Source: Gracilaria domingensis (lineage: Eukaryota; Rhodophyta; Florideophyceae; Gracilariales; Gracilariaceae). From it: 64,000 nt of DNA. This document shows, piece by piece, positions 1-64,000 of this stretch. The stretch spans positions 20,922 to 84,921 of the forward strand of contig VCMS01000243.1 in the NCBI GenBank assembly GCA_022539475.1, written 5' to 3'. How positions within the stretch are numbered: position 1 is the first letter of the stretch; the number at the start of each line of letters is the position of its first letter. The position numbers and the translations under genes are program-made. The notes below the pieces were generated by a model. That model was not told the origin of the DNA, searched no databases, and worked only from the letters and a program-made list of their open reading frames with translations.

Positions 1-284
1 GGATACATTGTGTTCGTTTCCAATTGTCGGATAGCCTCTCTTTCTGCCTCGCGGTGCAGTGCTGAACTCCACCGAAGGATTGGAAGATATTCTCCAAATG
101 AAGAACGGGCTTCGTTTAGATGTTCAAGGGCCGTAATCGACAAGTCTCGTTCGCTGCGATCTGGGAATGGACGGGAAACAGGATAGGGGAAAAAGGGAGC
201 TTCACGTTCCACAGTTTCCGTGAAGCCGATGTAAAGCTGCGTACCCGCCCTAAAGAGGGAGGAGTCAATTGAAACCTGTTGCAT
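1..284 (-). CDS. Unknown protein, N-terminal part, runs off left edge
   Basis: The frame is open on the minus strand from an ATG at 284 to the window edge, 94 codons without a stop. An in-frame stop lies 15 nt upstream of the ATG, so this is the first possible start. The product begins MQQVSIDSS, is hydrophilic with many charged residues, and has no signal peptide or membrane segment in the visible part. I do not recognise the family. The open length is only moderately improbable by chance, so the call rests on the clean start and the balanced composition. The rest of the gene lies left of the window. Confidence 0.4.
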   Translation of the reverse strand, partial: MQQVSIDSSLFRAGTQLYIGFTETVEREAPFFPYPVSRPFPDRSERDLSITALEHLNEARSSFGEYLPILRWSSALHREAEREAIRQLETNTMY

Positions 285-2008
285 CACGAAAACCGTTCGT
301 CAGACTTTATCGGAATTTGTTGGGTTCTGAGAAGACGAGCACAAGGAGACATGTTCGAGTCCTACTGTTATAGGCAGACAAGAATAAACAGATGCTGTAT
401 TCTGCGTAAAGTACAATCTCTTACTGAAGAATATGAGCTGCATCGGCACTGAATTATGATAGTGGACCTCGAGTGAGAACATGAGCATTCTGTGGAAGAA
501 AGTGGCTACGCAGATATATGATGAAAAAGAAATGAGCAGAAATACATCAAACTTAAGGCATTTCTGAGGTTACAGCAGATACAGCATGACACCTGTAAAT
601 AAAAAAATGAATGGATCGAAAATACCGCTGCTCCGAGTATCCACTTAAAGGGGTGTAAAAGAGGCGTGGGACGAGCAGAAGGCGAGTCAAATGTGCAGCA
701 ATACTGAAACTTGAAATGCAATGTTTTGAGATTTGCTACACTGTGGAGCAGGGCCACAGCGCACACGCATCACGGTGCAAGCGGGTCTTTGTTCGCGGTG
801 CAGACCAGCTGCAACCCCGCCGCCCCGCTGACGACATTTTTCTCGCCGTCATCATCATGAGTATCATGAGTGTCATGTCTGTCGTCCAGCCGCCCTCTCG
901 TCCGTTTTTTCGCCTCCAAAATTTGGATGATGGAGCTGTGACATTTAATGTCACAGCCCCATCGCTGCTCGTGGTGCGTCCCCTCCACAGATCTTACTTG
1001 AGCGCTGACAAGCAACTAACCGATGTCGCATGTCACAGCCGGCATCCGTGGTCCTCTGTTTCCGATCAGTCGCAGCTGCCGTCCTTTACACGTAGTTCTC
1101 TCAGAACCCTCTACCTTCCTAAACACACGTAGCCTTGGTACTGGATCAATACAACCAAACTTTTGACCAGTTTGGAACAAACTTCAACACCAAACGGGCT
1201 TCATGACGTGGATTGTCGCAATGCCTGCACCTTTGGTACGCATCATGAACGCTGCTGTTCGACATGGAGGATTCCTCACAACGGGCCAAGAGAATATACT
1301 TTCCGATATCGATGATGACGTGGATAACGCATTGGCAGATCATGATCATGATCATGATGAGTTGATGGCGCGCCCAAGGGGGTAACAGCATCTTCTAGTA
1401 CATGTACCCTGCTAAATATGCAACCTAAACGTAACCTAAACATCATATTATTCTAAGTTCTGATTGACTGATCCAAGCTTGGCATTACCTTCAAGGTAGA
1501 CCCTGTCCTGTGCTGACGGCTCATCATGACATGTCTCGTGCGTCCACGGCACGAACGCTTTACAGAAAGAACAAAACGGCAAATGATTCCTTAGCAATTT
1601 TCGAGAAAGTTTGTATCAATAGGCAGTTCGTTCAGAAGTTCCTTCTGTGAAACTGAGAACTTCCACCCCATCAAGACATCTTTTTTCTTTCAAATGATAC
1701 GAAAGCGAAAACTGTTTCTCATGCGAAGATGATCCTGAACACCAAGCAATGCATTTAGCACCATCAGCACCATTCTTCCACACGGGATGGTCTCATATCT
1801 ATGCCAGTTGTCAGAGCAGTTGATGTGATGTTCAAGATGATTGGCTGAGTGACTCTACGATCCGTCTGTAGCTATCTTGTTCCTCGTGGACGTGTTTCCT
1901 ATCCAAACATCTCATGATCGAAAGATATCCTTCCAAAAAGATTGTCACAAGAAAATTGGGAGAACCATTTTTCGGCACCTAGGTCTCATTTGTCTTGTGT
2001 TCTTTCTC
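285..2008. other. Intergenic, no gene recognised
   Basis: Only short, mutually overlapping frames occur here and none has recognisable motifs. Low-complexity ATCATG/GTCATG runs are seen near 855-885 and at 1338-1360. Confidence 0.5.
1338..1360. repeat. Short ATCATG microsatellite
   Basis: The hexamer ATCATG is repeated nearly four times in tandem. It lies in intergenic DNA and has no visible link to a gene. Confidence 0.7.
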
Positions 2009-2018
2009 CTATAAAAGA
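2009..2018 (+). promoter_or_regulatory. TATA box of the dynamin-like gene
   Basis: CTATAAAAGA lies 90-99 bp before the ATG at 2108. It places transcription start near 2040 and so favours the 2108 start over the upstream in-frame codons. Confidence 0.65.
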
Positions 2019-2107
2019 CCTTGTCGCCGCGGCGTTTTTGTTCGATTCAGTACCTACCTTCTCAACGGCAGCATTACCAAGAACAAGATAGTAATCGAAG
2101 CTCAGTC

Positions 2108-4167
2108 ATGTCGGATACTATTGACGAAGTCTTTCATGGTCGCCTTGGAAAGAAACTTGCGCTCATCGAAGAACTTAGGCTTCATCTAGGAAGCGAAGGT
2201 ATCCAGTGTCCTGGAGTTCTGGTTGTCGGTGCCCAGTCCGCTGGCAAGTCTTCTGTTCTGGAACGGCTCACATCCATTCGCTTTCCCCGTGCACAGAATA
2301 CATGTACAAGGGTACCAACCATCGTACAACTTCATACGAATCCTCTCGTTAAAGTTGCCACTGCGCTGGTATCCAAGAATGCAGACTTTTCAGATGCGAA
2401 GACATGTGAAGATATGAAGTCTGTGGAGGACGCCATTTTGGCATTCTCTTCTTCGATTATGGAAAACACCGCCCCAATTTCCGATTCACCAATCCATATT
2501 CGCTACACGAGGAAAAAGGGACCTGTCATGACCTTGATCGACTTGCCTGGCATTACGCACGTTGACGTAGATGGCCGCGACGACTTCGATATTCATGATG
2601 TGACATCTTCTATGGTACATAAATACGTCAAAAACGACAATATGGTTGTGCTGGTGGTCATTCCGGCAAACGATGACTTTGGAAACGCAGAGGCCTTGCG
2701 AATTGCTCAACTGTACGACAAAGAGGGGAAGCGAACTATTGGTGTCGTCTCAAAATGTGATCTCGTTCCACAGAACTCGGACATTCTACATAAGATTCGA
2801 ATGAGTCGTCAAGGCGACGTCAAGCTTGCACTAGGTTTTATCGCAGTTCGGAACAAGGACATTGGGGAAGATGGGAAAGACATTGAGAAGATTGAGTCAA
2901 AGCTTTTCTCTACTCACGAATTGCTAAGACATTTAGCTGAGGAACAACGTGGATACGCTGCACTGACAAGAAAGATCGTCGACTTGCAGAGCCAGCGGGT
3001 GGATGAATTTATCCCGGAGGCTAAACGATTAGTTCAACAACGAATTAAGGAGTTGCATATGGAGAGGAAGACGTTTGGGAGCTGCCCGACTACCTTGGCC
3101 GAGAAGCGGATGATCCTGACTGGACTGCTATGCGAAGTGCAGGAACAAGTAGGTAGCCTCATTCGAGCTGAGAATGTTGCTGAGCAAAGTCTGAATATAT
3201 CATCGAGATCAAATGAGTTCTGCGAGATGTTTGCCACGGAGATTCGGAACGAGTTACCGGATATTTTGGGCGCCGAGTTTGGCGAGCAGTTACTAGACTA
3301 TGTGCGAGAGGCAAGTGGATATGGGCTACCGAATTTCATCAGCGATCCTGTGTTCCGGGGAGAAGTGAAGACTCTTCTGTTGGATACATTGGTTCAAGAT
3401 CAAACGGAGGAGCTGATTTGTCGTTCAGAGAAGTACATGACTGAGGTTTATGGGAAAGTGGTCATGGGAACAGAAGTATGTCGCAAGTTTGAGAAACTTG
3501 GCGTACGAGTATCTGAAGAAATCTCTCGGTTGATCGAAGAGGCTGCGGAGAAATCGCGGACTGCAACAGAAGGTTTGATTTCTAGTGAAATAAGTCAAAT
3601 CTTTAATTGAGGACCATTGTCCGCATTAAAGAAAGAAGTCAAATCTTCACATTGAACCCTGCTTACATGGAAAAGATTATGCAAGTGAACAGCGCTCTTG
3701 TTTCAAAGTTGCGATCTGTTGGCGAGCAGGCTCAAACGAAAACGAACAATTGTTATGGACGTTCGACTGGTCATCATAGCAGCATGACTCAGAAATCGTT
3801 GGTTGTACCTGCAATGCGTGAAGAAGACAACCAATTCGTGAATAGGTGGGACGAGTTGATTAAGACATCCCTCAACTCAAGGGACAAGACGATGAAGCAA
3901 GCTGTTTTTGAGCTGCAGATCTCTCTTCATTGCTACATCCAGGTTATGCTAAACCGTTTGTTTGATGTGATTCCAATGGTCGTGCGCGATAAGCTCATTT
4001 ACCGTGTAAACGAAGTGTTTCACTACAAGGTTCAGGAAGCATTTGAAGCTGATGATATTCTAGACGTGGTACTGGAAGAGAAGCAAACCGTCAAGGAGAA
4101 ACGTCGGGCGGTAGAAAATCGCCTACAATTGATGAAAACTGCGCTTAAGAAGCTTAGGGAGCTTTAG
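2108..4167 (+). CDS. Dynamin-superfamily GTPase (Mx/DRP-like), with a short intron or frameshift
   Basis: Large GTPase that, by family, would assemble on membranes and drive fission or remodelling. Visible motifs counted from the ATG at 2108 are: P-loop GAQSAGKSS at residues 41-49, switch TRVPT at 67-71, DLPG at 145-148, and SKCD at 215-218 in place of the usual TKxD. A helical stalk follows. The last 40 codons match a GTPase effector domain (acidic start, then EKRRAVENRLQLMK). No PH or proline-rich domain is present, as in Mx/DRP-type members. The first frame stops at 3608-3610. The frame resumes two bases over and reads SQIFTLNPAYMEKI, typical of the post-middle-domain region. SQIF occurs on both sides of the break, encoded by an 11-bp direct repeat (AGTCAAATCTT). 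Either an intron of about 47-59 nt (GT at 3573 or 3585, AG at 3630-3631) or a small duplication explains it. Total about 680 aa. Cytosolic or membrane-peripheral. Confidence 0.85.
3573..3631 (+). other. Candidate short intron (or frameshift duplication) in the dynamin gene
   Basis: GT at 3573 (or 3585) and AG at 3630-3631 would remove the stop at 3608-3610 and join the two frames in phase. The 5' sites (GTTTGA, GTGAAA) are weak. An 11-bp direct repeat flanks the site, so a duplication causing a frameshift is the alternative. Confidence 0.4.
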
Positions 4168-4927
4168 AAACGAGAACCTAATTCCACAATCAAGCTCATG
4201 ATACGTAGATGCTGAACTTGGATGAATTGAGAAAACTGGCTTCTTAGCCAACTCGTCTCGCTAGGCATGCGAAACAAGCGTCATTCCAGTCTCCAAATAC
4301 GGAAATAAAGAGCTGATGGCAACGATCTGAGACTACAAACTATCTAAAGTACTCATTGCAACAAAGCAGTTGGCTTTGGCCTTCAAGTTATGTCAGTGTC
4401 CAAACTACGTACGTATATCAAAGAAGCACGCTCGTAAAGACAATAGAATGGATGAGGTTGGACTTAACCTGAGTTAAATTGTAACTCACGCGAAGACTAA
4501 CCTCAGCCTCCAGGCTAAAACTCAGTTTGTGTGTATACATCATGTTTGGAGAAAATGCTCAGAAGTGAAAGATACTGTTTATGTAAAGCGACAGCATAAA
4601 GGGTACATACAAGAATACCTTCTAGAGGATAACAGACTGGACTGTTCTCGCCCCGTTAAGCACTGCTATGCAATTTCCGTCAAAGATTTCACTTACAGAA
4701 GTTGTCTAAGTGTCAAATACTGTGTATGGGCAATGGGGTCCTGGACTACGGTATTTGCAGTGTCCTCTTTACGTTCAACTGAATGTGAGAACAACGTGCC
4801 GACTGATTCTCAAAGAACGAGAAAACGCCTTCGATCCGTTTTATGTTGCTTAAATCGACGATGGACTAATGCCATTCACCAAACCTTCCAGATGTGTTTA
4901 TACGGTCCCGTAGTCTGGTGTAAAAAA
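4168..4927. other. Convergent intergenic region, no gene seen
   Basis: Lies between the 3' ends of the dynamin-like gene (plus) and the CK1-like gene (minus). One 157-codon plus-strand frame crosses into the kinase 3' end and has no recognisable features. Confidence 0.5.
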
Positions 4928-5788
4928 TTACTCCCAGTCATACGGAACGCGGACAGTTCCCTTATGTTCGATCAGGGCCGAATCCAGAATACTTATCATT
5001 GACGCATAGTCAGGTTTCTCTTCAAAAGAGAGCTCCCAAACCTTTCTAGCAAATTCTGGAAGCCCCTGCGTTCCTGAGCAAAGGACATCAGTAGACATTG
5101 CGCTTTTCATAGGCCCCGCCTCATCGTCATTGAGAGGCTTCCATGGGAGAGTTCCTTTTGCAAGGTATACTAACACGAACACCAACGACTTCAAGTCATC
5201 TCTTCGAGATTGAACTTTCTCTGCATGTGCTCGAGGTGGTGCAAACAAACATGTGCCGTAGAAACTGCTGTTAGAATCGCTTATATGTCGAGAGTTGTGG
5301 AGGAGATATTTGTGGGAGCAACCAAAATCCACCAGATGGAACTTGACCAACCGCTTGCCTTCTTTCAGCAACATGATATTGGACGGTTTCACATCCCCAT
5401 GTAAGATACCTTTCGAGTGTATGTACTGTAGCATGCGGATGACCTTGCTTCCAATCTTGAGAACCGTTGACATGGAGAACGAACCCCTGTTCTTCTTTCT
5501 TAGGTCTTCGAGAGAAGATTCGAATCGATTCATGACTATTACGCTATATCTTCGATGAGTAGAGTAGTAGTAAACGCGAGGAAGAAAATGTCTATTGTGC
5601 TCAATGCACCCCAAATGGCTATAGGCTCGGTACTCACGAAGCAAAGACCGATGTCCTTCGCAAACTTTAACAGCGTACCTGCGGCCATCTCTATCTCGTG
5701 CAGAATACACGACACCCTCACCACCGCCACCGATCTTGGAGCGAATGAAGTACATGTTGTTAATAGACTCGTTCTCATGCAATCCCAT
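4928..5788 (-). CDS. Casein kinase 1-like protein kinase
   Basis: Ser/Thr kinase domain filling nearly all of 286 aa. Numbered from the ATG at 5788, a glycine-rich loop GGGGEG lies at 20-25, the VAVK-type lysine at 41, HGDVKPSN at 130-137 with catalytic Asp132, and DFG at 154-156. A CK1-family signature SRRDDLKSL at 194-202 is followed by Tyr-Leu-(Ala)-Lys-Gly-x-Leu-Pro-Trp. The HRD motif is HGD, as in some VRK/CK1 relatives, and activity is expected because Lys, Asp and DFG are intact. An upstream in-frame TTG is unlikely as a start in a eukaryote, so the first ATG was chosen. There is almost no extension beyond the catalytic core, so regulatory tails are absent. A minus-strand TATA box (6084-6096) lies about 300 bp upstream, implying a long leader. 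Confidence 0.85.
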   Translation of the reverse strand: MGLHENESINNMYFIRSKIGGGGEGVVYSARDRDGRRYAVKVCEGHRSLLREYRAYSHLGCIEHNRHFLPRVYYYSTHRRYSVIVMNRFESSLEDLRKKNRGSFSMSTVLKIGSKVIRMLQYIHSKGILHGDVKPSNIMLLKEGKRLVKFHLVDFGCSHKYLLHNSRHISDSNSSFYGTCLFAPPRAHAEKVQSRRDDLKSLVFVLVYLAKGTLPWKPLNDDEAGPMKSAMSTDVLCSGTQGLPEFARKVWELSFEEKPDYASMISILDSALIEHKGTVRVPYDWE

Positions 5789-7527
5789 GGCAAACAACGT
5801 AAGTTTTCGAATTTGGTTTCAAAGATGAAAAGCGAGGGAGATTGTCAAAGGCGGATATGCGAGAAGATATGGTGAGCTATGCTTAGCCAAGGGATGAGAT
5901 AAAGCTGGAATTTAATGGACGGCGGATGGTTAGCCTATCAATCGTCATACAAATCGTACTGATCTAGTGTCGGCAGCACGCACCGTCTAGATTGGCGCTT
6001 CGAAGATATCAGTGGAAATGAATGATTGTCAAGTTGAGAAGAGAGTCAACGTCGCATCTTAAGACTACGTCTGACGAGATGTCGGCTTTTATATCCCCAA
6101 ACTGCTTGTTGACTAGGATATATCTTTGAAGTACGTGAAGGTGTATACGGTTCCGCGTTTCATACCAAGTGTGGATGACCAAATAATATCATTGTGTTCC
6201 ACGTTTCCGTCGGAATCGGGCTCACCAATAGATGCTAGTCCAAGAGGGCGAGCGAACAAAGTGGAAGGTAGTTCATTGATTCAAATGGGAATTCAGACGT
6301 TCTCCCGAAAAGCTCTTCACCAAGTGGCTGTGGAATCGAAATATGTTTCTTATAAAACAATCCTAGTGTTTGCTGGAGGCGAGACTCATGATGCTTCCAA
6401 CTGCGTTGAGGTCAATGGCCTCGTCTCGAGAATTAGTTGTTGCATTGAAGCTTATATCCAGCCCTGCTTGCACAACTGAAGTTCACATGTGCCCTGTTCT
6501 CGAAAGCTACGGATGGCACTTGTATGTTTTCTAATGTGTAAATACCTTTTCGAAAGTGCTTTCAATCAATGTCCGTCAAAGTGGGATAACTCTCGATTTA
6601 TTCGCTCGATAACTACAAACATCTCTTAAACTCCACGTATTTTTAATCTAGTAGACTTCCAGCGTACTGGAAGCATGATAGGTTCTAAAAATATCCTGTA
6701 TAAACCGTCCTTTAAATGGCTTTTAAATCAATGTTAGAAGAAAATGGATCGATACCGCGGAGGGCGGGCAAAAGCTCAGGTTCCAGCATAACAAAAGATC
6801 TTGAAATGGATCAAGACCACGTTCGCGAAAAAAAGAAGGGCGGATTGCAGTGCATATCGCGCGAGTGCTATACATGTGATCCGACTCTCGTTGGGCTTCC
6901 ATAAGTAGGAGTTATGTCCACAACCGAGTGCAGATAACTGTGAGGTATAACGAAAAAACTAAGTTCAAGTTACCCCTGTAACTAGTGTACACGTGAACGT
7001 CGAAAGCCTCTGGAGATACGCAGAAAACTTACAAAGAAAAGCCAGGACCTCAGGAGTCCCGGACTTCCCGTTCACGCAGTTCATGTGCTATGAGCCTTCC
7101 GGCATTCGCATTGAGTTTGCATACCATCCCCCTGCCGAATGAGCCGCACATCATTGGCGTCGTTCGTTGGTCAAATTCCCTAGGAGGAAAATAGGCATAT
7201 CCTATCATCTCACCACTGATAGCGTAAATCACGACTTGTTTCTTCAATGGAGATGCGGAGAACGAAGCGCAACCGCACGAGCTCCCTCATTCTTCAAGCA
7301 GGAGCTCGAAGAATGTAAATATAACATGCATCGAACACGCAGCGTCATGTACGACGTGTCGTAGGTACACAGCTGGCCAGTAATAACATCAACTCATACG
7401 TGTCGGACAATGTCTCAATGTTAATTATTAAATTTATGTTGTTTTGTAAACGAAAATCAATAGGTTGGTCCAAAGCGCTTTCGAGAAGCCCTTTCGGTCC
7501 GTATTGCTCGATTTCAAGCCCCACCAC
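5789..7527. other. Intergenic, upstream of the CK1-like gene
   Basis: Contains the minus-strand TATA box at 6084-6096 and only short frames of no recognisable content. Confidence 0.45.
6084..6096 (-). promoter_or_regulatory. TATA box on minus strand, probably for the CK1-like kinase
   Basis: GGATATAAAAGCC reads toward the kinase gene. The start codon is about 300 bp further on, so a leader of about 265 nt would follow. Confidence 0.4.
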
Positions 7528-8496
7528 CTACGTTATCCACGAATAACATCGGCATCTCGACCGATAAGGATTCCTAGAAACGGCGAAGTTGCAGACATCT
7601 GCAAAACAGTCCGATGGGCTTTCTAAGTATCCCAAACTTTGGCCCCGGTGGCACCTACCTCGATAGCGTCGTAGAGCAGAATCACTTGCCCTGCAGTTGC
7701 CGCACTGCTGCAAGGATATAGTCTGAAGGAAGATTGAGCTGTCTCTGCAGCACTGTTCGCACCTTCGTTTGAAAATGCTGTTTTCGCTTCCAACGCGTCC
7801 AAGAAAACTTTCATCCATAGCAACCGAGTCATTGAACAGAACGCTCCCTCCGGAAACCACTGTCCCCAGCTCGTCAGACAGAGGTGGTGCCGGTGTGGCA
7901 ATACCATTCTCTCGCGTGTCTTCTTCATTGGAATATCCGTCAGTGGAAAACACTTGATTGATGTCCGCCGAGTGCGTCGGCAAGTTACTTCTAGCGCTTG
8001 GATCAGACCGATCGTCGCTGACTGGCGATGGTGCAACCAAGTCCCTACGAATTTCATTACTATCTGACACATCATGTCGTAGTGGCCTATTAGCCTCTGA
8101 TATGTTTTCATTCCCACAGCCTTGTGCGACGCTATGGTGCTTAGCCGCGGCGTGCAGTATTCGGATGTATGGGCTGTACGCAAGGTTCCGAATTTCCCTG
8201 CTCACTGGGTCTTTTGATTGAGATGATGCACCCGGATATTTCCAGATCGACTTCACACTCCGAGGGACGATATTTGTAGAACTAACAGACTTGTCTCGAT
8301 GCATGGGTAGTAGCATGATTCCATGAACAGGAATGAAAGCGATAAGCTTTGCAACAAGGATCACAAACACCAACATTGATGCGTTTCTTCTCGCCGCCAC
8401 ATTCATATTGTCGAAGACGAATTTTGGATCTCTGTATCTACTAGCATTCTCGAAGCTCAGATTGTTAAACCAGAGCCACACTCGGGGCAAACCCAT
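7528..8496 (-). CDS. Family A1: membrane-anchored protein with ten-cysteine C-terminal module
   Basis: 322 aa. A hydrophobic segment at about residues 41-59, after an Arg-containing N-terminus, looks like a signal anchor, giving a luminal or extracellular C-terminus. Residues 65-225 are Ser/Pro/Asp-rich and low in complexity. The last 93 residues (from 230) form a module beginning SFLGRVGSEN, followed by ten cysteines: C-x2-CC-x14-C-x2-C-x13-C-x14-C-x4-C-x12-C-x-C. The same module ends the proteins at 10439-11167 and 17181-18623. The ATG at 8496 was chosen because the first 40 residues align loosely with the N-terminus of the neighbour, and a TATA-like AGATAAAAAC lies at about 8573-8583. ATG 8406 is the alternative. 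The function is unknown; a cell-wall or surface role is inference. Confidence 0.65.
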   Translation of the reverse strand: MGLPRVWLWFNNLSFENASRYRDPKFVFDNMNVAARRNASMLVFVILVAKLIAFIPVHGIMLLPMHRDKSVSSTNIVPRSVKSIWKYPGASSQSKDPVSREIRNLAYSPYIRILHAAAKHHSVAQGCGNENISEANRPLRHDVSDSNEIRRDLVAPSPVSDDRSDPSARSNLPTHSADINQVFSTDGYSNEEDTRENGIATPAPPLSDELGTVVSGGSVLFNDSVAMDESFLGRVGSENSIFKRRCEQCCRDSSIFLQTISLQQCGNCRASDSALRRYRGRCHRGQSLGYLESPSDCFADVCNFAVSRNPYRSRCRCYSWIT

Positions 8497-8572
8497 TAAG
8501 AACGCAATAATACATCGCTTTGTTTGCTATCTAATAAGTGTACTGAAGTTGGAGGAGGGGAATAATGCTCTT

Positions 8573-8583
8573 GTTTTTATCTA
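8573..8583 (-). promoter_or_regulatory. TATA-like element for family A1
   Basis: AGATAAAAAC on the minus strand, about 80 bp upstream of the ATG at 8496. Confidence 0.35.
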
Positions 8584-10438
8584 GTGTCAGTTAGCACTCT
8601 TTTGATACTGACGATGATCTTTCAAAGTATTTGCTTCTCGGTCAGCAAGGATTTGCAAATTCCATCTCTCTGCAACAGTATCCACACGAAACACAGTGTA
8701 AAAGATTGTCTCGCTCCAATGAAACATGTCTAATCAAGCACAATCTCACAATAGCAAAATCATCATCCCACACCTGTGACGATGTCCTGGGTGTAACATT
8801 AAACAAATACAGGTATGAAAAGTACTGTTGTTATATTGCTGTAGATGTGGGATCCAACCGATTTTATCATCAAAAGAAGAAAGCTAAGGTTAGCCTAGCC
8901 CTTTAGATACTTTGATGATGAAAAGCGTTGAGGTCAGGAGGTGAGTCTGCCCCAACAATTGAATTCCAAGACGAAAAATGGGCTTTGTTGAAAAATGTTA
9001 TTTTCTCATGAAATTGATAATCCACGATTTTACGTTCTTGAACAAGAAGAAACAGTAGTTGGTGGCTATATTTTGAGGCAAGCCTTACAGGTTGTCGGGG
9101 GTTTGTAGCAAACCCCACACGATACGAGGAATTTACGTAACGTGTCTCGCATTAAAAAACAGAAAGTTGCGCAAGAAAAATAGCAACAAAAAATCCATTG
9201 AATTTCTATCTTCGGCAAAGAAACTTTCGTTATGCGCGTTTCTATTCGGAACAAAATAATTAACCTTTAGTTGTCGAATCAGATGAATAATGTGGATGGA
9301 TATCGGGAGCAAGCGGGCAGACCTCAGAAGTTTTAGCAACTCTCTCCCTTCTGATTCCTTTCCCGCTGTGGATGCCTGTGGCTCAGCGTAATTAATAGAC
9401 CAATCATGACAAGGAGATAGCTCTCGACCGTAGGGAGCTAGTCTGAGGACGAGCTCCCTACGGTCGAGGGCTATCTTCGGCGGTTGATTGAAGGCAACCC
9501 CCAATATGAGCAGGGGGCTCAATATACCGTTGATGCTGTACCTTACTGTCTTTGTTCAGAAAGCGGTATAAATATGCTGGAGGAAAGAACTACCTTTTTC
9601 AAACGTCCCAAGACAGACACAATTTTGGGGGTTCTATCACCAAAATGGTACCGAGAACATCTTTTTGTCCCAGCAAAGAACTCCAACAGGGCAAATAAGC
9701 TGCCTTCCAAGAATTATGAAGTACGCACTTCATGAATTGAAGGCATCCTGTACGACATAGAAAGTGTACTGGCAAGCCTCTCAGAAGAACTTAGCAATAA
9801 AGGGGAGCAAACGTGAAGTTTTGGCTTCCATGACGAGACGGACTAGTAGTTAGGTTTGATTGTGTAGGTGAATGGATGGCATAAGATGTCTATTGGCGAA
9901 AAGTTTTTAAATTACATTCAATGCGCGCAGCATATCGAGAGGAAAATGCTTTCGTGGTGCACATGGAGATTTTTGTCTGTGTAGACACCCGGTACCCCTG
10001 GTATAGGGGGATGGAGCCCCGGATCTCATGAAGAGAGGTCTGAAAGCCCGAAGCAGTTACACCAGGAGCCTCGTTGATCGCGTTGAACTTCGGTCGGACA
10101 AATTCTAATACGATAACTCTTTTTTTTGGAAAATTAATTTATAGTGCAGCTCTTCTGAAGAGCCTCTTCATAAAGCAGCAAATATTTTCCATATCATGAA
10201 ATTCCGTGAAGCATTGAGGGGTAGTTCATCTTCCTCTTCCTTCATCATTTTCTTTGTCAGGCTTAAACTTTTCAATTGACGAGCCTGCAACGCAATTGCA
10301 AGAGTTCAGCAAGATGTAGGGACAAGCATATGGTAATTCGAAGCGCGTTCAAATCTTTCTAGACGGTTGAAAGCAAGGATCCAGATCGACAGCTTCTTGA
10401 ATAACAAGATGACTCGCTATAGGTGCATGGGTAGTAAC
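8584..10438. other. Intergenic region with a long hairpin
   Basis: No convincing gene is present. It holds the hairpin at 9413-9478 and a good TATA box (TATAAATA, 9567-9574) with no clear gene behind it. An 83-codon plus-strand frame (9484-9735) overlaps that TATA box and is not convincing. Confidence 0.45.
9413..9478. repeat. Long perfect-core inverted repeat (hairpin)
   Basis: Arms 9423-9439 and 9452-9468 are exact 17-bp reverse complements (CTCGACCGTAGGGAGCT), with a 12-nt loop. The pairing extends outward to 9413 and 9478 with only two G-T mismatches, giving a 27-bp stem. It could be a structured RNA, a foldback insertion or a regulatory cruciform. Confidence 0.85.
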
Positions 10439-11167
10439 TCAAAGCCAATGATAACATTTGCAATTCGGCCGATGAGGATACGTAGAAAGAGCGTGTCTGC
10501 ACACGTCCACAAAACAGGCTGAAGGATTACCACCATATCCCAAACTATCACCTTCCTTGCACCACCCGTTGTACTTTTGTAGAGCCACATGACTTACCCA
10601 GCAATTGTCACACACATGAGAAGGATTAAAGAAAGTGTCAAATATTGCACTGTTCGTGCAGCAGTGTTCACACCTCTGTTTGAAGCGTCCGTTTTCCTCT
10701 CCAACTCGTCCTAGAAAACTTTGCGGCAGTACAGCCGGCGGAGGTGGATACGGAGTTGAAGCGGACCCTAGAGAGGAACCCGGTATCAAATTCCCTCCAA
10801 AGATCGTCGCAGACGTTGTTTGATTGCTAAAGGCTATGCCGTTTAGATTGAGAACTGGTGGGGGCAGAAGCAAGCCGCTGCTTTGGGCTGGAGTGGGCCA
10901 TTGGATATCGCTCGGGTCCGTAGACGGCGGTGTTTCCTGGTCCCCATGGGTTTCCCGGGTGGAAAACGGCATTGGATTGGACGGGTCACTTATGGATGAC
11001 GGCATGCTCACGGGAAGCGAAATGAAAGCAGGGAAGTATGCAAGGAAACAGAGAACTACAAGTAAGATTGCGCTTCTTACATGGTTTCCAGGCAGAACAA
11101 TTCTGGTAAGCAAACTGTGGTTATCCGATATGGCTGTTCGAAACATATTGTTCCAACCGGAAGTCAT
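10439..11167 (-). CDS. Family A2: membrane-anchored protein with ten-cysteine C-terminal module
   Basis: 242 aa from the ATG at 11167. A cytosolic-looking N-terminus of about 30 residues precedes a hydrophobic stretch (about 32-55, SAILLVVLCFLAYF), a likely signal anchor. A Pro/Ser/Thr-rich spacer (about 56-149) leads to the C-terminal module from about residue 150 (SFLGRVGEEN). Its ten cysteines have the spacing C-x2-CC-x15-C-x2-C-x13-C-x14-C-x4-C-x12-C-x-C. It is a tandem paralogue of the gene at 7528-8496, same strand and 1.9 kb away. The open frame extends upstream to 11365, but a TTAAG-type promoter element at 11276-11284 lies inside that extension and favours 11167. The module is probably disulfide-rich and extracellular. 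Function unknown. Confidence 0.65.
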   Translation of the reverse strand: MTSGWNNMFRTAISDNHSLLTRIVLPGNHVRSAILLVVLCFLAYFPAFISLPVSMPSSISDPSNPMPFSTRETHGDQETPPSTDPSDIQWPTPAQSSGLLLPPPVLNLNGIAFSNQTTSATIFGGNLIPGSSLGSASTPYPPPPAVLPQSFLGRVGEENGRFKQRCEHCCTNSAIFDTFFNPSHVCDNCWVSHVALQKYNGWCKEGDSLGYGGNPSACFVDVCRHALSTYPHRPNCKCYHWL

Positions 11168-11275
11168 CGAACAAGGCGAATGTGGATGGGGGCAGAATCG
11201 GCGTTTGGAGTGGCCGACACGAACGACGCTTAGCTTGTAATGGGTGTCGTTCAAAAGAGCAAACGCGGGGTGTCT

Positions 11276-11284
11276 ACTTAAGCT
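11276..11284 (-). promoter_or_regulatory. CTTAAG-type promoter element (family A2)
   Basis: GCTTAAGTA on the minus strand, about 115 bp upstream of the ATG at 11167. A similar element lies at comparable distance before three other secreted-protein genes. Confidence 0.35.
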
Positions 11285-12000
11285 GTCGCGCTTTACCCCA
11301 AGGAAAGTAGCAAGCAATGTTTGATGGGGCATTTGCGATGTTCGTGTAAATGTTACCGGTAACAATATGCAGTTCAGTTGGAGACGAAAGCAAATTACGC
11401 GTTCTCCTGGCGTTCCCCCTACTTGTGCCTCGCTCTAGTTAGACCAATGAAAGGCTGGTAGTTCTTCCACGAGGTAGTAAGAATCTTACTCTGATGATCA
11501 TGCAGTACGATATGTCTAAAAGCATTGCTAATTCGCTACGCGCACAAGACTAAGCGAAGGGGAAAGTGGGCTCCAACGTAGCTGTCATTGAATCGGGAGC
11601 ATAGTAGCCTTGGCGGACAGCGATTGAAACGAGCTGTCCGGCGCTGTTTGATGTCGGTGAGGAACTGCTTGGCGCACTAAAAGAGTTGAGTTAGTTTGGA
11701 CTGGCGTGGGAGGAGATACTCCGCATTATAACAATAATCAAAGGAGGTGGCCTTGTGTTTGGTTCCGCGAGCTATCCTAGCAACGGTATCCACACGTATG
11801 ATAGCCGGAGGCTACTCCGATATGACAATTTGCCGATTTGGGAAACAATTGCTCAAAGGCGCGTGACACACGGCACGACGTGCGCGTGAGCGGCGCGGCG
11901 TCAAAAGCGCGCGGAGGCGGCGCGGCGGCACAATCTCGCGCCTCGGCGCGCAACATCTCGCGCGCAAGCCGCGCCACCCAGCGCCGCCCCGCCGTCTCGC
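11285..12000. other. Intergenic, with start of a GC-rich island
   Basis: Sequence of normal composition changes abruptly at about 11870 to very high GC, which continues to about 13240. No separate gene was seen. Confidence 0.4.
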
Positions 12001-12082
12001 CGCCGCCGCTGCCCGCCCGCCACCGCCGCCGCCGCCGCCGCCACCGCCGCCACCGCCGCCACCGCCGCCACCGCCGCCGCCG
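12001..12082. repeat. GCC/CCACCG triplet repeat in the leader of the KH gene
   Basis: Imperfect tandem CCG/CCA triplets, including several copies of a CCACCGCCG-type unit, end about 20 bp before the ATG at 12103. Confidence 0.8.
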
Positions 12083-12102
12083 CCTTCGCCCCTCCGCCCG
12101 CC

Positions 12103-13239
12103 ATGCCCGCGCGCGCGCTCTTCATCCCGTCGCCGGCCACGTCGCCGTCCGCGTCGCCCGCGCGCCCGTCGTCGCCGCGCCACGCGTCGCGCCTGCTGCA
12201 CCAGCTGCTCCGCGAGCGTGACGCCATCGCGCACCTCCGTGCGTCGCTGCCCAAGCTCAGCTCGCTGCTCGACGCCGAGATCCAGCGCTGCCGCTCGGCG
12301 TGCTCGCCGTCGCCCGCGCGCCGCCGCGTCAAGCTGCTGGTGCCGGCCGACAAGTTCCCCGACTACAACTTTGTGGGCCGCCTGCTGGGCCCGCGCGGCA
12401 CCACGCTCAAGACGCTGCAGCGCGACACGGGCTGCCGCATCATGATCCGCGGCAAGGGCAGCATCCGCAAGGACAAGGAGCCCGACGTGCGCGGCAAGCC
12501 CGGCTGGGAGCACGTGTTCAACGAGCCGCTGCACGTCGTCATCGAGGCGCCCGACTCGCTGCCCGAGCCCGCCGCCACCGCCGCGCTGTCGCGCGCCACC
12601 GACGCCGTGGAGGTGCTGCTGGTGCCCGTGCCCGAGGAGCGCGACGCGCTCAAGAGGCACCAGCTGCGCGCGCTGGCCATCATGAACGGCACCTTTCGCG
12701 GCGCGCGCTCCTACGCCGTCGACGCCGACGCGCTGGCGCCGCTGCCGGCGTCCGACGCCGCGCCCGCGCTCTTCCGCGCCAGCACGTCGCCCTTGTCCAG
12801 CGCGCCGCCGCCGCTGCCGCCCGGCGCGTCGCTCGAGTCGCCGCCGCGCGCGCCGCCGCCGCACGTCGTGGCCGCCGCCTCCGCTTCCACGTCACTGCCG
12901 GATTTTTCGCCGCTCAGCGCGCAGCTGCTGCGCATCAACGCGCTGGACGACATGGCGCTCGCCGCCGAGCGCGACCACAGCGTCGACGCGTCGCCGCCGC
13001 GCGAGCGCAGTGACACGGCGCCGTGCCCTCACGTCAAGGTGGCCGCCAGCACCGCGCTCAGCGCCGGCGGCTTCATCGGCCGAGAGTTCTACAACGGCGC
13101 CTTCTCCAACGGCGCCGGCGTGCTGGGCTCCTCTGCTTCCTCGCCGCGCACCGCCTGGGACGACACCGCCTGCGCGTCGCCTTCGCTCTCCATCCCGGCG
13201 CCCGCCGCTGCCTCCTCCTTCGAGGCCCTTCGCTACTAG
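12103..13239 (+). CDS. STAR-family (QUAKING-like) KH-domain RNA-binding protein
   Basis: 378 aa. Residues about 30-65 (LLHQLLRERDAIAHLR...) look like a QUA1 dimerisation helix pair. Residues about 76-185 form a maxi-KH domain with PDYNFVGRLLGPRGTTLK and the GPRG loop at 96-99. It continues with an IMIRGKGS stretch and a GKPGWEH segment typical of STAR proteins. By family it should bind single-stranded RNA (ACUAA-like sites) and act in splicing, stability or translation; plants carry similar QUAKING/SPIN1-like proteins. The C-terminal 170 residues are Ala/Pro/Ser-rich and probably disordered. The whole gene has extreme GC, especially at third positions, unlike most neighbours. Antisense and other-frame long open stretches here are by-products of that composition. 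The ATG at 12103 follows directly on the GCC repeat and is the first in frame giving the QUA1 segment. Confidence 0.85.
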   Translation: MPARALFIPSPATSPSASPARPSSPRHASRLLHQLLRERDAIAHLRASLPKLSSLLDAEIQRCRSACSPSPARRRVKLLVPADKFPDYNFVGRLLGPRGTTLKTLQRDTGCRIMIRGKGSIRKDKEPDVRGKPGWEHVFNEPLHVVIEAPDSLPEPAATAALSRATDAVEVLLVPVPEERDALKRHQLRALAIMNGTFRGARSYAVDADALAPLPASDAAPALFRASTSPLSSAPPPLPPGASLESPPRAPPPHVVAAASASTSLPDFSPLSAQLLRINALDDMALAAERDHSVDASPPRERSDTAPCPHVKVAASTALSAGGFIGREFYNGAFSNGAGVLGSSASSPRTAWDDTACASPSLSIPAPAAASSFEALRY

Positions 13240-15258
13240 TTCTAACGTGCTCTTCCAACTGTAACTGCGCTGCGTATCGCTGATCTTCTGTACTAATGGT
13301 AACCCCCGTTGCTGCCGATGCGTTTGTCGCCTTCGTGGCGTTGCTCAATAATTCTTCACCACCACCCCTCTCCCTCGGTCTGCCGTTTTACGTTCCAGGG
13401 TTCACCCGGTTTCACCGTGGCCTGCCTGTACTCTCCTAGCATGCCACTTCAAGATCTCACTGTCAGCCGCTTTTTGTCCCACCCCCTTTCTCTGCTCACA
13501 GTTTTCCCTCAGCGGTTCATGCACACGCTCGAACGCCTTGTCTGTTTCTTTCTTCTACATACTCACACAAACTCTTATTTACTAAATGTAGCTGTATAAT
13601 ATTTGTAAATGGTTTGAATGTTGGGATGCATCGTTCCAACTGTTTTGGTTCTATTGTGTCCTTCTATGTTGGCGCAATTAATTGGATGGTTCATGTTGCT
13701 CTTGCCTCTGTGGCAGGCTGCCTCATCGTCACGTGGCCATGTCACCGTGAGAACGCATTTTGCTGTTTTGATCATTGTCTGCCAGAGCTAAACGATTGGA
13801 GCCCTTGGCGATCGAGACAGGAATGACTTCGCACATTGCCGTGGGAGAGAATATCTAACCTTGTCCTACGTACTCGCGAGTGCGTTTCACATATATCATA
13901 TCGATTCCAACATTTCTCCTTCGCCGGAGGAAAGAAGGTGGCGAGATATTTTATGTGCCACAGTTGACTTGAATGGAAGCACGTGAGGCGGCCCTCTTCT
14001 AAAATTGAACGAAGAGCATCGAGAGTTTGACAAGAGCGCCTGTCCTGTGCTTTGTGTCTGACACGTCTTACGTTCTTTCCGGTATGGGACTGCGACTTAC
14101 ACATATGCGCTCAAACTAACTCTGATCTCGTAAACGAAGGTAACTTTTCGAGAAAGTATGTGTGCCTAATTTCTCCGGACTTGGAGATTACCGCCCGCAT
14201 TAGATCATTACAATTTCGCCAATGATCTGAACAACAAAGAGCGGAATATCGATATCATTGGCTATACATATTTGGATGTATCGCCATGAACTACGAATAT
14301 CCTTGGGTCACCCCTCATCTCCTTTCTCTCGCGATTTGTTGATCAACACTGTGGAATCCGCGCGGATCAACAATACATACAGTAGCCTACCCTAAATTAA
14401 GGACGCTTTTCATCTACCCTTGGTAGATAACTGACAAACACATTAAAACTGCTTCACATGCGCCAAATTGAAGATGACACCTCACAGGCTCTCTCCTCTC
14501 CTCCTTTATGGAACGGTGAAGCTAATTACGCTTCTACCAGTGGGTTTGCTAAAGACCCAACGACCTATAATACCTCTACACCGCAGCCACTAACTACTAA
14601 CCAGTAGCTGCACTACACTTGCTGGACTACGATGAGATAGTATTAGATATCTTAGGTGTTTCCGACCGCGGGCGTTTTGCTACCGACGCTTATCGCCATC
14701 TTTCTCCCTTTCATCTCTTCATTCATCCTCTAGAGACCGTCGGCAGAGGGGCACACCACGACAAGGCGCTCCGCATGTACCACGTTGGCCACTCAAGAAA
14801 CCATGAGCGACGTTCTTTTCACCTCACAGGCTAACCCTGTTCGTCCAAACCCCATGTTCTTCTGGACTTGCATCATAACAGTATTGGCGCTGACCAGCAG
14901 GAAAGGTAGGCTGCCGACGGTACTCTTCATGCCAAAATTGGTTTCTTGTTTGCCCATGTCCAAAGGTCTATTCGTTGTCCACACGAGTACTTCCTTGCTG
15001 CGAGAAAAGACAAGGCTTCTGGGAAGGAAGATCTTCTTCTGAAAGATAGCCGGGTCCGTTATCCTTACTGTTGCTTGGGGCAACCTTCCCCACACCAATC
15101 ACTTAACCCTAGGGTAAGTCCTTGCACCTCCTCAAACTGAGATAGGCTGGATGGCAGAAGGAACATGCACTGAAACTATGACCACCAATGTGATCATGAT
15201 GCCTACAACAAGCAATCCTCCTCCGTTCTAATTGCCTTGATGGAAGTCATGCGCATCT
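13240..15258. other. Intergenic, no firm gene
   Basis: Mostly short frames. One 79-codon plus frame (14803-15042) begins MSDVLFTSQ and has one hydrophobic segment. It has no support beyond that and is left uncalled. Confidence 0.4.
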
Positions 15259-15269
15259 ATTTTATAAGG
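15259..15269 (+). promoter_or_regulatory. TATA box of family B1
   Basis: TATTTTATAAG lies about 220 bp upstream of the ATG at 15484. It falls inside a short upstream frame (15240-15482), arguing that this frame is not a gene. Confidence 0.45.
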
Positions 15270-15483
15270 CTGAGGAACTCGGGTGCGTTTGTATTACCCG
15301 ATGAAGAATTCGTTCAAGACATTCGACAAGTCTGCCCTCCAGGCCTTATCCACATTTTGCCATACGACCCACTCATCAGCGTGTGTCGCTCTTTGCACCG
15401 GCTACCGGAGCTCTCCTTCGTAAGAACCGCTTCAATGTCTCTTCTCAAGATCTTCCGAAATACCTCAACGCACCCCGTTTGAA

Positions 15484-16482
15484 ATGGTCCAAATAGCAAT
15501 TCGTTCACCGATTGTTAATCTCATCGTCACCCTCATCTGTCTTGTTGTGGAACTCGCTTTTCTCGCAGCCTCTTTGTGGACATACAAGTTTATGGTATGT
15601 CGCTGTTTATCTCGCCAGCATTCCGTCAGAGTTTTGTCTCAGAAGCGAACTACTACTGTTTTGGCTCTATTTGCGACCCTTATGTTCATGGCTCTCGAAA
15701 CTCTCATATCTTTATTCTCCAAAGACAGTGTTCAAACCTTTGTTTCTCAAGAGAACTGCATTCGAAATACAGCTCTCGGTTTGGGAGATAGTGAGTTCCA
15801 AACCGAAGGAGAAGTAATTCACTATGGATGCATGACAATCAACGGCACTTCAATATCACACCATCTGGGAAACTATAGTCTGGATACTGCCCTTTTAACG
15901 TGCGGAGAAGAAGTACTTTACACGTTCAATATAGGGGAAAGAAGAAATGTGTCTGCGGAAGATGGCCTTTTAGAATGCGATTTTAGACTTTGCTCAGTCG
16001 TACTGCTTCGAGAGAATGTGTTATATCTCAGTGATGCGCTTAGCATTGATGACGTTACGAAACCCATTTCTGCAATAACTACGGACGTGACGTCCATGGC
16101 CATTACTGAGAAGGACATGAAAGTGATTAGCAACGCAACTTTATCAAGCCATATGGGAGGAATTACGGAGGAGAGTGACATCAGAAGACGGGCATTGGCA
16201 GGGCCCTTCAGAACAAAATGCGACTTTGAAAGACACGAAAGCCAGGCGACGGAAATTCCCTTGTCCATCATACTTATCTCAGCCATTGTTTGGCTCCTTT
16301 CCATTATGTTCTTTCTGACCTCTCTTGTGTTCAAGGGTCATATTTTCTTTGATTTCGGGAACCCGATTCACTGGGCTTCCTTTGCATGGCACGACGTTGA
16401 AGCTGCGCAGGGAAACGACCCACAAATGACTGTTTCTCAGCTAGATGGAAGTCAAAGGATCCGTATTACAAGATATGCCTAG
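15484..16482 (+). CDS. Family B1: three-TM membrane protein with cysteine-containing ectodomain
   Basis: 332 aa. Two N-terminal hydrophobic helices (about 9-32 and 57-78) flank a short basic loop. An ectodomain of about 170 residues carries several cysteines and N-glycosylation sequons (NGTS, NYS, NVS, NATL). A third helix lies at about 258-282 and a short cytosolic tail follows. It is a clear paralogue of the protein at 19660-20664. Shared blocks include the start MV..IR.PI, the FER....QATE block before the third helix, and FFD...P.HWA after it. Start choice is fixed by that alignment. The family is unknown to me. The plan (two short helices, ectodomain, helix) resembles the protein at 46238-47854. 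Confidence 0.75.
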   Translation: MVQIAIRSPIVNLIVTLICLVVELAFLAASLWTYKFMVCRCLSRQHSVRVLSQKRTTTVLALFATLMFMALETLISLFSKDSVQTFVSQENCIRNTALGLGDSEFQTEGEVIHYGCMTINGTSISHHLGNYSLDTALLTCGEEVLYTFNIGERRNVSAEDGLLECDFRLCSVVLLRENVLYLSDALSIDDVTKPISAITTDVTSMAITEKDMKVISNATLSSHMGGITEESDIRRRALAGPFRTKCDFERHESQATEIPLSIILISAIVWLLSIMFFLTSLVFKGHIFFDFGNPIHWASFAWHDVEAAQGNDPQMTVSQLDGSQRIRITRYA

Positions 16483-17180
16483 TATTATAGTCAGTGGTAA
16501 GGAATAGGTGCGAAGGACGACAATAACTTACGTTCTCGCGCAAGAATGCACTGAAGGGCTCGAAGAGGACCTTGACAGGACCTAAGAACAAACAAGCAAG
16601 GGCTGAGAAGGACATACCTTGCAACAAATAGAAGGACATCGCAGCTCCGAAAGTATTGCAGGCAGGGCACACGTCTTCAAGAAAGGAAAGAAAGGCACAG
16701 GTCTTCTTTAAATGCACAGAGGGATGTCGAAGTATCGCAATGATGCTTGTCCAAACTGCGACTTGTATGAGATGTCGATATTCTCATCGAGATGATTCGC
16801 TAAGTGGTGTCGGTCTCTACTTTATAGTTTCTGACCGGAATAATGGCAGCAACATTCGGTTCGAAAAGGGTTATCCATCTTCCCTCTGGGAGGCCGGCTC
16901 ATGACTTCATCTTCAAGGAAAAGCGAATAAGAGCATCTGTTCCTTCAGTGAGGGGTAAGTTAGCCTTCGGGCTTCAGAATTGCTGGGCACGTGATTCCTC
17001 GACAACCTCGGCCAAACTTCGGGTTATAGCTCCGACGACTTGATTCTAGCTCCAATTGTTACACAGCAATACGCAGTCAAACGAATCCTTTTTGAAACCA
17101 AAGCTGTATGTAAAGACGATGACTTCGTACATTGTATGAGTAACGTTCTCACACAGAAGTCGTTAAACTTTGACCATCGA
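16483..17180. other. Intergenic between convergent genes
   Basis: On the minus strand a hydrophobic frame (16466-16717) contains a GTATGT...TTCTTAG stretch and a later GTAAGT that mimic splice signals. It has no ATG-led coherent product and is not called. Confidence 0.35.
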
Positions 17181-18623
17181 TTACCTAAGAAAATCGAAAC
17201 ATTCACACTTTCTTGACGGGTATTTCGATATAGACTTCCTACACTGATTGAAGTAGCACGTGAATGGGTTCTGGGTGTAGCCAAGTGTGGTACCCCTTGT
17301 ACATGGAGTTTTCATGGATTTCAAAGCTGAGGAACTGAGCGAGCACGAATTACATTGACCCGCCGACCACCCGAGTCGTTGAGCAAGTACTTTGGAGTCT
17401 CGACAGCAAGACAAACAAAGATCCCGAAATACACCGTTCTCAGAGCCAACCTTTCCTAGGAATGTCGATTTCTGCGCCAAGCTACTAGCGGCAACGAGAC
17501 TCGCATCTCCTAGTAGACTTGTCGCATCAGGAGTATGTGACATGGAATACCTGACTTCTATGTATTCAGGTTCCGTGCGGGGTGGATGTGGTGGCGAAGG
17601 GTAGGTTGGACCAGTTGGCTGCATCTCGAAGGGAGCAACTATTAGTGACGCGCTATGCTCTTCGGGCGGCGCATAGGCTCGTCCTGTTGGTATGAGAGGC
17701 TCCGATATAGGCAGTATGATCTCCGAAATAAGGCTACCATGCTCAGAAGACGATTTCAATATTCTGTCACAAGGAGAAATCGAACCTGTTTGTACGAGAT
17801 CTTGTCCTTCAGTCTTGAGTGAGTAGCTCTGGTGCCAGTCTTGTTCTGCTGAGGTTTGAAGGACTCGTAGGTTGTACGCATCGGATTGAGGGCAAGGAAA
17901 GGAACAATTAGGTGCCGCGAAACAAAGGTCTGGTTTGTATGAAGTGAGCAGTCGAACTTGTTCTCCATCCTCAATAGCTTTCAAATGCTTCCCTTGAATA
18001 CAGAGAGTTGCAATTAATTCAGGATCGTCATTGACGACTTTGACCTGAAACACGACGGTCCACTCAGAATCAGGGGCATACTTTGTGCCATCAATGCAAA
18101 CATTCGGTAGAATGTGAGGTGACCTCGCAACCAGGAGAAGATGTTCGTTGTAAAAACTCATTTCGCGGGGCGAAAGCGGGAGTGATAGTGTTCCAGTTGT
18201 TGCTGGGGAGTGGTTGATAATGCTGATGCGAAGGATAAACAAAGAACTATGTCGAAGAAGAAACACCCTTGTACCATTTGTTCTGATTATAACTTCATTG
18301 GGCTGATTGTCGCCATAGATAAAGCCGCCGACAGGTGCATTACGACCTCCGGCGCAGGCTGCGCCTGGTCCAAATCCAAGGGCACCAATGGCATTGAAGC
18401 ACCCTCTATTACTGGTGGTGAATCTGTCACATGTGCTTGACCAAAACATATGAAAGGAATCTATCATTCCAAATGGCCCAACGAAAGGACGTGCATTGGC
18501 TTTGAGATTTTCCACTAAATGAAAGCATGAAGAAGTATGGGGCAATGAATCTGCGCTTTGTGAACGAAGAAGGAGCAGGACAGAGCACACCAGCAGAACA
18601 CAAGCACGAGAGGCTGTCGTCAT
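17181..18623 (-). CDS. Family A3: secreted chimera of beta-propeller N-terminal half and ten-cysteine module
   Basis: 480 aa with a clean signal peptide (residues 1 to about 24, ACVLLVCSVLLLLRSQSADS). Residues 25 to about 310 align with the N-terminal half of the secreted beta-propeller protein at 25248-27455. Shared features are the early Cys block, the ..I.R.(N/D)G(T/S)RVF.(L/I)R block, the LTLP/LSLP...EM block, the (F/Y)QVK(V/I) block, and the (E/K)DW(H/Y).(S/G)YSLK.EG block. The propeller's C-terminal half is missing. Residues 387-480 are the family A module (TFLGKVGSEN, then C-x2-CC-x16-C-x2-C-x13-C-x14-C-x4-C-x11-C-x-C). A Pro/Ser spacer joins the parts. The acidic VDEPDIIK motif of the full-length relative is degenerate here (NQPNEVIIR). 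Probably secreted and disulfide-rich. The fusion lies in one uninterrupted frame. Confidence 0.75.
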   Translation of the reverse strand: MTTASRACVLLVCSVLLLLRSQSADSLPHTSSCFHLVENLKANARPFVGPFGMIDSFHMFWSSTCDRFTTSNRGCFNAIGALGFGPGAACAGGRNAPVGGFIYGDNQPNEVIIRTNGTRVFLLRHSSLFILRISIINHSPATTGTLSLPLSPREMSFYNEHLLLVARSPHILPNVCIDGTKYAPDSEWTVVFQVKVVNDDPELIATLCIQGKHLKAIEDGEQVRLLTSYKPDLCFAAPNCSFPCPQSDAYNLRVLQTSAEQDWHQSYSLKTEGQDLVQTGSISPCDRILKSSSEHGSLISEIILPISEPLIPTGRAYAPPEEHSASLIVAPFEMQPTGPTYPSPPHPPRTEPEYIEVRYSMSHTPDATSLLGDASLVAASSLAQKSTFLGKVGSENGVFRDLCLSCCRDSKVLAQRLGWSAGQCNSCSLSSSALKSMKTPCTRGTTLGYTQNPFTCYFNQCRKSISKYPSRKCECFDFLR

Positions 18624-18722
18624 AGAAACCCGTTTTGTTCTGAAGCTGTTGTTTTGTTTGGTAGCCTTCTTTCGCGACTTGCAATTAAGGAAAGAGAGTA
18701 AGAAGAGAGGATGGCATATGGG

Positions 18723-18732
18723 TACTTAAGTT
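18723..18732 (-). promoter_or_regulatory. CTTAAG-type promoter element (family A3)
   Basis: AACTTAAGTA on the minus strand, about 105 bp upstream of the ATG at 18623. Confidence 0.35.
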
Positions 18733-19624
18733 TGCATCAAAGTGACTGTTTTGAACAAGATGCGGGCTTGCTTGAAAGCAAAGAAGTTATCCTTGTTGTT
18801 CGAAACGCGTTTGACTCACATAGTGTTACTTGCAAATTCGAAGAGAGGCGTCATTCGAATGTCTGTGCCGATTAAAGCGAGTCCTAAATCATGTACACAA
18901 GAGCGCTCTAACAACATTTTATTGGTATGGAACGAGCTGTACCTTCGTAAAATGGAAACAAGAGCTTTCGGAAGATATTGATAGACGCAGTGGTGAGCTT
19001 GTCAACGGCTTTCCTTACGTCACGCGAATCCAGCCCAAGGGACGAAAAGGGATCTGTAAACCAGGTCAAGGCACGCCTTACACTGATGTCTTACAGCGAT
19101 TGAGGCAGTTTCGCTTCATGCCGTTTCCTTCGTCAAACGGAAATTGACATTCGGAAGGAGGGTCGCGAGGGTACCTTTGGTAGATACGGCGGTACTTGAT
19201 CGACGGTGACGCTACCGATGAAATCATTACGGGCCGTATCACAGCAAAGTCGAAACGCGTCAGCAGACCAACCAAAGACCAAAGAGAAGAAACGCCTGGT
19301 ATAGTAAGAGGGTTAACACGGAGACGAAAGATTGACGACCTCGTGTACGAAACAGGGCTGAAGACCGGCGTGGACTTCGCTCACATGCCCAAGACGGGAG
19401 GATGCCGAAGGTAGACAGCCTGGCGCCAATTCATTTTGACGGTGTATTGTACAGCAAGAGTTGGTGGTCTTAAGCCTCGTTGCAGGCAGCGTTCGCCACG
19501 CGCAAACAGCCGCAGTCGGTGGGCGACGGCTGAGATAATGAGGCACGCAAGCATGTGAGTAAGAAGCTAATTCAACGGAATCAACAGCGCAGCGACAGCT
19601 GATCTTCTCCATCGGTAGCCGCGG
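18733..19624. other. Intergenic, no gene seen
   Basis: Only short overlapping frames without recognisable features. Confidence 0.45.
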
Positions 19625-19658
19625 GCTATCGCGCGTTTCGAGCTATCGCGCGTTTCGA
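19625..19658 (+). repeat. Perfect 17-bp tandem duplication abutting a start codon
   Basis: GCTATCGCGCGTTTCGA occurs twice in direct succession (19625-19641, 19642-19658), ending 1 bp before the ATG at 19660. Confidence 0.9.
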
Positions 19659-19659
19659 G

Positions 19660-20664
19660 ATGGTTCTGTTGTTGATACGCGCGCCGATATTCGGTCTGCT
19701 GGTGACCATCATCTCGGTGATGGCGGAGCTTGCATTTCTGAGCGCCGCGTCGCAGATGCTCGCATTCACTTCGTGCCGCGCGCTGAAGGACAAGACTCGG
19801 TTGCTGAGAATACGCTCGCACATGCGCAAAGCGTGCGTGATAACGGTGTTCGCCATGGTCATGTTCGTGAGCGTGGAAGCGGTGGTGGCTTTTTTCAGCG
19901 ACGTGGCGGTGGAGAAGGTGCGAAGCACGCGGGAGTGCTTTCGAGTGACTGGACCGGCGTCCACCAGCACGATGTTGAGCACGGCGTTTGAAACAAGACC
20001 CGCGTACTTCCGATGCGCCAAAGCGGACGGAAGCTTGATGACTCACATGATTGGCAACTCAAGCGTCGACAGCTTGGACATTGCGTGCTCTGCAGACACA
20101 GGGTACTCGTACCAGATAGGCAAATTGGAGAACCTGACCGTAACGGGGGATATGGTCAGGCACTGCAACGACATCGCAGTGTGCGCGACGAGCGTTCTCC
20201 GCGGCGACATTTTCTACTTCAGCACGCCGGAGAGCAAGGGCGACATCATGCTCATGGTGCCCACAAACGTGTCGATGCTGCACAAGGAGCGCATCGACGC
20301 GCGCATCATGTCGGAGCGGCTGGTGCAGCTCTACGCCGGAGTGACTCACATGGAAGGCGAGGTGCGGCGGCGGCTACTGCTGGAGACGACGCGCACCACG
20401 TGCGAGTTCGAGCGCGACGGGCGGCAGGCCACCGAGGTGCGCGGCGCGGCGCTGGTGGTAGCCGCGGCCGTGTGGAGCGCGTCGTTGGCGCTGCTCCCGC
20501 TGGCGCTGGTGCTCAAACGGCGCTCGTTCTTCGACGTCAGCGACCCGCTGCACTGGGCAAAGTACGCGCGCCGCGACGCCGCGGCCGGCGGCGAGCCGCT
20601 GCTGCAGCGCGTCGACGCCGGCGGCGAGTACCGCGTGCGCGTCGTCGGCTACGCGTGCGCGTGA
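19660..20664 (+). CDS. Family B2: three-TM membrane protein, paralogue of B1
   Basis: 334 aa with the same plan as 15484-16482: two N-terminal helices (about 9-32 and 58-78), a Cys-containing ectodomain with sequons, a third helix (about 258-282) and a short tail ending VRVVGYACA. Conserved blocks include MV..IR.PI near the start, CEFERDGRQATE before the third helix, and SFFDVSDPLHWAKYARRD after it. The coding sequence becomes strongly GC-rich toward its 3' half, unlike B1, so the two copies have drifted in composition. A 17-bp tandem duplication occupies the last bases of the leader. Location is inferred to be a surface or endomembrane. Function unknown. Confidence 0.75.
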   Translation: MVLLLIRAPIFGLLVTIISVMAELAFLSAASQMLAFTSCRALKDKTRLLRIRSHMRKACVITVFAMVMFVSVEAVVAFFSDVAVEKVRSTRECFRVTGPASTSTMLSTAFETRPAYFRCAKADGSLMTHMIGNSSVDSLDIACSADTGYSYQIGKLENLTVTGDMVRHCNDIAVCATSVLRGDIFYFSTPESKGDIMLMVPTNVSMLHKERIDARIMSERLVQLYAGVTHMEGEVRRRLLLETTRTTCEFERDGRQATEVRGAALVVAAAVWSASLALLPLALVLKRRSFFDVSDPLHWAKYARRDAAAGGEPLLQRVDAGGEYRVRVVGYACA

Positions 20665-20754
20665 GCCGCCAGTGTTAAGGATACCTTTGCACGGCATCTC
20701 CTCCGTCCTCTGTTGTTCTCCTAAACAAACGTCTCTTCTCTCGTCGACGACATC

Positions 20755-20883
20755 ATGACGCTGCCCGTCTGCCGCGCCGTCGGCGACACGCTGCTCAAGC
20801 ACGTGGTGCCGCCCTCCGCCTTGCCACCACGAGCAATTCGTGCTACCGCTACCGTCTACCATCGTTACGGTTACCAAAGGTAG
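20755..20883 (+). CDS. Small GC-rich open frame (42 aa), doubtful
   Basis: ATG at 20755 to TAG at 20881-20883, with GC-rich third positions like the preceding gene. The product (MTLPVCRAVGDTLLKHVV...) resembles nothing I know. It could be the 3' region of the B2 transcript. Confidence 0.2.
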   Translation: MTLPVCRAVGDTLLKHVVPPSALPPRAIRATATVYHRYGYQR

Positions 20884-21080
20884 GCTACCGGCGGGCGCGC
20901 GCCGTGGCGCTTTTTTTGCACCCTTTTTCTAGGTTTCTCATAAATACATAATTTTTAACAATAAGCCGCGTGCAGTTTATGACTCGCCTGTGCGTGTGCG
21001 CCGCGCTGCACGCATCCTGGTCTCGCTGGCGCAAACGGCCCATTTCGCCGTTTTCGCGCGCCGGTCGACGCCGCTGCTCC

Positions 21081-21090
21081 ATAATAAAAG
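21081..21090 (+). promoter_or_regulatory. TATA-like box of the small tail-anchored protein gene
   Basis: ATAATAAAAG lies 90-100 bp upstream of the ATG at 21180. Confidence 0.5.
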
Positions 21091-21179
21091 CCCGCCTCGC
21101 TTGCCCACGTTTGCACCTGCTTCCTCTCCCCAACGCCCTTGACGTTTTACCTGTCGTGTCAACCCGCTTTTTCTCTCTC

Positions 21180-21689
21180 ATGAACTCGTCATGGCTTACC
21201 TTTTTGTCCCAAACTTCCTCGCAACGGGGCGCTGAGAAAACAACACAGCCCTGGCCACAGGAACGCGCTCACTCCGACGTCTCGTCCTCCTCCTTCGCCA
21301 GCGACACCGAGTTCTTACTGTCATCCGCGCCTAAGGACGGCGACTGCGTAGAGGGCTGGGAGCAAATTGACGTGCACAGCATTCATTCACATGTTGACAA
21401 ACAGTTCGCCGCCGAACTGCTGCAACAGCTTTGTCCCAAGCCACACCAGCAGGATACCTATCTTAATTTTCTTGACAGTTGCGTCAGAAAGAAGAGGGCA
21501 AGAGAGCAATTCATCGAACAATTACAATTTCGTAATCTGTTTAGCCGCACATCGCCTAAAAAGCAAAGACGTCGCAAAGCTGTAGGTAATGCGCTACTCA
21601 TGCTCAGCCCCATTATCGTGTTCCCTTGGGGCGTCTACCTTATCTTTCATGCTCGCAAAGCTCACTCCAAAAGCCCGTCCGAATGTTAA
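21180..21689 (+). CDS. Small tail-anchored membrane protein, unknown family
   Basis: 169 aa from the ATG at 21180. The frame is open further upstream to 20970, but the TATA-like box at 21081 makes the internal ATG the likely start. The N-terminal 60 residues are Ser-rich. A helical charged segment follows, containing an aromatic/acidic stretch (GWEQIDVHSIHSH). A basic patch (SPKKQRRRK) then precedes one hydrophobic helix about 20 residues from the C-terminus (NALLMLSPIIVFPWGVYLIF). That layout fits a tail-anchored protein of the ER or another endomembrane, facing the cytosol. No family was recognised. Confidence 0.55.
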   Translation: MNSSWLTFLSQTSSQRGAEKTTQPWPQERAHSDVSSSSFASDTEFLLSSAPKDGDCVEGWEQIDVHSIHSHVDKQFAAELLQQLCPKPHQQDTYLNFLDSCVRKKRAREQFIEQLQFRNLFSRTSPKKQRRRKAVGNALLMLSPIIVFPWGVYLIFHARKAHSKSPSEC

Positions 21690-22800
21690 GAGCGTACCAG
21701 CTACTTTGGAGCAGAAATAAATCTCACAACTTGCACTCATTTCCAGTGTCTTCTCATGTGCTGCAATCCAAAGTAAATTTAAGCCAAGCTTGCTATGTCT
21801 TCAACGACATCACATTTTTAGCCCCATGTGTGGTCGAGCACACCCAAGTGGATAGCTTTTTGTTTCTTTTCATATCCTATCGCTATCTTAAAAGCAAAGT
21901 AAGACATTACTCTTCGAAATTAACTCATAAGACGAATTGTTGCTTTTCTTGAAAAGGAAGTGTGCCAGCACACTGCACATGGCTTTTTGTCTGGTATATT
22001 TACATTTTAATTTCTCAGACGAAACGCATCACTGGGTAGCTTCAACGACAAGAAACTTTGCAACCTGTACTTCTTGCACGTAAGGACTATTGTTTCTCAC
22101 TCTCTCCATCTTATATGGGCTCCCAAGACTCTAGCTACGACCTCTGAGCAGCGACGGATCAGGATTGTCATAAATCAGTGGCAAAGAACAAACACTTTTT
22201 CTTGTGTTTTGCGAAGTGCTTCCGCTTCGCGTGTTGGGAGGAAGTCCTGGTAGACACCAGAGCGGACCGCTGTGGCCACGTATTGTCCACTTGCGACGAT
22301 CGGGACAATGGTCCACATTTTATTGGACGAGCACCGATTCACGCATTTGAGGGACTATTTCTGAAACCCTGGCCCCAACGTTGCTTTCCGTGCTTTTTCG
22401 AGCATCACAGTCTTTCCGAACCTTCAAGGTTTGTCGACCTCATTCCTCTCGAATTGTATGAGTACTTTGAACACATCGGTCCTGCGATGCCTCTCAGGAT
22501 GAGGTTGAAAATGTCATCTTGATCCAGAAAGCATCGCCATGTCATCGCGACGGATGATGACTGGCACATGTATGAAGCTCTGCCCTTCATACATGCGCCA
22601 ACCTGCTGCTGGGTTGCAGCCGTAACTCACGGTATTGTAATACTCGGCTCAGAAGTGTTGCTAGGGTAAAATGACCGCGTATTGGTTGCGGTGCAATCGC
22701 TTCAAAAGACCACTTGGTTTCGCGAGTTCGAGGGACCAAACCTACGTACAGTCGCAACGGCCTCCGGTGGGGTCCATCGGTTGAAATTTCTGTTTCCCGA
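21690..22800. other. Intergenic, no gene seen
   Basis: Contains only short frames on both strands; AT-rich after 21700. Confidence 0.45.
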
Positions 22801-22810
22801 CTATAAAACG
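22801..22810 (+). promoter_or_regulatory. TATA box of the VOC-family gene
   Basis: CTATAAAACG lies about 150 bp upstream of the ATG at 22956. Confidence 0.6.
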
Positions 22811-22955
22811 CACCCACACCTCAGTCCCACATCTGTCGTCTGTTCGAACAATCCAGACCTTCGCCCAGGTTATTATTCACGACTACAGCAGCGCACCTGT
22901 TTTGTTGACGTGCCAAGCTCTTATCTGACTTCAGGCCTCAGACTATCACTTCACA

Positions 22956-23426
22956 ATGTCCACCACCAACACCGGGAAAAATACCATCCATCCTTACCTC
23001 ACTTGCGGCGATGCAACCGCTGCCATCGAGTTTTATAAGAAAGCATTTGGAGCTAAAGAAACGTTCGAACGCTGGATCGATCCGAAGGGGAAGGTTGGTC
23101 ACGCAGAGTTGAAGCTTGGATCCTCCACCATTTTTGTGGCTGATGCGAATGAGGAATGGGATACTTACGGCCCTGGAAAGGACGGCCGAGCAGCTATTTG
23201 TCTTTTCCTTGATGTGACTGACATCAAAGAGACGGTTCACAAGGTAAAAGAGTTCGGCGGACAACTGTTGCGGGACATAAGTGAAGTTCGTGTGTATGGC
23301 TGCCGTGATGCGAGGATAAAGGATCCAGATGGGCACATATGGACTTTGTCTCAGCAAGTCACACACCCGTCGCATGAAGAGATGGAAGCCGCCCGCATCA
23401 AATTTCAAGAGAAAGGCGACTACTGA
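22956..23426 (+). CDS. VOC-superfamily (glyoxalase/PhnB-like) protein
   Basis: 156 aa, the normal length for a PhnB-type VOC protein. It starts with IHPYLTCGDATAAIEFYKKAFGA, the usual first beta-alpha unit. An HAEL segment carries metal-ligand-type residues, a CLFLDVTDI strand follows, and it closes with KDPDGHIWTLSQQV and an EEM helix, typical of the bacterial family. Members include metal-dependent lyases, dioxygenases and resistance proteins; the substrate cannot be read from sequence. No targeting peptide is obvious, so cytosolic. The closest look is bacterial, and ancient transfer is possible but unproven. The start is supported by the TATA box upstream and by the family length. Confidence 0.85.
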   Translation: MSTTNTGKNTIHPYLTCGDATAAIEFYKKAFGAKETFERWIDPKGKVGHAELKLGSSTIFVADANEEWDTYGPGKDGRAAICLFLDVTDIKETVHKVKEFGGQLLRDISEVRVYGCRDARIKDPDGHIWTLSQQVTHPSHEEMEAARIKFQEKGDY

Positions 23427-24282
23427 TAGAAACAAATCATATATTTACCTCTGAGGTAGAGTGAATTATGCATGCTGGGAAATGGAAAGGAATATCTGGC
23501 AAATGCAAGTGATTGCGACCGTGACGAAGATAAATTTGAAACCCGTGCTGTAGTCTCGAATTATGTGATGAATTGGCGCATATAATGTGATTCTTTTTCT
23601 GAGAATGTCGAGCTTTTCTTCATAAAGAGCTTTACCTTTCTATTAATCTATCACATTTTTCTCTCTTTTGTGCCCATGTAGACCCATGTGTCGATCGGCA
23701 CATACATTGGCGTCCATTAAATTACGACAGCAAAAAAAAAGTTTTTGTCTGCCGAGTATACACATTATGAACTTTAATTTCTAAAAAATAATTAGGTGTA
23801 GAAAAACTTTTCGTAAAAGTTTTTGGAACTACTTACGTAGCAAGATAAAGGTTGATTCCCAGCATTTTGGAATGACGGATTTGGAGAAGCGAAGCTCTTG
23901 GTGAGCTTCACTTTGCTGTGGGACAGCGCAAGATAGAACCAGTTCAAATTATTTGATGGAGCATTCTCAAGCAGGTCTCATAGGGGAACGGCTCCCAAAA
24001 GTTTCGGGTCTGACCCAGCTTCATTTTGCCTCGAATTTCTTCCACTGAAAAATATTTTTCACTGCCTTCTCCCCCTTGGTATTTTTGCTGCAGCTGTGCT
24101 GGGCACCAATTGGCGTTATCATGCACGCTGTTCTGTGAAGGCTGTCTGTTTCCAGAATAATGGAGCAAATGTGAATCAGAAATGGAGATCGATATTAGCA
24201 AAGCACTCAAGCTGACCTAACTGGCAACCGAATCTAATTCTTTATGATGAGAATGTTGTGTGGTAGTCCAGAACAGGAAATG
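23427..24282. other. Intergenic, AT-rich, no gene seen
   Basis: AT-rich with poly-A/T tracts. No supported coding or RNA feature. Confidence 0.45.
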
Positions 24283-24291
24283 CATATAAAC
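24283..24291 (+). promoter_or_regulatory. TATA box before the C2H2 mini-protein
   Basis: CATATAAAC lies about 155 bp upstream of the ATG at 24446. Confidence 0.4.
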
Positions 24292-24445
24292 GAACCGGAA
24301 GAAGTGAAAAAGGGAACGATCGTTAACTACGAAAAACACATTCCCAACCCCAACCCCATCATTGCTTGTACCGTTTAAGAAGCATCTTTGTCGTTAAAGT
24401 CAAACGTTTCGCGCAGACGGGTGTAAAAGTCAGAGCTTTACCAGA

Positions 24446-24676
24446 ATGACCAGAATGTGGTATATTTGTCCATGGTATCGATGTGCCCTTTGTGAATTAG
24501 ATTTCGAATACAAGAGCGACGCAAAGGATCATGTTCAAAGGTGTCACAGTATTCAAGGTAGTACAGAGGCGAAAGTCAGTTTTTTCCCCTCAGGTTCATC
24601 CCCATATGTCATCATGGCGGCTCCGTCGACCACCAAACACCCGTCTGCCGAGTCTACTTGCTCTTCAACGTTTTAA
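24446..24676 (+). CDS. Mini-protein with a single C2H2 zinc finger
   Basis: 76 aa. Residues about 13-34 (CALCELDFEYKSDAKDHVQRCH in part) have the exact C-x2-C-x12-H-x4-H spacing of a classical C2H2 finger, with a Phe three residues after the second Cys. The C-terminal 40 residues are Ser/Thr/Pro-rich with no structure visible. A TATA box lies 155 bp upstream. A CAAGGTAGTA directly after the finger could be a splice donor, so the real protein might continue in another exon. A role in nucleic-acid or protein binding is a family-level inference. Confidence 0.45.
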   Translation: MTRMWYICPWYRCALCELDFEYKSDAKDHVQRCHSIQGSTEAKVSFFPSGSSPYVIMAAPSTTKHPSAESTCSSTF

Positions 24677-25247
24677 TGTGAAACATTAGTTTTTCCCGAT
24701 GATGAAGGAAAAGTAACGACTACGACAATGGAGTACCATTTTCTATGCCTCTCTATTCACCGCCTTTCATGATCAGTTGATATCAATGGCCTGTGAAGAT
24801 GTCATCCGGCGCATGACATTGTTCTCATTTGTAATGATCTGCTCCTCAGCTCTAGTGCATTTCTGATAGTTTCGATAGCTCTCTAAAACTTTTTGCATTC
24901 ATGCTTTAGTAAATCTCGTGATTGTATCTAGCATTCCCACATCATCCGTCGTAGGAAATCCTTGTTTTTTTCCTGCCATTTCTTGTTTATTGGCACGAAA
25001 AAACCCTGAGCCGTTTAGCATACATTTCTGTCATGACAATTTCTTGTGATTTGATGAAGTCTTTGTTTTTCTTGTTGGAAGAAGGGTCTCGCTCCTGTAG
25101 CTTTATTTGAAAGGCAGCGTACAATCCTAACTCTTTCTCCTTCATACTCATATCCTGGTGCTGGGTCTAAAACTCGAACAGACCGAGAAAACGATAAACA
25201 ACGTCGTGGTTTTTAGCGTTCGGATTTTATTCTTTACATCTCTTCCT
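24677..25247. other. Intergenic, AT-rich
   Basis: No coding feature. T-rich stretches lie near the 3' end of the minus-strand gene that follows. Confidence 0.45.
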
Positions 25248-27455
25248 TCATCTATTCAAAGAAATGCTTGACGTCTTTGAAAGATCCTTGATGCTGTTAA
25301 CCTGCAGTTGAGAGTACGAGAGTGACCATAAATTTGTAGCTCCAAGAACAAGGTTTCTCTCTATCGCTGTAGAAGAACCTCCAGAATTTGAGCTGTGGGT
25401 GATTCGTCCACGTTCCTCAATGTTATCGTCTGATATTTCCAGAACAACGGACCCCACGAACCGGGCGGACCCAAAGTTGGTCGAAACGGGTAGCACAGCC
25501 ACAGATTCGGGTTCCCAGTACAAAAAGGCTCGATGATCCCATTGTGCAGTAGTACGACTATTGGGAAAAGTCCAAGACGAAAGTTCTCTTGGATTGGTCC
25601 TGTCCGACACGTCAAACAACGTCACCTTTGCTCCAGTGGTTCTACCATCTGCAGTCGCGTCCTGCCCGACCCCTAGAATACGCCCAGACGATATTGGATG
25701 AAGATACGAGCTGAAACCGGGGATTTTCAGTTCTCCGGTTACTTTCAGGGCTTGTGGTTTTGACAAGTCGATGATATACAGCGGATCTATCTGCCTGAAC
25801 GTGACGACATATGCAGTATCTTTGACGTATCGGACAGCAAATATTCGTTCACCAAGTCCCAGATTGCCGACTTCGCCGACTTGCCGCAAAGCACCGAATT
25901 TCGGTTCGAAAGAGGTAACCTTGCTCGAACTTGCATCGCGAGCGCCCCACCAGGGGGCACCATCCGTGGTGGCTATGAAGAAATATCCGTTGGTTTCATG
26001 CATGGAGAACTGGTTGAGCACGCTTCCAGATACTTCACCGCTTGCAACATAGTTGGCTCCATTGTTATTCAGTGAAAACTTGTGAATAGACGTCTTGAAA
26101 TTCCTACCAGAGCGCAAAGAGTTCTCAAAACCAAAGAAATCCCAGCGGTACTCAGTTGTGGTGACATATAGGGAAGAAGCTGTTGAATATACTTCATCAC
26201 CTTCGGAAACAATCGATACGCTGCCTGTTGGTTTGAGAACTCCTGAAACCGGTAGAGTGACAACAGTGAGGAGCTCAAATCCTGAAAAGGGACCTGGAAC
26301 GTATACATTAGTACATGGTGAAAGAAGTGCTGTAGTCTCCTGAGGGTTACCCTCAACCTTAAGGGAATACCCGGGATACCAATCTTTCTCTGTTGTGTTT
26401 CGGATGATATCCTGATTGTAAGCTTTTGCCTCAGCGAAAGAGAGTGAGCAGCTTGGAAATCTGAACTGGAAGGAAGGCTGGTACAACATTACAATGCGCG
26501 CCACGCCATTAACCTCTCTAGAGTTCAAGTATCGGCCTTCCATGCGAAGCGTTGCGATAAGCTTCGGAGAGCCGTTGTTGATCTTCACCTGGTAGACAGT
26601 AGTGGTGCTCCCACGGGGGGTACGGAAGCCACTGGAACTACTAAAACCGAATACACCAGAGCTCGTCGAAGGGCTAGAGTGTATGGAGCCAAAGGTACGT
26701 GCTATCACAAGCAAGTGATCCCCTTCGATAAGCATCTCGCTCGCAGAAGTTGGAAGAGTCAGCCTTCCCGTAAGGGTTCCATGAGTGCCACTGAAAAGGA
26801 CTGTGAGAACGAAAAGGCTTCTCCCGCGAATCACGAACACGCGACTGCCATCCGTTTTTATGATGTCGGGTTCATCCACTCCGTTCACCTGCACGTTAGT
26901 TTCGGAAAAGTCAACGCCAGCAACGGGATCCGAAGCTGGTGTAGCAACAGGCGCCCCCCCATTGCCCAAAGAGCCAAGCGCCGCACCATCACCTCCATTG
27001 CCGCCACTGCCACCAACACCAAAGAAAGCAGGAATCGCCTCTCCTCCCCTGCCGCCAGTGCCGACAACGGAAGTGAGACCGCCATCGCCACCATTGCCAC
27101 CCCTGCCACCCCTGCCACCAACGCCACCAACGCCACCTCCAATGAAGGTACCTTCGATGATGCTTCCACCAGTGGCAATGGCGCCAGTGGCGGCATTGCT
27201 ACCGCCGATGGAGAAATCGCCACCGAAAAAGGGAGATTCATGGCACAAAATGGTTGAGCTTGAGGCACCAAAGTTTCTTGAGTCACCTAGGCCGTAAGCA
27301 CCCACGCGTGAAAGGGCATTTGTTTGAAAGTATTGCACTACGTCGAAACAGGTGCCGTAGCGGGTTAGCGAGGCGGCATTCGTAGTGTGAGAAAAGAGGA
27401 GGCCAAAGAGCAGGAACAAGAGCGTGGTCGAGCGCATAGGGCTGAAAAGCTTCAT
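25248..27455 (-). CDS. Secreted beta-propeller protein (PF09826-like)
   Basis: 735 aa from the ATG at 27455. A signal peptide (MKLFSPMRSTTLLFLLFGLL, cleavage near NA-AS) is followed by a Cys-containing block and a Gly-rich stretch (about 78-170, GGxGG repeats). The motif TNVQVNGVDEPDIIKTDG at 186-203 is the hallmark of the secreted C-terminal beta-propeller family known from bacteria and archaea. Further family blocks are YIIDLSKP...GELKIPGFSSYLHPI and a RILGVGQD segment, which mark successive blades. The function of the family is not established. Its N-terminal half is homologous to the chimera at 17181-18623. A frame extension to 27509 starts only with TTG, so ATG 27455 is preferred; a minus-strand TATA box lies about 70 bp upstream. 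Likely extracellular. Acquisition from prokaryotes is plausible inference. Confidence 0.85.
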   Translation of the reverse strand: MKLFSPMRSTTLLFLLFGLLFSHTTNAASLTRYGTCFDVVQYFQTNALSRVGAYGLGDSRNFGASSSTILCHESPFFGGDFSIGGSNAATGAIATGGSIIEGTFIGGGVGGVGGRGGRGGNGGDGGLTSVVGTGGRGGEAIPAFFGVGGSGGNGGDGAALGSLGNGGAPVATPASDPVAGVDFSETNVQVNGVDEPDIIKTDGSRVFVIRGRSLFVLTVLFSGTHGTLTGRLTLPTSASEMLIEGDHLLVIARTFGSIHSSPSTSSGVFGFSSSSGFRTPRGSTTTVYQVKINNGSPKLIATLRMEGRYLNSREVNGVARIVMLYQPSFQFRFPSCSLSFAEAKAYNQDIIRNTTEKDWYPGYSLKVEGNPQETTALLSPCTNVYVPGPFSGFELLTVVTLPVSGVLKPTGSVSIVSEGDEVYSTASSLYVTTTEYRWDFFGFENSLRSGRNFKTSIHKFSLNNNGANYVASGEVSGSVLNQFSMHETNGYFFIATTDGAPWWGARDASSSKVTSFEPKFGALRQVGEVGNLGLGERIFAVRYVKDTAYVVTFRQIDPLYIIDLSKPQALKVTGELKIPGFSSYLHPISSGRILGVGQDATADGRTTGAKVTLFDVSDRTNPRELSSWTFPNSRTTAQWDHRAFLYWEPESVAVLPVSTNFGSARFVGSVVLEISDDNIEERGRITHSSNSGGSSTAIERNLVLGATNLWSLSYSQLQVNSIKDLSKTSSISLNR

Positions 27456-27521
27456 CTTGACGGCGAAGAGCTTGCTTGCTACTTTTCGGCAGTGAAGGTT
27501 GGATAACAACTACGTTAGAAC

Positions 27522-27532
27522 TTGCTTTATAG
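27522..27532 (-). promoter_or_regulatory. TATA box of the beta-propeller gene
   Basis: CCTATAAAGC on the minus strand, about 70 bp upstream of the ATG at 27455. Confidence 0.55.
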
Positions 27533-30500
27533 GCGAAGTTGTTAACAGGGGAACTCCCATGTGATCGACGTGAGTCTCAAGAATTACGGTTGTCGGGAGG
27601 TTGGCCAGGGTTGTGAAGAGGAAGCAACTATGCAGCAGCGATATGCGAACGGAAAATGGGTGCATTTAGCGGCCGGGCCCCACTGGTGATTGTGGATTCC
27701 AAATTCGGTGAGCACGCTCGTCATGACGTACTCACTGCAAGAAGTTACCCCTGGTACCAGTAACATTATGTCCGACTGTTTGACCAAACGCTCGTTCCGC
27801 AGTACCAAAGATGTACTGTAAGACCAAAAGCATCGGTTCGCATGTTGTCGACTTGTCCGAAGGTAATAAGGGAAAGGTGAAACAAGGAGTGAGAGCGTTC
27901 TGGTAGCGGTTATCCACGGATGAAGAGACGCTGACGAATGAAAAATGCGTCACCGCAGTGCCAGAAACAATGCTGACAGAAAATAACATGAATTTGAGAC
28001 AATTGCGAATTGGAGTCCACTCCGAACATTAAATATTCGTGAAAAGAATCTGTTCCCCTTGGGTTCCTTTGAGGATGGAGCAAATCATGGCCCTCTGAAC
28101 CGTTCCGGAGTTTCCAACAACGGGGCCGTGCCTTTGGCCCTCTGGTCCTAGTGAAATATGAAGGTACCCAGCACTACCCAGGCCTGGCAATACCTCATCC
28201 TTGTCTGCAGCGCATTCGCTTCATCGCGGCAACGCCGGGGAATAATTATCCTACAAGGGTAGCCCTCTTACCACCAGGAACTTTCATACCCACGAGAAAA
28301 AAATTCTGCCTAGACACTCGGTATCCAGTCGGCATCACGATTTGTCGCAGATGCGTACCGTTGTCCTCCTTACAGATACATGCAACTTGTAGTTACATGT
28401 CTCGCCACCATTACAGTCCAACCTTGATTTCAGAGCATTTTGCGGTTGTTGTCAGTCGCCAAGAATGCTGCAAATACCGCACATCACACATATCAGGAGA
28501 TCTCTCGTCCCGAAATCCTGCCAAAATCTGGGTCCCAGACAAGCATTGAATGTCTGACCAGCTGCAGATTGGACGCTCGCCGTTGCAAACAGTTTACCAG
28601 ATAGCAGCCCCTTTCACTTCTACGAGTCTTTCAGCTTGATCTGCAACTCTGGTCGCTTCGTTTTCCCCGGTACATACATTGTTGCATGGTTCTCAGATTT
28701 TACAGAGTTTCGCGGCGGCATGTTTCACGTCATCCAGCTACGTGTAGACTAGACGTAGTCAGTCGGCAGAACGAAGCTTCCTTTTCAACCCTAGCAAAAC
28801 ATTCCGGAATGAACCTCATTGCTTCAGACCAAATTGTCGATATGCGAGGTTATCTCCTCTTATCTATCTGGTCTCAGCATGATTTTTTTGAAAGTCATCG
28901 CGATCAGCACATGGTACTCCTGCGTCATTTCAGGATCTTTGTAGTTCGATATCTGCCAACAACCATGCATCGTTATCGCTTCCAATTATTATCCTCTGAC
29001 GCAATCTTTCTACCAGATATCTTGTTGTTTTTCGAACTACAGTTCATGTTTGAAGCGTCATGATTTCAAACGGCTGGGGACATATAACGGGAACCAAAAT
29101 TGGAGAGTCCAGTTTTTGGTAGTTAGTACGCAGAGAAACGATGAGAGTGACCTCTCAAAGTTACGTACAATCTGCTTCTAACTACAGAATCTATATTGAA
29201 GGTTCATTTGTTGAGAAACGTCGCACCAATTTGCAATCATAAACCAACACTTGTATCAGGTTGTTAAATTCATAAGTATTTTCCCGTAAACATAAATAGA
29301 TGGAGAGAAACTTGTAAAAATAGCAATTAGGTATTGTTTTAAAGTACCCCACGTTACGCGCAATGTCATGCAAAGAACACAACGTCGACAATGGCCAGGA
29401 CGCGAAGTGCCCACATGGAAGGACAGTCCCCAACACTCATATCAAACTAGAAGGTGTATGCCATCCACAACAGAAAGAAACAAAAGTTTCTGGGGAAGAA
29501 TAATTACACTAGACCTTTCAAGGAAATATCTTACGCGGCAAATTCCCGGCACGAAGCGCGCGGAGATGCAAGACGAGCTGCAATCAACTCGGCAACAACA
29601 CCAGCGGCAACAAGATTTGTCGAGATGACAACTGCTAAAATAGCAACAGCGACTGCAGCAAACGCGACAAGAGGTCTCCTCAGGTATCGTGCATTTGATT
29701 GGACTGGTGCAATCTCGTCTGCATAAACGGCTTACATTTCTTTACCGGAAGACGAGTTTGTGCGATGTCCTTCGCTGATGTGCTTTTCTGCACACAATTC
29801 TGACGTCGGCCACATTCAACACACCTTCCACGCACGAAATTCATAGAAATACAAGCAGTAGCTCTGATATTTTTCGATTCTATTACCGTGCGGCAAGCCG
29901 TGTCAGAAACGGGAACTGCTTTCTGACGATTACATTTACCTGGATTCATCGTTGTTTTGGACATGATCACCAGACATGATAGAACAGTATCGGGTTCGAG
30001 ATGGTTTAAAACAGATTGAGGAGGGAAAATGATATGCTTCAGCTTGAGCAAGGGTCCACTGCCTTGGCCGGCTGTGTTGCGGAACGAGAGTTCAAGGCTC
30101 AGAGCGGGAAAGCAATGGGCTCTCGATGGCTTCTTTCAGCTTGAATGCAAAAAATTGGTACGAAGTTCACACTCGGTCTCCGTCACCGAAAGCTATGAAA
30201 CTGTCGAAGACAAAACATAGCGATACGGTGAACTTGGCTCTTTCTGTCGACAGTCGGTCAGCCGAAGTGTAGCTCTGTCCATTGTGCACTGCCTTGTTCT
30301 TTGCGATCTGCCAGTTTTAGCAAGGCTACAAGCATGCACAGCAGTGGCATACAAAAGCCAGAAATCCACTAACTGAAGGACACCTGAAGGGAAAAAAGTA
30401 TCTCTTCAAAAGATTTCCGTTTATTTCTGAGGGGAATTATTAGCCACAAAAAACTCAGTCAAGGTGACCTTTCAAGGTTAGAAGGATAGAAGGCTACCTT

Positions 30501-30734
30501 GAGCACTTTGACAGTTATGAGATCCTAATCAGGACAAAGCTCTCGATTTCAGCCTAGCTGAGCGCTTGTCATAGATATGGACTGTTTTGAAGTAAAACGG
30601 AAGTACAATGGGTTATGAATAGTGCTCTTGTGGCATTGATTTTCTGCAAAACTAATAGAAAATGGAACAAAATAGTTTAGAAATTAGAAAGGTGTATTCG
30701 TCGAATACCGTGACAAGGGCTTACAGCATGATGA
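27533..30734. other. Gene-poor 3.2-kb stretch
   Basis: No firm gene. Two weak signals are listed: a 34-codon frame with a signal-peptide-like start (28158-28262) and a Cys-rich minus frame around 29730-30010. The remainder shows only short frames. Confidence 0.4.
28158..28262 (+). other. Short frame resembling a signal-peptide exon
   Basis: ATG at 28158 encodes MKVPSTTQAWQYLILVCSAF and stops after 34 codons. A GGTAG at the stop could be a splice donor. A Cys-containing frame follows downstream to 28549. Suggestive only. Confidence 0.2.
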
Positions 30735-31376
30735 TCAGGAAGGCTTTGAACGATAAGCTTTCCGTAAATGCTCAAGTCTAAGGCTCATGTTGCTGATTTC
30801 CCTCTTCACAAGCCACTTTCTTCTGCTTGTGGGGCATTGAATACGTTTGACGTTGAGTATTTTCTGCATGAGCAGTGATGCTTGAGCACATTCACATGCG
30901 TTCAACGCGATTTGGAGCGTTCGCCGTGCCGGCCAGACATGTTTTGCGAGGCATTTCCTGTTTTGAGCGCAGCCGTTCCTCCCCATGCGAATCTGGGCAT
31001 GAAGCGCATATCTTTGATTGCATGCGAGGTTGTACTGGGTCCAAGCGGAGGCGGACGCACGACACTTGATAAATTTGTTGTTCCAGTAGAGCGAGCGAAG
31101 AATGTTGCGCTTCATGCGACGACATGCATGTGCGTGTTCGACAAGCTTGAGCTCTTGTTCCAGTGCGTTGAGCTTTTGCGTGGCTTGTTCAATGGCGGGC
31201 GGCTCCGCTAGTCGCGCCGCACGACTCGTGAGCAGATGCTGCAGGGCTTCCGATCCAGAAGCATGTTTGCCATTTCGTGCGTTGTTCAGCGATTTTGACA
31301 GCGACTCTGCACGTGCCGCGGATGCAACAGACCAAGTGGCGATTAGGAGCAGGAGAATGGAGAGCTGATTCGACAT
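30735..31376 (-). CDS. Family C1: secreted basic eight-cysteine protein
   Basis: 213 aa from the ATG at 31376, where a canonical signal peptide begins (MSNQLSILLLLIATWSVASA). An in-frame ATG at 31421 would bury it behind 15 residues. The mature part opens with a helical, coiled-coil-like segment. Eight cysteines follow with spacing C-x19-C-x13-C-x16-C-x5-C-x18-C-x-C-x17-C, including KCLAKHVWP and CEC. Lys/Arg content is high but lower than in the other three members, and the C-terminus ends at SKPS, lacking the PSVAPR tail. Paralogues lie at 34268, 43766 and 54331. This is the most divergent member. No known domain was recognised. Extracellular location is predicted; binding to polyanionic matrix is speculation. 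Confidence 0.7.
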   Translation of the reverse strand: MSNQLSILLLLIATWSVASAARAESLSKSLNNARNGKHASGSEALQHLLTSRAARLAEPPAIEQATQKLNALEQELKLVEHAHACRRMKRNILRSLYWNNKFIKCRASASAWTQYNLACNQRYALHAQIRMGRNGCAQNRKCLAKHVWPARRTLQIALNACECAQASLLMQKILNVKRIQCPTSRRKWLVKREISNMSLRLEHLRKAYRSKPS

Positions 31377-31687
31377 TTTCCGAGTGAGATTGGGCTGCGA
31401 AGCAGCTGACGGGGCTGACATTGATGAAACTGGACAAAGCAGAAGAAGAACATAAATGGCAGCGTATTTGTGGCGATGGTGCCGTTGTAATGCGGATTCC
31501 GCCAGTCTCCCAGCCCCAATTGGGTTGGACGCTTTCGGAGAACAGCTTCTTCTTCTGGATCACAAACGCCATTGGCGTTTGTGATCGACGTGGCAGCGGG
31601 CCCTACGTGTACACCTAACTTTGTCTTGTGTTTTTTATCTCTGCAGTGCAGAGTCTGCACTGAGCATTCTTCAATCGCTATCAGCAA

Positions 31688-33118
31688 CTACTGTACCTTT
31701 GGGGCTTGAGGCCAGGTCGCGTTGGCGGCGGCGGCGCAGCGCTCCGCCACGCGCGCCAGCACGGGCCGCAGCGCGGCCGGCGGCAGCAGCAGGTCCTGGC
31801 GGCGCAGGCACGCGCGCTGCGCGGCGTCGCGCGCGACAAGCACCGGCCGCCCGGCGCGCGCGGCTTGCCAGCGGCGCCAGAACGCGCCGCCCAGCCGCTT
31901 GGCCGCGGCGCACGCGCGCACGCGCGCGTCGTGCGGCGCGGCGACCACGGCGTGGTGCTGCGCGCCGGCCAGCCGCGCGTGGCGCGCAAAGCCGCCGCCG
32001 CGCAGCGCGAACGGCAGCGCCTCCACCACGTGGCTGCCGGCCGCCAGGAACAGCACGTTGCTCAGCGCCGCGCCGTGCGCCGCCAGCAGCACGTGCGTGC
32101 GCAGCATGGCGCGCAGCTGGTCGCGGAACGGCGCGCCCTCGAAGTGCAGCTGCGTGATGTTCGCGCGCAGCCGCTGCGCGCCGAACGCCGCGTGCAGCGC
32201 GCGCTGCAGCGCGCCCACGTCGAGGAGGCGCCGCGAGTGCCGCCGCGACAGAATCGACACGCGCACCACGCGCCCGTCCGTTCTGCCGCCGCCGCCGCCG
32301 CCGTCGTCGTGCGGCGCGAACGCGGCCGCGACGCGGCGCTGGAACGGCGCCGTTTCCGGCGCCACGCCCGCGCACGCGCTCGTCGCCACGCTGCGGAAGC
32401 ACGCGCCGTCGCCGCGCGCCGCGCGCGCGCGCGCGTGCGGCTCGACGCGCACGTCCGCAAACGCGGCGCGGAACGCGTGGTGCACGCCGTCGAACCACGC
32501 GCGCTGCCGCGCGCGCGCCGGCACCAGCAGCAGCGCCGGCAGCGCCACGCTGGCGCGCGCGAGGCGCTGCAGCGTGGCGGTGCGGATGGCCGGCCGCAGC
32601 GCGTACTCCACGTAGTGCGGCATGTGCGCCAGCCGCCGCGCGCGCGCCGGCGCGCCCGCCGCCGCCGCCAGGTACGACGCGTCCACCAGGTGCGCGCCGC
32701 GCGCCGGCGGCGCGCGCGCCGCGAACGCCGCGCGCAGCTGCAGGAAGTGCAGCGCGCCGCCGCGCGCGGACAGCTGGCACGAGCGGTTCGCGGCGTGGCG
32801 CAGCAGCTGCGCGCGCGCGGAGCGCGCGAACGAGACGTGCGCGGCGTGGAAGCACACGTCGCGCAGCGTGCACACGGAGCAGCGCTGCCCGGTGGGGAGA
32901 CGCACCTCGCGCCGCTGCACCGCCGGCGCCGGCGGTGGGGGGGCGCGCGCCGCGCAGACGAGCAGCAGCGCGGGCGGGAGCGCGAGCAGCGCGAGCAGCG
33001 TGCAGCGGCTGCGGCGGCGGCGGCGGCGCTTCATGGCGACGCGCTTCACGGCGACGCTCTTCATGGCGACGCGCTTCACGGCGACGCTCTTCATGGCGAC
33101 GCGCGGCGTCGCTTGCAT
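31688..33118 (-). CDS. Glycosyltransferase family 61-like type II membrane protein
   Basis: 476 aa. The cytosolic N-terminus holds a ten-residue repeat (MKSVAVKRVA twice) and an Arg run, followed by a signal anchor (about 39-58, TLLALLALPPALLLVCAARA), as in Golgi type II glycosyltransferases. The C-terminal half carries GT61/DUF563 hallmarks: SRRHSRRLL at 292-300, then an FRDQ helix, HGAALSN at 349-355 and HVVEALPF ending near 371. GT61 enzymes transfer xylose, arabinose or GlcNAc to glycans or wall polymers; the donor here cannot be told. The sequence has extreme GC with Ala/Arg inflation. The long plus-strand antisense frame is an artefact of this. The exact start among several repeated Met codons is uncertain. 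Confidence rests on the HGA...N and anchor motifs. Confidence 0.75.
   Translation of the reverse strand: MQATPRVAMKSVAVKRVAMKSVAVKRVAMKRRRRRRSRCTLLALLALPPALLLVCAARAPPPPAPAVQRREVRLPTGQRCSVCTLRDVCFHAAHVSFARSARAQLLRHAANRSCQLSARGGALHFLQLRAAFAARAPPARGAHLVDASYLAAAAGAPARARRLAHMPHYVEYALRPAIRTATLQRLARASVALPALLLVPARARQRAWFDGVHHAFRAAFADVRVEPHARARAARGDGACFRSVATSACAGVAPETAPFQRRVAAAFAPHDDGGGGGGRTDGRVVRVSILSRRHSRRLLDVGALQRALHAAFGAQRLRANITQLHFEGAPFRDQLRAMLRTHVLLAAHGAALSNVLFLAAGSHVVEALPFALRGGGFARHARLAGAQHHAVVAAPHDARVRACAAAKRLGGAFWRRWQAARAGRPVLVARDAAQRACLRRQDLLLPPAALRPVLARVAERCAAAANATWPQAPKVQ
33031..33103 (-). repeat. 30-bp tandem repeat in the GT61 N-terminus
   Basis: Two identical 30-bp units (33031-33060, 33061-33090) and a 13-bp partial third encode the repeated MKSVAVKRVA in frame. 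Confidence 0.9.
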
Positions 33119-33146
33119 CGCGCACCGCGCATCGCGGCGCGCGCGC

Positions 33147-33200
33147 GCGCGGCGTCGCTTAGAGCGCGGCGTCGCTTAGAGCGATCCGGCGCTTAGAGCG
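33147..33200. repeat. 17-bp tandem repeat upstream of the GT61 gene
   Basis: Units of the form GCGCGGCGTCGCTTAGA recur about three times, the last one degenerate (GCGATCCGGCGCTTAGA at 33181-33197), directly upstream of the start codon region on the minus strand. Confidence 0.75.
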
Positions 33201-34267
33201 CGGCGGCGGCTGTTGTTGTTCGCGATCGCGAGGCGTTATCGATATTGGCGCCAAGCTGCGCAGCCACGCGCAACACGTGCTTAAACTTCTAAGCCTTAAA
33301 GAGGTCGTATTTGTCGTCGAAGACACAGATTTGCTTGGCTCGGAGTGGCTTGTAACAGATGTGACGTCCGCAATGGATCAGGCTGCCTTGTGCTCAAGAA
33401 GACGAAGGAAGAGATCTCGTTCAGTGAAGAGGGCTACCTTTTGAACGCAAGAGAGGCGCTTGGGAGCGGATTCCCCAATAGAGACATCGTCTGCCACATC
33501 CAGCAGTTTCTTTCATGGCGTGCGACATGCCCTGCCGACAAAGTAATCTTCGCTCAACACATGCACTTTTGATTCAAGATATACCCCTTCGACTACTGGC
33601 AAGCGTAGAGTGGAACAACTACTATACCGAGCCTTAAGAAGCATGGCAGATAGACGCCAGTGCCGCGTGCCTTGTCATCGTTGCATGTCACGCGCTCTCG
33701 AACTTCGAGACTCTAGCGGGGATGCGAACTCGTTTAGCCTTGTAGGATAGGACGTCATCATCTTCATGTTCAAGAAACAGCATCTTACAACCGTACGGCA
33801 AGGTGCAAAAACTGTGCTAGTGTTGTTGAGCTTCGTCGCACTTGTCTGCGCCCTCGCGTTTAGTTTAGACGCACTGCGATCACGTCACGATGCAATCCTG
33901 CAAATTCCGAACATCCACGAGGCTACTTTCGTATAGGTTGAAACGACTGCGAGCGTGCCAACGATCCAACTCATCAGAACATCTCGACAATTCTGCTCTT
34001 TTAGTACGCTGTGCAATACGACACAAAGAGTCATATGTTGGTCATATGGATATGAACAGAAATCTCGTTTATACAAAACTTGGCCTCGGACACATGTTGC
34101 ATCCTGGTCCTCTAACAAGGGCGTCAAGCAACCGAGAAATTTGACACCTACGCGAGTTTCTGCCTTTCTATCTAACAAAGGAACAGCAGCCGAACATACT
34201 CAACCCAGAAGGCACGTCCCACCGTAGAAAGTTAACTACATTAGTACTCTCCGATACATCTGTCCTT
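33201..34267. other. Intergenic; small membrane-type frame inside
   Basis: GC drops sharply after 33230. A 56-codon plus frame (33766-33936, MFKKQHLTTVRQ...) has one strong hydrophobic helix and ends at a GTATAG that could be a splice site. It is not supported further. Confidence 0.35.
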
Positions 34268-34918
34268 CTATTTCGCTCTCGGAGCAACACTAGGATTAGC
34301 ACGAACAAACTTCTCCAGATAGTCGATCTTCTGCTCGAAGTCATGAATGTCATGCTTGATTTCCCATACATTTCTGGTCGTGGGGCACTTGATGGCCTTC
34401 ACCCTCCAAATCTTTCGCATCATCTTCCATAGACGAGTGCACTCACATGCCTTGTTCGCCATCCTCAGCTTCCATTGCAGGGGCCACACATGTTTGGCAA
34501 GACAATTCTTATTCCTCTTACACATCCTCTTTCCATTTGAAATCTTCTTCTTCAACCAGTTCTTCTTCCCGCATTCGGAGTTGGCATTTCGGCGACGGGA
34601 GCGAGGACATCTAATCGTTCTTTTCTTCCAGTAGAGTCTGCGTAACATCCTTCTCTTCTTCTTCTCACAGAACCTAGCATTCTTACTCTTTTCAAGTTCA
34701 TCCTCCAATTCTAGGAGCTTACGCCGTGCGCGTTGCAAGGCAGTTGCTTGCCACGTACGAACTGTACCATCCAATGCCTGGGTATCACGAAGCGATGCAT
34801 TTGACATACTCTCTTCTTTCGAAAGTTCATCAACATTGGAATGGCGGTTGCCAACGACAGTGACGGTGATAGAAAACATAGTAAGAATAACAAGGAAAAG
34901 AGCCGTAGCGTTTTTCAT
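34268..34918 (-). CDS. Family C2: secreted basic eight-cysteine protein
   Basis: 216 aa from the ATG at 34918. A signal peptide of about 20-23 residues (MKNATALFLVILTMFSITVT) is followed by a Ser/Asp-rich propeptide-like stretch. A charged helix (ATALQRARRKLLELEDELEK) comes next. The cysteine core is C-x19-C-x11-C-x16-C-x5-C-x18-C-x-C-x17-C with NCLAKHVWPLQWKL and CEC. The C-terminus is PSVAPRAK, shared in form with C3 and C4. Very Lys/Arg-rich. A textbook TATA box 115-123 bp upstream supports an internal start over the frame-initial ATG at 35020. Probably extracellular with four disulfides; function unknown. Confidence 0.75.
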   Translation of the reverse strand: MKNATALFLVILTMFSITVTVVGNRHSNVDELSKEESMSNASLRDTQALDGTVRTWQATALQRARRKLLELEDELEKSKNARFCEKKKRRMLRRLYWKKRTIRCPRSRRRNANSECGKKNWLKKKISNGKRMCKRNKNCLAKHVWPLQWKLRMANKACECTRLWKMMRKIWRVKAIKCPTTRNVWEIKHDIHDFEQKIDYLEKFVRANPSVAPRAK

Positions 34919-35030
34919 GGCAGGAAGAGTTGCTGAAGAAGATGAACAAGCCCAGTGGCTGATGAGAACGAATGGTCGAGGTTCGGCGCTGATGGGAGGG
35001 ATAGAGTTGGGAGATCGCACGAGACGCTCT

Positions 35031-35042
35031 CCCTTTTATAGA
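35031..35042 (-). promoter_or_regulatory. TATA box of family C2
   Basis: CTATAAAAGGGA on the minus strand, about 115-123 bp upstream of the ATG at 34918. Confidence 0.65.
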
Positions 35043-38000
35043 CTTTCGCGTCTGAGAAAAAGATGGCGTTTCTGGCTTGCAAAGAGCCAAAGGCGGTAGA
35101 TTCCCGCGTTTTGCCCATCTAGGGCCGGCGTTGCTGGAGTTGTATGGATGATACCACATTGGGAAGTTCCGCTTTAAACAGCGTGGTTCATGAACTGAGG
35201 CGTTTTGGGTCCTTTTCAGCCGGGCATTGTCTGAAAGGATCTGAAATGATGTTCGAATGGGCAGGTTGAGGAGAATTGAGTCGATTCAATCATGCTGAGA
35301 TGATGACGTCCCACGCAGAGGTGGATTGTGGGTGAATTGCTTTTCCCGCTTCCAGTTATTCCTTGCGTCCTGTCTGTTTTCGCGTATTGAAAACTGATGT
35401 GTCTGAAAGTCAGGCCGCATGAACATGCGTCTCTTTCGAGACGGGCCTGTCTCGTCCATGACGCTTGAGCAGCACAGTCGGCCTTCCGAAGAAGGGTGAT
35501 TTGTGCTTCGCGGTGACCGCCATCATGATGGCATCATGGCGTCCTCCTCTTGACGTTTTCCACACTAAAAACGGAGCTACCCTTGGTACGTGCACAGTGC
35601 GTTGCACCACGCCGATGATATACACGTGGCCACCAACAAACCGAACAAAAATTACGAGAAGCGGGTCTCGCAAGGCATGCGTTGCGTAGAGCGGATCTGC
35701 ATGCGAAGATCTTCATGGCCGTCCACCTTCGATGTTTCTTTGTAGGGATCTGGAGTCCTGGTAGCTTTTGTTCGACAACGAGTACGACGGCATCTGGAAG
35801 CTCATGGTACCGAAGGTAGCCCTACCATCAGGCTGGAGGGACACCATCCGGCATGCATTGCAAAATTGGCCCGTGTTGTAACCACTTCAGGAAAGTCGCG
35901 TCAGGGGCGAGTCATGGTCAGAGATCATCATCGGCGACCATTGTTTCTTGCATGAAAGAAAGGTCTGAAGACTTAAAATGTCGATGCTCCGCGCGATACT
36001 CAGATAAATGCTCTTTGCTCTTGGCCAATCCGCTCGGAAACCAATTGCATAGATCGCTTTGATGTAAGACTCATGCAGATTTCTCCACGTCCTTCAGCTG
36101 CAAACGCTGAATATGGGCGAGACGTGTCTGCAAAATCTGAGTACCGCGTCGAGGTTCTTCCGCGACGGACGTATCTGAAGTGCATATGACGAGTGGAAGA
36201 AGACCACGAAGGTGTTTCGCTGTACGAAAGCCAGGCTAGCTTTCGCATTCGCTGCGTTGTTTCTTGATTGCAGCCATCGGATAGCAGCAGCAATACGTCC
36301 CTGGTCAGTACAGATCAGTGCTGGGTGTTGGGATAGATATCGACTGGTCCCAGAGCGGTTAAGGACGAACTGATAACTGGAAATCACGAGACGGGAGAGC
36401 TGTTGATGTGCCACAGATTATCGAGGATCGCGGCTTTTTCTTACGGCAGATTCCTGGCTACGGATTACGATTTTGACGCAATCAATTCAAAGACTGGTGC
36501 TTTTCGGCTTGATGAGATGAGAAGAACTGGTCTTGAATTTCTGCAGTCATCGTTGGTGCCAGTGACAACATGCCAGCTCGTGCGTTTCAAAGACTGATAC
36601 CAACGATGTCGACAAGACGGAAGCTTTGGTTGATTTTCGGGTTGATGTTGCCACGACCTTGGAGGACAGAGATTGTGCTCTGTCGTGTACCACCATCATG
36701 GAGGCGGGGAGAAGACAGAAAGAAAGGTAACGGCAAACCAATGAGGCGTATCAAATGTTTTCAGATGCTTTGCACGCTATCTACGCTAAACGAGTCTCAT
36801 TCTGGAAGAAGACCCCTTTCCGAATAAGGACTATACAACGGTGAGGTGTTGCTTCCATCCGGTCGCACCTTAACTGTACTAACTCAAGAAACAGTGGACT
36901 ATCGGAAGGAATTTCGGAAAGCCATTGGGTGAGGAGAAGATGGATGTGACTTTGTACCGATCAGCATCTTTTCTGAAACCCGTCTTCATAGGGTCCCGGC
37001 TCCGAAGCATGCAGTTTTTGTCCCAACGTATATAAGTAGGAAAGAGTCATCACGCTTCAGCGCTCTTCGCGAAGAGAACTCATGCCGTAAGGAGATCTCA
37101 GACGCTAGTGATCGAACCCTATCCCATCTTGTTGATAGATACTTGCTCTGTGCTTACTTGTTCGGACGAAGGCCGTCATCTTATTTGATCAGGGTATTAA
37201 CCTACAACTTATGGGTCTTCCGCAGATTAGATCATATCAGGAGTTCAAGTTGGAGGGATCAACTTCGTGAAGCTGGAGCGGTCGGAGAAGATCCTGAAAT
37301 ACGAAGGCATTCCACATCTGTTACGCCTTGTTTTACAACTGAGCCAGGCTGCCGTTGTGCACCGGTTCTGAGGGAAGCCGAGGTCCATAATTAAAACTGT
37401 TTGGAATCACCTTATCGTGATCGAGATTTCATGGTACTTGTTTGAAGCTTTTCAAGATATAGAGCAATGAAAATGGCTTCAAAGGAGGTCAGTGCAGAGA
37501 TACAGGGAGTGAGATGCAAGAGATACAGATGTGACATGCACTCTCTTAAAGAGCGAATCAAAGCTCCATTCGATGTATTGTTGGGGGAGACGCTTATCAC
37601 ACATGTCTTCGTATCACCAGCACAGCTCTCGATGGTTTTGTCGGTGTAAACATCAGGGAAAGCGCGGCGTGTGCGTGGTAAACCCATGCCGTCGAATCTG
37701 TTTGAGACAATAATAATCCGTTCATTCTCCGATACAACTCACAACTGATGAGCCGCTGCTGGCAGTATTGACGTCGAATTTCTCTGAACGGGGTATGCTG
37801 CGATTTCAGTACTTCACCGACACCTCAATTGCGGCAGCCAGCCTTACCAAGCACTCGGAAGACATCGCAGTCACGCTAGGCTCTGTTGTCGCTCTGGTGT
37901 TTAGTATCCCGTAGCCGTCGCGATGAATGATCCTCTTGTTTGGGTTGGATCTCGAACTTAAGTCAATGGGAGTATGTTGACGTTGATTTGTCAAGGTTTA

Positions 38001-38873
38001 CTCCCATGGATCGCTACAAAAGCCTCGGGGCGCACCCTCGCTTTTTGTGTCGCTGTTTGCTCCATCCTGTGGCTTGCGAGCTCGTGTTCACCTAGTGGGC
38101 TCTCTACAATCGTTGCTGACATGTTCGTACCCCCTACGAGATAGAGTTTAAGTTTCTGCTCTTGTGGGCGATCGTTATTCACGGAATAGTTCCATTGCGT
38201 TTGTCAACTCGCGGGCCGAGACTGAGTGAATCTTTTTGGGATGCGCCATGAGAGATACGCATGCGCCTGTTCCATCAACCCATCTGGAGTATACGTGAAG
38301 CTTGCAAGTCCCGAAATGACAGGGGCGTGTAGAGCATCATGTCATCGTGAACGCGTGGGGTTCGAAGTTTTGTATCGCAAAGAATCTCAATGTGTCATGT
38401 ACACCACCGGAAGACGACTGTTGACCGTGGACGACGATATTTTAAGTGAGATGTAACTGCTCTGCTGCTAAGAATCCTCTCTCTCCCTTGGTGAATGCAC
38501 AAGCCTAATACCAACTGGAAGCGGAATGTATCTCCTGAAAGAAATGTTCTGCAGCCATGGACCAATCTTAGTCTTCAGAATGTCACTTGAGCCCTAAAGC
38601 CGGGATTCGCGCGACCAAGTACCATGTCATAGATACGACCGAGGTTGTTGTGTACGTGGCAGCCGATACGAGCATGATTCATGGTTCTGCAATTCGTCTA
38701 CCAGGTGATGCATCGCTCGACGTGACCACGATGCACGATGAAGACTTTGTAGTAACTGTACGACAAGTACGCAAGATCAAGGTTATCTTTTATATCTCTA
38801 TCAACTCTATCAAAACGACATTAAGATTAGAGCTTTGAGAATAATGAGTCAGAAAAGCCGTGAAGAGAGCCCT
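35043..38873. other. Gene-poor 3.8-kb stretch
   Basis: No coherent gene. Several 40-95-codon frames with protein-like composition occur near 36400-36830 and 37080-37390 in changing frames, including one pair separated by a single in-frame TAA near 36730. They may be relics of decayed genes. A TATATAAG lies at about 37029. Confidence 0.4.
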
Positions 38874-39947
38874 CTACACAGTGCGGAAGACGACGCACTT
38901 GTTCTCGGAACGAGGGACTCCGTTTCGGTTCACTACACGATGCTCTCTGATTTCCTGGAAGTGAGTGAAGTAAACTCGAACACAACGATTCTGAGCCACT
39001 TGCGCCTGGTCACCTTGGAAAGTTTGATGGCCAATTCCAGAACCGCGATCCTGTGCAACCCAATATGGCTTGAAATGGGTCGGAGTGAATCGCTGGGAGC
39101 CAAAGTCCGTGATGGGGCTCGCATTGCCAGCCTCGTCGATGAACTCCGGAACGATTCCGTTCATGTTCAACGTTCCAAGCGCATAGGTCACATCCTTTGG
39201 AACCACACCAGTGGTGAAAGCAGTGTCCGGTTGTTCTGCGGGGATATCGAAGGTCGCCAGGCTCGTCTCTCCACTGAAAGTGAATTGGCATTCTTCAAAT
39301 GCTATGAGGCAGGAGGGATCATCGATAAAACCGCAGATGGCTTGCGAAACCTGAGGAATTCTTTGGTTGAGGTCGTCGAAGTTGGCGTTGATGTATAGTT
39401 GTGATCGGGAGGCAATACGCAGTAAGAAGTCCTGGCTCACGTCGTTTCCAATTCCAACGGTGACGATCTCGATTCCCGCTGCCTTCGCGGCATCGGCAGC
39501 TTGTTCGGATTCAGGTACATCTGAGGACCTTGTCTGTCCGTCGGTGATAAGTACGATGGCATTATGGTCGCCTTGAGCACTTTGAAGAATGTTTTTGCAT
39601 TCGTTCAGACCATTTGAAATGACGGTTCCACCTCTGAACAGGCGGGGTGCCCGCACTGCTGTTTGGAAGACATTCAAGTCGGCAACAAGGTTTTGAATGG
39701 TTTGGGCAGCGTCCGAGAACGCAACGGCCGAATTCAATGGGTCTGTTGCAGACGTGGTTTCAATTTCATTGGATATGGCAATGACGAAATTCTGTTCCCG
39801 TTCATATTCGGAGTCGTTGATAGACCCAGACTGGTCGATAATGTAGCACACGTTGTTAATTTCGCATTGCGGGGGAGCCGGAGTCGCCTGCACGCACAAG
39901 GTCGTAATAGCTGCCAAAGCGGCGAAGGTGAAAAAACGGAAGACCAT
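38874..39947 (-). CDS. Secreted von Willebrand factor A-domain protein
   Basis: 357 aa from the ATG at 39947, which starts a signal peptide (MVFRFFTFAALAAITTLCVQA). A vWFA domain spans about 33-205 with an intact MIDAS: DQSGS at 38-42, Thr in GGT at 106-108 and ITDG at 134-137. A divalent-cation-dependent adhesion site is therefore expected. The C-terminal part (about 210-357) holds paired cysteines and a beta-rich stretch (TYALGTLNMNG, RCVRVYFTHFQ) that I do not recognise. The open frame reaches 40175, but the extension lacks features and lies above the CTTAA-type promoter element. By family, an extracellular binding or matrix protein. The plus-strand frame 38835-39398 is its antisense shadow. 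Confidence 0.85.
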   Translation of the reverse strand: MVFRFFTFAALAAITTLCVQATPAPPQCEINNVCYIIDQSGSINDSEYEREQNFVIAISNEIETTSATDPLNSAVAFSDAAQTIQNLVADLNVFQTAVRAPRLFRGGTVISNGLNECKNILQSAQGDHNAIVLITDGQTRSSDVPESEQAADAAKAAGIEIVTVGIGNDVSQDFLLRIASRSQLYINANFDDLNQRIPQVSQAICGFIDDPSCLIAFEECQFTFSGETSLATFDIPAEQPDTAFTTGVVPKDVTYALGTLNMNGIVPEFIDEAGNASPITDFGSQRFTPTHFKPYWVAQDRGSGIGHQTFQGDQAQVAQNRCVRVYFTHFQEIREHRVVNRNGVPRSENKCVVFRTV

Positions 39948-40065
39948 CACGAGAAGAAAGGATTGAATGTAGATGAACACTCTAATCGATCTCAAACAGC
40001 CTGAAGCAAGGCTTTGGAAGCTGGAATGAATAGAGAGATTCGCATCATCGCGGTGGGAACTTTGT

Positions 40066-40075
40066 TTAAGTAGAA
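40066..40075 (-). promoter_or_regulatory. TACTTAA-type promoter element (vWFA gene)
   Basis: CTACTTAAAC on the minus strand, about 120 bp upstream of the ATG at 39947. Confidence 0.35.
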
Positions 40076-42168
40076 GTGAGCTACTGAAGCTGGTCTTCCT
40101 GAACTTCCGAGAAGAGCGGAGCAGTTGTTGCCGATTTCGAGATATATTCATCATCTTTGCTGTCTTATGCGTCACATAATATAAGCTATTACTTCTGCTT
40201 CAAGATACACAGCTAGCTTTTATTGTTAATGACAAGGACGTGGGATCAGTGCCAAATCTCGTCATGAAGTTCTCCTTCTAGATTGACTAGAGCCTGAATT
40301 TGATACCTACTCGATTGGCTTCTCTGACAAGAAAAAGCGTTTGAAGCACAGGGGAAGCAAAGCAAAACCATGAATGGAAAGAGAAGAAGCCAATTTCGTT
40401 CGAATCGTTGGACTCGGTTTGTAGGAGAACTTAAGCAGTTCATTTCTTTCAGTCCTGTAGTCCACATGCATTCTCATATGCTGCAGTACTCTCGAGAACT
40501 TAGATGTATGCAGGGTCCGCGTTTGGAAGGAGTTATCCCTTGAAGTCGCTCGCATTGCTGCAGCATGGGAGCTAGGAGTTTTGATGACATGCCTTCTTAT
40601 TGCTCATGTACATATCGGGTCTACACGCTGGTGTCTCCAGGCAAACTCTTTTGAGGTCCTAATCTCCATGGATCGGGAAAAGAGCGACTGCTCAGTGGTG
40701 CGTCAGATACACAAACGAAGTACAACAAGCCTGAGTCTGGGAAGCACCCATGGTAACAGAGCGGATCAATTCCTATTCGCTCGCTCACGTGACGCGAGGT
40801 GAAATGCTCGGTCGTGTCACTCCATGGTGAGGTTATTCGCACCTACGGGTTATGCCATTCGGCGCTGACGTGGAAGTGCAGATGTTTTGTCTGATGTGTT
40901 GGCAACGGATCAGATCGGTTGTTAACTTCTACCCAGGGGTACTCCTCTCAAGATTTTGACGGCCCAACATACACAACACACACGCAGTTCAAACCATTCA
41001 GAGTTTGTTTGACTTTCCGAGCCGGAAGAGGCACTGACAGCCCGAAGCTGTCCGCGGCAAGCGAGGCGTTGTGAGAGGCTGTTCTCTTGAGGTTTACGAG
41101 GCGACAAGCAGTCTTCTGTCCTGTCTGTAACATACTGCACAGGTCAAATTCATTCAGGATATCATGCCAGTTACACTATCGCGCATTAGCCTTCTACTGC
41201 ATGATCCGAAGTGGACGGACTTATGCCACTGATTGGAGCCATGGGAGACAAAAGACGATGAAATAACAAGGACGACTTCGGAGGCCATGACAGGGACATT
41301 GTCTTAGAAGTTACACGACGGGGCCTATCAGTATCTGCACACGAACGTCTGTATGTTGACAGCAGATTTCAGTTAACTGGAACTACGTTTTCTTTTTCTG
41401 TGGCTTCCGATAGCGCACAGCAGGGCACGTTGTAAACGGACTAAGATTCCGTGGAACTTCAACGCGCGATCTTGACAGGCGTGGAGAGATGATATCTTTG
41501 TCTGGCCCTTCATCAGATTCTTGACCTCTTGCTCACGAATATGGACGGCGATTCAAATAACCAGCAACTAATTTGCACTTGGCAGAGCCTCCGATTTGCA
41601 CTTTGTACTCAATCTGAACAGTTCCAAAGGGACTACACGTCCCTGTTTTCGACATAAAACTCTTCTTCTTCCTAAGCTACAGTAGAGCATATAACACAAA
41701 CGTCAAATACTGGACTCCACGGTCCTTCCAGAAGATCTCCAGACTTTTGAATCTATATCGGCTGCCTTCGACGTCAAACTCTGCAAGTATACGTACGACC
41801 TTCGCCACAGCCTCAAGTTAGGACCCCGTCACAGTGTTTAGACTTCGGATCAAAATGTTGGAACGAGACTTTTTTCAGCCTTTTGATCTGCTAAGCCTTG
41901 ATCTTTCTGTTACAATTTAAGTCACCAAGGGTACACTCTTTGCAAATGAACTTTTCTTGCAGACACGTAGTGTTCTCACTGAGAACCTGTCATGCAACCT
42001 ATGTTCCATTTTGCCTAACTATTCAGCAGCGGACACTAGGGACTCACCATGTTCATCATATTCTTCGCTTACATTTGTAGCCTTACACGGCTCGCTCACA
42101 GGAAACTACTAAAAGAGCCTTCGTATTTGCTACATCTTGCTTCACTTCAATCTCAGCCCAAACCAGAG
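40076..42168. other. Intergenic, no gene seen
   Basis: Only short frames; no recognisable product or RNA gene. Confidence 0.45.
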
Positions 42169-42176
42169 CATAAAAC
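42169..42176 (+). promoter_or_regulatory. TATA-like box before the 42.2-kb gene
   Basis: CATAAAAC lies about 40 bp upstream of the ATG at 42215. Confidence 0.4.
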
Positions 42177-42214
42177 CTTCACTCTCATCTACTTCACTCC
42201 AGAAATTTTCTGTG

Positions 42215-42754
42215 ATGGGAAAAGGAGATGCCTCCGATTCTGACAAAGGAGACAAATACCGTGTCGAATCAAACGAGATAATGCCTTGTGAACCTTCCCG
42301 TTCTTGCAAGTCTTCAGGAAATGCCTCAGAAACTCTGCCATGTGCAACACGTAGGTTTGATCATCTTTTCGTACACGCTAACAATCAACCCCCAAGGACT
42401 TCCGAAACTGTTACAATCCCTCCACGCAGCGGTAAGGTCTCTCTTGACACGGTGGCCCTCGACCAAATTTGCATACCCCTTGATAACTCCTCCAAAAAGC
42501 CAAGATTTCTATCAGGTCGAGATTGTGATGAACAACTTCCTTGCGTCGCGTTCGGTAATGGCAAGCATTTCGAAGAAGCAAGGCTTCCAGCTCGATCTCC
42601 TCGTTTCCGCCGAAGTGACTTGAAGTCAGCTCATCTTCCTAGCACTCTAAGGGAAGGTACCGTTGTAGAGGTTAACAACAGAATGTCAAGGTTTAAGAAG
42701 TATGCTATGATGCGCATTTCGGATTCGGCGACTTGGAATGAATTCTGTGAGTAG
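42215..42754 (+). CDS. Hydrophilic protein of unknown family
   Basis: 179 aa from the ATG at 42215 (MGKGDASDSDKGDKYR). There is no signal peptide or membrane segment. The first 50 residues are charged and Ser-rich with scattered cysteines. The C-terminal third is basic (ARSPRFRRSDLKS, NNRMSRFKKYAMM). A TATA-like box about 40 bp upstream fits a short leader. The frame extends upstream to 42137 from a non-ATG codon. No family was recognised; probably intracellular. Confidence 0.45.
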   Translation: MGKGDASDSDKGDKYRVESNEIMPCEPSRSCKSSGNASETLPCATRRFDHLFVHANNQPPRTSETVTIPPRSGKVSLDTVALDQICIPLDNSSKKPRFLSGRDCDEQLPCVAFGNGKHFEEARLPARSPRFRRSDLKSAHLPSTLREGTVVEVNNRMSRFKKYAMMRISDSATWNEFCE

Positions 42755-43640
42755 ACTCTGGGTAGCCCTCGACACATGACTACCGAGAGAGGCAATCACG
42801 AAGATTTTCGAAGATGCCCAAGAATCATGATTAACAGCTAGTGGTTTTTGTTTCTTGTTCCGGACAGATTTGATAGCTCGATATCTGTGTGCTACAATAG
42901 AATTTATCTATTCGGGTACAGAATTATTCGTGTAGATAAACTGTTAGATGCATTGCGATTCATGTTCTTGGGCAAGGAGAAAAAGCCAGGGGCGAGCTGC
43001 TACATTTGTTTACCAATGTTTACCGTTCATTAGTTTACAGTTGTTTAATTACTAGCTAGGCTGGAGGACCTGTTGAGGAAACGAATCTGATCGCTTCGGA
43101 TGACTAAAGCATACATTGCACATGGTTCTCGCAATAACTTTCAAGAACTTGATCCACACAAAAGTCAACCTTCGAATATTGCTCGAATGAATTCAAAACC
43201 GAGAAGGTCATGCTCATGCCAGAGACATCAATTCTTATCAGCGTGCGAAGCTGCTCCTGCCAAATATTGAATTCTTATAATCCATTCAGATTGACGCCTG
43301 TGAAGTTCACAATGTGAACGCAACAGCAAGGTTATAAGGATACCCATGCCTTTACTTCGGTGGTTATGTAGCATCAACAAGCCGTTCCCCACATGTTAAA
43401 TCGAAATAAGGATCACCAATAGCCTCCTCAGACGGGAATCCCGTGAATTGGGGGTAGCACAAGGGCGGACTGCAATGTAAGCGTATAACCAACCCAGTAC
43501 CGAGAAGGATGAATGGCGGCCTTGTCGATGCATCTTCTTTCGGTTCTAGTGTTGCCAAAATTGGAGTGTAAGAGGTTTGAAACGAAGAGGAGGAGCTATA
43601 ACTTGCTGAGCCTCATCACACCCCAAACTCGTCGGAAGAG
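42755..43640. other. Intergenic, no gene seen
   Basis: Short frames only. Confidence 0.45.
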
Positions 43641-43650
43641 TACTTAAGAG
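43641..43650 (+). promoter_or_regulatory. TACTTAAG promoter element (family C3)
   Basis: TACTTAAGAG lies about 120 bp upstream of the ATG at 43766. No TATAAA-type box is present, so this may substitute for it. Confidence 0.4.
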
Positions 43651-43765
43651 ATGATGTTCAGATGAATCGGTCAGTCCAGTTCCTCCTCACCATTCCCTTA
43701 GTCAATTAGGTTAACATCGACGAAGTCATTCATCAGTTCCTTCGGCCTCCCCTCGATCACCGAAG

Positions 43766-44419
43766 ATGAAGTTCTCGGTTCTGAACGTAATCATTCTATT
43801 CTCCATTGTGGTGTTTACATCTGCGGTTCATATCGATACTGATATCGTAGGTGTTTCAAACGATTTATCACGTACATCGTCGGAGTTTGAGAACATTGCA
43901 GTGCATTGGTCTTCTCGTGGATGGCAAGCTTCCTCCCTCCAGCGCGCAAAGAAGCGCTTACGTGTACTGAAGATGGAGATAAAAGGGATTCACAAAGCTT
44001 ACGAATGCCAGAGGAAGAGAAAATCCCTATTGCGTAGCATGTATTGGAAGAAGATGCATTCCAAGTGTAAAATGCCACAGTGGCGTGCTAAGCGAGATTG
44101 CAACAAGAAGGGGGGTCTTCAAAAGAGGCTGAAAAGAGGCAAGAGACTTTGCAAGCGGTGGAACAAAAAATGTCTTTCCAAGCACGTATGGGCTGTTCAA
44201 TGGATGCTTAAGAAGGCCGAAAACGCTTGTAAGTGTGTGGGTGCTTCAGACATGAAGAAGGCAATTTGGAAAGCGAACGCATTGAAATGTCCGAAGACCA
44301 GACCGCTGTGGGTTGTGAAGGCTGAGCGAAAGAAAATTGAAGGAAGAATCAAGTACTTCGAGAAAATGCTTCGTCCGAAACCCAGTTCTGCCCCGAGGCC
44401 AAAATGGAAGAAATGGTGA
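43766..44419 (+). CDS. Family C3: secreted basic eight-cysteine protein
   Basis: 217 aa. Signal peptide MKFSVLNVIILFSIVVFTSA, then a short acidic/Ser-rich stretch. A charged helix (SLQRAKKRLRVLKMEIKG) leads to the core C-x19-C-x10-C-x16-C-x6-C-x18-C-x-C-x17-C with KCLSKHVWAVQW and CKC. Tail PSSAPRPKWKKW. The mature protein is extremely basic, with lysine the dominant residue. It lacks any enzyme motif. Best aligned to C2 and C4; all four share the x19, x16, x18, x1 and x17 intervals. Its frame starts directly at the signal peptide, which fixes start choice for the whole family. Extracellular; function unknown. Confidence 0.8.
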   Translation: MKFSVLNVIILFSIVVFTSAVHIDTDIVGVSNDLSRTSSEFENIAVHWSSRGWQASSLQRAKKRLRVLKMEIKGIHKAYECQRKRKSLLRSMYWKKMHSKCKMPQWRAKRDCNKKGGLQKRLKRGKRLCKRWNKKCLSKHVWAVQWMLKKAENACKCVGASDMKKAIWKANALKCPKTRPLWVVKAERKKIEGRIKYFEKMLRPKPSSAPRPKWKKW

Positions 44420-45950
44420 TATTGTACAGAGGTCTTGAATTCTTCTTTCTTCTTTACTATGGTCTGCAACTGATTGTGAAGAAGCAGAGAATCTGGGCTG
44501 TTGCTACAGGTACTTCTCTCTCCTAAGAAAGCCAAAACGTTCCAAGGTCGCTGCTTGATCATGTCCATCATCGATTGAATGGCATTAGTTTTGGAGATAT
44601 TATGAATTATTTCGTTCTCTTGTTCGCCCTTGTTCTTGTTTTTTTTACTGAGAGCTCGGTTCCGCCTGTCTGAAAGCTTCAACATACGGAAATGATGTAG
44701 ATGTTTGACCTGCGATAACTTTAGGTTTAGATTAAATTTGTTTCGTTTTGTGTCTTGTCATAAACCCTTGTAATCACTTCTGCGCGCCAGTTGTACCTTT
44801 GGCATTCCTAGACTGACGACTGGCGGCTTTAACCACTACGCAAAGAGTTAAGAGAAAACGAGATCATGATGATGTCGTGATGTGAAGTTTTCGTCGGCGT
44901 TAAGGCAAATTTGGTCTTTAACCTATTTCCTCTTTCTTCTTTATTTGTGTAGCTTGAAACAAATCATTTTGGAGCACTACTCCCGGAGCTTTTTGTCTTC
45001 CAATCCACTTATGCGGGCCGTGCATTGCCGGACAAGTGCTGTGTTATGAGGCAGTTCCGCCTGTTTCTCTTCCAAAAAGCCAATCATTGTAAACAAGATC
45101 TTGGCGAGAAAAGAAGACTCTGCGTAAGGCCACACTGCGATCGGTCGCAGTTTGCAAACGAATCAGATTGGACTTGATTCCATAGCGAAGGTATCTTTGT
45201 AAGGATAGCTCTGTTACCTCTGCAACCTTACATCTCCCTGAGGCCATCGCTCGTAAGACTACCCCTGGCTTCTTTAGAGGACGTGGAACCAGTAGCGTTG
45301 AGCGACGGTTGCAGTTTGACTGATTTGGTCTGCTAACAGGATTATAGAATTTCTCGGAGAAGAATGGTTTAATTCTGTTTTTTGCAGCGTGGCAGCAGGC
45401 AAGGAGAATACAGGAGACAACACGATTGACGGAGGGGCAGAAAACAAGCACACGACCAGCGGAAGCTTTTTCTCTTAGTAGCAAACGTTGACCAGCTGAG
45501 AGAGTGTTTCAATCATGAATCTCTGTATAACAGATACACACGTATCTAGATAGAACATGCCGCGCTGATGTATGGAGGTGCTCGTAGTTTGTTGTGGCTG
45601 TGCAGACAGTGCGCACAACAGCCTCGGGCTAATGGCTCTGTGAAAGCGTAAGTTAGCCTTACAGAATGCACCCGTCGAAAAACAGTTTTTCATGGCGTCA
45701 GCAGTACTCACTCAGCACTGCTCAGCAGCGAATACCTGCCGTCAGCGGTCAAGTGCAATCCCCCGCCACCCACTCCCGCATTCCGAATCCAGGCCCCACA
45801 GCCTAAGGGCGCCAAGCTCACCGTAAACAGAAAGTCTCTTGAAAACTCTCTCGGGTGATGCATAACGATCTCGTCTTGTTACCTTCTCGGCGCCTAGAGC
45901 CGCATGGTGACGCCAAGATTGCCAACAGCCCACACCACTTTCATTGAGCT
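44420..45950. other. Intergenic, no gene seen
   Basis: Minus-strand frames up to 162 codons overlap the C3 gene end or have no features. Confidence 0.45.
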
Positions 45951-45952
45951 TG

Positions 45953-46002
45953 GCGCACTGTATGGCATCGTGCCTAAAGGCACGGTGCCATACAGTGTGC
46001 GC
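45953..46002. repeat. Hairpin upstream of the 46.2-kb membrane protein
   Basis: Arms 45956-45975 and 45978-45997 pair over 20 bp with one G-T mismatch around a 2-nt loop (core TATGGCATCGTGCCT against AGGCACGGTGCCATA). The pairing continues after a 2-nt bulge with GCG/CGC. It ends within 5 bp of a TTTAAAAG box. Confidence 0.85.
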
Positions 46003-46010
46003 TTTAAAAG
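46003..46010 (+). promoter_or_regulatory. TATA-like box, TTTAAAAG
   Basis: Lies about 230 bp upstream of the ATG at 46238 and directly after the hairpin. Confidence 0.35.
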
Positions 46011-46237
46011 TTGCCGGTAGTAATGCAATCGCGTTGAACCACCCGTGTAGTTCTCACACTCTCATAACCAAGTAGGAGGGCTAGAGGGCTACCCCCGTAG
46101 CGGGGTATCTATTCCTGGCGCTCATACGCCCTGCTAACTGCCGAGCTCATTAGTGTTTTCTGTAGTTTGAGCGAGACCCCCTGGTTACTCGGGCTCTCAT
46201 CCGTCTTCTACACTCTTCAATCTTCATCACAGCTGAG

Positions 46238-47854
46238 ATGGTGGTACCTTTCCAGCCTACGGGCGTCTCCTACTTCAACAGCATCTTTGACCGCACTATC
46301 TCCAACGTCATCTTCAGCGGTTTCCTCGCTTTTCTCGTCCTGCTCGAGCTCGAAAATGTCACCGAAGCGTTCATGTACCGTGCGCACAATATTAACAAAC
46401 GGTCGCTCGATCAGTACATCCTATTCTCGCGCGTATCCAGCATGAGGGGCATGTTACAGACGCTGTCTGGATTGGAGTATCCTGTGCGCGAAATAACCAC
46501 TGTACGCCCCACCAAAGAACGCGGCTGGAGAACGTGGTGGCGCTGCTTTGGTGCGCGCCGCCGCGAAGAGGAGCAAGTCAACTCTAAGCAGATCGAGACG
46601 GATGCCAGCGTGCTTGACAATAAGGGTGCTGTGGGCGTGGCACATGATCCAGGTGCGCTGAGCGGCACAGAGGACGACGAATCACGGCTTCCTCCACTTA
46701 CGGAGAAGCTGCGACGCCCTGGTATCCCCGAGCGTAATGGTGTGCCGCGTCCGCGTGTGAAGCGCTATCGACTTATCGCCCCGATCACCATTCGTTTCGT
46801 CGTGCTTCTTCTGGAGCTGGGCGCCATTTACTCCAGTTCAAACATCACAGACGACGTTCTGGCGGGCCATTCTTTCAATGTACGCCTCACGAAGAGCAAC
46901 GACACCGTCAACGCGGCCGCGCTACAGAACTCGCAATGCCAGGAATTCATCGAGAACGCGCGCGGAGTGGAGCAGAATGGCACGGTGTTGTTGTGCATTG
47001 ACAGCGAGGAAACGCGCGACTTGACCACGAGACGAGAGAATACGTCGGTGTTCTTCAGGTTCAATCCGAACACCAATCGCATGGAATATGTGGTGGAGGA
47101 CAACTTTGTGATGACCACTTCCGTATACGCGCGTGTGTTCATCAACTTAATCAGTGACGACAACGTGGAACTGGCGCCGTTGCGACCGGACCTGGATGTG
47201 GATAGCAACTACTCGAAGGTTGTTATTCAGGGCATCATGAATCGGGCCATGAAGAAGCTGGGATTCGATGTGAACCTCAGCGATATCAACGAGAGTGAGG
47301 GCGATGACAACGTGATCACATACGGGTATGACCGCTTCTTTGACAGCTCGACGCGCGATGATATCGGTGAAGCATTACTTTCGGAGCTACAACAGTTCAC
47401 ACTGGGCTTGAACTTCACGGAGCCGGGCGATGAAGACGTGTTGTACGCTTTCAGAGCGGACAAAGGGTACTTCAAGCACGAGAACGCGGTGATTGCAGTG
47501 GTGGGCAAAAACCGTCTCGCGCAGGGCTGGCTGATCATTGCGTGGGTGAGTTTGCTGGTTTTGCGGCTCATCGCGCAGCGCTTCTTCACGGTGTTTGACG
47601 AATTGGCATACCCAGCAGTGAAGAAGGTGCATGGGGCGGACTTGTCGGTGGGGCCGCTTGCGAAGGTGGAGAAGAAGGAGACGCTGTACATCAGCAAGTT
47701 CTCGGACGGGCGCGTTGGTCACATCGGCTACCGCCCGGCAAATGAGCGGCAGGACCGAGTGTCCAACTTCTACGGCTGCGACATTGTGTTGGGGTCCGGC
47801 GAGTCGCTTCGGCGCCGGAGCGCTCGTCGCAGTCCGGGCGAATCGACACGGTGA
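46238..47854 (+). CDS. Three-TM membrane protein with large ectodomain, family B-like plan
   Basis: 538 aa. TM1 about 23-38 (NVIFSGFLAFLVLLEL). A cytosolic loop of about 140 residues follows, with a basic Trp-rich patch (ERGWRTWWRCFGARRR) and acidic Ser stretches. TM2 about 180-198 (IAPITIRFVVLLLELGAIY). An ectodomain of about 230 residues has NIT, NDT, NGT, NTS and NYS sequons. TM3 about 430-446 (GWLIIAWVSLLVLRLIAQ) precedes a polar tail of about 90 residues. The order TM-TM-ectodomain-TM and the tail block (FSDGRVGHIGY) recall the two family B proteins, but identity is low, so common descent is uncertain. No enzyme or channel motif is visible. Probably plasma membrane or vacuole; function unknown. 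Confidence 0.7.
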   Translation: MVVPFQPTGVSYFNSIFDRTISNVIFSGFLAFLVLLELENVTEAFMYRAHNINKRSLDQYILFSRVSSMRGMLQTLSGLEYPVREITTVRPTKERGWRTWWRCFGARRREEEQVNSKQIETDASVLDNKGAVGVAHDPGALSGTEDDESRLPPLTEKLRRPGIPERNGVPRPRVKRYRLIAPITIRFVVLLLELGAIYSSSNITDDVLAGHSFNVRLTKSNDTVNAAALQNSQCQEFIENARGVEQNGTVLLCIDSEETRDLTTRRENTSVFFRFNPNTNRMEYVVEDNFVMTTSVYARVFINLISDDNVELAPLRPDLDVDSNYSKVVIQGIMNRAMKKLGFDVNLSDINESEGDDNVITYGYDRFFDSSTRDDIGEALLSELQQFTLGLNFTEPGDEDVLYAFRADKGYFKHENAVIAVVGKNRLAQGWLIIAWVSLLVLRLIAQRFFTVFDELAYPAVKKVHGADLSVGPLAKVEKKETLYISKFSDGRVGHIGYRPANERQDRVSNFYGCDIVLGSGESLRRRSARRSPGESTR

Positions 47855-48058
47855 GTCCGAGAGCTCTGGCGCCTACCCTGCGGTACCTTCGGTACCAGAG
47901 GGCCATCTTTCTTTCCTCGCAGTTAGTGGTACCGAGCAGATTTCGAACCAAGTGTACAGGCTACCGGCGGTACGGCACAAACTTTGTACAAGGTTATCCA
48001 GGGGTGACTCTCACCAGGTGCCTGGCACCGTGCCAGTGGCACGTCTATCTTTTTTGCC

Positions 48059-48069
48059 ATTTTATAAAC
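48059..48069 (+). promoter_or_regulatory. TATA-like box
   Basis: TTTTATAAACT lies about 35-40 bp upstream of the ATG at 48100. Confidence 0.35.
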
Positions 48070-48099
48070 TTTTTCATTGGAATGATAGGAAATGATTTA

Positions 48100-48756
48100 A
48101 TGATGCTTCAGTTTCCCTCCAACATTGAAGGAAGACTGCAACGATTCGTCGCCGAAACGCCGCATGCTTTGTTGCCACGCTCATCTGATTGGCCCATTAT
48201 TACAACCAACGTCGCAACGAGATACGTGACGCCTCTCCTGGATGCCTTGAGCTGCGAGCTGTTGCCAGTCGGAGCTGACCGCCACCAGCGGCCATTCACA
48301 GCTGCGATACTGCTGGAATTGCCCACAGCTTTCGTTGGAGCTCTCCATCAGACCGTCAGCATTCGACTCACCCGTATACGTCACTATGCTCGTTTTGGGT
48401 TCGGAGTTCGAGCTTCGGACCTGCTTGCGTGCCCCTTGCCTCCCCCTTTCTTCTGCGTCCTTGCTAGCACAGCTCGTGGCAAAGCTCATGAATTCATCTC
48501 TTCGAATATTTTCCCTTCATTCGACGTCAGTGTGACCCCGTTTGGTTCTCCCAAAGTACGCGTCATAACTCTCTCGCGGCTCCTGAAGGCTGCCGAGCTA
48601 CCCAATATGTCCGGCCTTCTTGCTTTGCAACCAAACACACAATGCCACTCAACCTTCGCCGAGAGCAGAGTACGAAAAAGGCCCATTCGAGTGAATTGTT
48701 TGACTCCTAGATTGACATGTAGTCGGTACTCGGCTCCCTTGGCGAGCGGCAAATGA
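48100..48756 (+). CDS. Unknown protein (218 aa), moderate support
   Basis: An open frame of over 900 nt spans 47851-48756. The TATA-like box at 48059 points to the ATG pair at 48100/48103 as the start (MMLQFPSNIEGRLQRF). The product has no signal peptide. It contains alternating hydrophobic and polar stretches (WPIITTNVATRYVTPLLDAL, FTAAILLELPTAFVGAL) and a basic C-terminus. I recognise no domain. The length of the open frame at moderate GC makes chance unlikely, but short antisense frames overlap it. The downstream kinase gene starts about 240 bp after its stop. Confidence 0.4.
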   Translation: MMLQFPSNIEGRLQRFVAETPHALLPRSSDWPIITTNVATRYVTPLLDALSCELLPVGADRHQRPFTAAILLELPTAFVGALHQTVSIRLTRIRHYARFGFGVRASDLLACPLPPPFFCVLASTARGKAHEFISSNIFPSFDVSVTPFGSPKVRVITLSRLLKAAELPNMSGLLALQPNTQCHSTFAESRVRKRPIRVNCLTPRLTCSRYSAPLASGK

Positions 48757-48991
48757 ATTGCATGGTACGCTCCCTCGCTCGTACAAAAGCCGGTCAAGCT
48801 TCTACCCGTTACCCTCTTGTTCTCAATCTCTGCAACCACTGCGGCCTGTATTGCCTTCTGCTATACATCTGTTTTCTTGAGTCACCGGCTTCCTGGACAT
48901 ATTTGCTTTCTCTTTTTCGTTTTCATCTCGTTGCGTTGGACTTCTGTAGCACATCACTCTCACTCCCGCGGAAGGCAAACTCATAATCATC

Positions 48992-50422
48992 ATGACTAGC
49001 TATCCCGTTATAGCCAAAAACAAAGATATGTATGACTGTATTGGTTGGGTGAAAGTCCGCCACTCTTTATTCGGTCCTCGAAAAGTATGGTACATGCGAC
49101 TCATGGGTTCTACTCTCTCGTTGCACGAGTCAAGCGAGAAAGCGATTGCATTGGAGTACTCAGTCATTTCGTGTAAGGTTGTCAGCCATATTCTCACATG
49201 GTGCTTTACCGTGAAGCTATCAAATGGGCAAAAGCTTCGCGTTTCCTGCGACTCTAAGAAGGAAGCAAAGCAATGGAAGGAGGCTTTGCGACGAGCCTCA
49301 AACCAAGTCTTTAGTGAAGAGTTCGCACTGCTTGAAGCTATCGAGGAGACAAACGGTTGTACGATCTTTAACGCCGTGGATATCTACGACCAGTCGAAGG
49401 TTAGAGTACAGCGGATAGACAGGGATCCATTCGACGCGCTAAATTTCGAGAAGACGCAAGCTCTATGTCGACAGCTGTACGCGGTAAGGAACTTGGGCCA
49501 TCACAATCTATTGTGGGCAATAAGTGTCTTCCACGAGGCTGACTACGCGTACATTGTCACCAAAAGAGTGAAGGGGAAAAGGTTAAGTAATGTTCTCGCG
49601 GAACACGGTGGTGCGCTTTCTGAGTCAATGACCCGATACCTTGTGAAGCAACTTGTGGAGGCAATCTCTTACATGCATCTGAAAGGATTTGTACTTCGAA
49701 AGGTCACCCTAGATAACATTTGGTGTGACTATTCTGACTCGTCGGATCCAAGAATAATCCTCGCAGACTTTGCCGATGTCTCTTTTGTGGATGACGAGGA
49801 AGATTTGCGGATACGACATAAGGTTGGTGACACGAGGTACCATGCACCGGAGGTTGCGACGGAAGTAAGTTACAATGCAGCGGTGGATTTGTTTGCTCTG
49901 GGTGTGTGCGTGTATCGAATGCTGTCCGGTTCGTTCCCTTTGGAGAGCAACGTGCAAAGACTTTCTCAGATGATAGAACAAAGGGAACAGGAACTCGCCT
50001 TCGGAGAACGCGTGTGGTCGTCAATTTCGGCGGAGGCCAAGGCGTTTGTCCGCTCACTTCTTCAGCCTTCCTGGTTGAATCGTATGACGGCCGACGAAGC
50101 AGAAGAAGACCAATGGTTCGAAATAAGCATTTCAGAAAGCGAGAAGAGTATCGAACCGAATGCCGAAAGCTTCATGCCAGAAGAAATCAAGGAAGCGGTA
50201 GATGAATCGGATCCTGAGCGCGTGGAGAGCATATCACGAGTACAAGACATCCAGGCTCTTCTACAAGAGAATCAAGCTGTGTTGTCTCCGCTTATGATAC
50301 GATTGCTAAGTCCCCTTTCGGAGGAAGCGCCTCTAAGCGTGAAGTCGGCAGTGGACACATTTGCGAGCACATTGAAAGAGCGAAACATTGTCGTCGAGAA
50401 GCCATCTCTGCCAGCCGTTTGA
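48992..50422 (+). CDS. PH domain fused to a pseudokinase
   Basis: 476 aa. Residues about 15-103 form a PH domain (GWVKVRHSLFGPRKVWYMRL... ending in a Trp-containing helix, EAKQWKEALRRA). Residues about 112-385 have a protein-kinase fold: a C-helix-like stretch, YIVTKRVKG hinge, SYMHLKGFVLRK, an activation segment with APE intact at 285-287, and a D-LFALGV F-helix. Catalytic residues are lost: HRDxKxxN reads LRKVTLDN (Asp to Lys at 237), DFG reads DFA (259-261), the VAIK lysine is absent (VRVQRI) and the Gly loop is degenerate. So it is probably catalytically dead, acting as a scaffold or allosteric partner recruited to phosphoinositide membranes. The layout recalls Akt-like PH-kinases but the core is CAMK/AGC-like only in outline. 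The C-terminal 90 residues are acidic. Confidence 0.8.
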   Translation: MTSYPVIAKNKDMYDCIGWVKVRHSLFGPRKVWYMRLMGSTLSLHESSEKAIALEYSVISCKVVSHILTWCFTVKLSNGQKLRVSCDSKKEAKQWKEALRRASNQVFSEEFALLEAIEETNGCTIFNAVDIYDQSKVRVQRIDRDPFDALNFEKTQALCRQLYAVRNLGHHNLLWAISVFHEADYAYIVTKRVKGKRLSNVLAEHGGALSESMTRYLVKQLVEAISYMHLKGFVLRKVTLDNIWCDYSDSSDPRIILADFADVSFVDDEEDLRIRHKVGDTRYHAPEVATEVSYNAAVDLFALGVCVYRMLSGSFPLESNVQRLSQMIEQREQELAFGERVWSSISAEAKAFVRSLLQPSWLNRMTADEAEEDQWFEISISESEKSIEPNAESFMPEEIKEAVDESDPERVESISRVQDIQALLQENQAVLSPLMIRLLSPLSEEAPLSVKSAVDTFASTLKERNIVVEKPSLPAV

Positions 50423-51604
50423 ATTCATTGTTTACTTGTAAAGCTGTTCCATTCCCTGGTCGTTGACGTGAAAGTTCTTAGCAGATGGGAATAGCATTTT
50501 CACAGTACTCATATTCATATATCTAACGCTCATTTCCCTTGGTAGTGAACGCACTGTGTTTCCATGAATGTAGGGGCCAAGCATTTCGCGAAGGGCAGAG
50601 GATAATCGTCACATACAAAAGTAATTCTTCTAGCTCACTGATCATAAGGAGCCTGGTATGACTGAGTCGCAATTCCTTTGCCGCGGCCGTGTTCAACCCA
50701 GCAGGAGAGAGCCGAGAGGTCACCGAAAGGTGATGTTTACAAATGATTGGTGCACTTGTCAGTTCGGAAAGTCTTTTGCACCAATCGCCGCGCTCAAGGT
50801 TATATTTTTCAATTTTCGCAACTGCGTGAAGGTATGATAACTTACAACCTTCAGAACAAGTGAAGTGATTTGGAGACACTTGCCGATTTGCCAGCTCAAA
50901 AGAAATCCTTTCGTCTCGCCACTTATCAGGTATCACAGATATGAGAAAAGCAGAAGTTCACCTGTTCCGGGGTCGGACCGGCGTTTAAGACAGAATACTT
51001 GTTCTGTCGTGAAACGATTCTAATATAGAACTATTCGTGACAAATTTGGAACCGAATAATATTTGCCTACTGCCAAGCCGCATTGGTCGAAAATATTGCA
51101 GTATTCGACGACGTTGCCACCTTCCAAATCCCGAGTATCGGATGAGCTCAGGCTGCGATGAAGGCGGCGCACATGCACAAATTTGCTGAAATCTGTTTCA
51201 TAGCGTACTTCCAATGCTCACTACACGTAATGTACTTGTACACGTATCTACACACGCAATTGCAAAGCAGACCCGAACCAAAATGGACCTCGTCAGATAA
51301 AAAACTTGTCGAATTGTGCACACGAATCATCACTTTCTAGGATGAAAACTCCATTTATTCATCATCGCAACCCTCGAAAAGGACTTGTAGGATAGTGAGA
51401 GGCCATACGAGAGATAGGAGTAATCCAAGTTTGCAGCAGGTTCGGAGTTTGAAACCTCGAATCATTCGGTTCTCAGCTGGAGTAACTTTGCCGTAGAAAT
51501 CGGTTTTCAAGGAGTCTCAGAGAAGTTCTCATGCCACGTCGTTGTACAGCCAGGAAAGAGGATGGAATGGGACGAATGAAAGAGTGGTCCTTTGCGAGAC
51601 GATG
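50423..51604. other. Intergenic, no gene seen
   Basis: Short frames only. Confidence 0.45.
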
Positions 51605-51614
51605 AATATAAAGC
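51605..51614 (+). promoter_or_regulatory. TATA box of the 51.7-kb secreted protein
   Basis: AATATAAAGC lies about 70-77 bp upstream of the ATG at 51682. Confidence 0.5.
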
Positions 51615-51681
51615 AAATCATATCAGTCGGAGAGCGCGGCATGGTGACGTCTTAGGCCTAGAGAACACCCCTTTCACCACT

Positions 51682-52422
51682 ATGGCGACTCTAATAAGTT
51701 TGGTTTTTCTCCTTGAGTGTACTACTATTCTTCAGAATGCCTTCAAAGTTCAAGCCACAGCAATAATCAACGAGAATGTACTGGATTATGGTTCCTTGCC
51801 CCATCATTATCAAAGAATGAGTGAGAATGCGAGAAGTCGAAGATATCCCGTTTCAAGTGCTCAAGTGTCCTTCGAGCAACTAGTCAGTACCGGACTTGTG
51901 GTATCTAAAGGTAGCAGTGGTGTCCTAAATTTCAACATAACCCTCAACGCCGTTCAATCCTCACTACTTGCAAGCAGTGATCGAGACTTCATGCAACTTC
52001 TTTCTCCAAGCGAGAGATCTGGATACGAGGACATGAAGACGAGCTATAATGGAAATCTGGAAGTTCCGATGATGGAGTGGCTTGGAGTAAGCCTTAATGG
52101 AGAAACGTCCCGTAGAGATATGAGACGTTCTCGCCGTCGTCAACCAAGATATGACGAAAAGTCTGAAGTTGTAAATCGGATCTTGTCTGAGCAGATTACC
52201 TCCATGATTCAGATCAGTGGAACACTCATGGCAGAGGGCGTTGGAATTGTCCCCACAACCGTGTTCGCCTTTATCCGCATTGCCCGAGTGACATTGGAGG
52301 ATGGATCTACTATGACGGTGTTGTCTTCAAATCCGAATGACCTGATTGCTGCCAATTCTTGTGGACACGAAGCCCCATCCAGCATGCTTACGCTCGATAT
52401 AATAGATCTACCGCCATTGTAG
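51682..52422 (+). CDS. Secreted protein of unknown family
   Basis: 246 aa from the ATG at 51682, giving a signal-peptide-like start (MATLISLVFLLECTTILQNA). The open frame begins earlier at a TTG, but the TATA box at 51605 and the hydrophobic start support the ATG. After the signal comes a polar region with one sequon (NIT). An Arg-rich dibasic stretch (SRRDMRRSRRRQPRYDEK) at about 152-169 could be a proprotein processing site. The C-terminal part is beta-strand-like (VPTTVFAFIRIARVTLEDG). Only two cysteines are in the mature chain. No family was recognised. Confidence 0.6.
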   Translation: MATLISLVFLLECTTILQNAFKVQATAIINENVLDYGSLPHHYQRMSENARSRRYPVSSAQVSFEQLVSTGLVVSKGSSGVLNFNITLNAVQSSLLASSDRDFMQLLSPSERSGYEDMKTSYNGNLEVPMMEWLGVSLNGETSRRDMRRSRRRQPRYDEKSEVVNRILSEQITSMIQISGTLMAEGVGIVPTTVFAFIRIARVTLEDGSTMTVLSSNPNDLIAANSCGHEAPSSMLTLDIIDLPPL

Positions 52423-53992
52423 AACAGTAGATGTTATTAGTCCTCCTACAATAAACCTGATGGAACCTTCTGCTCGTCATCCAGCTGCCTCTAAGGCCGA
52501 AAAATCAAACCACCAGATAGACCATTTGATATCGTACCGTTTGGCTCTTCAAGCTTGCCTCATTCACGTTCCCTATCCCATCAACTACTCATGAGTGCAC
52601 TAATAGGATAAGATTTAGGCTGAAAGAACTCTGTTGCAAGACGAGGCACGAGCCCTGATAGTGTAACTTTACCTGCCTGTGGCTGGCTGCCACCTGGGTT
52701 GGTGACACCTTTCGAAGCGTCTGGCAAAACAGTCATTGCGTAGTCACCAATATGTCACCTAAGACGATAACAAGCTCTCGTGAGCTTTACATGAGGGCTA
52801 AAAAGGATACACCCAGAACGGCCCCAAAAAATTGCAACTTCGAAAGAGGACCCATTCGCCGTCAATGCGAGTTAATATTATTATGTGTCTGCAGTAGTAA
52901 CTCTACACGTACCTTTGACACCGTCGGTAGGTCAGGATCACTAAATAAAATCGTGCGATCGCAGAAAGAATACCCCACAGGGTAGGAGCTCAGGTTTTCT
53001 TAAACGGCTGCATATCTGTTGTGTCACTCTTAGTCGTTTCAGGTTAGAAGGCTAGCCTTGCTAACATGTACTCATTAAATCTCTCATGGGGCTGTATTGT
53101 TACGTGTAGATGAATCCGTTCTGGTCTCCAGAAGAAACCGTGCCCTGCAACAGGTATGGGATGAAAGAACATCCTTGCAAACACGGCAGAGAGATTTAGT
53201 AACCTACAGGCTGTACCATGAAAAAAACGGTTTGCAAGAACTTCGCAGTGCGTTTTAGAGCGGCACAGTATTAAATAGAGAAAGGGATCCCATCCGAGAA
53301 GATATTTGAATGGGTGCATGAAGCCGTTCATAAGCCCGGTATTCCAGTATAATTACGCATCCTGCTCGCGCCATATTGCGTGAGTGTATTCTCTACATTT
53401 GTTTACACCTCAAAATTTCACCCTACGTGAGAAGTCACGCTTCCGCACCATTCCGATATCTCATCGCAGCTGCAGTTTGCATATCCCTCTGGTATGACAC
53501 GGTGCAATCGTTGAAACTACGCACGCACAGTAAGGTTACCTTCGTAAATAACGGTTGCAAGTCAGATCAGATCTGCGTGGAAACGTTCAAATTTTGACAT
53601 TTTTCTGCCAGACCGCCCTCGTTGGCAGGGTAGAAGGCTTTCACACAACTGGAGATGAGGATGCACACACCCCTTTGTAGATAGTGTGCAGATAATGAAG
53701 TATCTGTGTTGCTGAAACGCTTTGCCTGCAACCCAGCCTAGATTTAAATACATCCTCAGCCGCTCTTGAAATTGAACGTTACTGGTTCAGCCGAAGTTCG
53801 CGTTATGCAATATTGATGAGTCGTTCAAAAAGATGGACTCTTTTTAAGCGCTGGTTTCAAATACTTCAAAATGAGTTCAACACATGTTATCGTTTGTTGG
53901 TCAGGCGTGACGTCGGCTAGATTTCGTTACCAGTTCGTGGTAGGATAAGTTCAACTACGTGTACCAGAAGAAGGGCTGTAGACAGAGAGCGG
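52423..53992. other. Intergenic, no gene seen
   Basis: Short frames only. A TAGAAGGCTAGCCTTGCTA palindrome-like motif lies near 53045-53064, and a related AAGGTTAGAAGG motif near 30475. Confidence 0.4.
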
Positions 53993-54000
53993 TATAAAAG
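53993..54000 (+). promoter_or_regulatory. TATA box, probably of family C4
   Basis: TATAAAAG lies about 335 bp upstream of the ATG at 54331. This implies a long leader or a leader intron. Confidence 0.45.
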
Positions 54001-54330
54001 TTGTAAAGGCAGACTGCGAGTGTCGATGGTTCCTCTCCATATCGCCCGAGTGAGATTCTCTCAATTCGGTTCACTTCGAGCCATCCGCCTCTTACTTGTG
54101 TCATTTACATCACTTTCCTTATCGTTCTCTCCTTCCCATTGTTGCCCCGGACTCTATCCTCTCAAACTCAATTGGGATTTGATTGCGTTCCCACAAGATA
54201 GACTCCTTAGTACTCCCTGGTCAAGATATTGACGAAAGCCTCAGTCTCTCTGTTTGAACTGGTGTTTCTTCCTATATTCTCTTTGTCGCCTTGGACACAC
54301 AGCTCCCATCTCGCTTCGATCATTTTAGAG

Positions 54331-54975
54331 ATGAAGCTCACAATGATGTTTACTGCCCTGCTGATCTCTGCATCCATTGCAACTGCCACGATTTTTCCAT
54401 CTGAGTCCTTCTATACGGAACCTGCTGATGGAACTGTTATCTCATCTGCATTCTTGCCGGTTTTGACGACTGTTTCTGTGCGTGGATGGAAAGAAAGTGC
54501 GTTAGAACAGGCTAAAAACGAGCTTTACGAACTGAAGAAGGAGCTAAGAAAAGTGGAAGGCATCTATCGATGCGATAAGAAGAGGTCAAAAACGCTTAGT
54601 GCATTGTACAAGGAGAGAAAATCATACAGGTGTGTTAGTTACGAAATGCGTGATGCGAATGGGTGTCACAAGAAATATGGTCTGCATAGTGAGGTAAAGC
54701 GAGGGCAGATGATGTGCAGAAAGAATATAAGCTGTAAGAAGAAGTATGTGTGGCCTCTTCAGTGGAAGCTGAAGCAGTTGACTAAGTCTTGTGACTGTAA
54801 AAAGGGAGCCTCAGTAATGAAGATGATATGGAGGACCAAAAAGATTCGATGTGGAAAGGGAAGGAATGCTTGGAGAGTAAGGTTGGAACTGCAAAAGTTG
54901 GAGAAGCGAATTTCGTACTTAAAGAACGCACTGTGGGCGAAGCCTAGCGTTGCTCCGAGACCTAAATGGAGATGA
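54331..54975 (+). CDS. Family C4: secreted basic eight-cysteine protein
   Basis: 214 aa from the ATG at 54331 (signal MKLTMMFTALLISASIATAT). An acidic/Ser spacer is followed by a helix (ALEQAKNELYELKKELRKVEG). The core is C-x19-C-x10-C-x16-C-x5-C-x18-C-x-C-x17-C with YVWPLQWKLKQL and CDC. Tail KPSVAPRPKWR matches C3 closely. The x5 interval carries an NIS sequon. The upstream frame extension starts with TTG and has no features. Extracellular, very basic, function unknown. Confidence 0.8.
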   Translation: MKLTMMFTALLISASIATATIFPSESFYTEPADGTVISSAFLPVLTTVSVRGWKESALEQAKNELYELKKELRKVEGIYRCDKKRSKTLSALYKERKSYRCVSYEMRDANGCHKKYGLHSEVKRGQMMCRKNISCKKKYVWPLQWKLKQLTKSCDCKKGASVMKMIWRTKKIRCGKGRNAWRVRLELQKLEKRISYLKNALWAKPSVAPRPKWR

Positions 54976-55551
54976 GTTTCTTTTTGTTCTTCATCTTTCT
55001 GTTTTACGTGGATGTGTTTTCTTTCGGCGGTCGATATCCTTGCTTTTCTCTTAAGGGTCTATACTGCAAGACTTTATACTACAAGAACAGCGCAGTTCAT
55101 TGCATTCTGTAAACAGGGATTCTGTGTAATCTCAGTCGAGAATGACTATACGTTAAGGAGCATAGGAGAGTGAAACCGGTGCAACGTTGAGCCTGACAAT
55201 CAACGACGTAGACAAATAGCGCAAAGTGAGAACCTGAGCTGTTGCATGTTCAGCGATGTCAGCAGATGGAACATGCGGCCCATGGAGGAAGTTTATTCGA
55301 GACCACTATCAAGACCTCGCCTAGCAATACCGAACTAGATTGGAACTAATATTCATAGAACTGGTCTTCTAAGATACATGAAACAGAGGGCTCGTTCGTT
55401 TGTAAACAGTAACGTGCGAAGCTGACAAAGAGCTTTGATAAGTTTACGTAGTGTACATCAAGGTTTAAGGAGTTACATCTGATATATCTTACATACTGTA
55501 CAAAGAAGAAATTGCAAGCATGCACCGTTCGAAATATAAGTCATATGGTTC
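54976..55551. other. Intergenic, convergent 3' ends
   Basis: Lies between family C4 (plus) and the Arg-rich protein (minus). Nothing else seen. Confidence 0.45.
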
Positions 55552-56001
55552 TCAGAAACGGAACAAGGAAGAAAAAAAGCCATTGGTTCGACGACGAAAA
55601 CGTCGCTTACGTCGGCGAACGACTCTTGCATGTCGATACCACCTCCTGATCATATACCACGCCCTTCGTTTCTGCTTCCTTTTACGACGGCGTCTTCGAA
55701 CGCGATGCCTCCTGTACATGAGCACTCGATAGAACACATCATACGCGTAGAAGACTTCGTAATTGTCATGGCCTGATTGATTCGAGACTTCGAGTTTCTG
55801 CATTTTCGAGTGTGTCTCGGATGAGCTACTCAGAGCCGGCTTCTGTACCTCGATGCAGGAGCGGTGTACGGAAGCGAGTTCAGACTGAGAGTATTTAGAG
55901 ACATTCCAACTTGTTGATGGTTGCAAAGGGATGCAATCTGTACATGAAGCGTAGTAAACAAGACTGCGGAGGCAACCCAGAGCGAATATAACCAAACGCA
56001 T
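55552..56001 (-). CDS. Secreted protein with Arg-rich C-terminal tail
   Basis: 149 aa from the ATG at 56001. A hydrophobic start (MRLVIFALGCLRSLVYYASC) could be a signal peptide. A Ser-rich acidic middle part with a few cysteines follows. The last 55 residues are dominated by Arg/Lys interspersed with Tyr/Trp (RRHRVRRRRRKRK, RRWYRHARVVRRRKRRF). The frame is open upstream to 56295, so the start is uncertain. The acidic-middle/cationic-tail layout recalls precursor forms of cationic peptides, but no family match is claimed; a nucleic-acid or sulfated-polysaccharide binder is equally possible. The antisense short frame at 55520-55732 is a shadow. Confidence 0.5.
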   Translation of the reverse strand: MRLVIFALGCLRSLVYYASCTDCIPLQPSTSWNVSKYSQSELASVHRSCIEVQKPALSSSSETHSKMQKLEVSNQSGHDNYEVFYAYDVFYRVLMYRRHRVRRRRRKRKQKRRAWYMIRRWYRHARVVRRRKRRFRRRTNGFFSSLFRF

Positions 56002-57112
56002 GTGAAGAGAACAAAAGAAAGAACACGAATTGTGTAATTGACGAGAGTTGGTTTGTAACGTTGTGTTCATGATTCGCTTGAGGGAGAAGTTTTGGTCGCG
56101 GCCTCTGTGGAGAGGAACACGGACGAGGAACGGTTTTTGTAGACCAAGCAGGCGTGATGGTGAATGATGCCAACTTTGATTAGTGGGATGCTCTGACCAG
56201 TTTTGAACGTTGCTGTCGGGTGATTGGAGGTGCCGGCGGAACAGGTTGTGTCTGTGAGGCGCACTTGACCAGTAGTTTTTGTACAGAGCCAACATTTGAA
56301 CGCATTTTAATGGGCACCACAGTGCACCCTTGGAGGAAGGCTAGAAGCCATGCCAGCGGTAGGGTGTGTTACAGAGGACGGGCAAAGTTACAGTTGTATG
56401 GGAGGTGGAGGAATGGAGGTGCCGGGCGCTACACGACGGCGCCGGCCACACCCATAGCCCCATCCTCCAGCTACGACAAATGCAGTTTTGTGAGCCCGTC
56501 GTGGAAGTTGACGATGGCAGAGTGTGGGAAGGAGCGCCGCGACAGGTGCATGTGCGCCCGCGTTCTCGATACAGATGTAGCGATACTTCCGAAGGTAGCA
56601 TACGCACTACGATGCATGGATATTTCCTCTACTGTCGGAGCTTCGCTCGGAGCGACAGACAATTCTCGAATGGTGCACTCGGAGCGCGGCAACAAGCGTG
56701 CTCCGGCGGCTGTAAGGTTACAAAGGTACTAGAATTTCGAGGAACGAGGAAGTGGATTTATGTAAGCGAATGACACGCGGCAGCTCAAGATGCTCTTTAC
56801 AGCAAGCGCTCTCGGAGGGCTACCGCCGGCACTTGCTGATCCACCTTCTTGCTCCCTCGGATGGTGTTGCGGTCACCATCAACCTCGGGACCTAGCATTC
56901 TGTTTCGCTGCGTTGGTTTTCTTTTCCCAACCCTCCCTGCCCTTGGGAGCAGCACCCCTCTTGTCGAGGAGTGTTGTGTGTGCTGATGGACGGTCTCCAT
57001 CAGCACGACGTGATCCATGTCCGGATCTTAACGCCCCTACCTACCGACACAAAGATCTTGAGCGAGAGCTCCTCAACTAGCGAACTACGACGGTACAGGT
57101 GACTACTTTTAT
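56002..57112. other. Intergenic, no firm gene
   Basis: Two overlapping plus-strand frames (56220-56732 and 56366-56773) have no recognisable content and no upstream TATA box. Confidence 0.35.
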
Positions 57113-57262
57113 TAGTGTGGGCCACACCATTTTTATAAGCTCAATTCTGAAGCATCTCACAACAAATAGTGTGGGCCACACTATTTTTGAACCCACACTA
57201 ATTTAGTTACGGGTAAAATAGTGTGGCCCACACTAATCATGACTCACACAAATAGTGTGGGT
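57113..57262. repeat. Cluster of palindromic AGTGTGGGCCACACT motifs
   Basis: Near-palindromic copies at 57113-57128, 57166-57184 and 57219-57235 (the third is the reverse complement of the second), plus half-sites CCCACACTA at 57192-57200 and TAGTGTGGG at 57253-57261. They are spaced 25-50 bp apart. Confidence 0.85.
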
Positions 57263-58759
57263 GAAAAGCACACCTTTATGACGATTGAGTTCCAACTACT
57301 TGCCCCTCAAAGTTCTCTCTGTACTTTTGTATAATCGCTTGCAGCTCTGGGAAGAGCTGGCGCTCTTCCCATTGCCCATTTAAATTCTTTGCCATGCCGC
57401 AACGAATCATGGCCTTCCGCGCATACGTCACCCCATCGTTGTCCCTCTGAGCGCTCACCATGCGAACCGAATTTGCGGCAAGCTTTTGAAGGTGGCGCTT
57501 GCCCGAATTGGTAAGTTTTTCAGAGCCTCGTGCACCATCATGTAGAGCAACGCATTTTGCGCGGTTATCAGGATGATGCGCCTCATATACTCAGGGGAGT
57601 GATACGAGGATGCACTCGAAGAGTTATGAGTTGGACCCAATTTTGGCGGTTACTTTTAGAATGGCTTTCCCACAGTTACCTGTAATCAGGGTTGCCATTG
57701 CTGGCCAATACCGCTAGGTGGACGCGTGTACTACACCACCGTGTGTGTGCATATTACGGGACAATAGGTAGTGCACCTGAGGTGCCTGACACTGGGCTAG
57801 CCACGTGTACGGACCCCTGCGGGTGTGCACCACGTGTACATAGTTAGTTTAGACCTACTTAGGTGAGCTCGACCTCGTCGTCGCGAGCACCTTTGTAAAT
57901 TCAACCCGAGCACTTCTAAGTGAACTCTTTGTCGAGTAGCGCTCTCCTGAGTGGACTCTACACGAGTGAGGCTCTGGCGCCAACCGCCTACGTGGGTTAT
58001 CACTCTCGCGAGTATAGCCACGTCTGGTTACGGTGGTCCTACCCTCTCGGTACCTTTGAGGAACATCTGTCGTTGATGTCGGGACCTGAGGGTCGTACCG
58101 AGGAGGTATAGGACTAGATTACGAAGTGATCCGACTCTGTATAGAGTTTTGCCGTGTTTACGGAAACCCGTGCATTACCGTTGGAGGATCTCGCCCCGCT
58201 CCGGGCACAGTGCCGAGGAGGCCCTACCCGTCGCGTGTGGGTGTTGTTTGGTTGTTGTTTTCTGTTGCTTTCCCTCTCGGGACTACACCTGTCGTTGGTC
58301 GTGTTTCATCGTTGCCGATACCACCCCATCTCTGGAGTTTCTCATCGTTTCCTCACCACGTGGCCTATCACCTCTGTAGGTATAGCCAGTTGCCACTTCG
58401 GCCTTACAACCGAGTTACGGTGGTACAGAGGGCTCTGTCACTGGTCTGCCATCTCTCACGAGAGCGGACCTTCGGACAGTCTGGTGGGTTTCACTCTTCC
58501 GAGTTTTGCCCCACAAAGTGGTCTCCCGACCTAGAACCGTTTTAGGTCACTGTTGTGGAATTGACTTGATTGTTGACGGATCACCGTTTTCTGACAACGA
58601 TCAGAGGACTCTTTAGAGTTTTGGAGGTTGACAACTTTTGAACGTGAACCGCTGACGTGGTGGTTTACCGAGAAGGTTTATTGAGTTTTCTTGTTCTTTG
58701 GAGACTCGTGTACGAGTTTAACTGGATCATCTGGATCAGATTGCTTACTGGTTTCCAGT
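57263..58759. other. Region 5' of gag, possible LTR and leader
   Basis: No plus-strand gene. The 5' LTR and primer-binding site of the element should lie here but cannot be delimited without the 3' LTR, which is outside the window. A minus-strand frame of about 105 codons (about 57276-57590) looks protein-like but is unrecognised. Confidence 0.35.
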
Positions 58760-60829
58760 ATGCCGCAACCGCCTCGAGGTTCTCGAGCTGGTTCCGCGCG
58801 GTCGTCAGCTGCGGTTCCACCCGTTGCACCGACGTCCCGGTCTATCCCAGATGAAGCGCAACCTCTTGAGGTCGTACCCCGCCCCCGGAGAACGCGTTCA
58901 GTTACGGAAGCACCTAAGGAAAATGTGGGTTCTGCTCAACCCGTCGTTGAGACACCATCCATGGTTAACCCTAACGCTGGTACCGTAGCCGAGTTGGCTA
59001 GGTTGGAATCCCGCTTGGATATTAATCACGCTGCTCACGTGGAACTCCTACAGGATGTTACCTCGTTGAGGACGCAGGTTGATAATGCCCAGGTGAGGGA
59101 TGTCTCAGGAGACTTACGTCTTCTGAGAAGGGACGTGAATTCCATTATGGAAAATCTGGGTACCCCAGACGTCTTCGTCACGGAGTACCGGGCATTTGTC
59201 GAGGAAATGCGCACCGATATCGGTCGAATTCGTTCGCGCTTGGAAACGCTGGAGGATACAATCCGCATGGATGAAGCTGTGGACGCACAGGTTCCTCAAG
59301 GAAATCCATCTGCGGATGAAGACCATCGTTCGGTGAAGCAGAAACGTCGACACCCAAAACGAGTTCACTATGATTCGGATTCATCGCGCTCTGACTCGAG
59401 CGGCATGACTGAAGACAGTTCGTCAGATTCATCTGATAGTGATGACAACCGTCATAGGTCACGTTCGACACGGTCGAAAGCGACGCAGTCTACTCAGGCA
59501 GTGATGAGATCACGCGTGAAAGGACGGCGCCACTTGGGACTCAAAGAGTTAAAGCCGACGGACCCGCTCTACACAAAGCTGTTGTCGTACCGCTATTATC
59601 GGTTGGAGGATGTTACTTCGAATCGCTCCTCGCGAGGAACCGGTAAGGTGAAGGACTACATTCGAAGGTTGAATGTTACCCTTGAAACAAGGAAGTTCTC
59701 GGGGACAGATCCTATCCTTATCTTGGATTTCCTTGCCAGGTTCGTCCAGGAGGCCGATATACTCGGTATGAGTGAAGCACAGGCATATGTGGCACTGCCG
59801 TACTTCCTAACAGGGACTGCGGAAGATCAGTACAACTCAGTTCGAGGAACCTCGAGAGCCTCGGAAGGAGGAGTCACGTGTTGGCCGGAAGCCGTGAACT
59901 ACCTTCTCAGGTCGTACGCGACTTCCAACGCGATTTACAGCGCTACTCTTGCTGTTCGCGACACTAGACAGAAGAGTGGAGAATCTGAAACGGTTTATTC
60001 AACGCGGTTGAACAAAGCGTTTCACCGATGTGGTAATGTGTATTCCGCACAGGAGCGGTGTACCATGTTTGTTGATGGTTTGCACCCCATCATTCGGTCG
60101 TTGGTCGCTCGCCGACGGGAGGAAAAACGCCGAATGACGTACCTAGAGTTGGTTAATTACGCCCAGGCGGAAGGAGAGACGTATCGAGCCCGCAACCCGG
60201 TGCAGCGCCGCTCGAAAGCGCTACTCGCGGAGAGTTCGTCACCATCGATGTCGGTTTTGCGACGTGAAACCGCTGTCGGTAATGCTGATAACGTCCACTT
60301 CATCGGAAGTAACCCCGATTCTTACGGATCTACGGACCTGCCGTCAACCTCGATTCCGAGCACGGAAGAAGACCCCGCATTGTATGCCCAAGGTGTCCGG
60401 GTGCCTGCAGCCCCGCTGCCTTACGCTAACAATTCGTCGCGTCTGAACCGCCCAGGGTGGAAGGACACAGCACCACAACGTCGAGTGGACAATCGCCCTC
60501 GCGACAAACCGGCCTCGGTCATATGTTACCAGTGCTACCTTCCAGGTCACGTATCGACGCAGTGCGTATTTCCGCCGTCGCACCGGCCGAAAATTATTGC
60601 GTATTACGACGCCCTCATGCCCGAGGAAAAGGAATCTGTTCCACGAAAGGAATATGATAAGGCCAGAGCTGAACTGGGATTACCGGTTCCGGTCTATGCT
60701 CAGCCCTCCGTTCCGGCACAGGCACCTTCGAACCAGGTTCAAGGCGAAGTACCCACGCATGGAGTTCAGTTAGGCCCCCCGAACGGAGTTCAGGCACCGA
60801 ATTCGGTGAGCCCCGCTCAGAAAAACTGA
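58760..60829 (+). CDS. gag: Retrotransposon Gag, intact
   Basis: 689 aa from the ATG at 58760. A Pro/Ser/Arg-rich N-terminus leads to a coiled coil (about 75-175, LARLESRLDINHAAHVELLQ...). A Ser/Asp-rich acidic linker follows. A retrotransposon capsid-like domain comes next (about 315-500, KVKDYIRRLNVTLE...DFLARFVQEADILG). A single CCHC zinc knuckle C-x2-C-x4-H-x4-C is encoded at 60524-60565. It forms the particle and packages element RNA by family knowledge. The frame is uninterrupted, unlike pol. The GAAAAAC run just before its stop could serve frameshifting into pol, which is in the -1 frame. Confidence 0.85.
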   Translation: MPQPPRGSRAGSARSSAAVPPVAPTSRSIPDEAQPLEVVPRPRRTRSVTEAPKENVGSAQPVVETPSMVNPNAGTVAELARLESRLDINHAAHVELLQDVTSLRTQVDNAQVRDVSGDLRLLRRDVNSIMENLGTPDVFVTEYRAFVEEMRTDIGRIRSRLETLEDTIRMDEAVDAQVPQGNPSADEDHRSVKQKRRHPKRVHYDSDSSRSDSSGMTEDSSSDSSDSDDNRHRSRSTRSKATQSTQAVMRSRVKGRRHLGLKELKPTDPLYTKLLSYRYYRLEDVTSNRSSRGTGKVKDYIRRLNVTLETRKFSGTDPILILDFLARFVQEADILGMSEAQAYVALPYFLTGTAEDQYNSVRGTSRASEGGVTCWPEAVNYLLRSYATSNAIYSATLAVRDTRQKSGESETVYSTRLNKAFHRCGNVYSAQERCTMFVDGLHPIIRSLVARRREEKRRMTYLELVNYAQAEGETYRARNPVQRRSKALLAESSSPSMSVLRRETAVGNADNVHFIGSNPDSYGSTDLPSTSIPSTEEDPALYAQGVRVPAAPLPYANNSSRLNRPGWKDTAPQRRVDNRPRDKPASVICYQCYLPGHVSTQCVFPPSHRPKIIAYYDALMPEEKESVPRKEYDKARAELGLPVPVYAQPSVPAQAPSNQVQGEVPTHGVQLGPPNGVQAPNSVSPAQKN

Positions 60830-61945
60830 CTTCGGGAGTTTCTCCTACGGGAGGGGCGCCTTCCGAGCCGAAGTTGAAGGCGCCCGAGGCGTCACAGCTT
60901 CGTTCCCCAGCTGTTAGAATCCTTTCAAGGATAGCGGCTACAACTGACGTGAGCTCAGAACACCTTTCGGTTCTACGTCGTCCGTGGATACGGTCCCGTA
61001 ATCTCCGTATTCCGGAAAGAGCTCTTGTGATGGCCAAGAGAAACTACAAAGTTTATGCCGATCTTGGCTTTTCTAACCAGTTCATGGTTCGACAGCTGTC
61101 TGTGTTGGATACGGGAGCTGCACCGAACCTGATTCACCTTGATTTGGTACCATCCGCGTTACGGGACAAAATTCGCCATGGCCCCAGGCTTGGAAATGGC
61201 GGATGCCAATAACCAACCTTTGCGTACTCTTGGGTACATACCTCTCATGGTACGATTAGGAACCTGTATGGTTAAAGTAGATTTCATGGTTTGAAAAAGC
61301 ATTGCGGCACCGGTGACACTCGGTTGTGACTTTTGTGATCTTTTTGTTGAAGCGATTCGTCCTCGGGCTCGAGTTGTTACCATGGATGATGGTTCCGAAA
61401 TACCGATTGTAAGGAAACCGCTGAAGAGAGCTACACGCAAGCGCGTTCCGCTCCTTGCTGCACCGGAAGTTCCAACCGTCGACCCGGTATCATCTAAGCT
61501 CCATGTGGCTCATGCCATCGCAATCCCTGCGCAATCCCAAGTTTGGGTCACCATAACTACTAAGCAGTCTGGTCTACGTGTGGTACAACCATTGCCATCA
61601 TTGTATGATCAGAAGCAACTCGCTTTGGCGAACGGAGTAATCTCGGTGGAACCCGATAAACCATTCAGAGTTTTGGTCGCCAACTTTGGCACAACCCGAC
61701 AGTGGTTAGCTAAAAACCAAATCCTTGGTACCACTCTCCCACACCCTGCTGCTATCGCACCGACGAAGATACCCGTTGCGGATGTTCTCGGTATAACCGA
61801 TGCTAAGGAGGGAGAGGGATCAGCGGAAACCGCTTTTACCGCATCGGTTACCCCGGCGAGCGAAGTCACCGAATCGCTGGCACCCACAGAGGGTAGAGCG
61901 TTGCCACCAGGAACGGAAAATACAGACCCTGTCAAGGAACTGTAA
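60830..61945 (+). pseudogene. Pol, protease segment, broken
   Basis: Begins in the -1 frame relative to gag, overlapping its end. The aspartic protease active site DTGA is encoded at 61108-61119. The frame then shifts near 61195-61200, meets a TGA at 61292-61294, and continues with APVTLGCDF, the flap/C-terminal protease block. A linker to RT ends at a TAA at 61943-61945. These lesions inactivate the polyprotein in this copy. Confidence 0.75.
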
Positions 61946-63316
61946 CAGTTGAATTTTGATCATGTACCTGAATCTCATAGAGGTAAGCTAAGAGAAATGT
62001 TGAGGGAGTTCACACCCATGTGGGATGGATCCCTCGGGACAATTGGAATCACGGAACACCGTATTGACCTACTTCCAGGTACCAGCCCCATTTCCCAACA
62101 CCCATACCGGGCTGGTCCCAAAGCTAGGGAAGAAGAGCAATCTCAGGTTGAGAAGATGTTACGCGCTGGCGTCATAGAGGCGGCTCAATCCGCTTGGGCC
62201 TCACCCGTGGTGCTAGTTCCAAAAGCGGACGGATCGTGGCGATTCTGTATTGATTACCGTCGTCTAAATTCGGTCACCGTCAAAGACGTTTATCCCATAC
62301 CCAGGATGGACGAATACATTGACTCGCTTGGGAGTGCTACAGTGTTCACCGCCTTGGATGCCAATTGGGGATACTGGCAAGTTCCGATCCGTGAAAAGGA
62401 TAAGGACAAAACTGCTTTTGTGTGCCACCAAGGTTTGTACCGGTTTAAACGAATGCCGTTCGGATTAACCAACGCACCGGCTACGTTTCAACGTGCTATC
62501 GATATCCTCTTGGCTCGATTCAAGTGGAAGACCTGCTTGGTGTATCTTGACGATATCATCGTGTTCTCCGATAACCTTGATGACCACTTAACACACGTCC
62601 GGGACGTCATGAGAGTCCTCAGGGACGCGGGCATCACGCTGAAACTCAAGAAGTGCGAGTTCTTCACAGATTCTGTCAAATACCTAGGGCATATCATTCG
62701 ACCTGGACAGCTCTCAGTTGACGCAGTTCGCGTGAAGTCGCTGAAGGAAGCGAAACACCCTACGACACAAACGGAACTCCGCAGTTTTCTGGGTCTTTGT
62801 AATGCATATCGGCGTTTTGTCCCGAACTTCGCAGATATTGCGACCCCCCTTAACCACCTTTTGAGAAAAGGTCAACCAGTTCAACTGGAACCCCTAGGCG
62901 ACGCGGAAGCGTCTGCCTTTTCGGCATTAATTGACGCAGTAACGTCACCGCCAATCTTGGCTTTGCCTAAGCTAGGACTTCCATTCGAAGTAGACACTGA
63001 CGCCAGTGCACACCAGGTTGGTTGCGCCCTGTTTCAGGTCACGGAAGACGGCGTGAGACATCCAATTGGATACTGGTCGCGATCCTTGAACGTACACGAA
63101 CGTAACTACTCAGTTTCGGAGAAAGAGTGCTTAGCCGTTGTATGGGCTCTAACTACACTGAGGCCATATCTTATGGGCAACCATTTTACGGTACATACGG
63201 ACCACTCATCTCTCCGATGGCTCATGGAAATCTCGGAACCATCAGGACGCTTGATGCGTTGGCGCTTGAGGTTATCGGAGTTCGATTTCACAGTTACGTA
63301 CAAAAAGGAACGTTGA
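61946..63316 (+). pseudogene. Pol, reverse transcriptase and RNase H segment
   Basis: In the same frame as the preceding segment, after the TAA at 61943. It shows the RT blocks in order: ASPVVLVPKADGSWRFCIDY, KDVYPIPRMDEYIDSLG, FTALDANWGYWQV, FKRMPFGLTNAP, and the catalytic YLDD at 62543-62554. The thumb block LRSFLGLCNAYRRFVPNFA follows. RNase H starts with DTDAS (first catalytic Asp encoded at 62993) and continues through EKECLAVVWAL and HTDHSSLRWL. The frame ends at a TGA at 63314-63316 caused by a one-base change. Ty3/gypsy type. Confidence 0.85.
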
Positions 63317-64000
63317 ATCTGCAGGCAGATGCACTCTCCCGCTTGGGGACAGATGCAGAAGCGGCACCAGTTGACGATCTGGACATACCATGCTTTATGG
63401 TGGAAGAACAAGCAGGTTGGGTCGAATCTTTGTCGGATGACATCTGTGACGACATCCTGCTCACTTCTGAGAAGTTGGATCCCTTGACTGGATCTTTTGT
63501 ACCCATCACTCCGAGGAGATGATCCGAGAACAGCAAACGGATGAGTTTTGTACGCGAATTCGCGCTCGTCTCAATGGAGGAGATCGTATACCTTTTCAGG
63601 TTAACGATCAGGGGTACCTGGTTAGGTTGGTCGAAGCGTATACCCAAATTGTGGTCCCATACTCGCTGCAAAACCGTGTGTTGGTCATGACACACTATGT
63701 GAAGGTAGGAGCCCACCCAGGAGGTCGAAACTATACTTGACCCTGCGTAGGATTTTTACTGGCCGTCAATGGCATTGGACTGCTACGCAGTACGACGCTC
63801 TTGCACCGAGTGCGCTAAGAATAACGTGAAACTTCGTAAGTACTCGAAGAAGTTAACGCTGTTCCAGCACGGTCTCCTTTGGAGTTTATCGCTATCGATA
63901 TCTTAGGTGAATTGATCAGAACCGCAAGAGGTAATCGATACCTTCTGGTTATCACCGATCGGTTCTCTAAGTTGGTACGGACAGTCGCTGAAAACGGATT
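63317..64000 (+). pseudogene. Pol, RNase H end and integrase N-terminal part, broken and truncated
   Basis: Continues in other frames: LNLQADALSRLG (end of RNase H), then a shift near 63519 into an integrase N-terminal stretch ending HPGGR. Further shifts give a CTEC zinc-finger half, then FIAIDILG (first Asp of the DDE core) and YLLVITDRFSK. The window ends here. At least three frame changes occur within this part. Confidence 0.75.

Follow-up and report, generated by a model that had tools for sequence, protein, structure and literature searches.

A gene family of basic, eight-cysteine, apparently secreted proteins in the red alga Gracilaria domingensis

The window analysed here, a stretch of 64,000 nucleotides from the red alga Gracilaria domingensis, encodes four members of what is confirmed, at the level of sequence, as a real and well-conserved gene family, and a fifth member is encoded elsewhere in the assembly. 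We favour, with a probability of about 0.4 for the whole chain, the reading that these are disulfide-stapled, cationic, helical secreted proteins that would bind sulfated galactan in the wall. In this proposal we infer a polyanion target, which is its weakest link. The five genes are as follows.

30735-31376, minus strand: family member 1 (P0001), 213 aa, with a hydrophobic N-terminus, a linker and an eight-cysteine core (30735-31226); the C-terminus is ...SKPS, without an APRPKW tail
34268-34918, minus strand: family member 2 (P0002), 216 aa, laid out as P0001, core at 34268-34765, tail NPSVAPRAK
43766-44419, plus strand: family member 3 (P0003), 217 aa, laid out as P0001, core at 43913-44419, tail KPSSAPRPKWKKW
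54331-54975, plus strand: family member 4 (P0004), 214 aa, laid out as P0001, core at 54472-54975, tail KPSVAPRPKWR
Contig C69, L006 1501-2079, minus strand: P0005, 192 aa, no internal stops

Translation of the four window genes at these coordinates gave no internal stop, and the genes located in the preliminary description are indeed intact frames of the lengths listed. In P0001, a second in-frame ATG is found 15 codons upstream of the annotated start; the annotated ATG places the hydrophobic stretch at the N-terminus. When P0003 was used as a query, the other three window proteins were recovered with E values of 1.4e-41, 2.9e-36 and 2.2e-25 and with homology over nearly their full length, the identity between window members being 28-44%. 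A glycosyltransferase-61 gene (31688-33118, Pfam E 3.6e-09) sits between members 1 and 2. An Rfam scan of the window returned no matches.

The cysteine framework first described for these proteins, C-x19-C-x(10-13)-C-x16-C-x(5-6)-C-x18-C-x-C-x17-C, was borne out in all four of them by cysteine count and spacing. Each contains exactly eight cysteines, with none elsewhere in the chain, and the gaps are 19-13-16-5-18-1-17 in P0001, 19-11-16-5-18-1-17 in P0002, 19-10-16-6-18-1-17 in P0003, and 19-10-16-5-18-1-17 in P0004. P0005 also has all eight (19-13-16-6-18-1-16), and the framework cysteines are thus present in 5/5 family proteins. A six-frame pattern scan of the window, with the last gap widened to 16-17, found four places, which are the four genes only; the same widened pattern occurred 0 times in 100 mononucleotide shuffles of the window. 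The KHVWPLQW-like block that had been reported as shared is less general. It is exact in one of the five proteins (P0002, the gene at 34268) and altered in the three other window proteins (KHVWPARR, KHVWAVQW, and KYVWPLQW), but it is not family-wide, as it is missing from P0005. At the C-terminus, KPSxAPRPxW is exact in 3/5 members and partial in P0002.

The whole assembly (77,892,253 bases in 680 contigs) was searched with all five proteins as queries, P0003 at E ≤ 0.001 and the other four at E ≤ 10. The five queries agreed in what they recovered. Besides the four window genes, each hit one gene on contig C69 and, on contig C343, a copy of the gene at 54331. The C69 gene was found by P0003 with an E value of 1.6e-17, while its links to P0001 are weak on their own (E 0.067 and 0.0019 in separate searches). 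A place on C134 was matched weakly by the P0001 query alone (E 0.395, one stop) and was excluded from the gene count. It should be noted that single stops within some matched rows are the genes' own terminal stops, wherever coordinates were compared. The C343 copy of P0004 (C343:5195-5836) is identical, and this identity spans 3,000 bases. More broadly, the first 9.9 kb of C343 are 99.4% identical to positions 49134-59037 of the window (8 mismatches, 45 gap openings), and the identity continues to the window end (4,970 columns, 99.8%), beyond which the contig layouts diverge. On this comparison C343 is most plausibly a redundant contig or one from an alternative haplotype, and five distinct genes were therefore counted. 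The earlier claim of four members stands in that all four are homologous, but the assembly has a fifth distinct gene on C69. Since the genome search disregards introns and scores best candidates only, five is a lower bound.

The C69 gene is strikingly different in composition, with 82% G+C overall and 95% at third codon positions, and its product is 23% identical to P0001 in the alignment. Its core starts with RGWQ, as does that of P0003, and its tail, KPSAAPRPAW, is near those of P0003 and P0004, but it has neither a long linker nor a KHVW block. At columns that are basic in at least three of the four window proteins, P0005 is basic in 21/33 cases, versus 22/129 elsewhere (Fisher p 4e-7). The hydrophobic positions are likewise retained (28/35 versus 48/127, p 8e-6, with alanine counted as hydrophobic). 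Because the basic residues of the P0005 core are mostly arginine (37 Arg, 6 Lys), it is positive charge at particular sites that is conserved, rather than lysine as such.

Over the five proteins, the core has 161-169 aa, a pI of 10.3-12.0, and a net charge of +24 to +48, the P0003 core being the most basic at +48; the strong positive charge noted at the outset thus extends to the whole family. A mostly helical core (pLDDT 85) was predicted by AlphaFold2, in agreement with the helices proposed earlier, with a pTM of just 0.52 in both models, one of which is the P0003 core. The predicted core consists of long helices linked by short loops, probably antiparallel, with the caveat that a sequence rich in Lys, Arg, Leu, and Ala is readily predicted as helix. 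Hydrophobic periodicity reached p<0.05 in one of the four predicted helices (H3, 0.0055, uncorrected); the values for H1, H2, and H4 were 0.106, 0.316, and 0.094. Among the six helix-borne cysteines, one is close to the hydrophobic face (within 30 degrees), three are 48-65 degrees away from it, and the remaining two are at 110 and 161 degrees. These angles and the weak periodicity therefore do not bear out a simple core-facing disulfide staple. Structure-based fold searches gave no match at E ≤ 0.001, either in the PDB with both models or in a viral library with the first model, for which the top row was a 773-residue entry (E 0.036, probability 1.00, TMq 0.59, rmsd 18).

No known family was recognised in sequence searches. 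The preliminary description had named a match to a characterised Pfam family as the finding that would speak against it, and none of the five proteins scanned scored above a Pfam cut-off: the four window proteins gave only End3, DUF2986, and TPD52 at E ≤ 1, each under its cut-off, and P0005 gave only KxDL at E ≤ 0.1, also under its cut-off. Pfam holds models for the defensin, thionin, EGF, and knottin families, and none of these appeared in the scans of the five proteins, in keeping with the first impression that the framework fits none of them. For the four window proteins, the best NCBIfam match had an E value of 0.012 and scored 15.9 bits, where the cut-off is 128. Searches of the PDB by sequence, with P0003 only (best E 0.24), and by a five-protein profile at E ≤ 10 (four rows, the best an engineered coiled-coil chimera at E 0.047) gave matches that we read as chance. 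Pattern matches were found in 82 stretches of viral contigs and, with one peptide pattern, in 37 stretches of bacterial and archaeal genome contigs, with 0 confirmed relatives in either set. Among the best-ranked open-licence papers, judged by title or abstract start, none describes this protein family, which speaks only weakly for its absence from the literature. As far as tested, that is against Pfam, NCBIfam, and bacterial, archaeal, and viral contigs, this appears to be a genuine orphan family with a new framework. In kind, the eight-cysteine family is an ordinary one, being basic, predicted helical, cysteine-rich, and apparently secreted, and orphan families of secreted, cysteine-rich proteins are common among eukaryotes.

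Among the frameworks considered, the nearest by cysteine arrangement is the eight-cysteine motif (8CM) of plant lipid-transfer proteins (nsLTPs). In the nsLTP/8CM fold, a lipid cavity is surrounded by four to five helices, with four disulfides, and, like the proteins described here (predicted helical and apparently secreted), nsLTPs are basic, helical, and secreted, with eight cysteines that include one C-x-C. The motif is given as C-Xn-C-Xn-CC-Xn-CXC-Xn-C-Xn-C (PMC9832785). Unlike 8CM, the present framework has no adjacent CC, cysteines 3 and 4 being 16 residues apart in 5/5 proteins, and its CXC involves cysteines 6 and 7 (5/5) rather than 5 and 6. Typical 8CM members are 6-10 kDa, whereas the core here has 161-169 aa. 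For Gracilaria domingensis, 0 nsLTPs are counted in PMC9832785. No LTP-type Pfam family was matched at E ≤ 1 by the four window proteins or at E ≤ 0.1 by P0005. Membership of the plant lipid-transfer 8CM group is ruled out by the missing CC pair and by the CXC at cysteines 6-7. Brown algae have another cysteine-rich family, EsV-1-7 / IMMEDIATE UPRIGHT, which is made of short Cys/His repeats, as usually described, and is thereby set apart from a single helical eight-cysteine core; the Pfam scan gave no match to it, and Pfam may hold no model of it. Antiparallel helical domains, such as the PI3K p85 iSH2 domain and SMC coiled coils, are a further point of comparison.

In the favoured reading, the family would consist of helical, cationic proteins that a red alga secretes and that have no enzymatic activity. 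An N-terminal signal peptide would direct them into the secretory pathway, and the eight cysteines would pair as four disulfides stapling the helices. The resulting rigid basic rods may serve as linkers in the matrix, or as coat proteins, by binding acidic sulfated galactans in the wall or the mucilage; the linker near the N-terminus and the KPSxAPRPxW tail at the C-terminus could be spacer or docking parts. Red seaweeds do produce acidic sulfated galactans (PMC7511586). The stronger version, in which an undescribed extracellular helical fold with four disulfides and one CXC is a dedicated basic linker of the red-algal sulfated-galactan wall, is in our view rather doubtful; if true, it would give a protein part to a matrix usually regarded as polysaccharide only. 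As far as we are aware, little is known about the proteins in red algal walls, and the family offers a testable handle on them, with five genes and a short diagnostic cysteine spacing. Were the galactan role true, a protein linker would have been identified in an industrially important matrix; were it false, this would be one further cysteine-rich secreted orphan family.

The high positive charge is compatible with antimicrobial or nucleic-acid-binding roles too. The proteins could serve in defence: once secreted, such cationic helical proteins, stabilised by disulfides, would damage the membranes of microbes or bind polyanions on microbial surfaces. The charge, the eight cysteines, and the hydrophobic N-terminus, in a small multigene family with divergent members (28-44% identity in the window), would suit such a role. 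A core of 161-169 aa is nevertheless larger than typical antimicrobial peptides, a periodic hydrophobic face was detected at p<0.05 in just one of the four predicted helices, and no Pfam match to a defence-peptide family was obtained. By title, moreover, the best-matching part of the Gracilaria literature on antimicrobial peptides, defensins, and the genome contains no such family. We consider a defence role unlikely.

The signal peptide and entry into the secretory pathway are inferred from hydropathy. The N-terminal 19 residues have a hydropathy of 1.72-2.41, and a hydrophobic N-terminus is present in 5/5 proteins; after residue 25, no 19-residue stretch with a mean hydropathy >1.33 was found in the proteins scanned. 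Such a signal indicates entry into the pathway and is no proof of export. The proteins might act within the cell, in the lumen of the Golgi, the vacuole, or storage or packaging granules, where they would compact polyphosphate or acidic polysaccharide ahead of its export. KPSxAPRPxW, with the distribution given above (exact in 3/5, partial in P0002), could then serve as a sorting tag. The lack of an ER-retention tail (KDEL or HDEL at the C-terminus in 0/5 proteins) is also compatible with this, yet we regard a lumenal site of action as quite unlikely.

A role as a secreted helical-bundle inhibitor or partner of a wall enzyme, akin to the plant inhibitors of pectin methylesterase or invertase, seems improbable. 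Plant PMEI-type proteins are secreted, disulfide-containing helical bundles, with a cysteine number different from that of the eight-cysteine family. The secreted-looking, predicted helical, and cysteine-rich character of the family agrees with such a role, as does the glycosyltransferase-61 gene between members 1 and 2, though neighbourhood says little in eukaryotes. Against it, the Pfam scans of the five proteins returned no inhibitor family, the PMEI-type model included, extreme basicity would not be required, and no partner is known.

Compared with these roles, the reality of the genes is far better supported. Both TGT and TGC are used in 8/8 cysteine columns among the five genes, and in 8/10 gene pairs conservation is lowest at the third codon position. 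In the six window pairs, this position is identical in 0.31-0.40 of codons, versus 0.48-0.71 at positions 1 and 2. The four pairs with P0005 have a weaker contrast (position 1, 0.30-0.35; position 2, 0.38-0.51; position 3, 0.28-0.32), and they include the two exceptions: P1-P5, in which position 1 is below position 3 (0.30 versus 0.32), and P4-P5, in which both are 0.32. Judged by their codons, the proteins are shown to be maintained by selection, with the constraint acting on the protein level. That these are chance open frames or pseudogenes is scarcely credible in view of the nearly full-length homology (E down to 1e-41), the framework invariant in 5/5 without internal stops, and the synonymous variation in all eight cysteine columns together with the codon-position signal.

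To assess the age of the duplications, the four genes were oriented alike, extended by flanks of 1.5 kb, and compared for DNA matches at E ≤ 1e-3. Apart from the stretch where the flanks of members 1 and 2 overlap, the one match was of 76 bases (72%), between members 2 and 3, with no further duplicated DNA beyond the frames. The duplications are therefore old. The four window genes would thus be old local duplicates, and the GC-rich single gene on C69 may represent a more distant branch.

An origin of the window in a sex-determining region was rejected, as nothing links the window to it (compare PMC12502185). The Pfam phycobilisome family has 12 matches in the genome, with eight near-complete and two partial ones on contig C680. 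These genes agree with a red-algal genome, phycobilisome proteins being also found in glaucophytes and cryptophytes.

Contig C343, from the same assembly, carries in its positions 2-14869 a near-identical counterpart of window 49134-64000. The differences are mostly indels, with 45 gap openings versus 8 mismatches over the first 9.9 kb, and past the near-identical stretch the layouts of C343 and the window contig diverge. C343 most likely represents redundant or alternative-haplotype assembly.

The following other features were recorded in the window; members 1 to 3 are genes of the eight-cysteine family.

7528-8496 (-), protein with a cysteine-rich C-terminal domain of ~80 residues
10439-11332 (-), protein with the same type of domain
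15484-16482 (+), apparent multi-spanning membrane protein (by eye)
17181-18623 (-), protein with the ~80-residue cysteine-rich C-terminal domain
19660-20664 (+), apparent multi-spanning membrane protein (by eye)
25248-27455 (-), full-length Beta_propel protein (PF09826, E 4.1e-124)
31688-33118 (-), G+C-rich gene between members 1 and 2, matching Glyco_transf_61 (E 3.6e-09)
38874-40154 (-), von Willebrand factor A domain protein between members 2 and 3 (E 3e-18)
58760-63316 (+), retroelement with gag-like (zinc-knuckle-like) and reverse-transcriptase-like frames, recognized by eye only

The protein encoded at 17181-18623 is related in part to the Beta_propel protein (34% over 251 aa) and also ends in a cysteine-rich domain of the SFLGRVG/TFLGKVG type. 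The gene looks like a local fusion of a Beta_propel-related part with this domain. The domain itself, which starts with SFLGRVG or TFLGKVG and contains a CC pair, is another cysteine-rich unit, found in three window proteins and at two places on contig C79 of the assembly. Pfam returned no match in the two shorter of these three proteins.

The two apparent membrane proteins are related to each other (31% identity), and neither was matched by Pfam at E<=0.1. They belong to a large family: with a cut-off of E<=0.001 the assembly yields 43 matches, some of which are fragments of one gene.

Sharp local peaks in G+C content were also seen. Two 2-kb bins of the window (12001-14000 and 32001-34000) reach 66-68%, the remaining bins being at 43-56%. 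In L015, the stretch around the diverged family paralogue on contig C69, a peak of 77-81% at positions 4001-7000 lies around this paralogue and its neighbour. By eye, the neighbour is a DXS-like gene.
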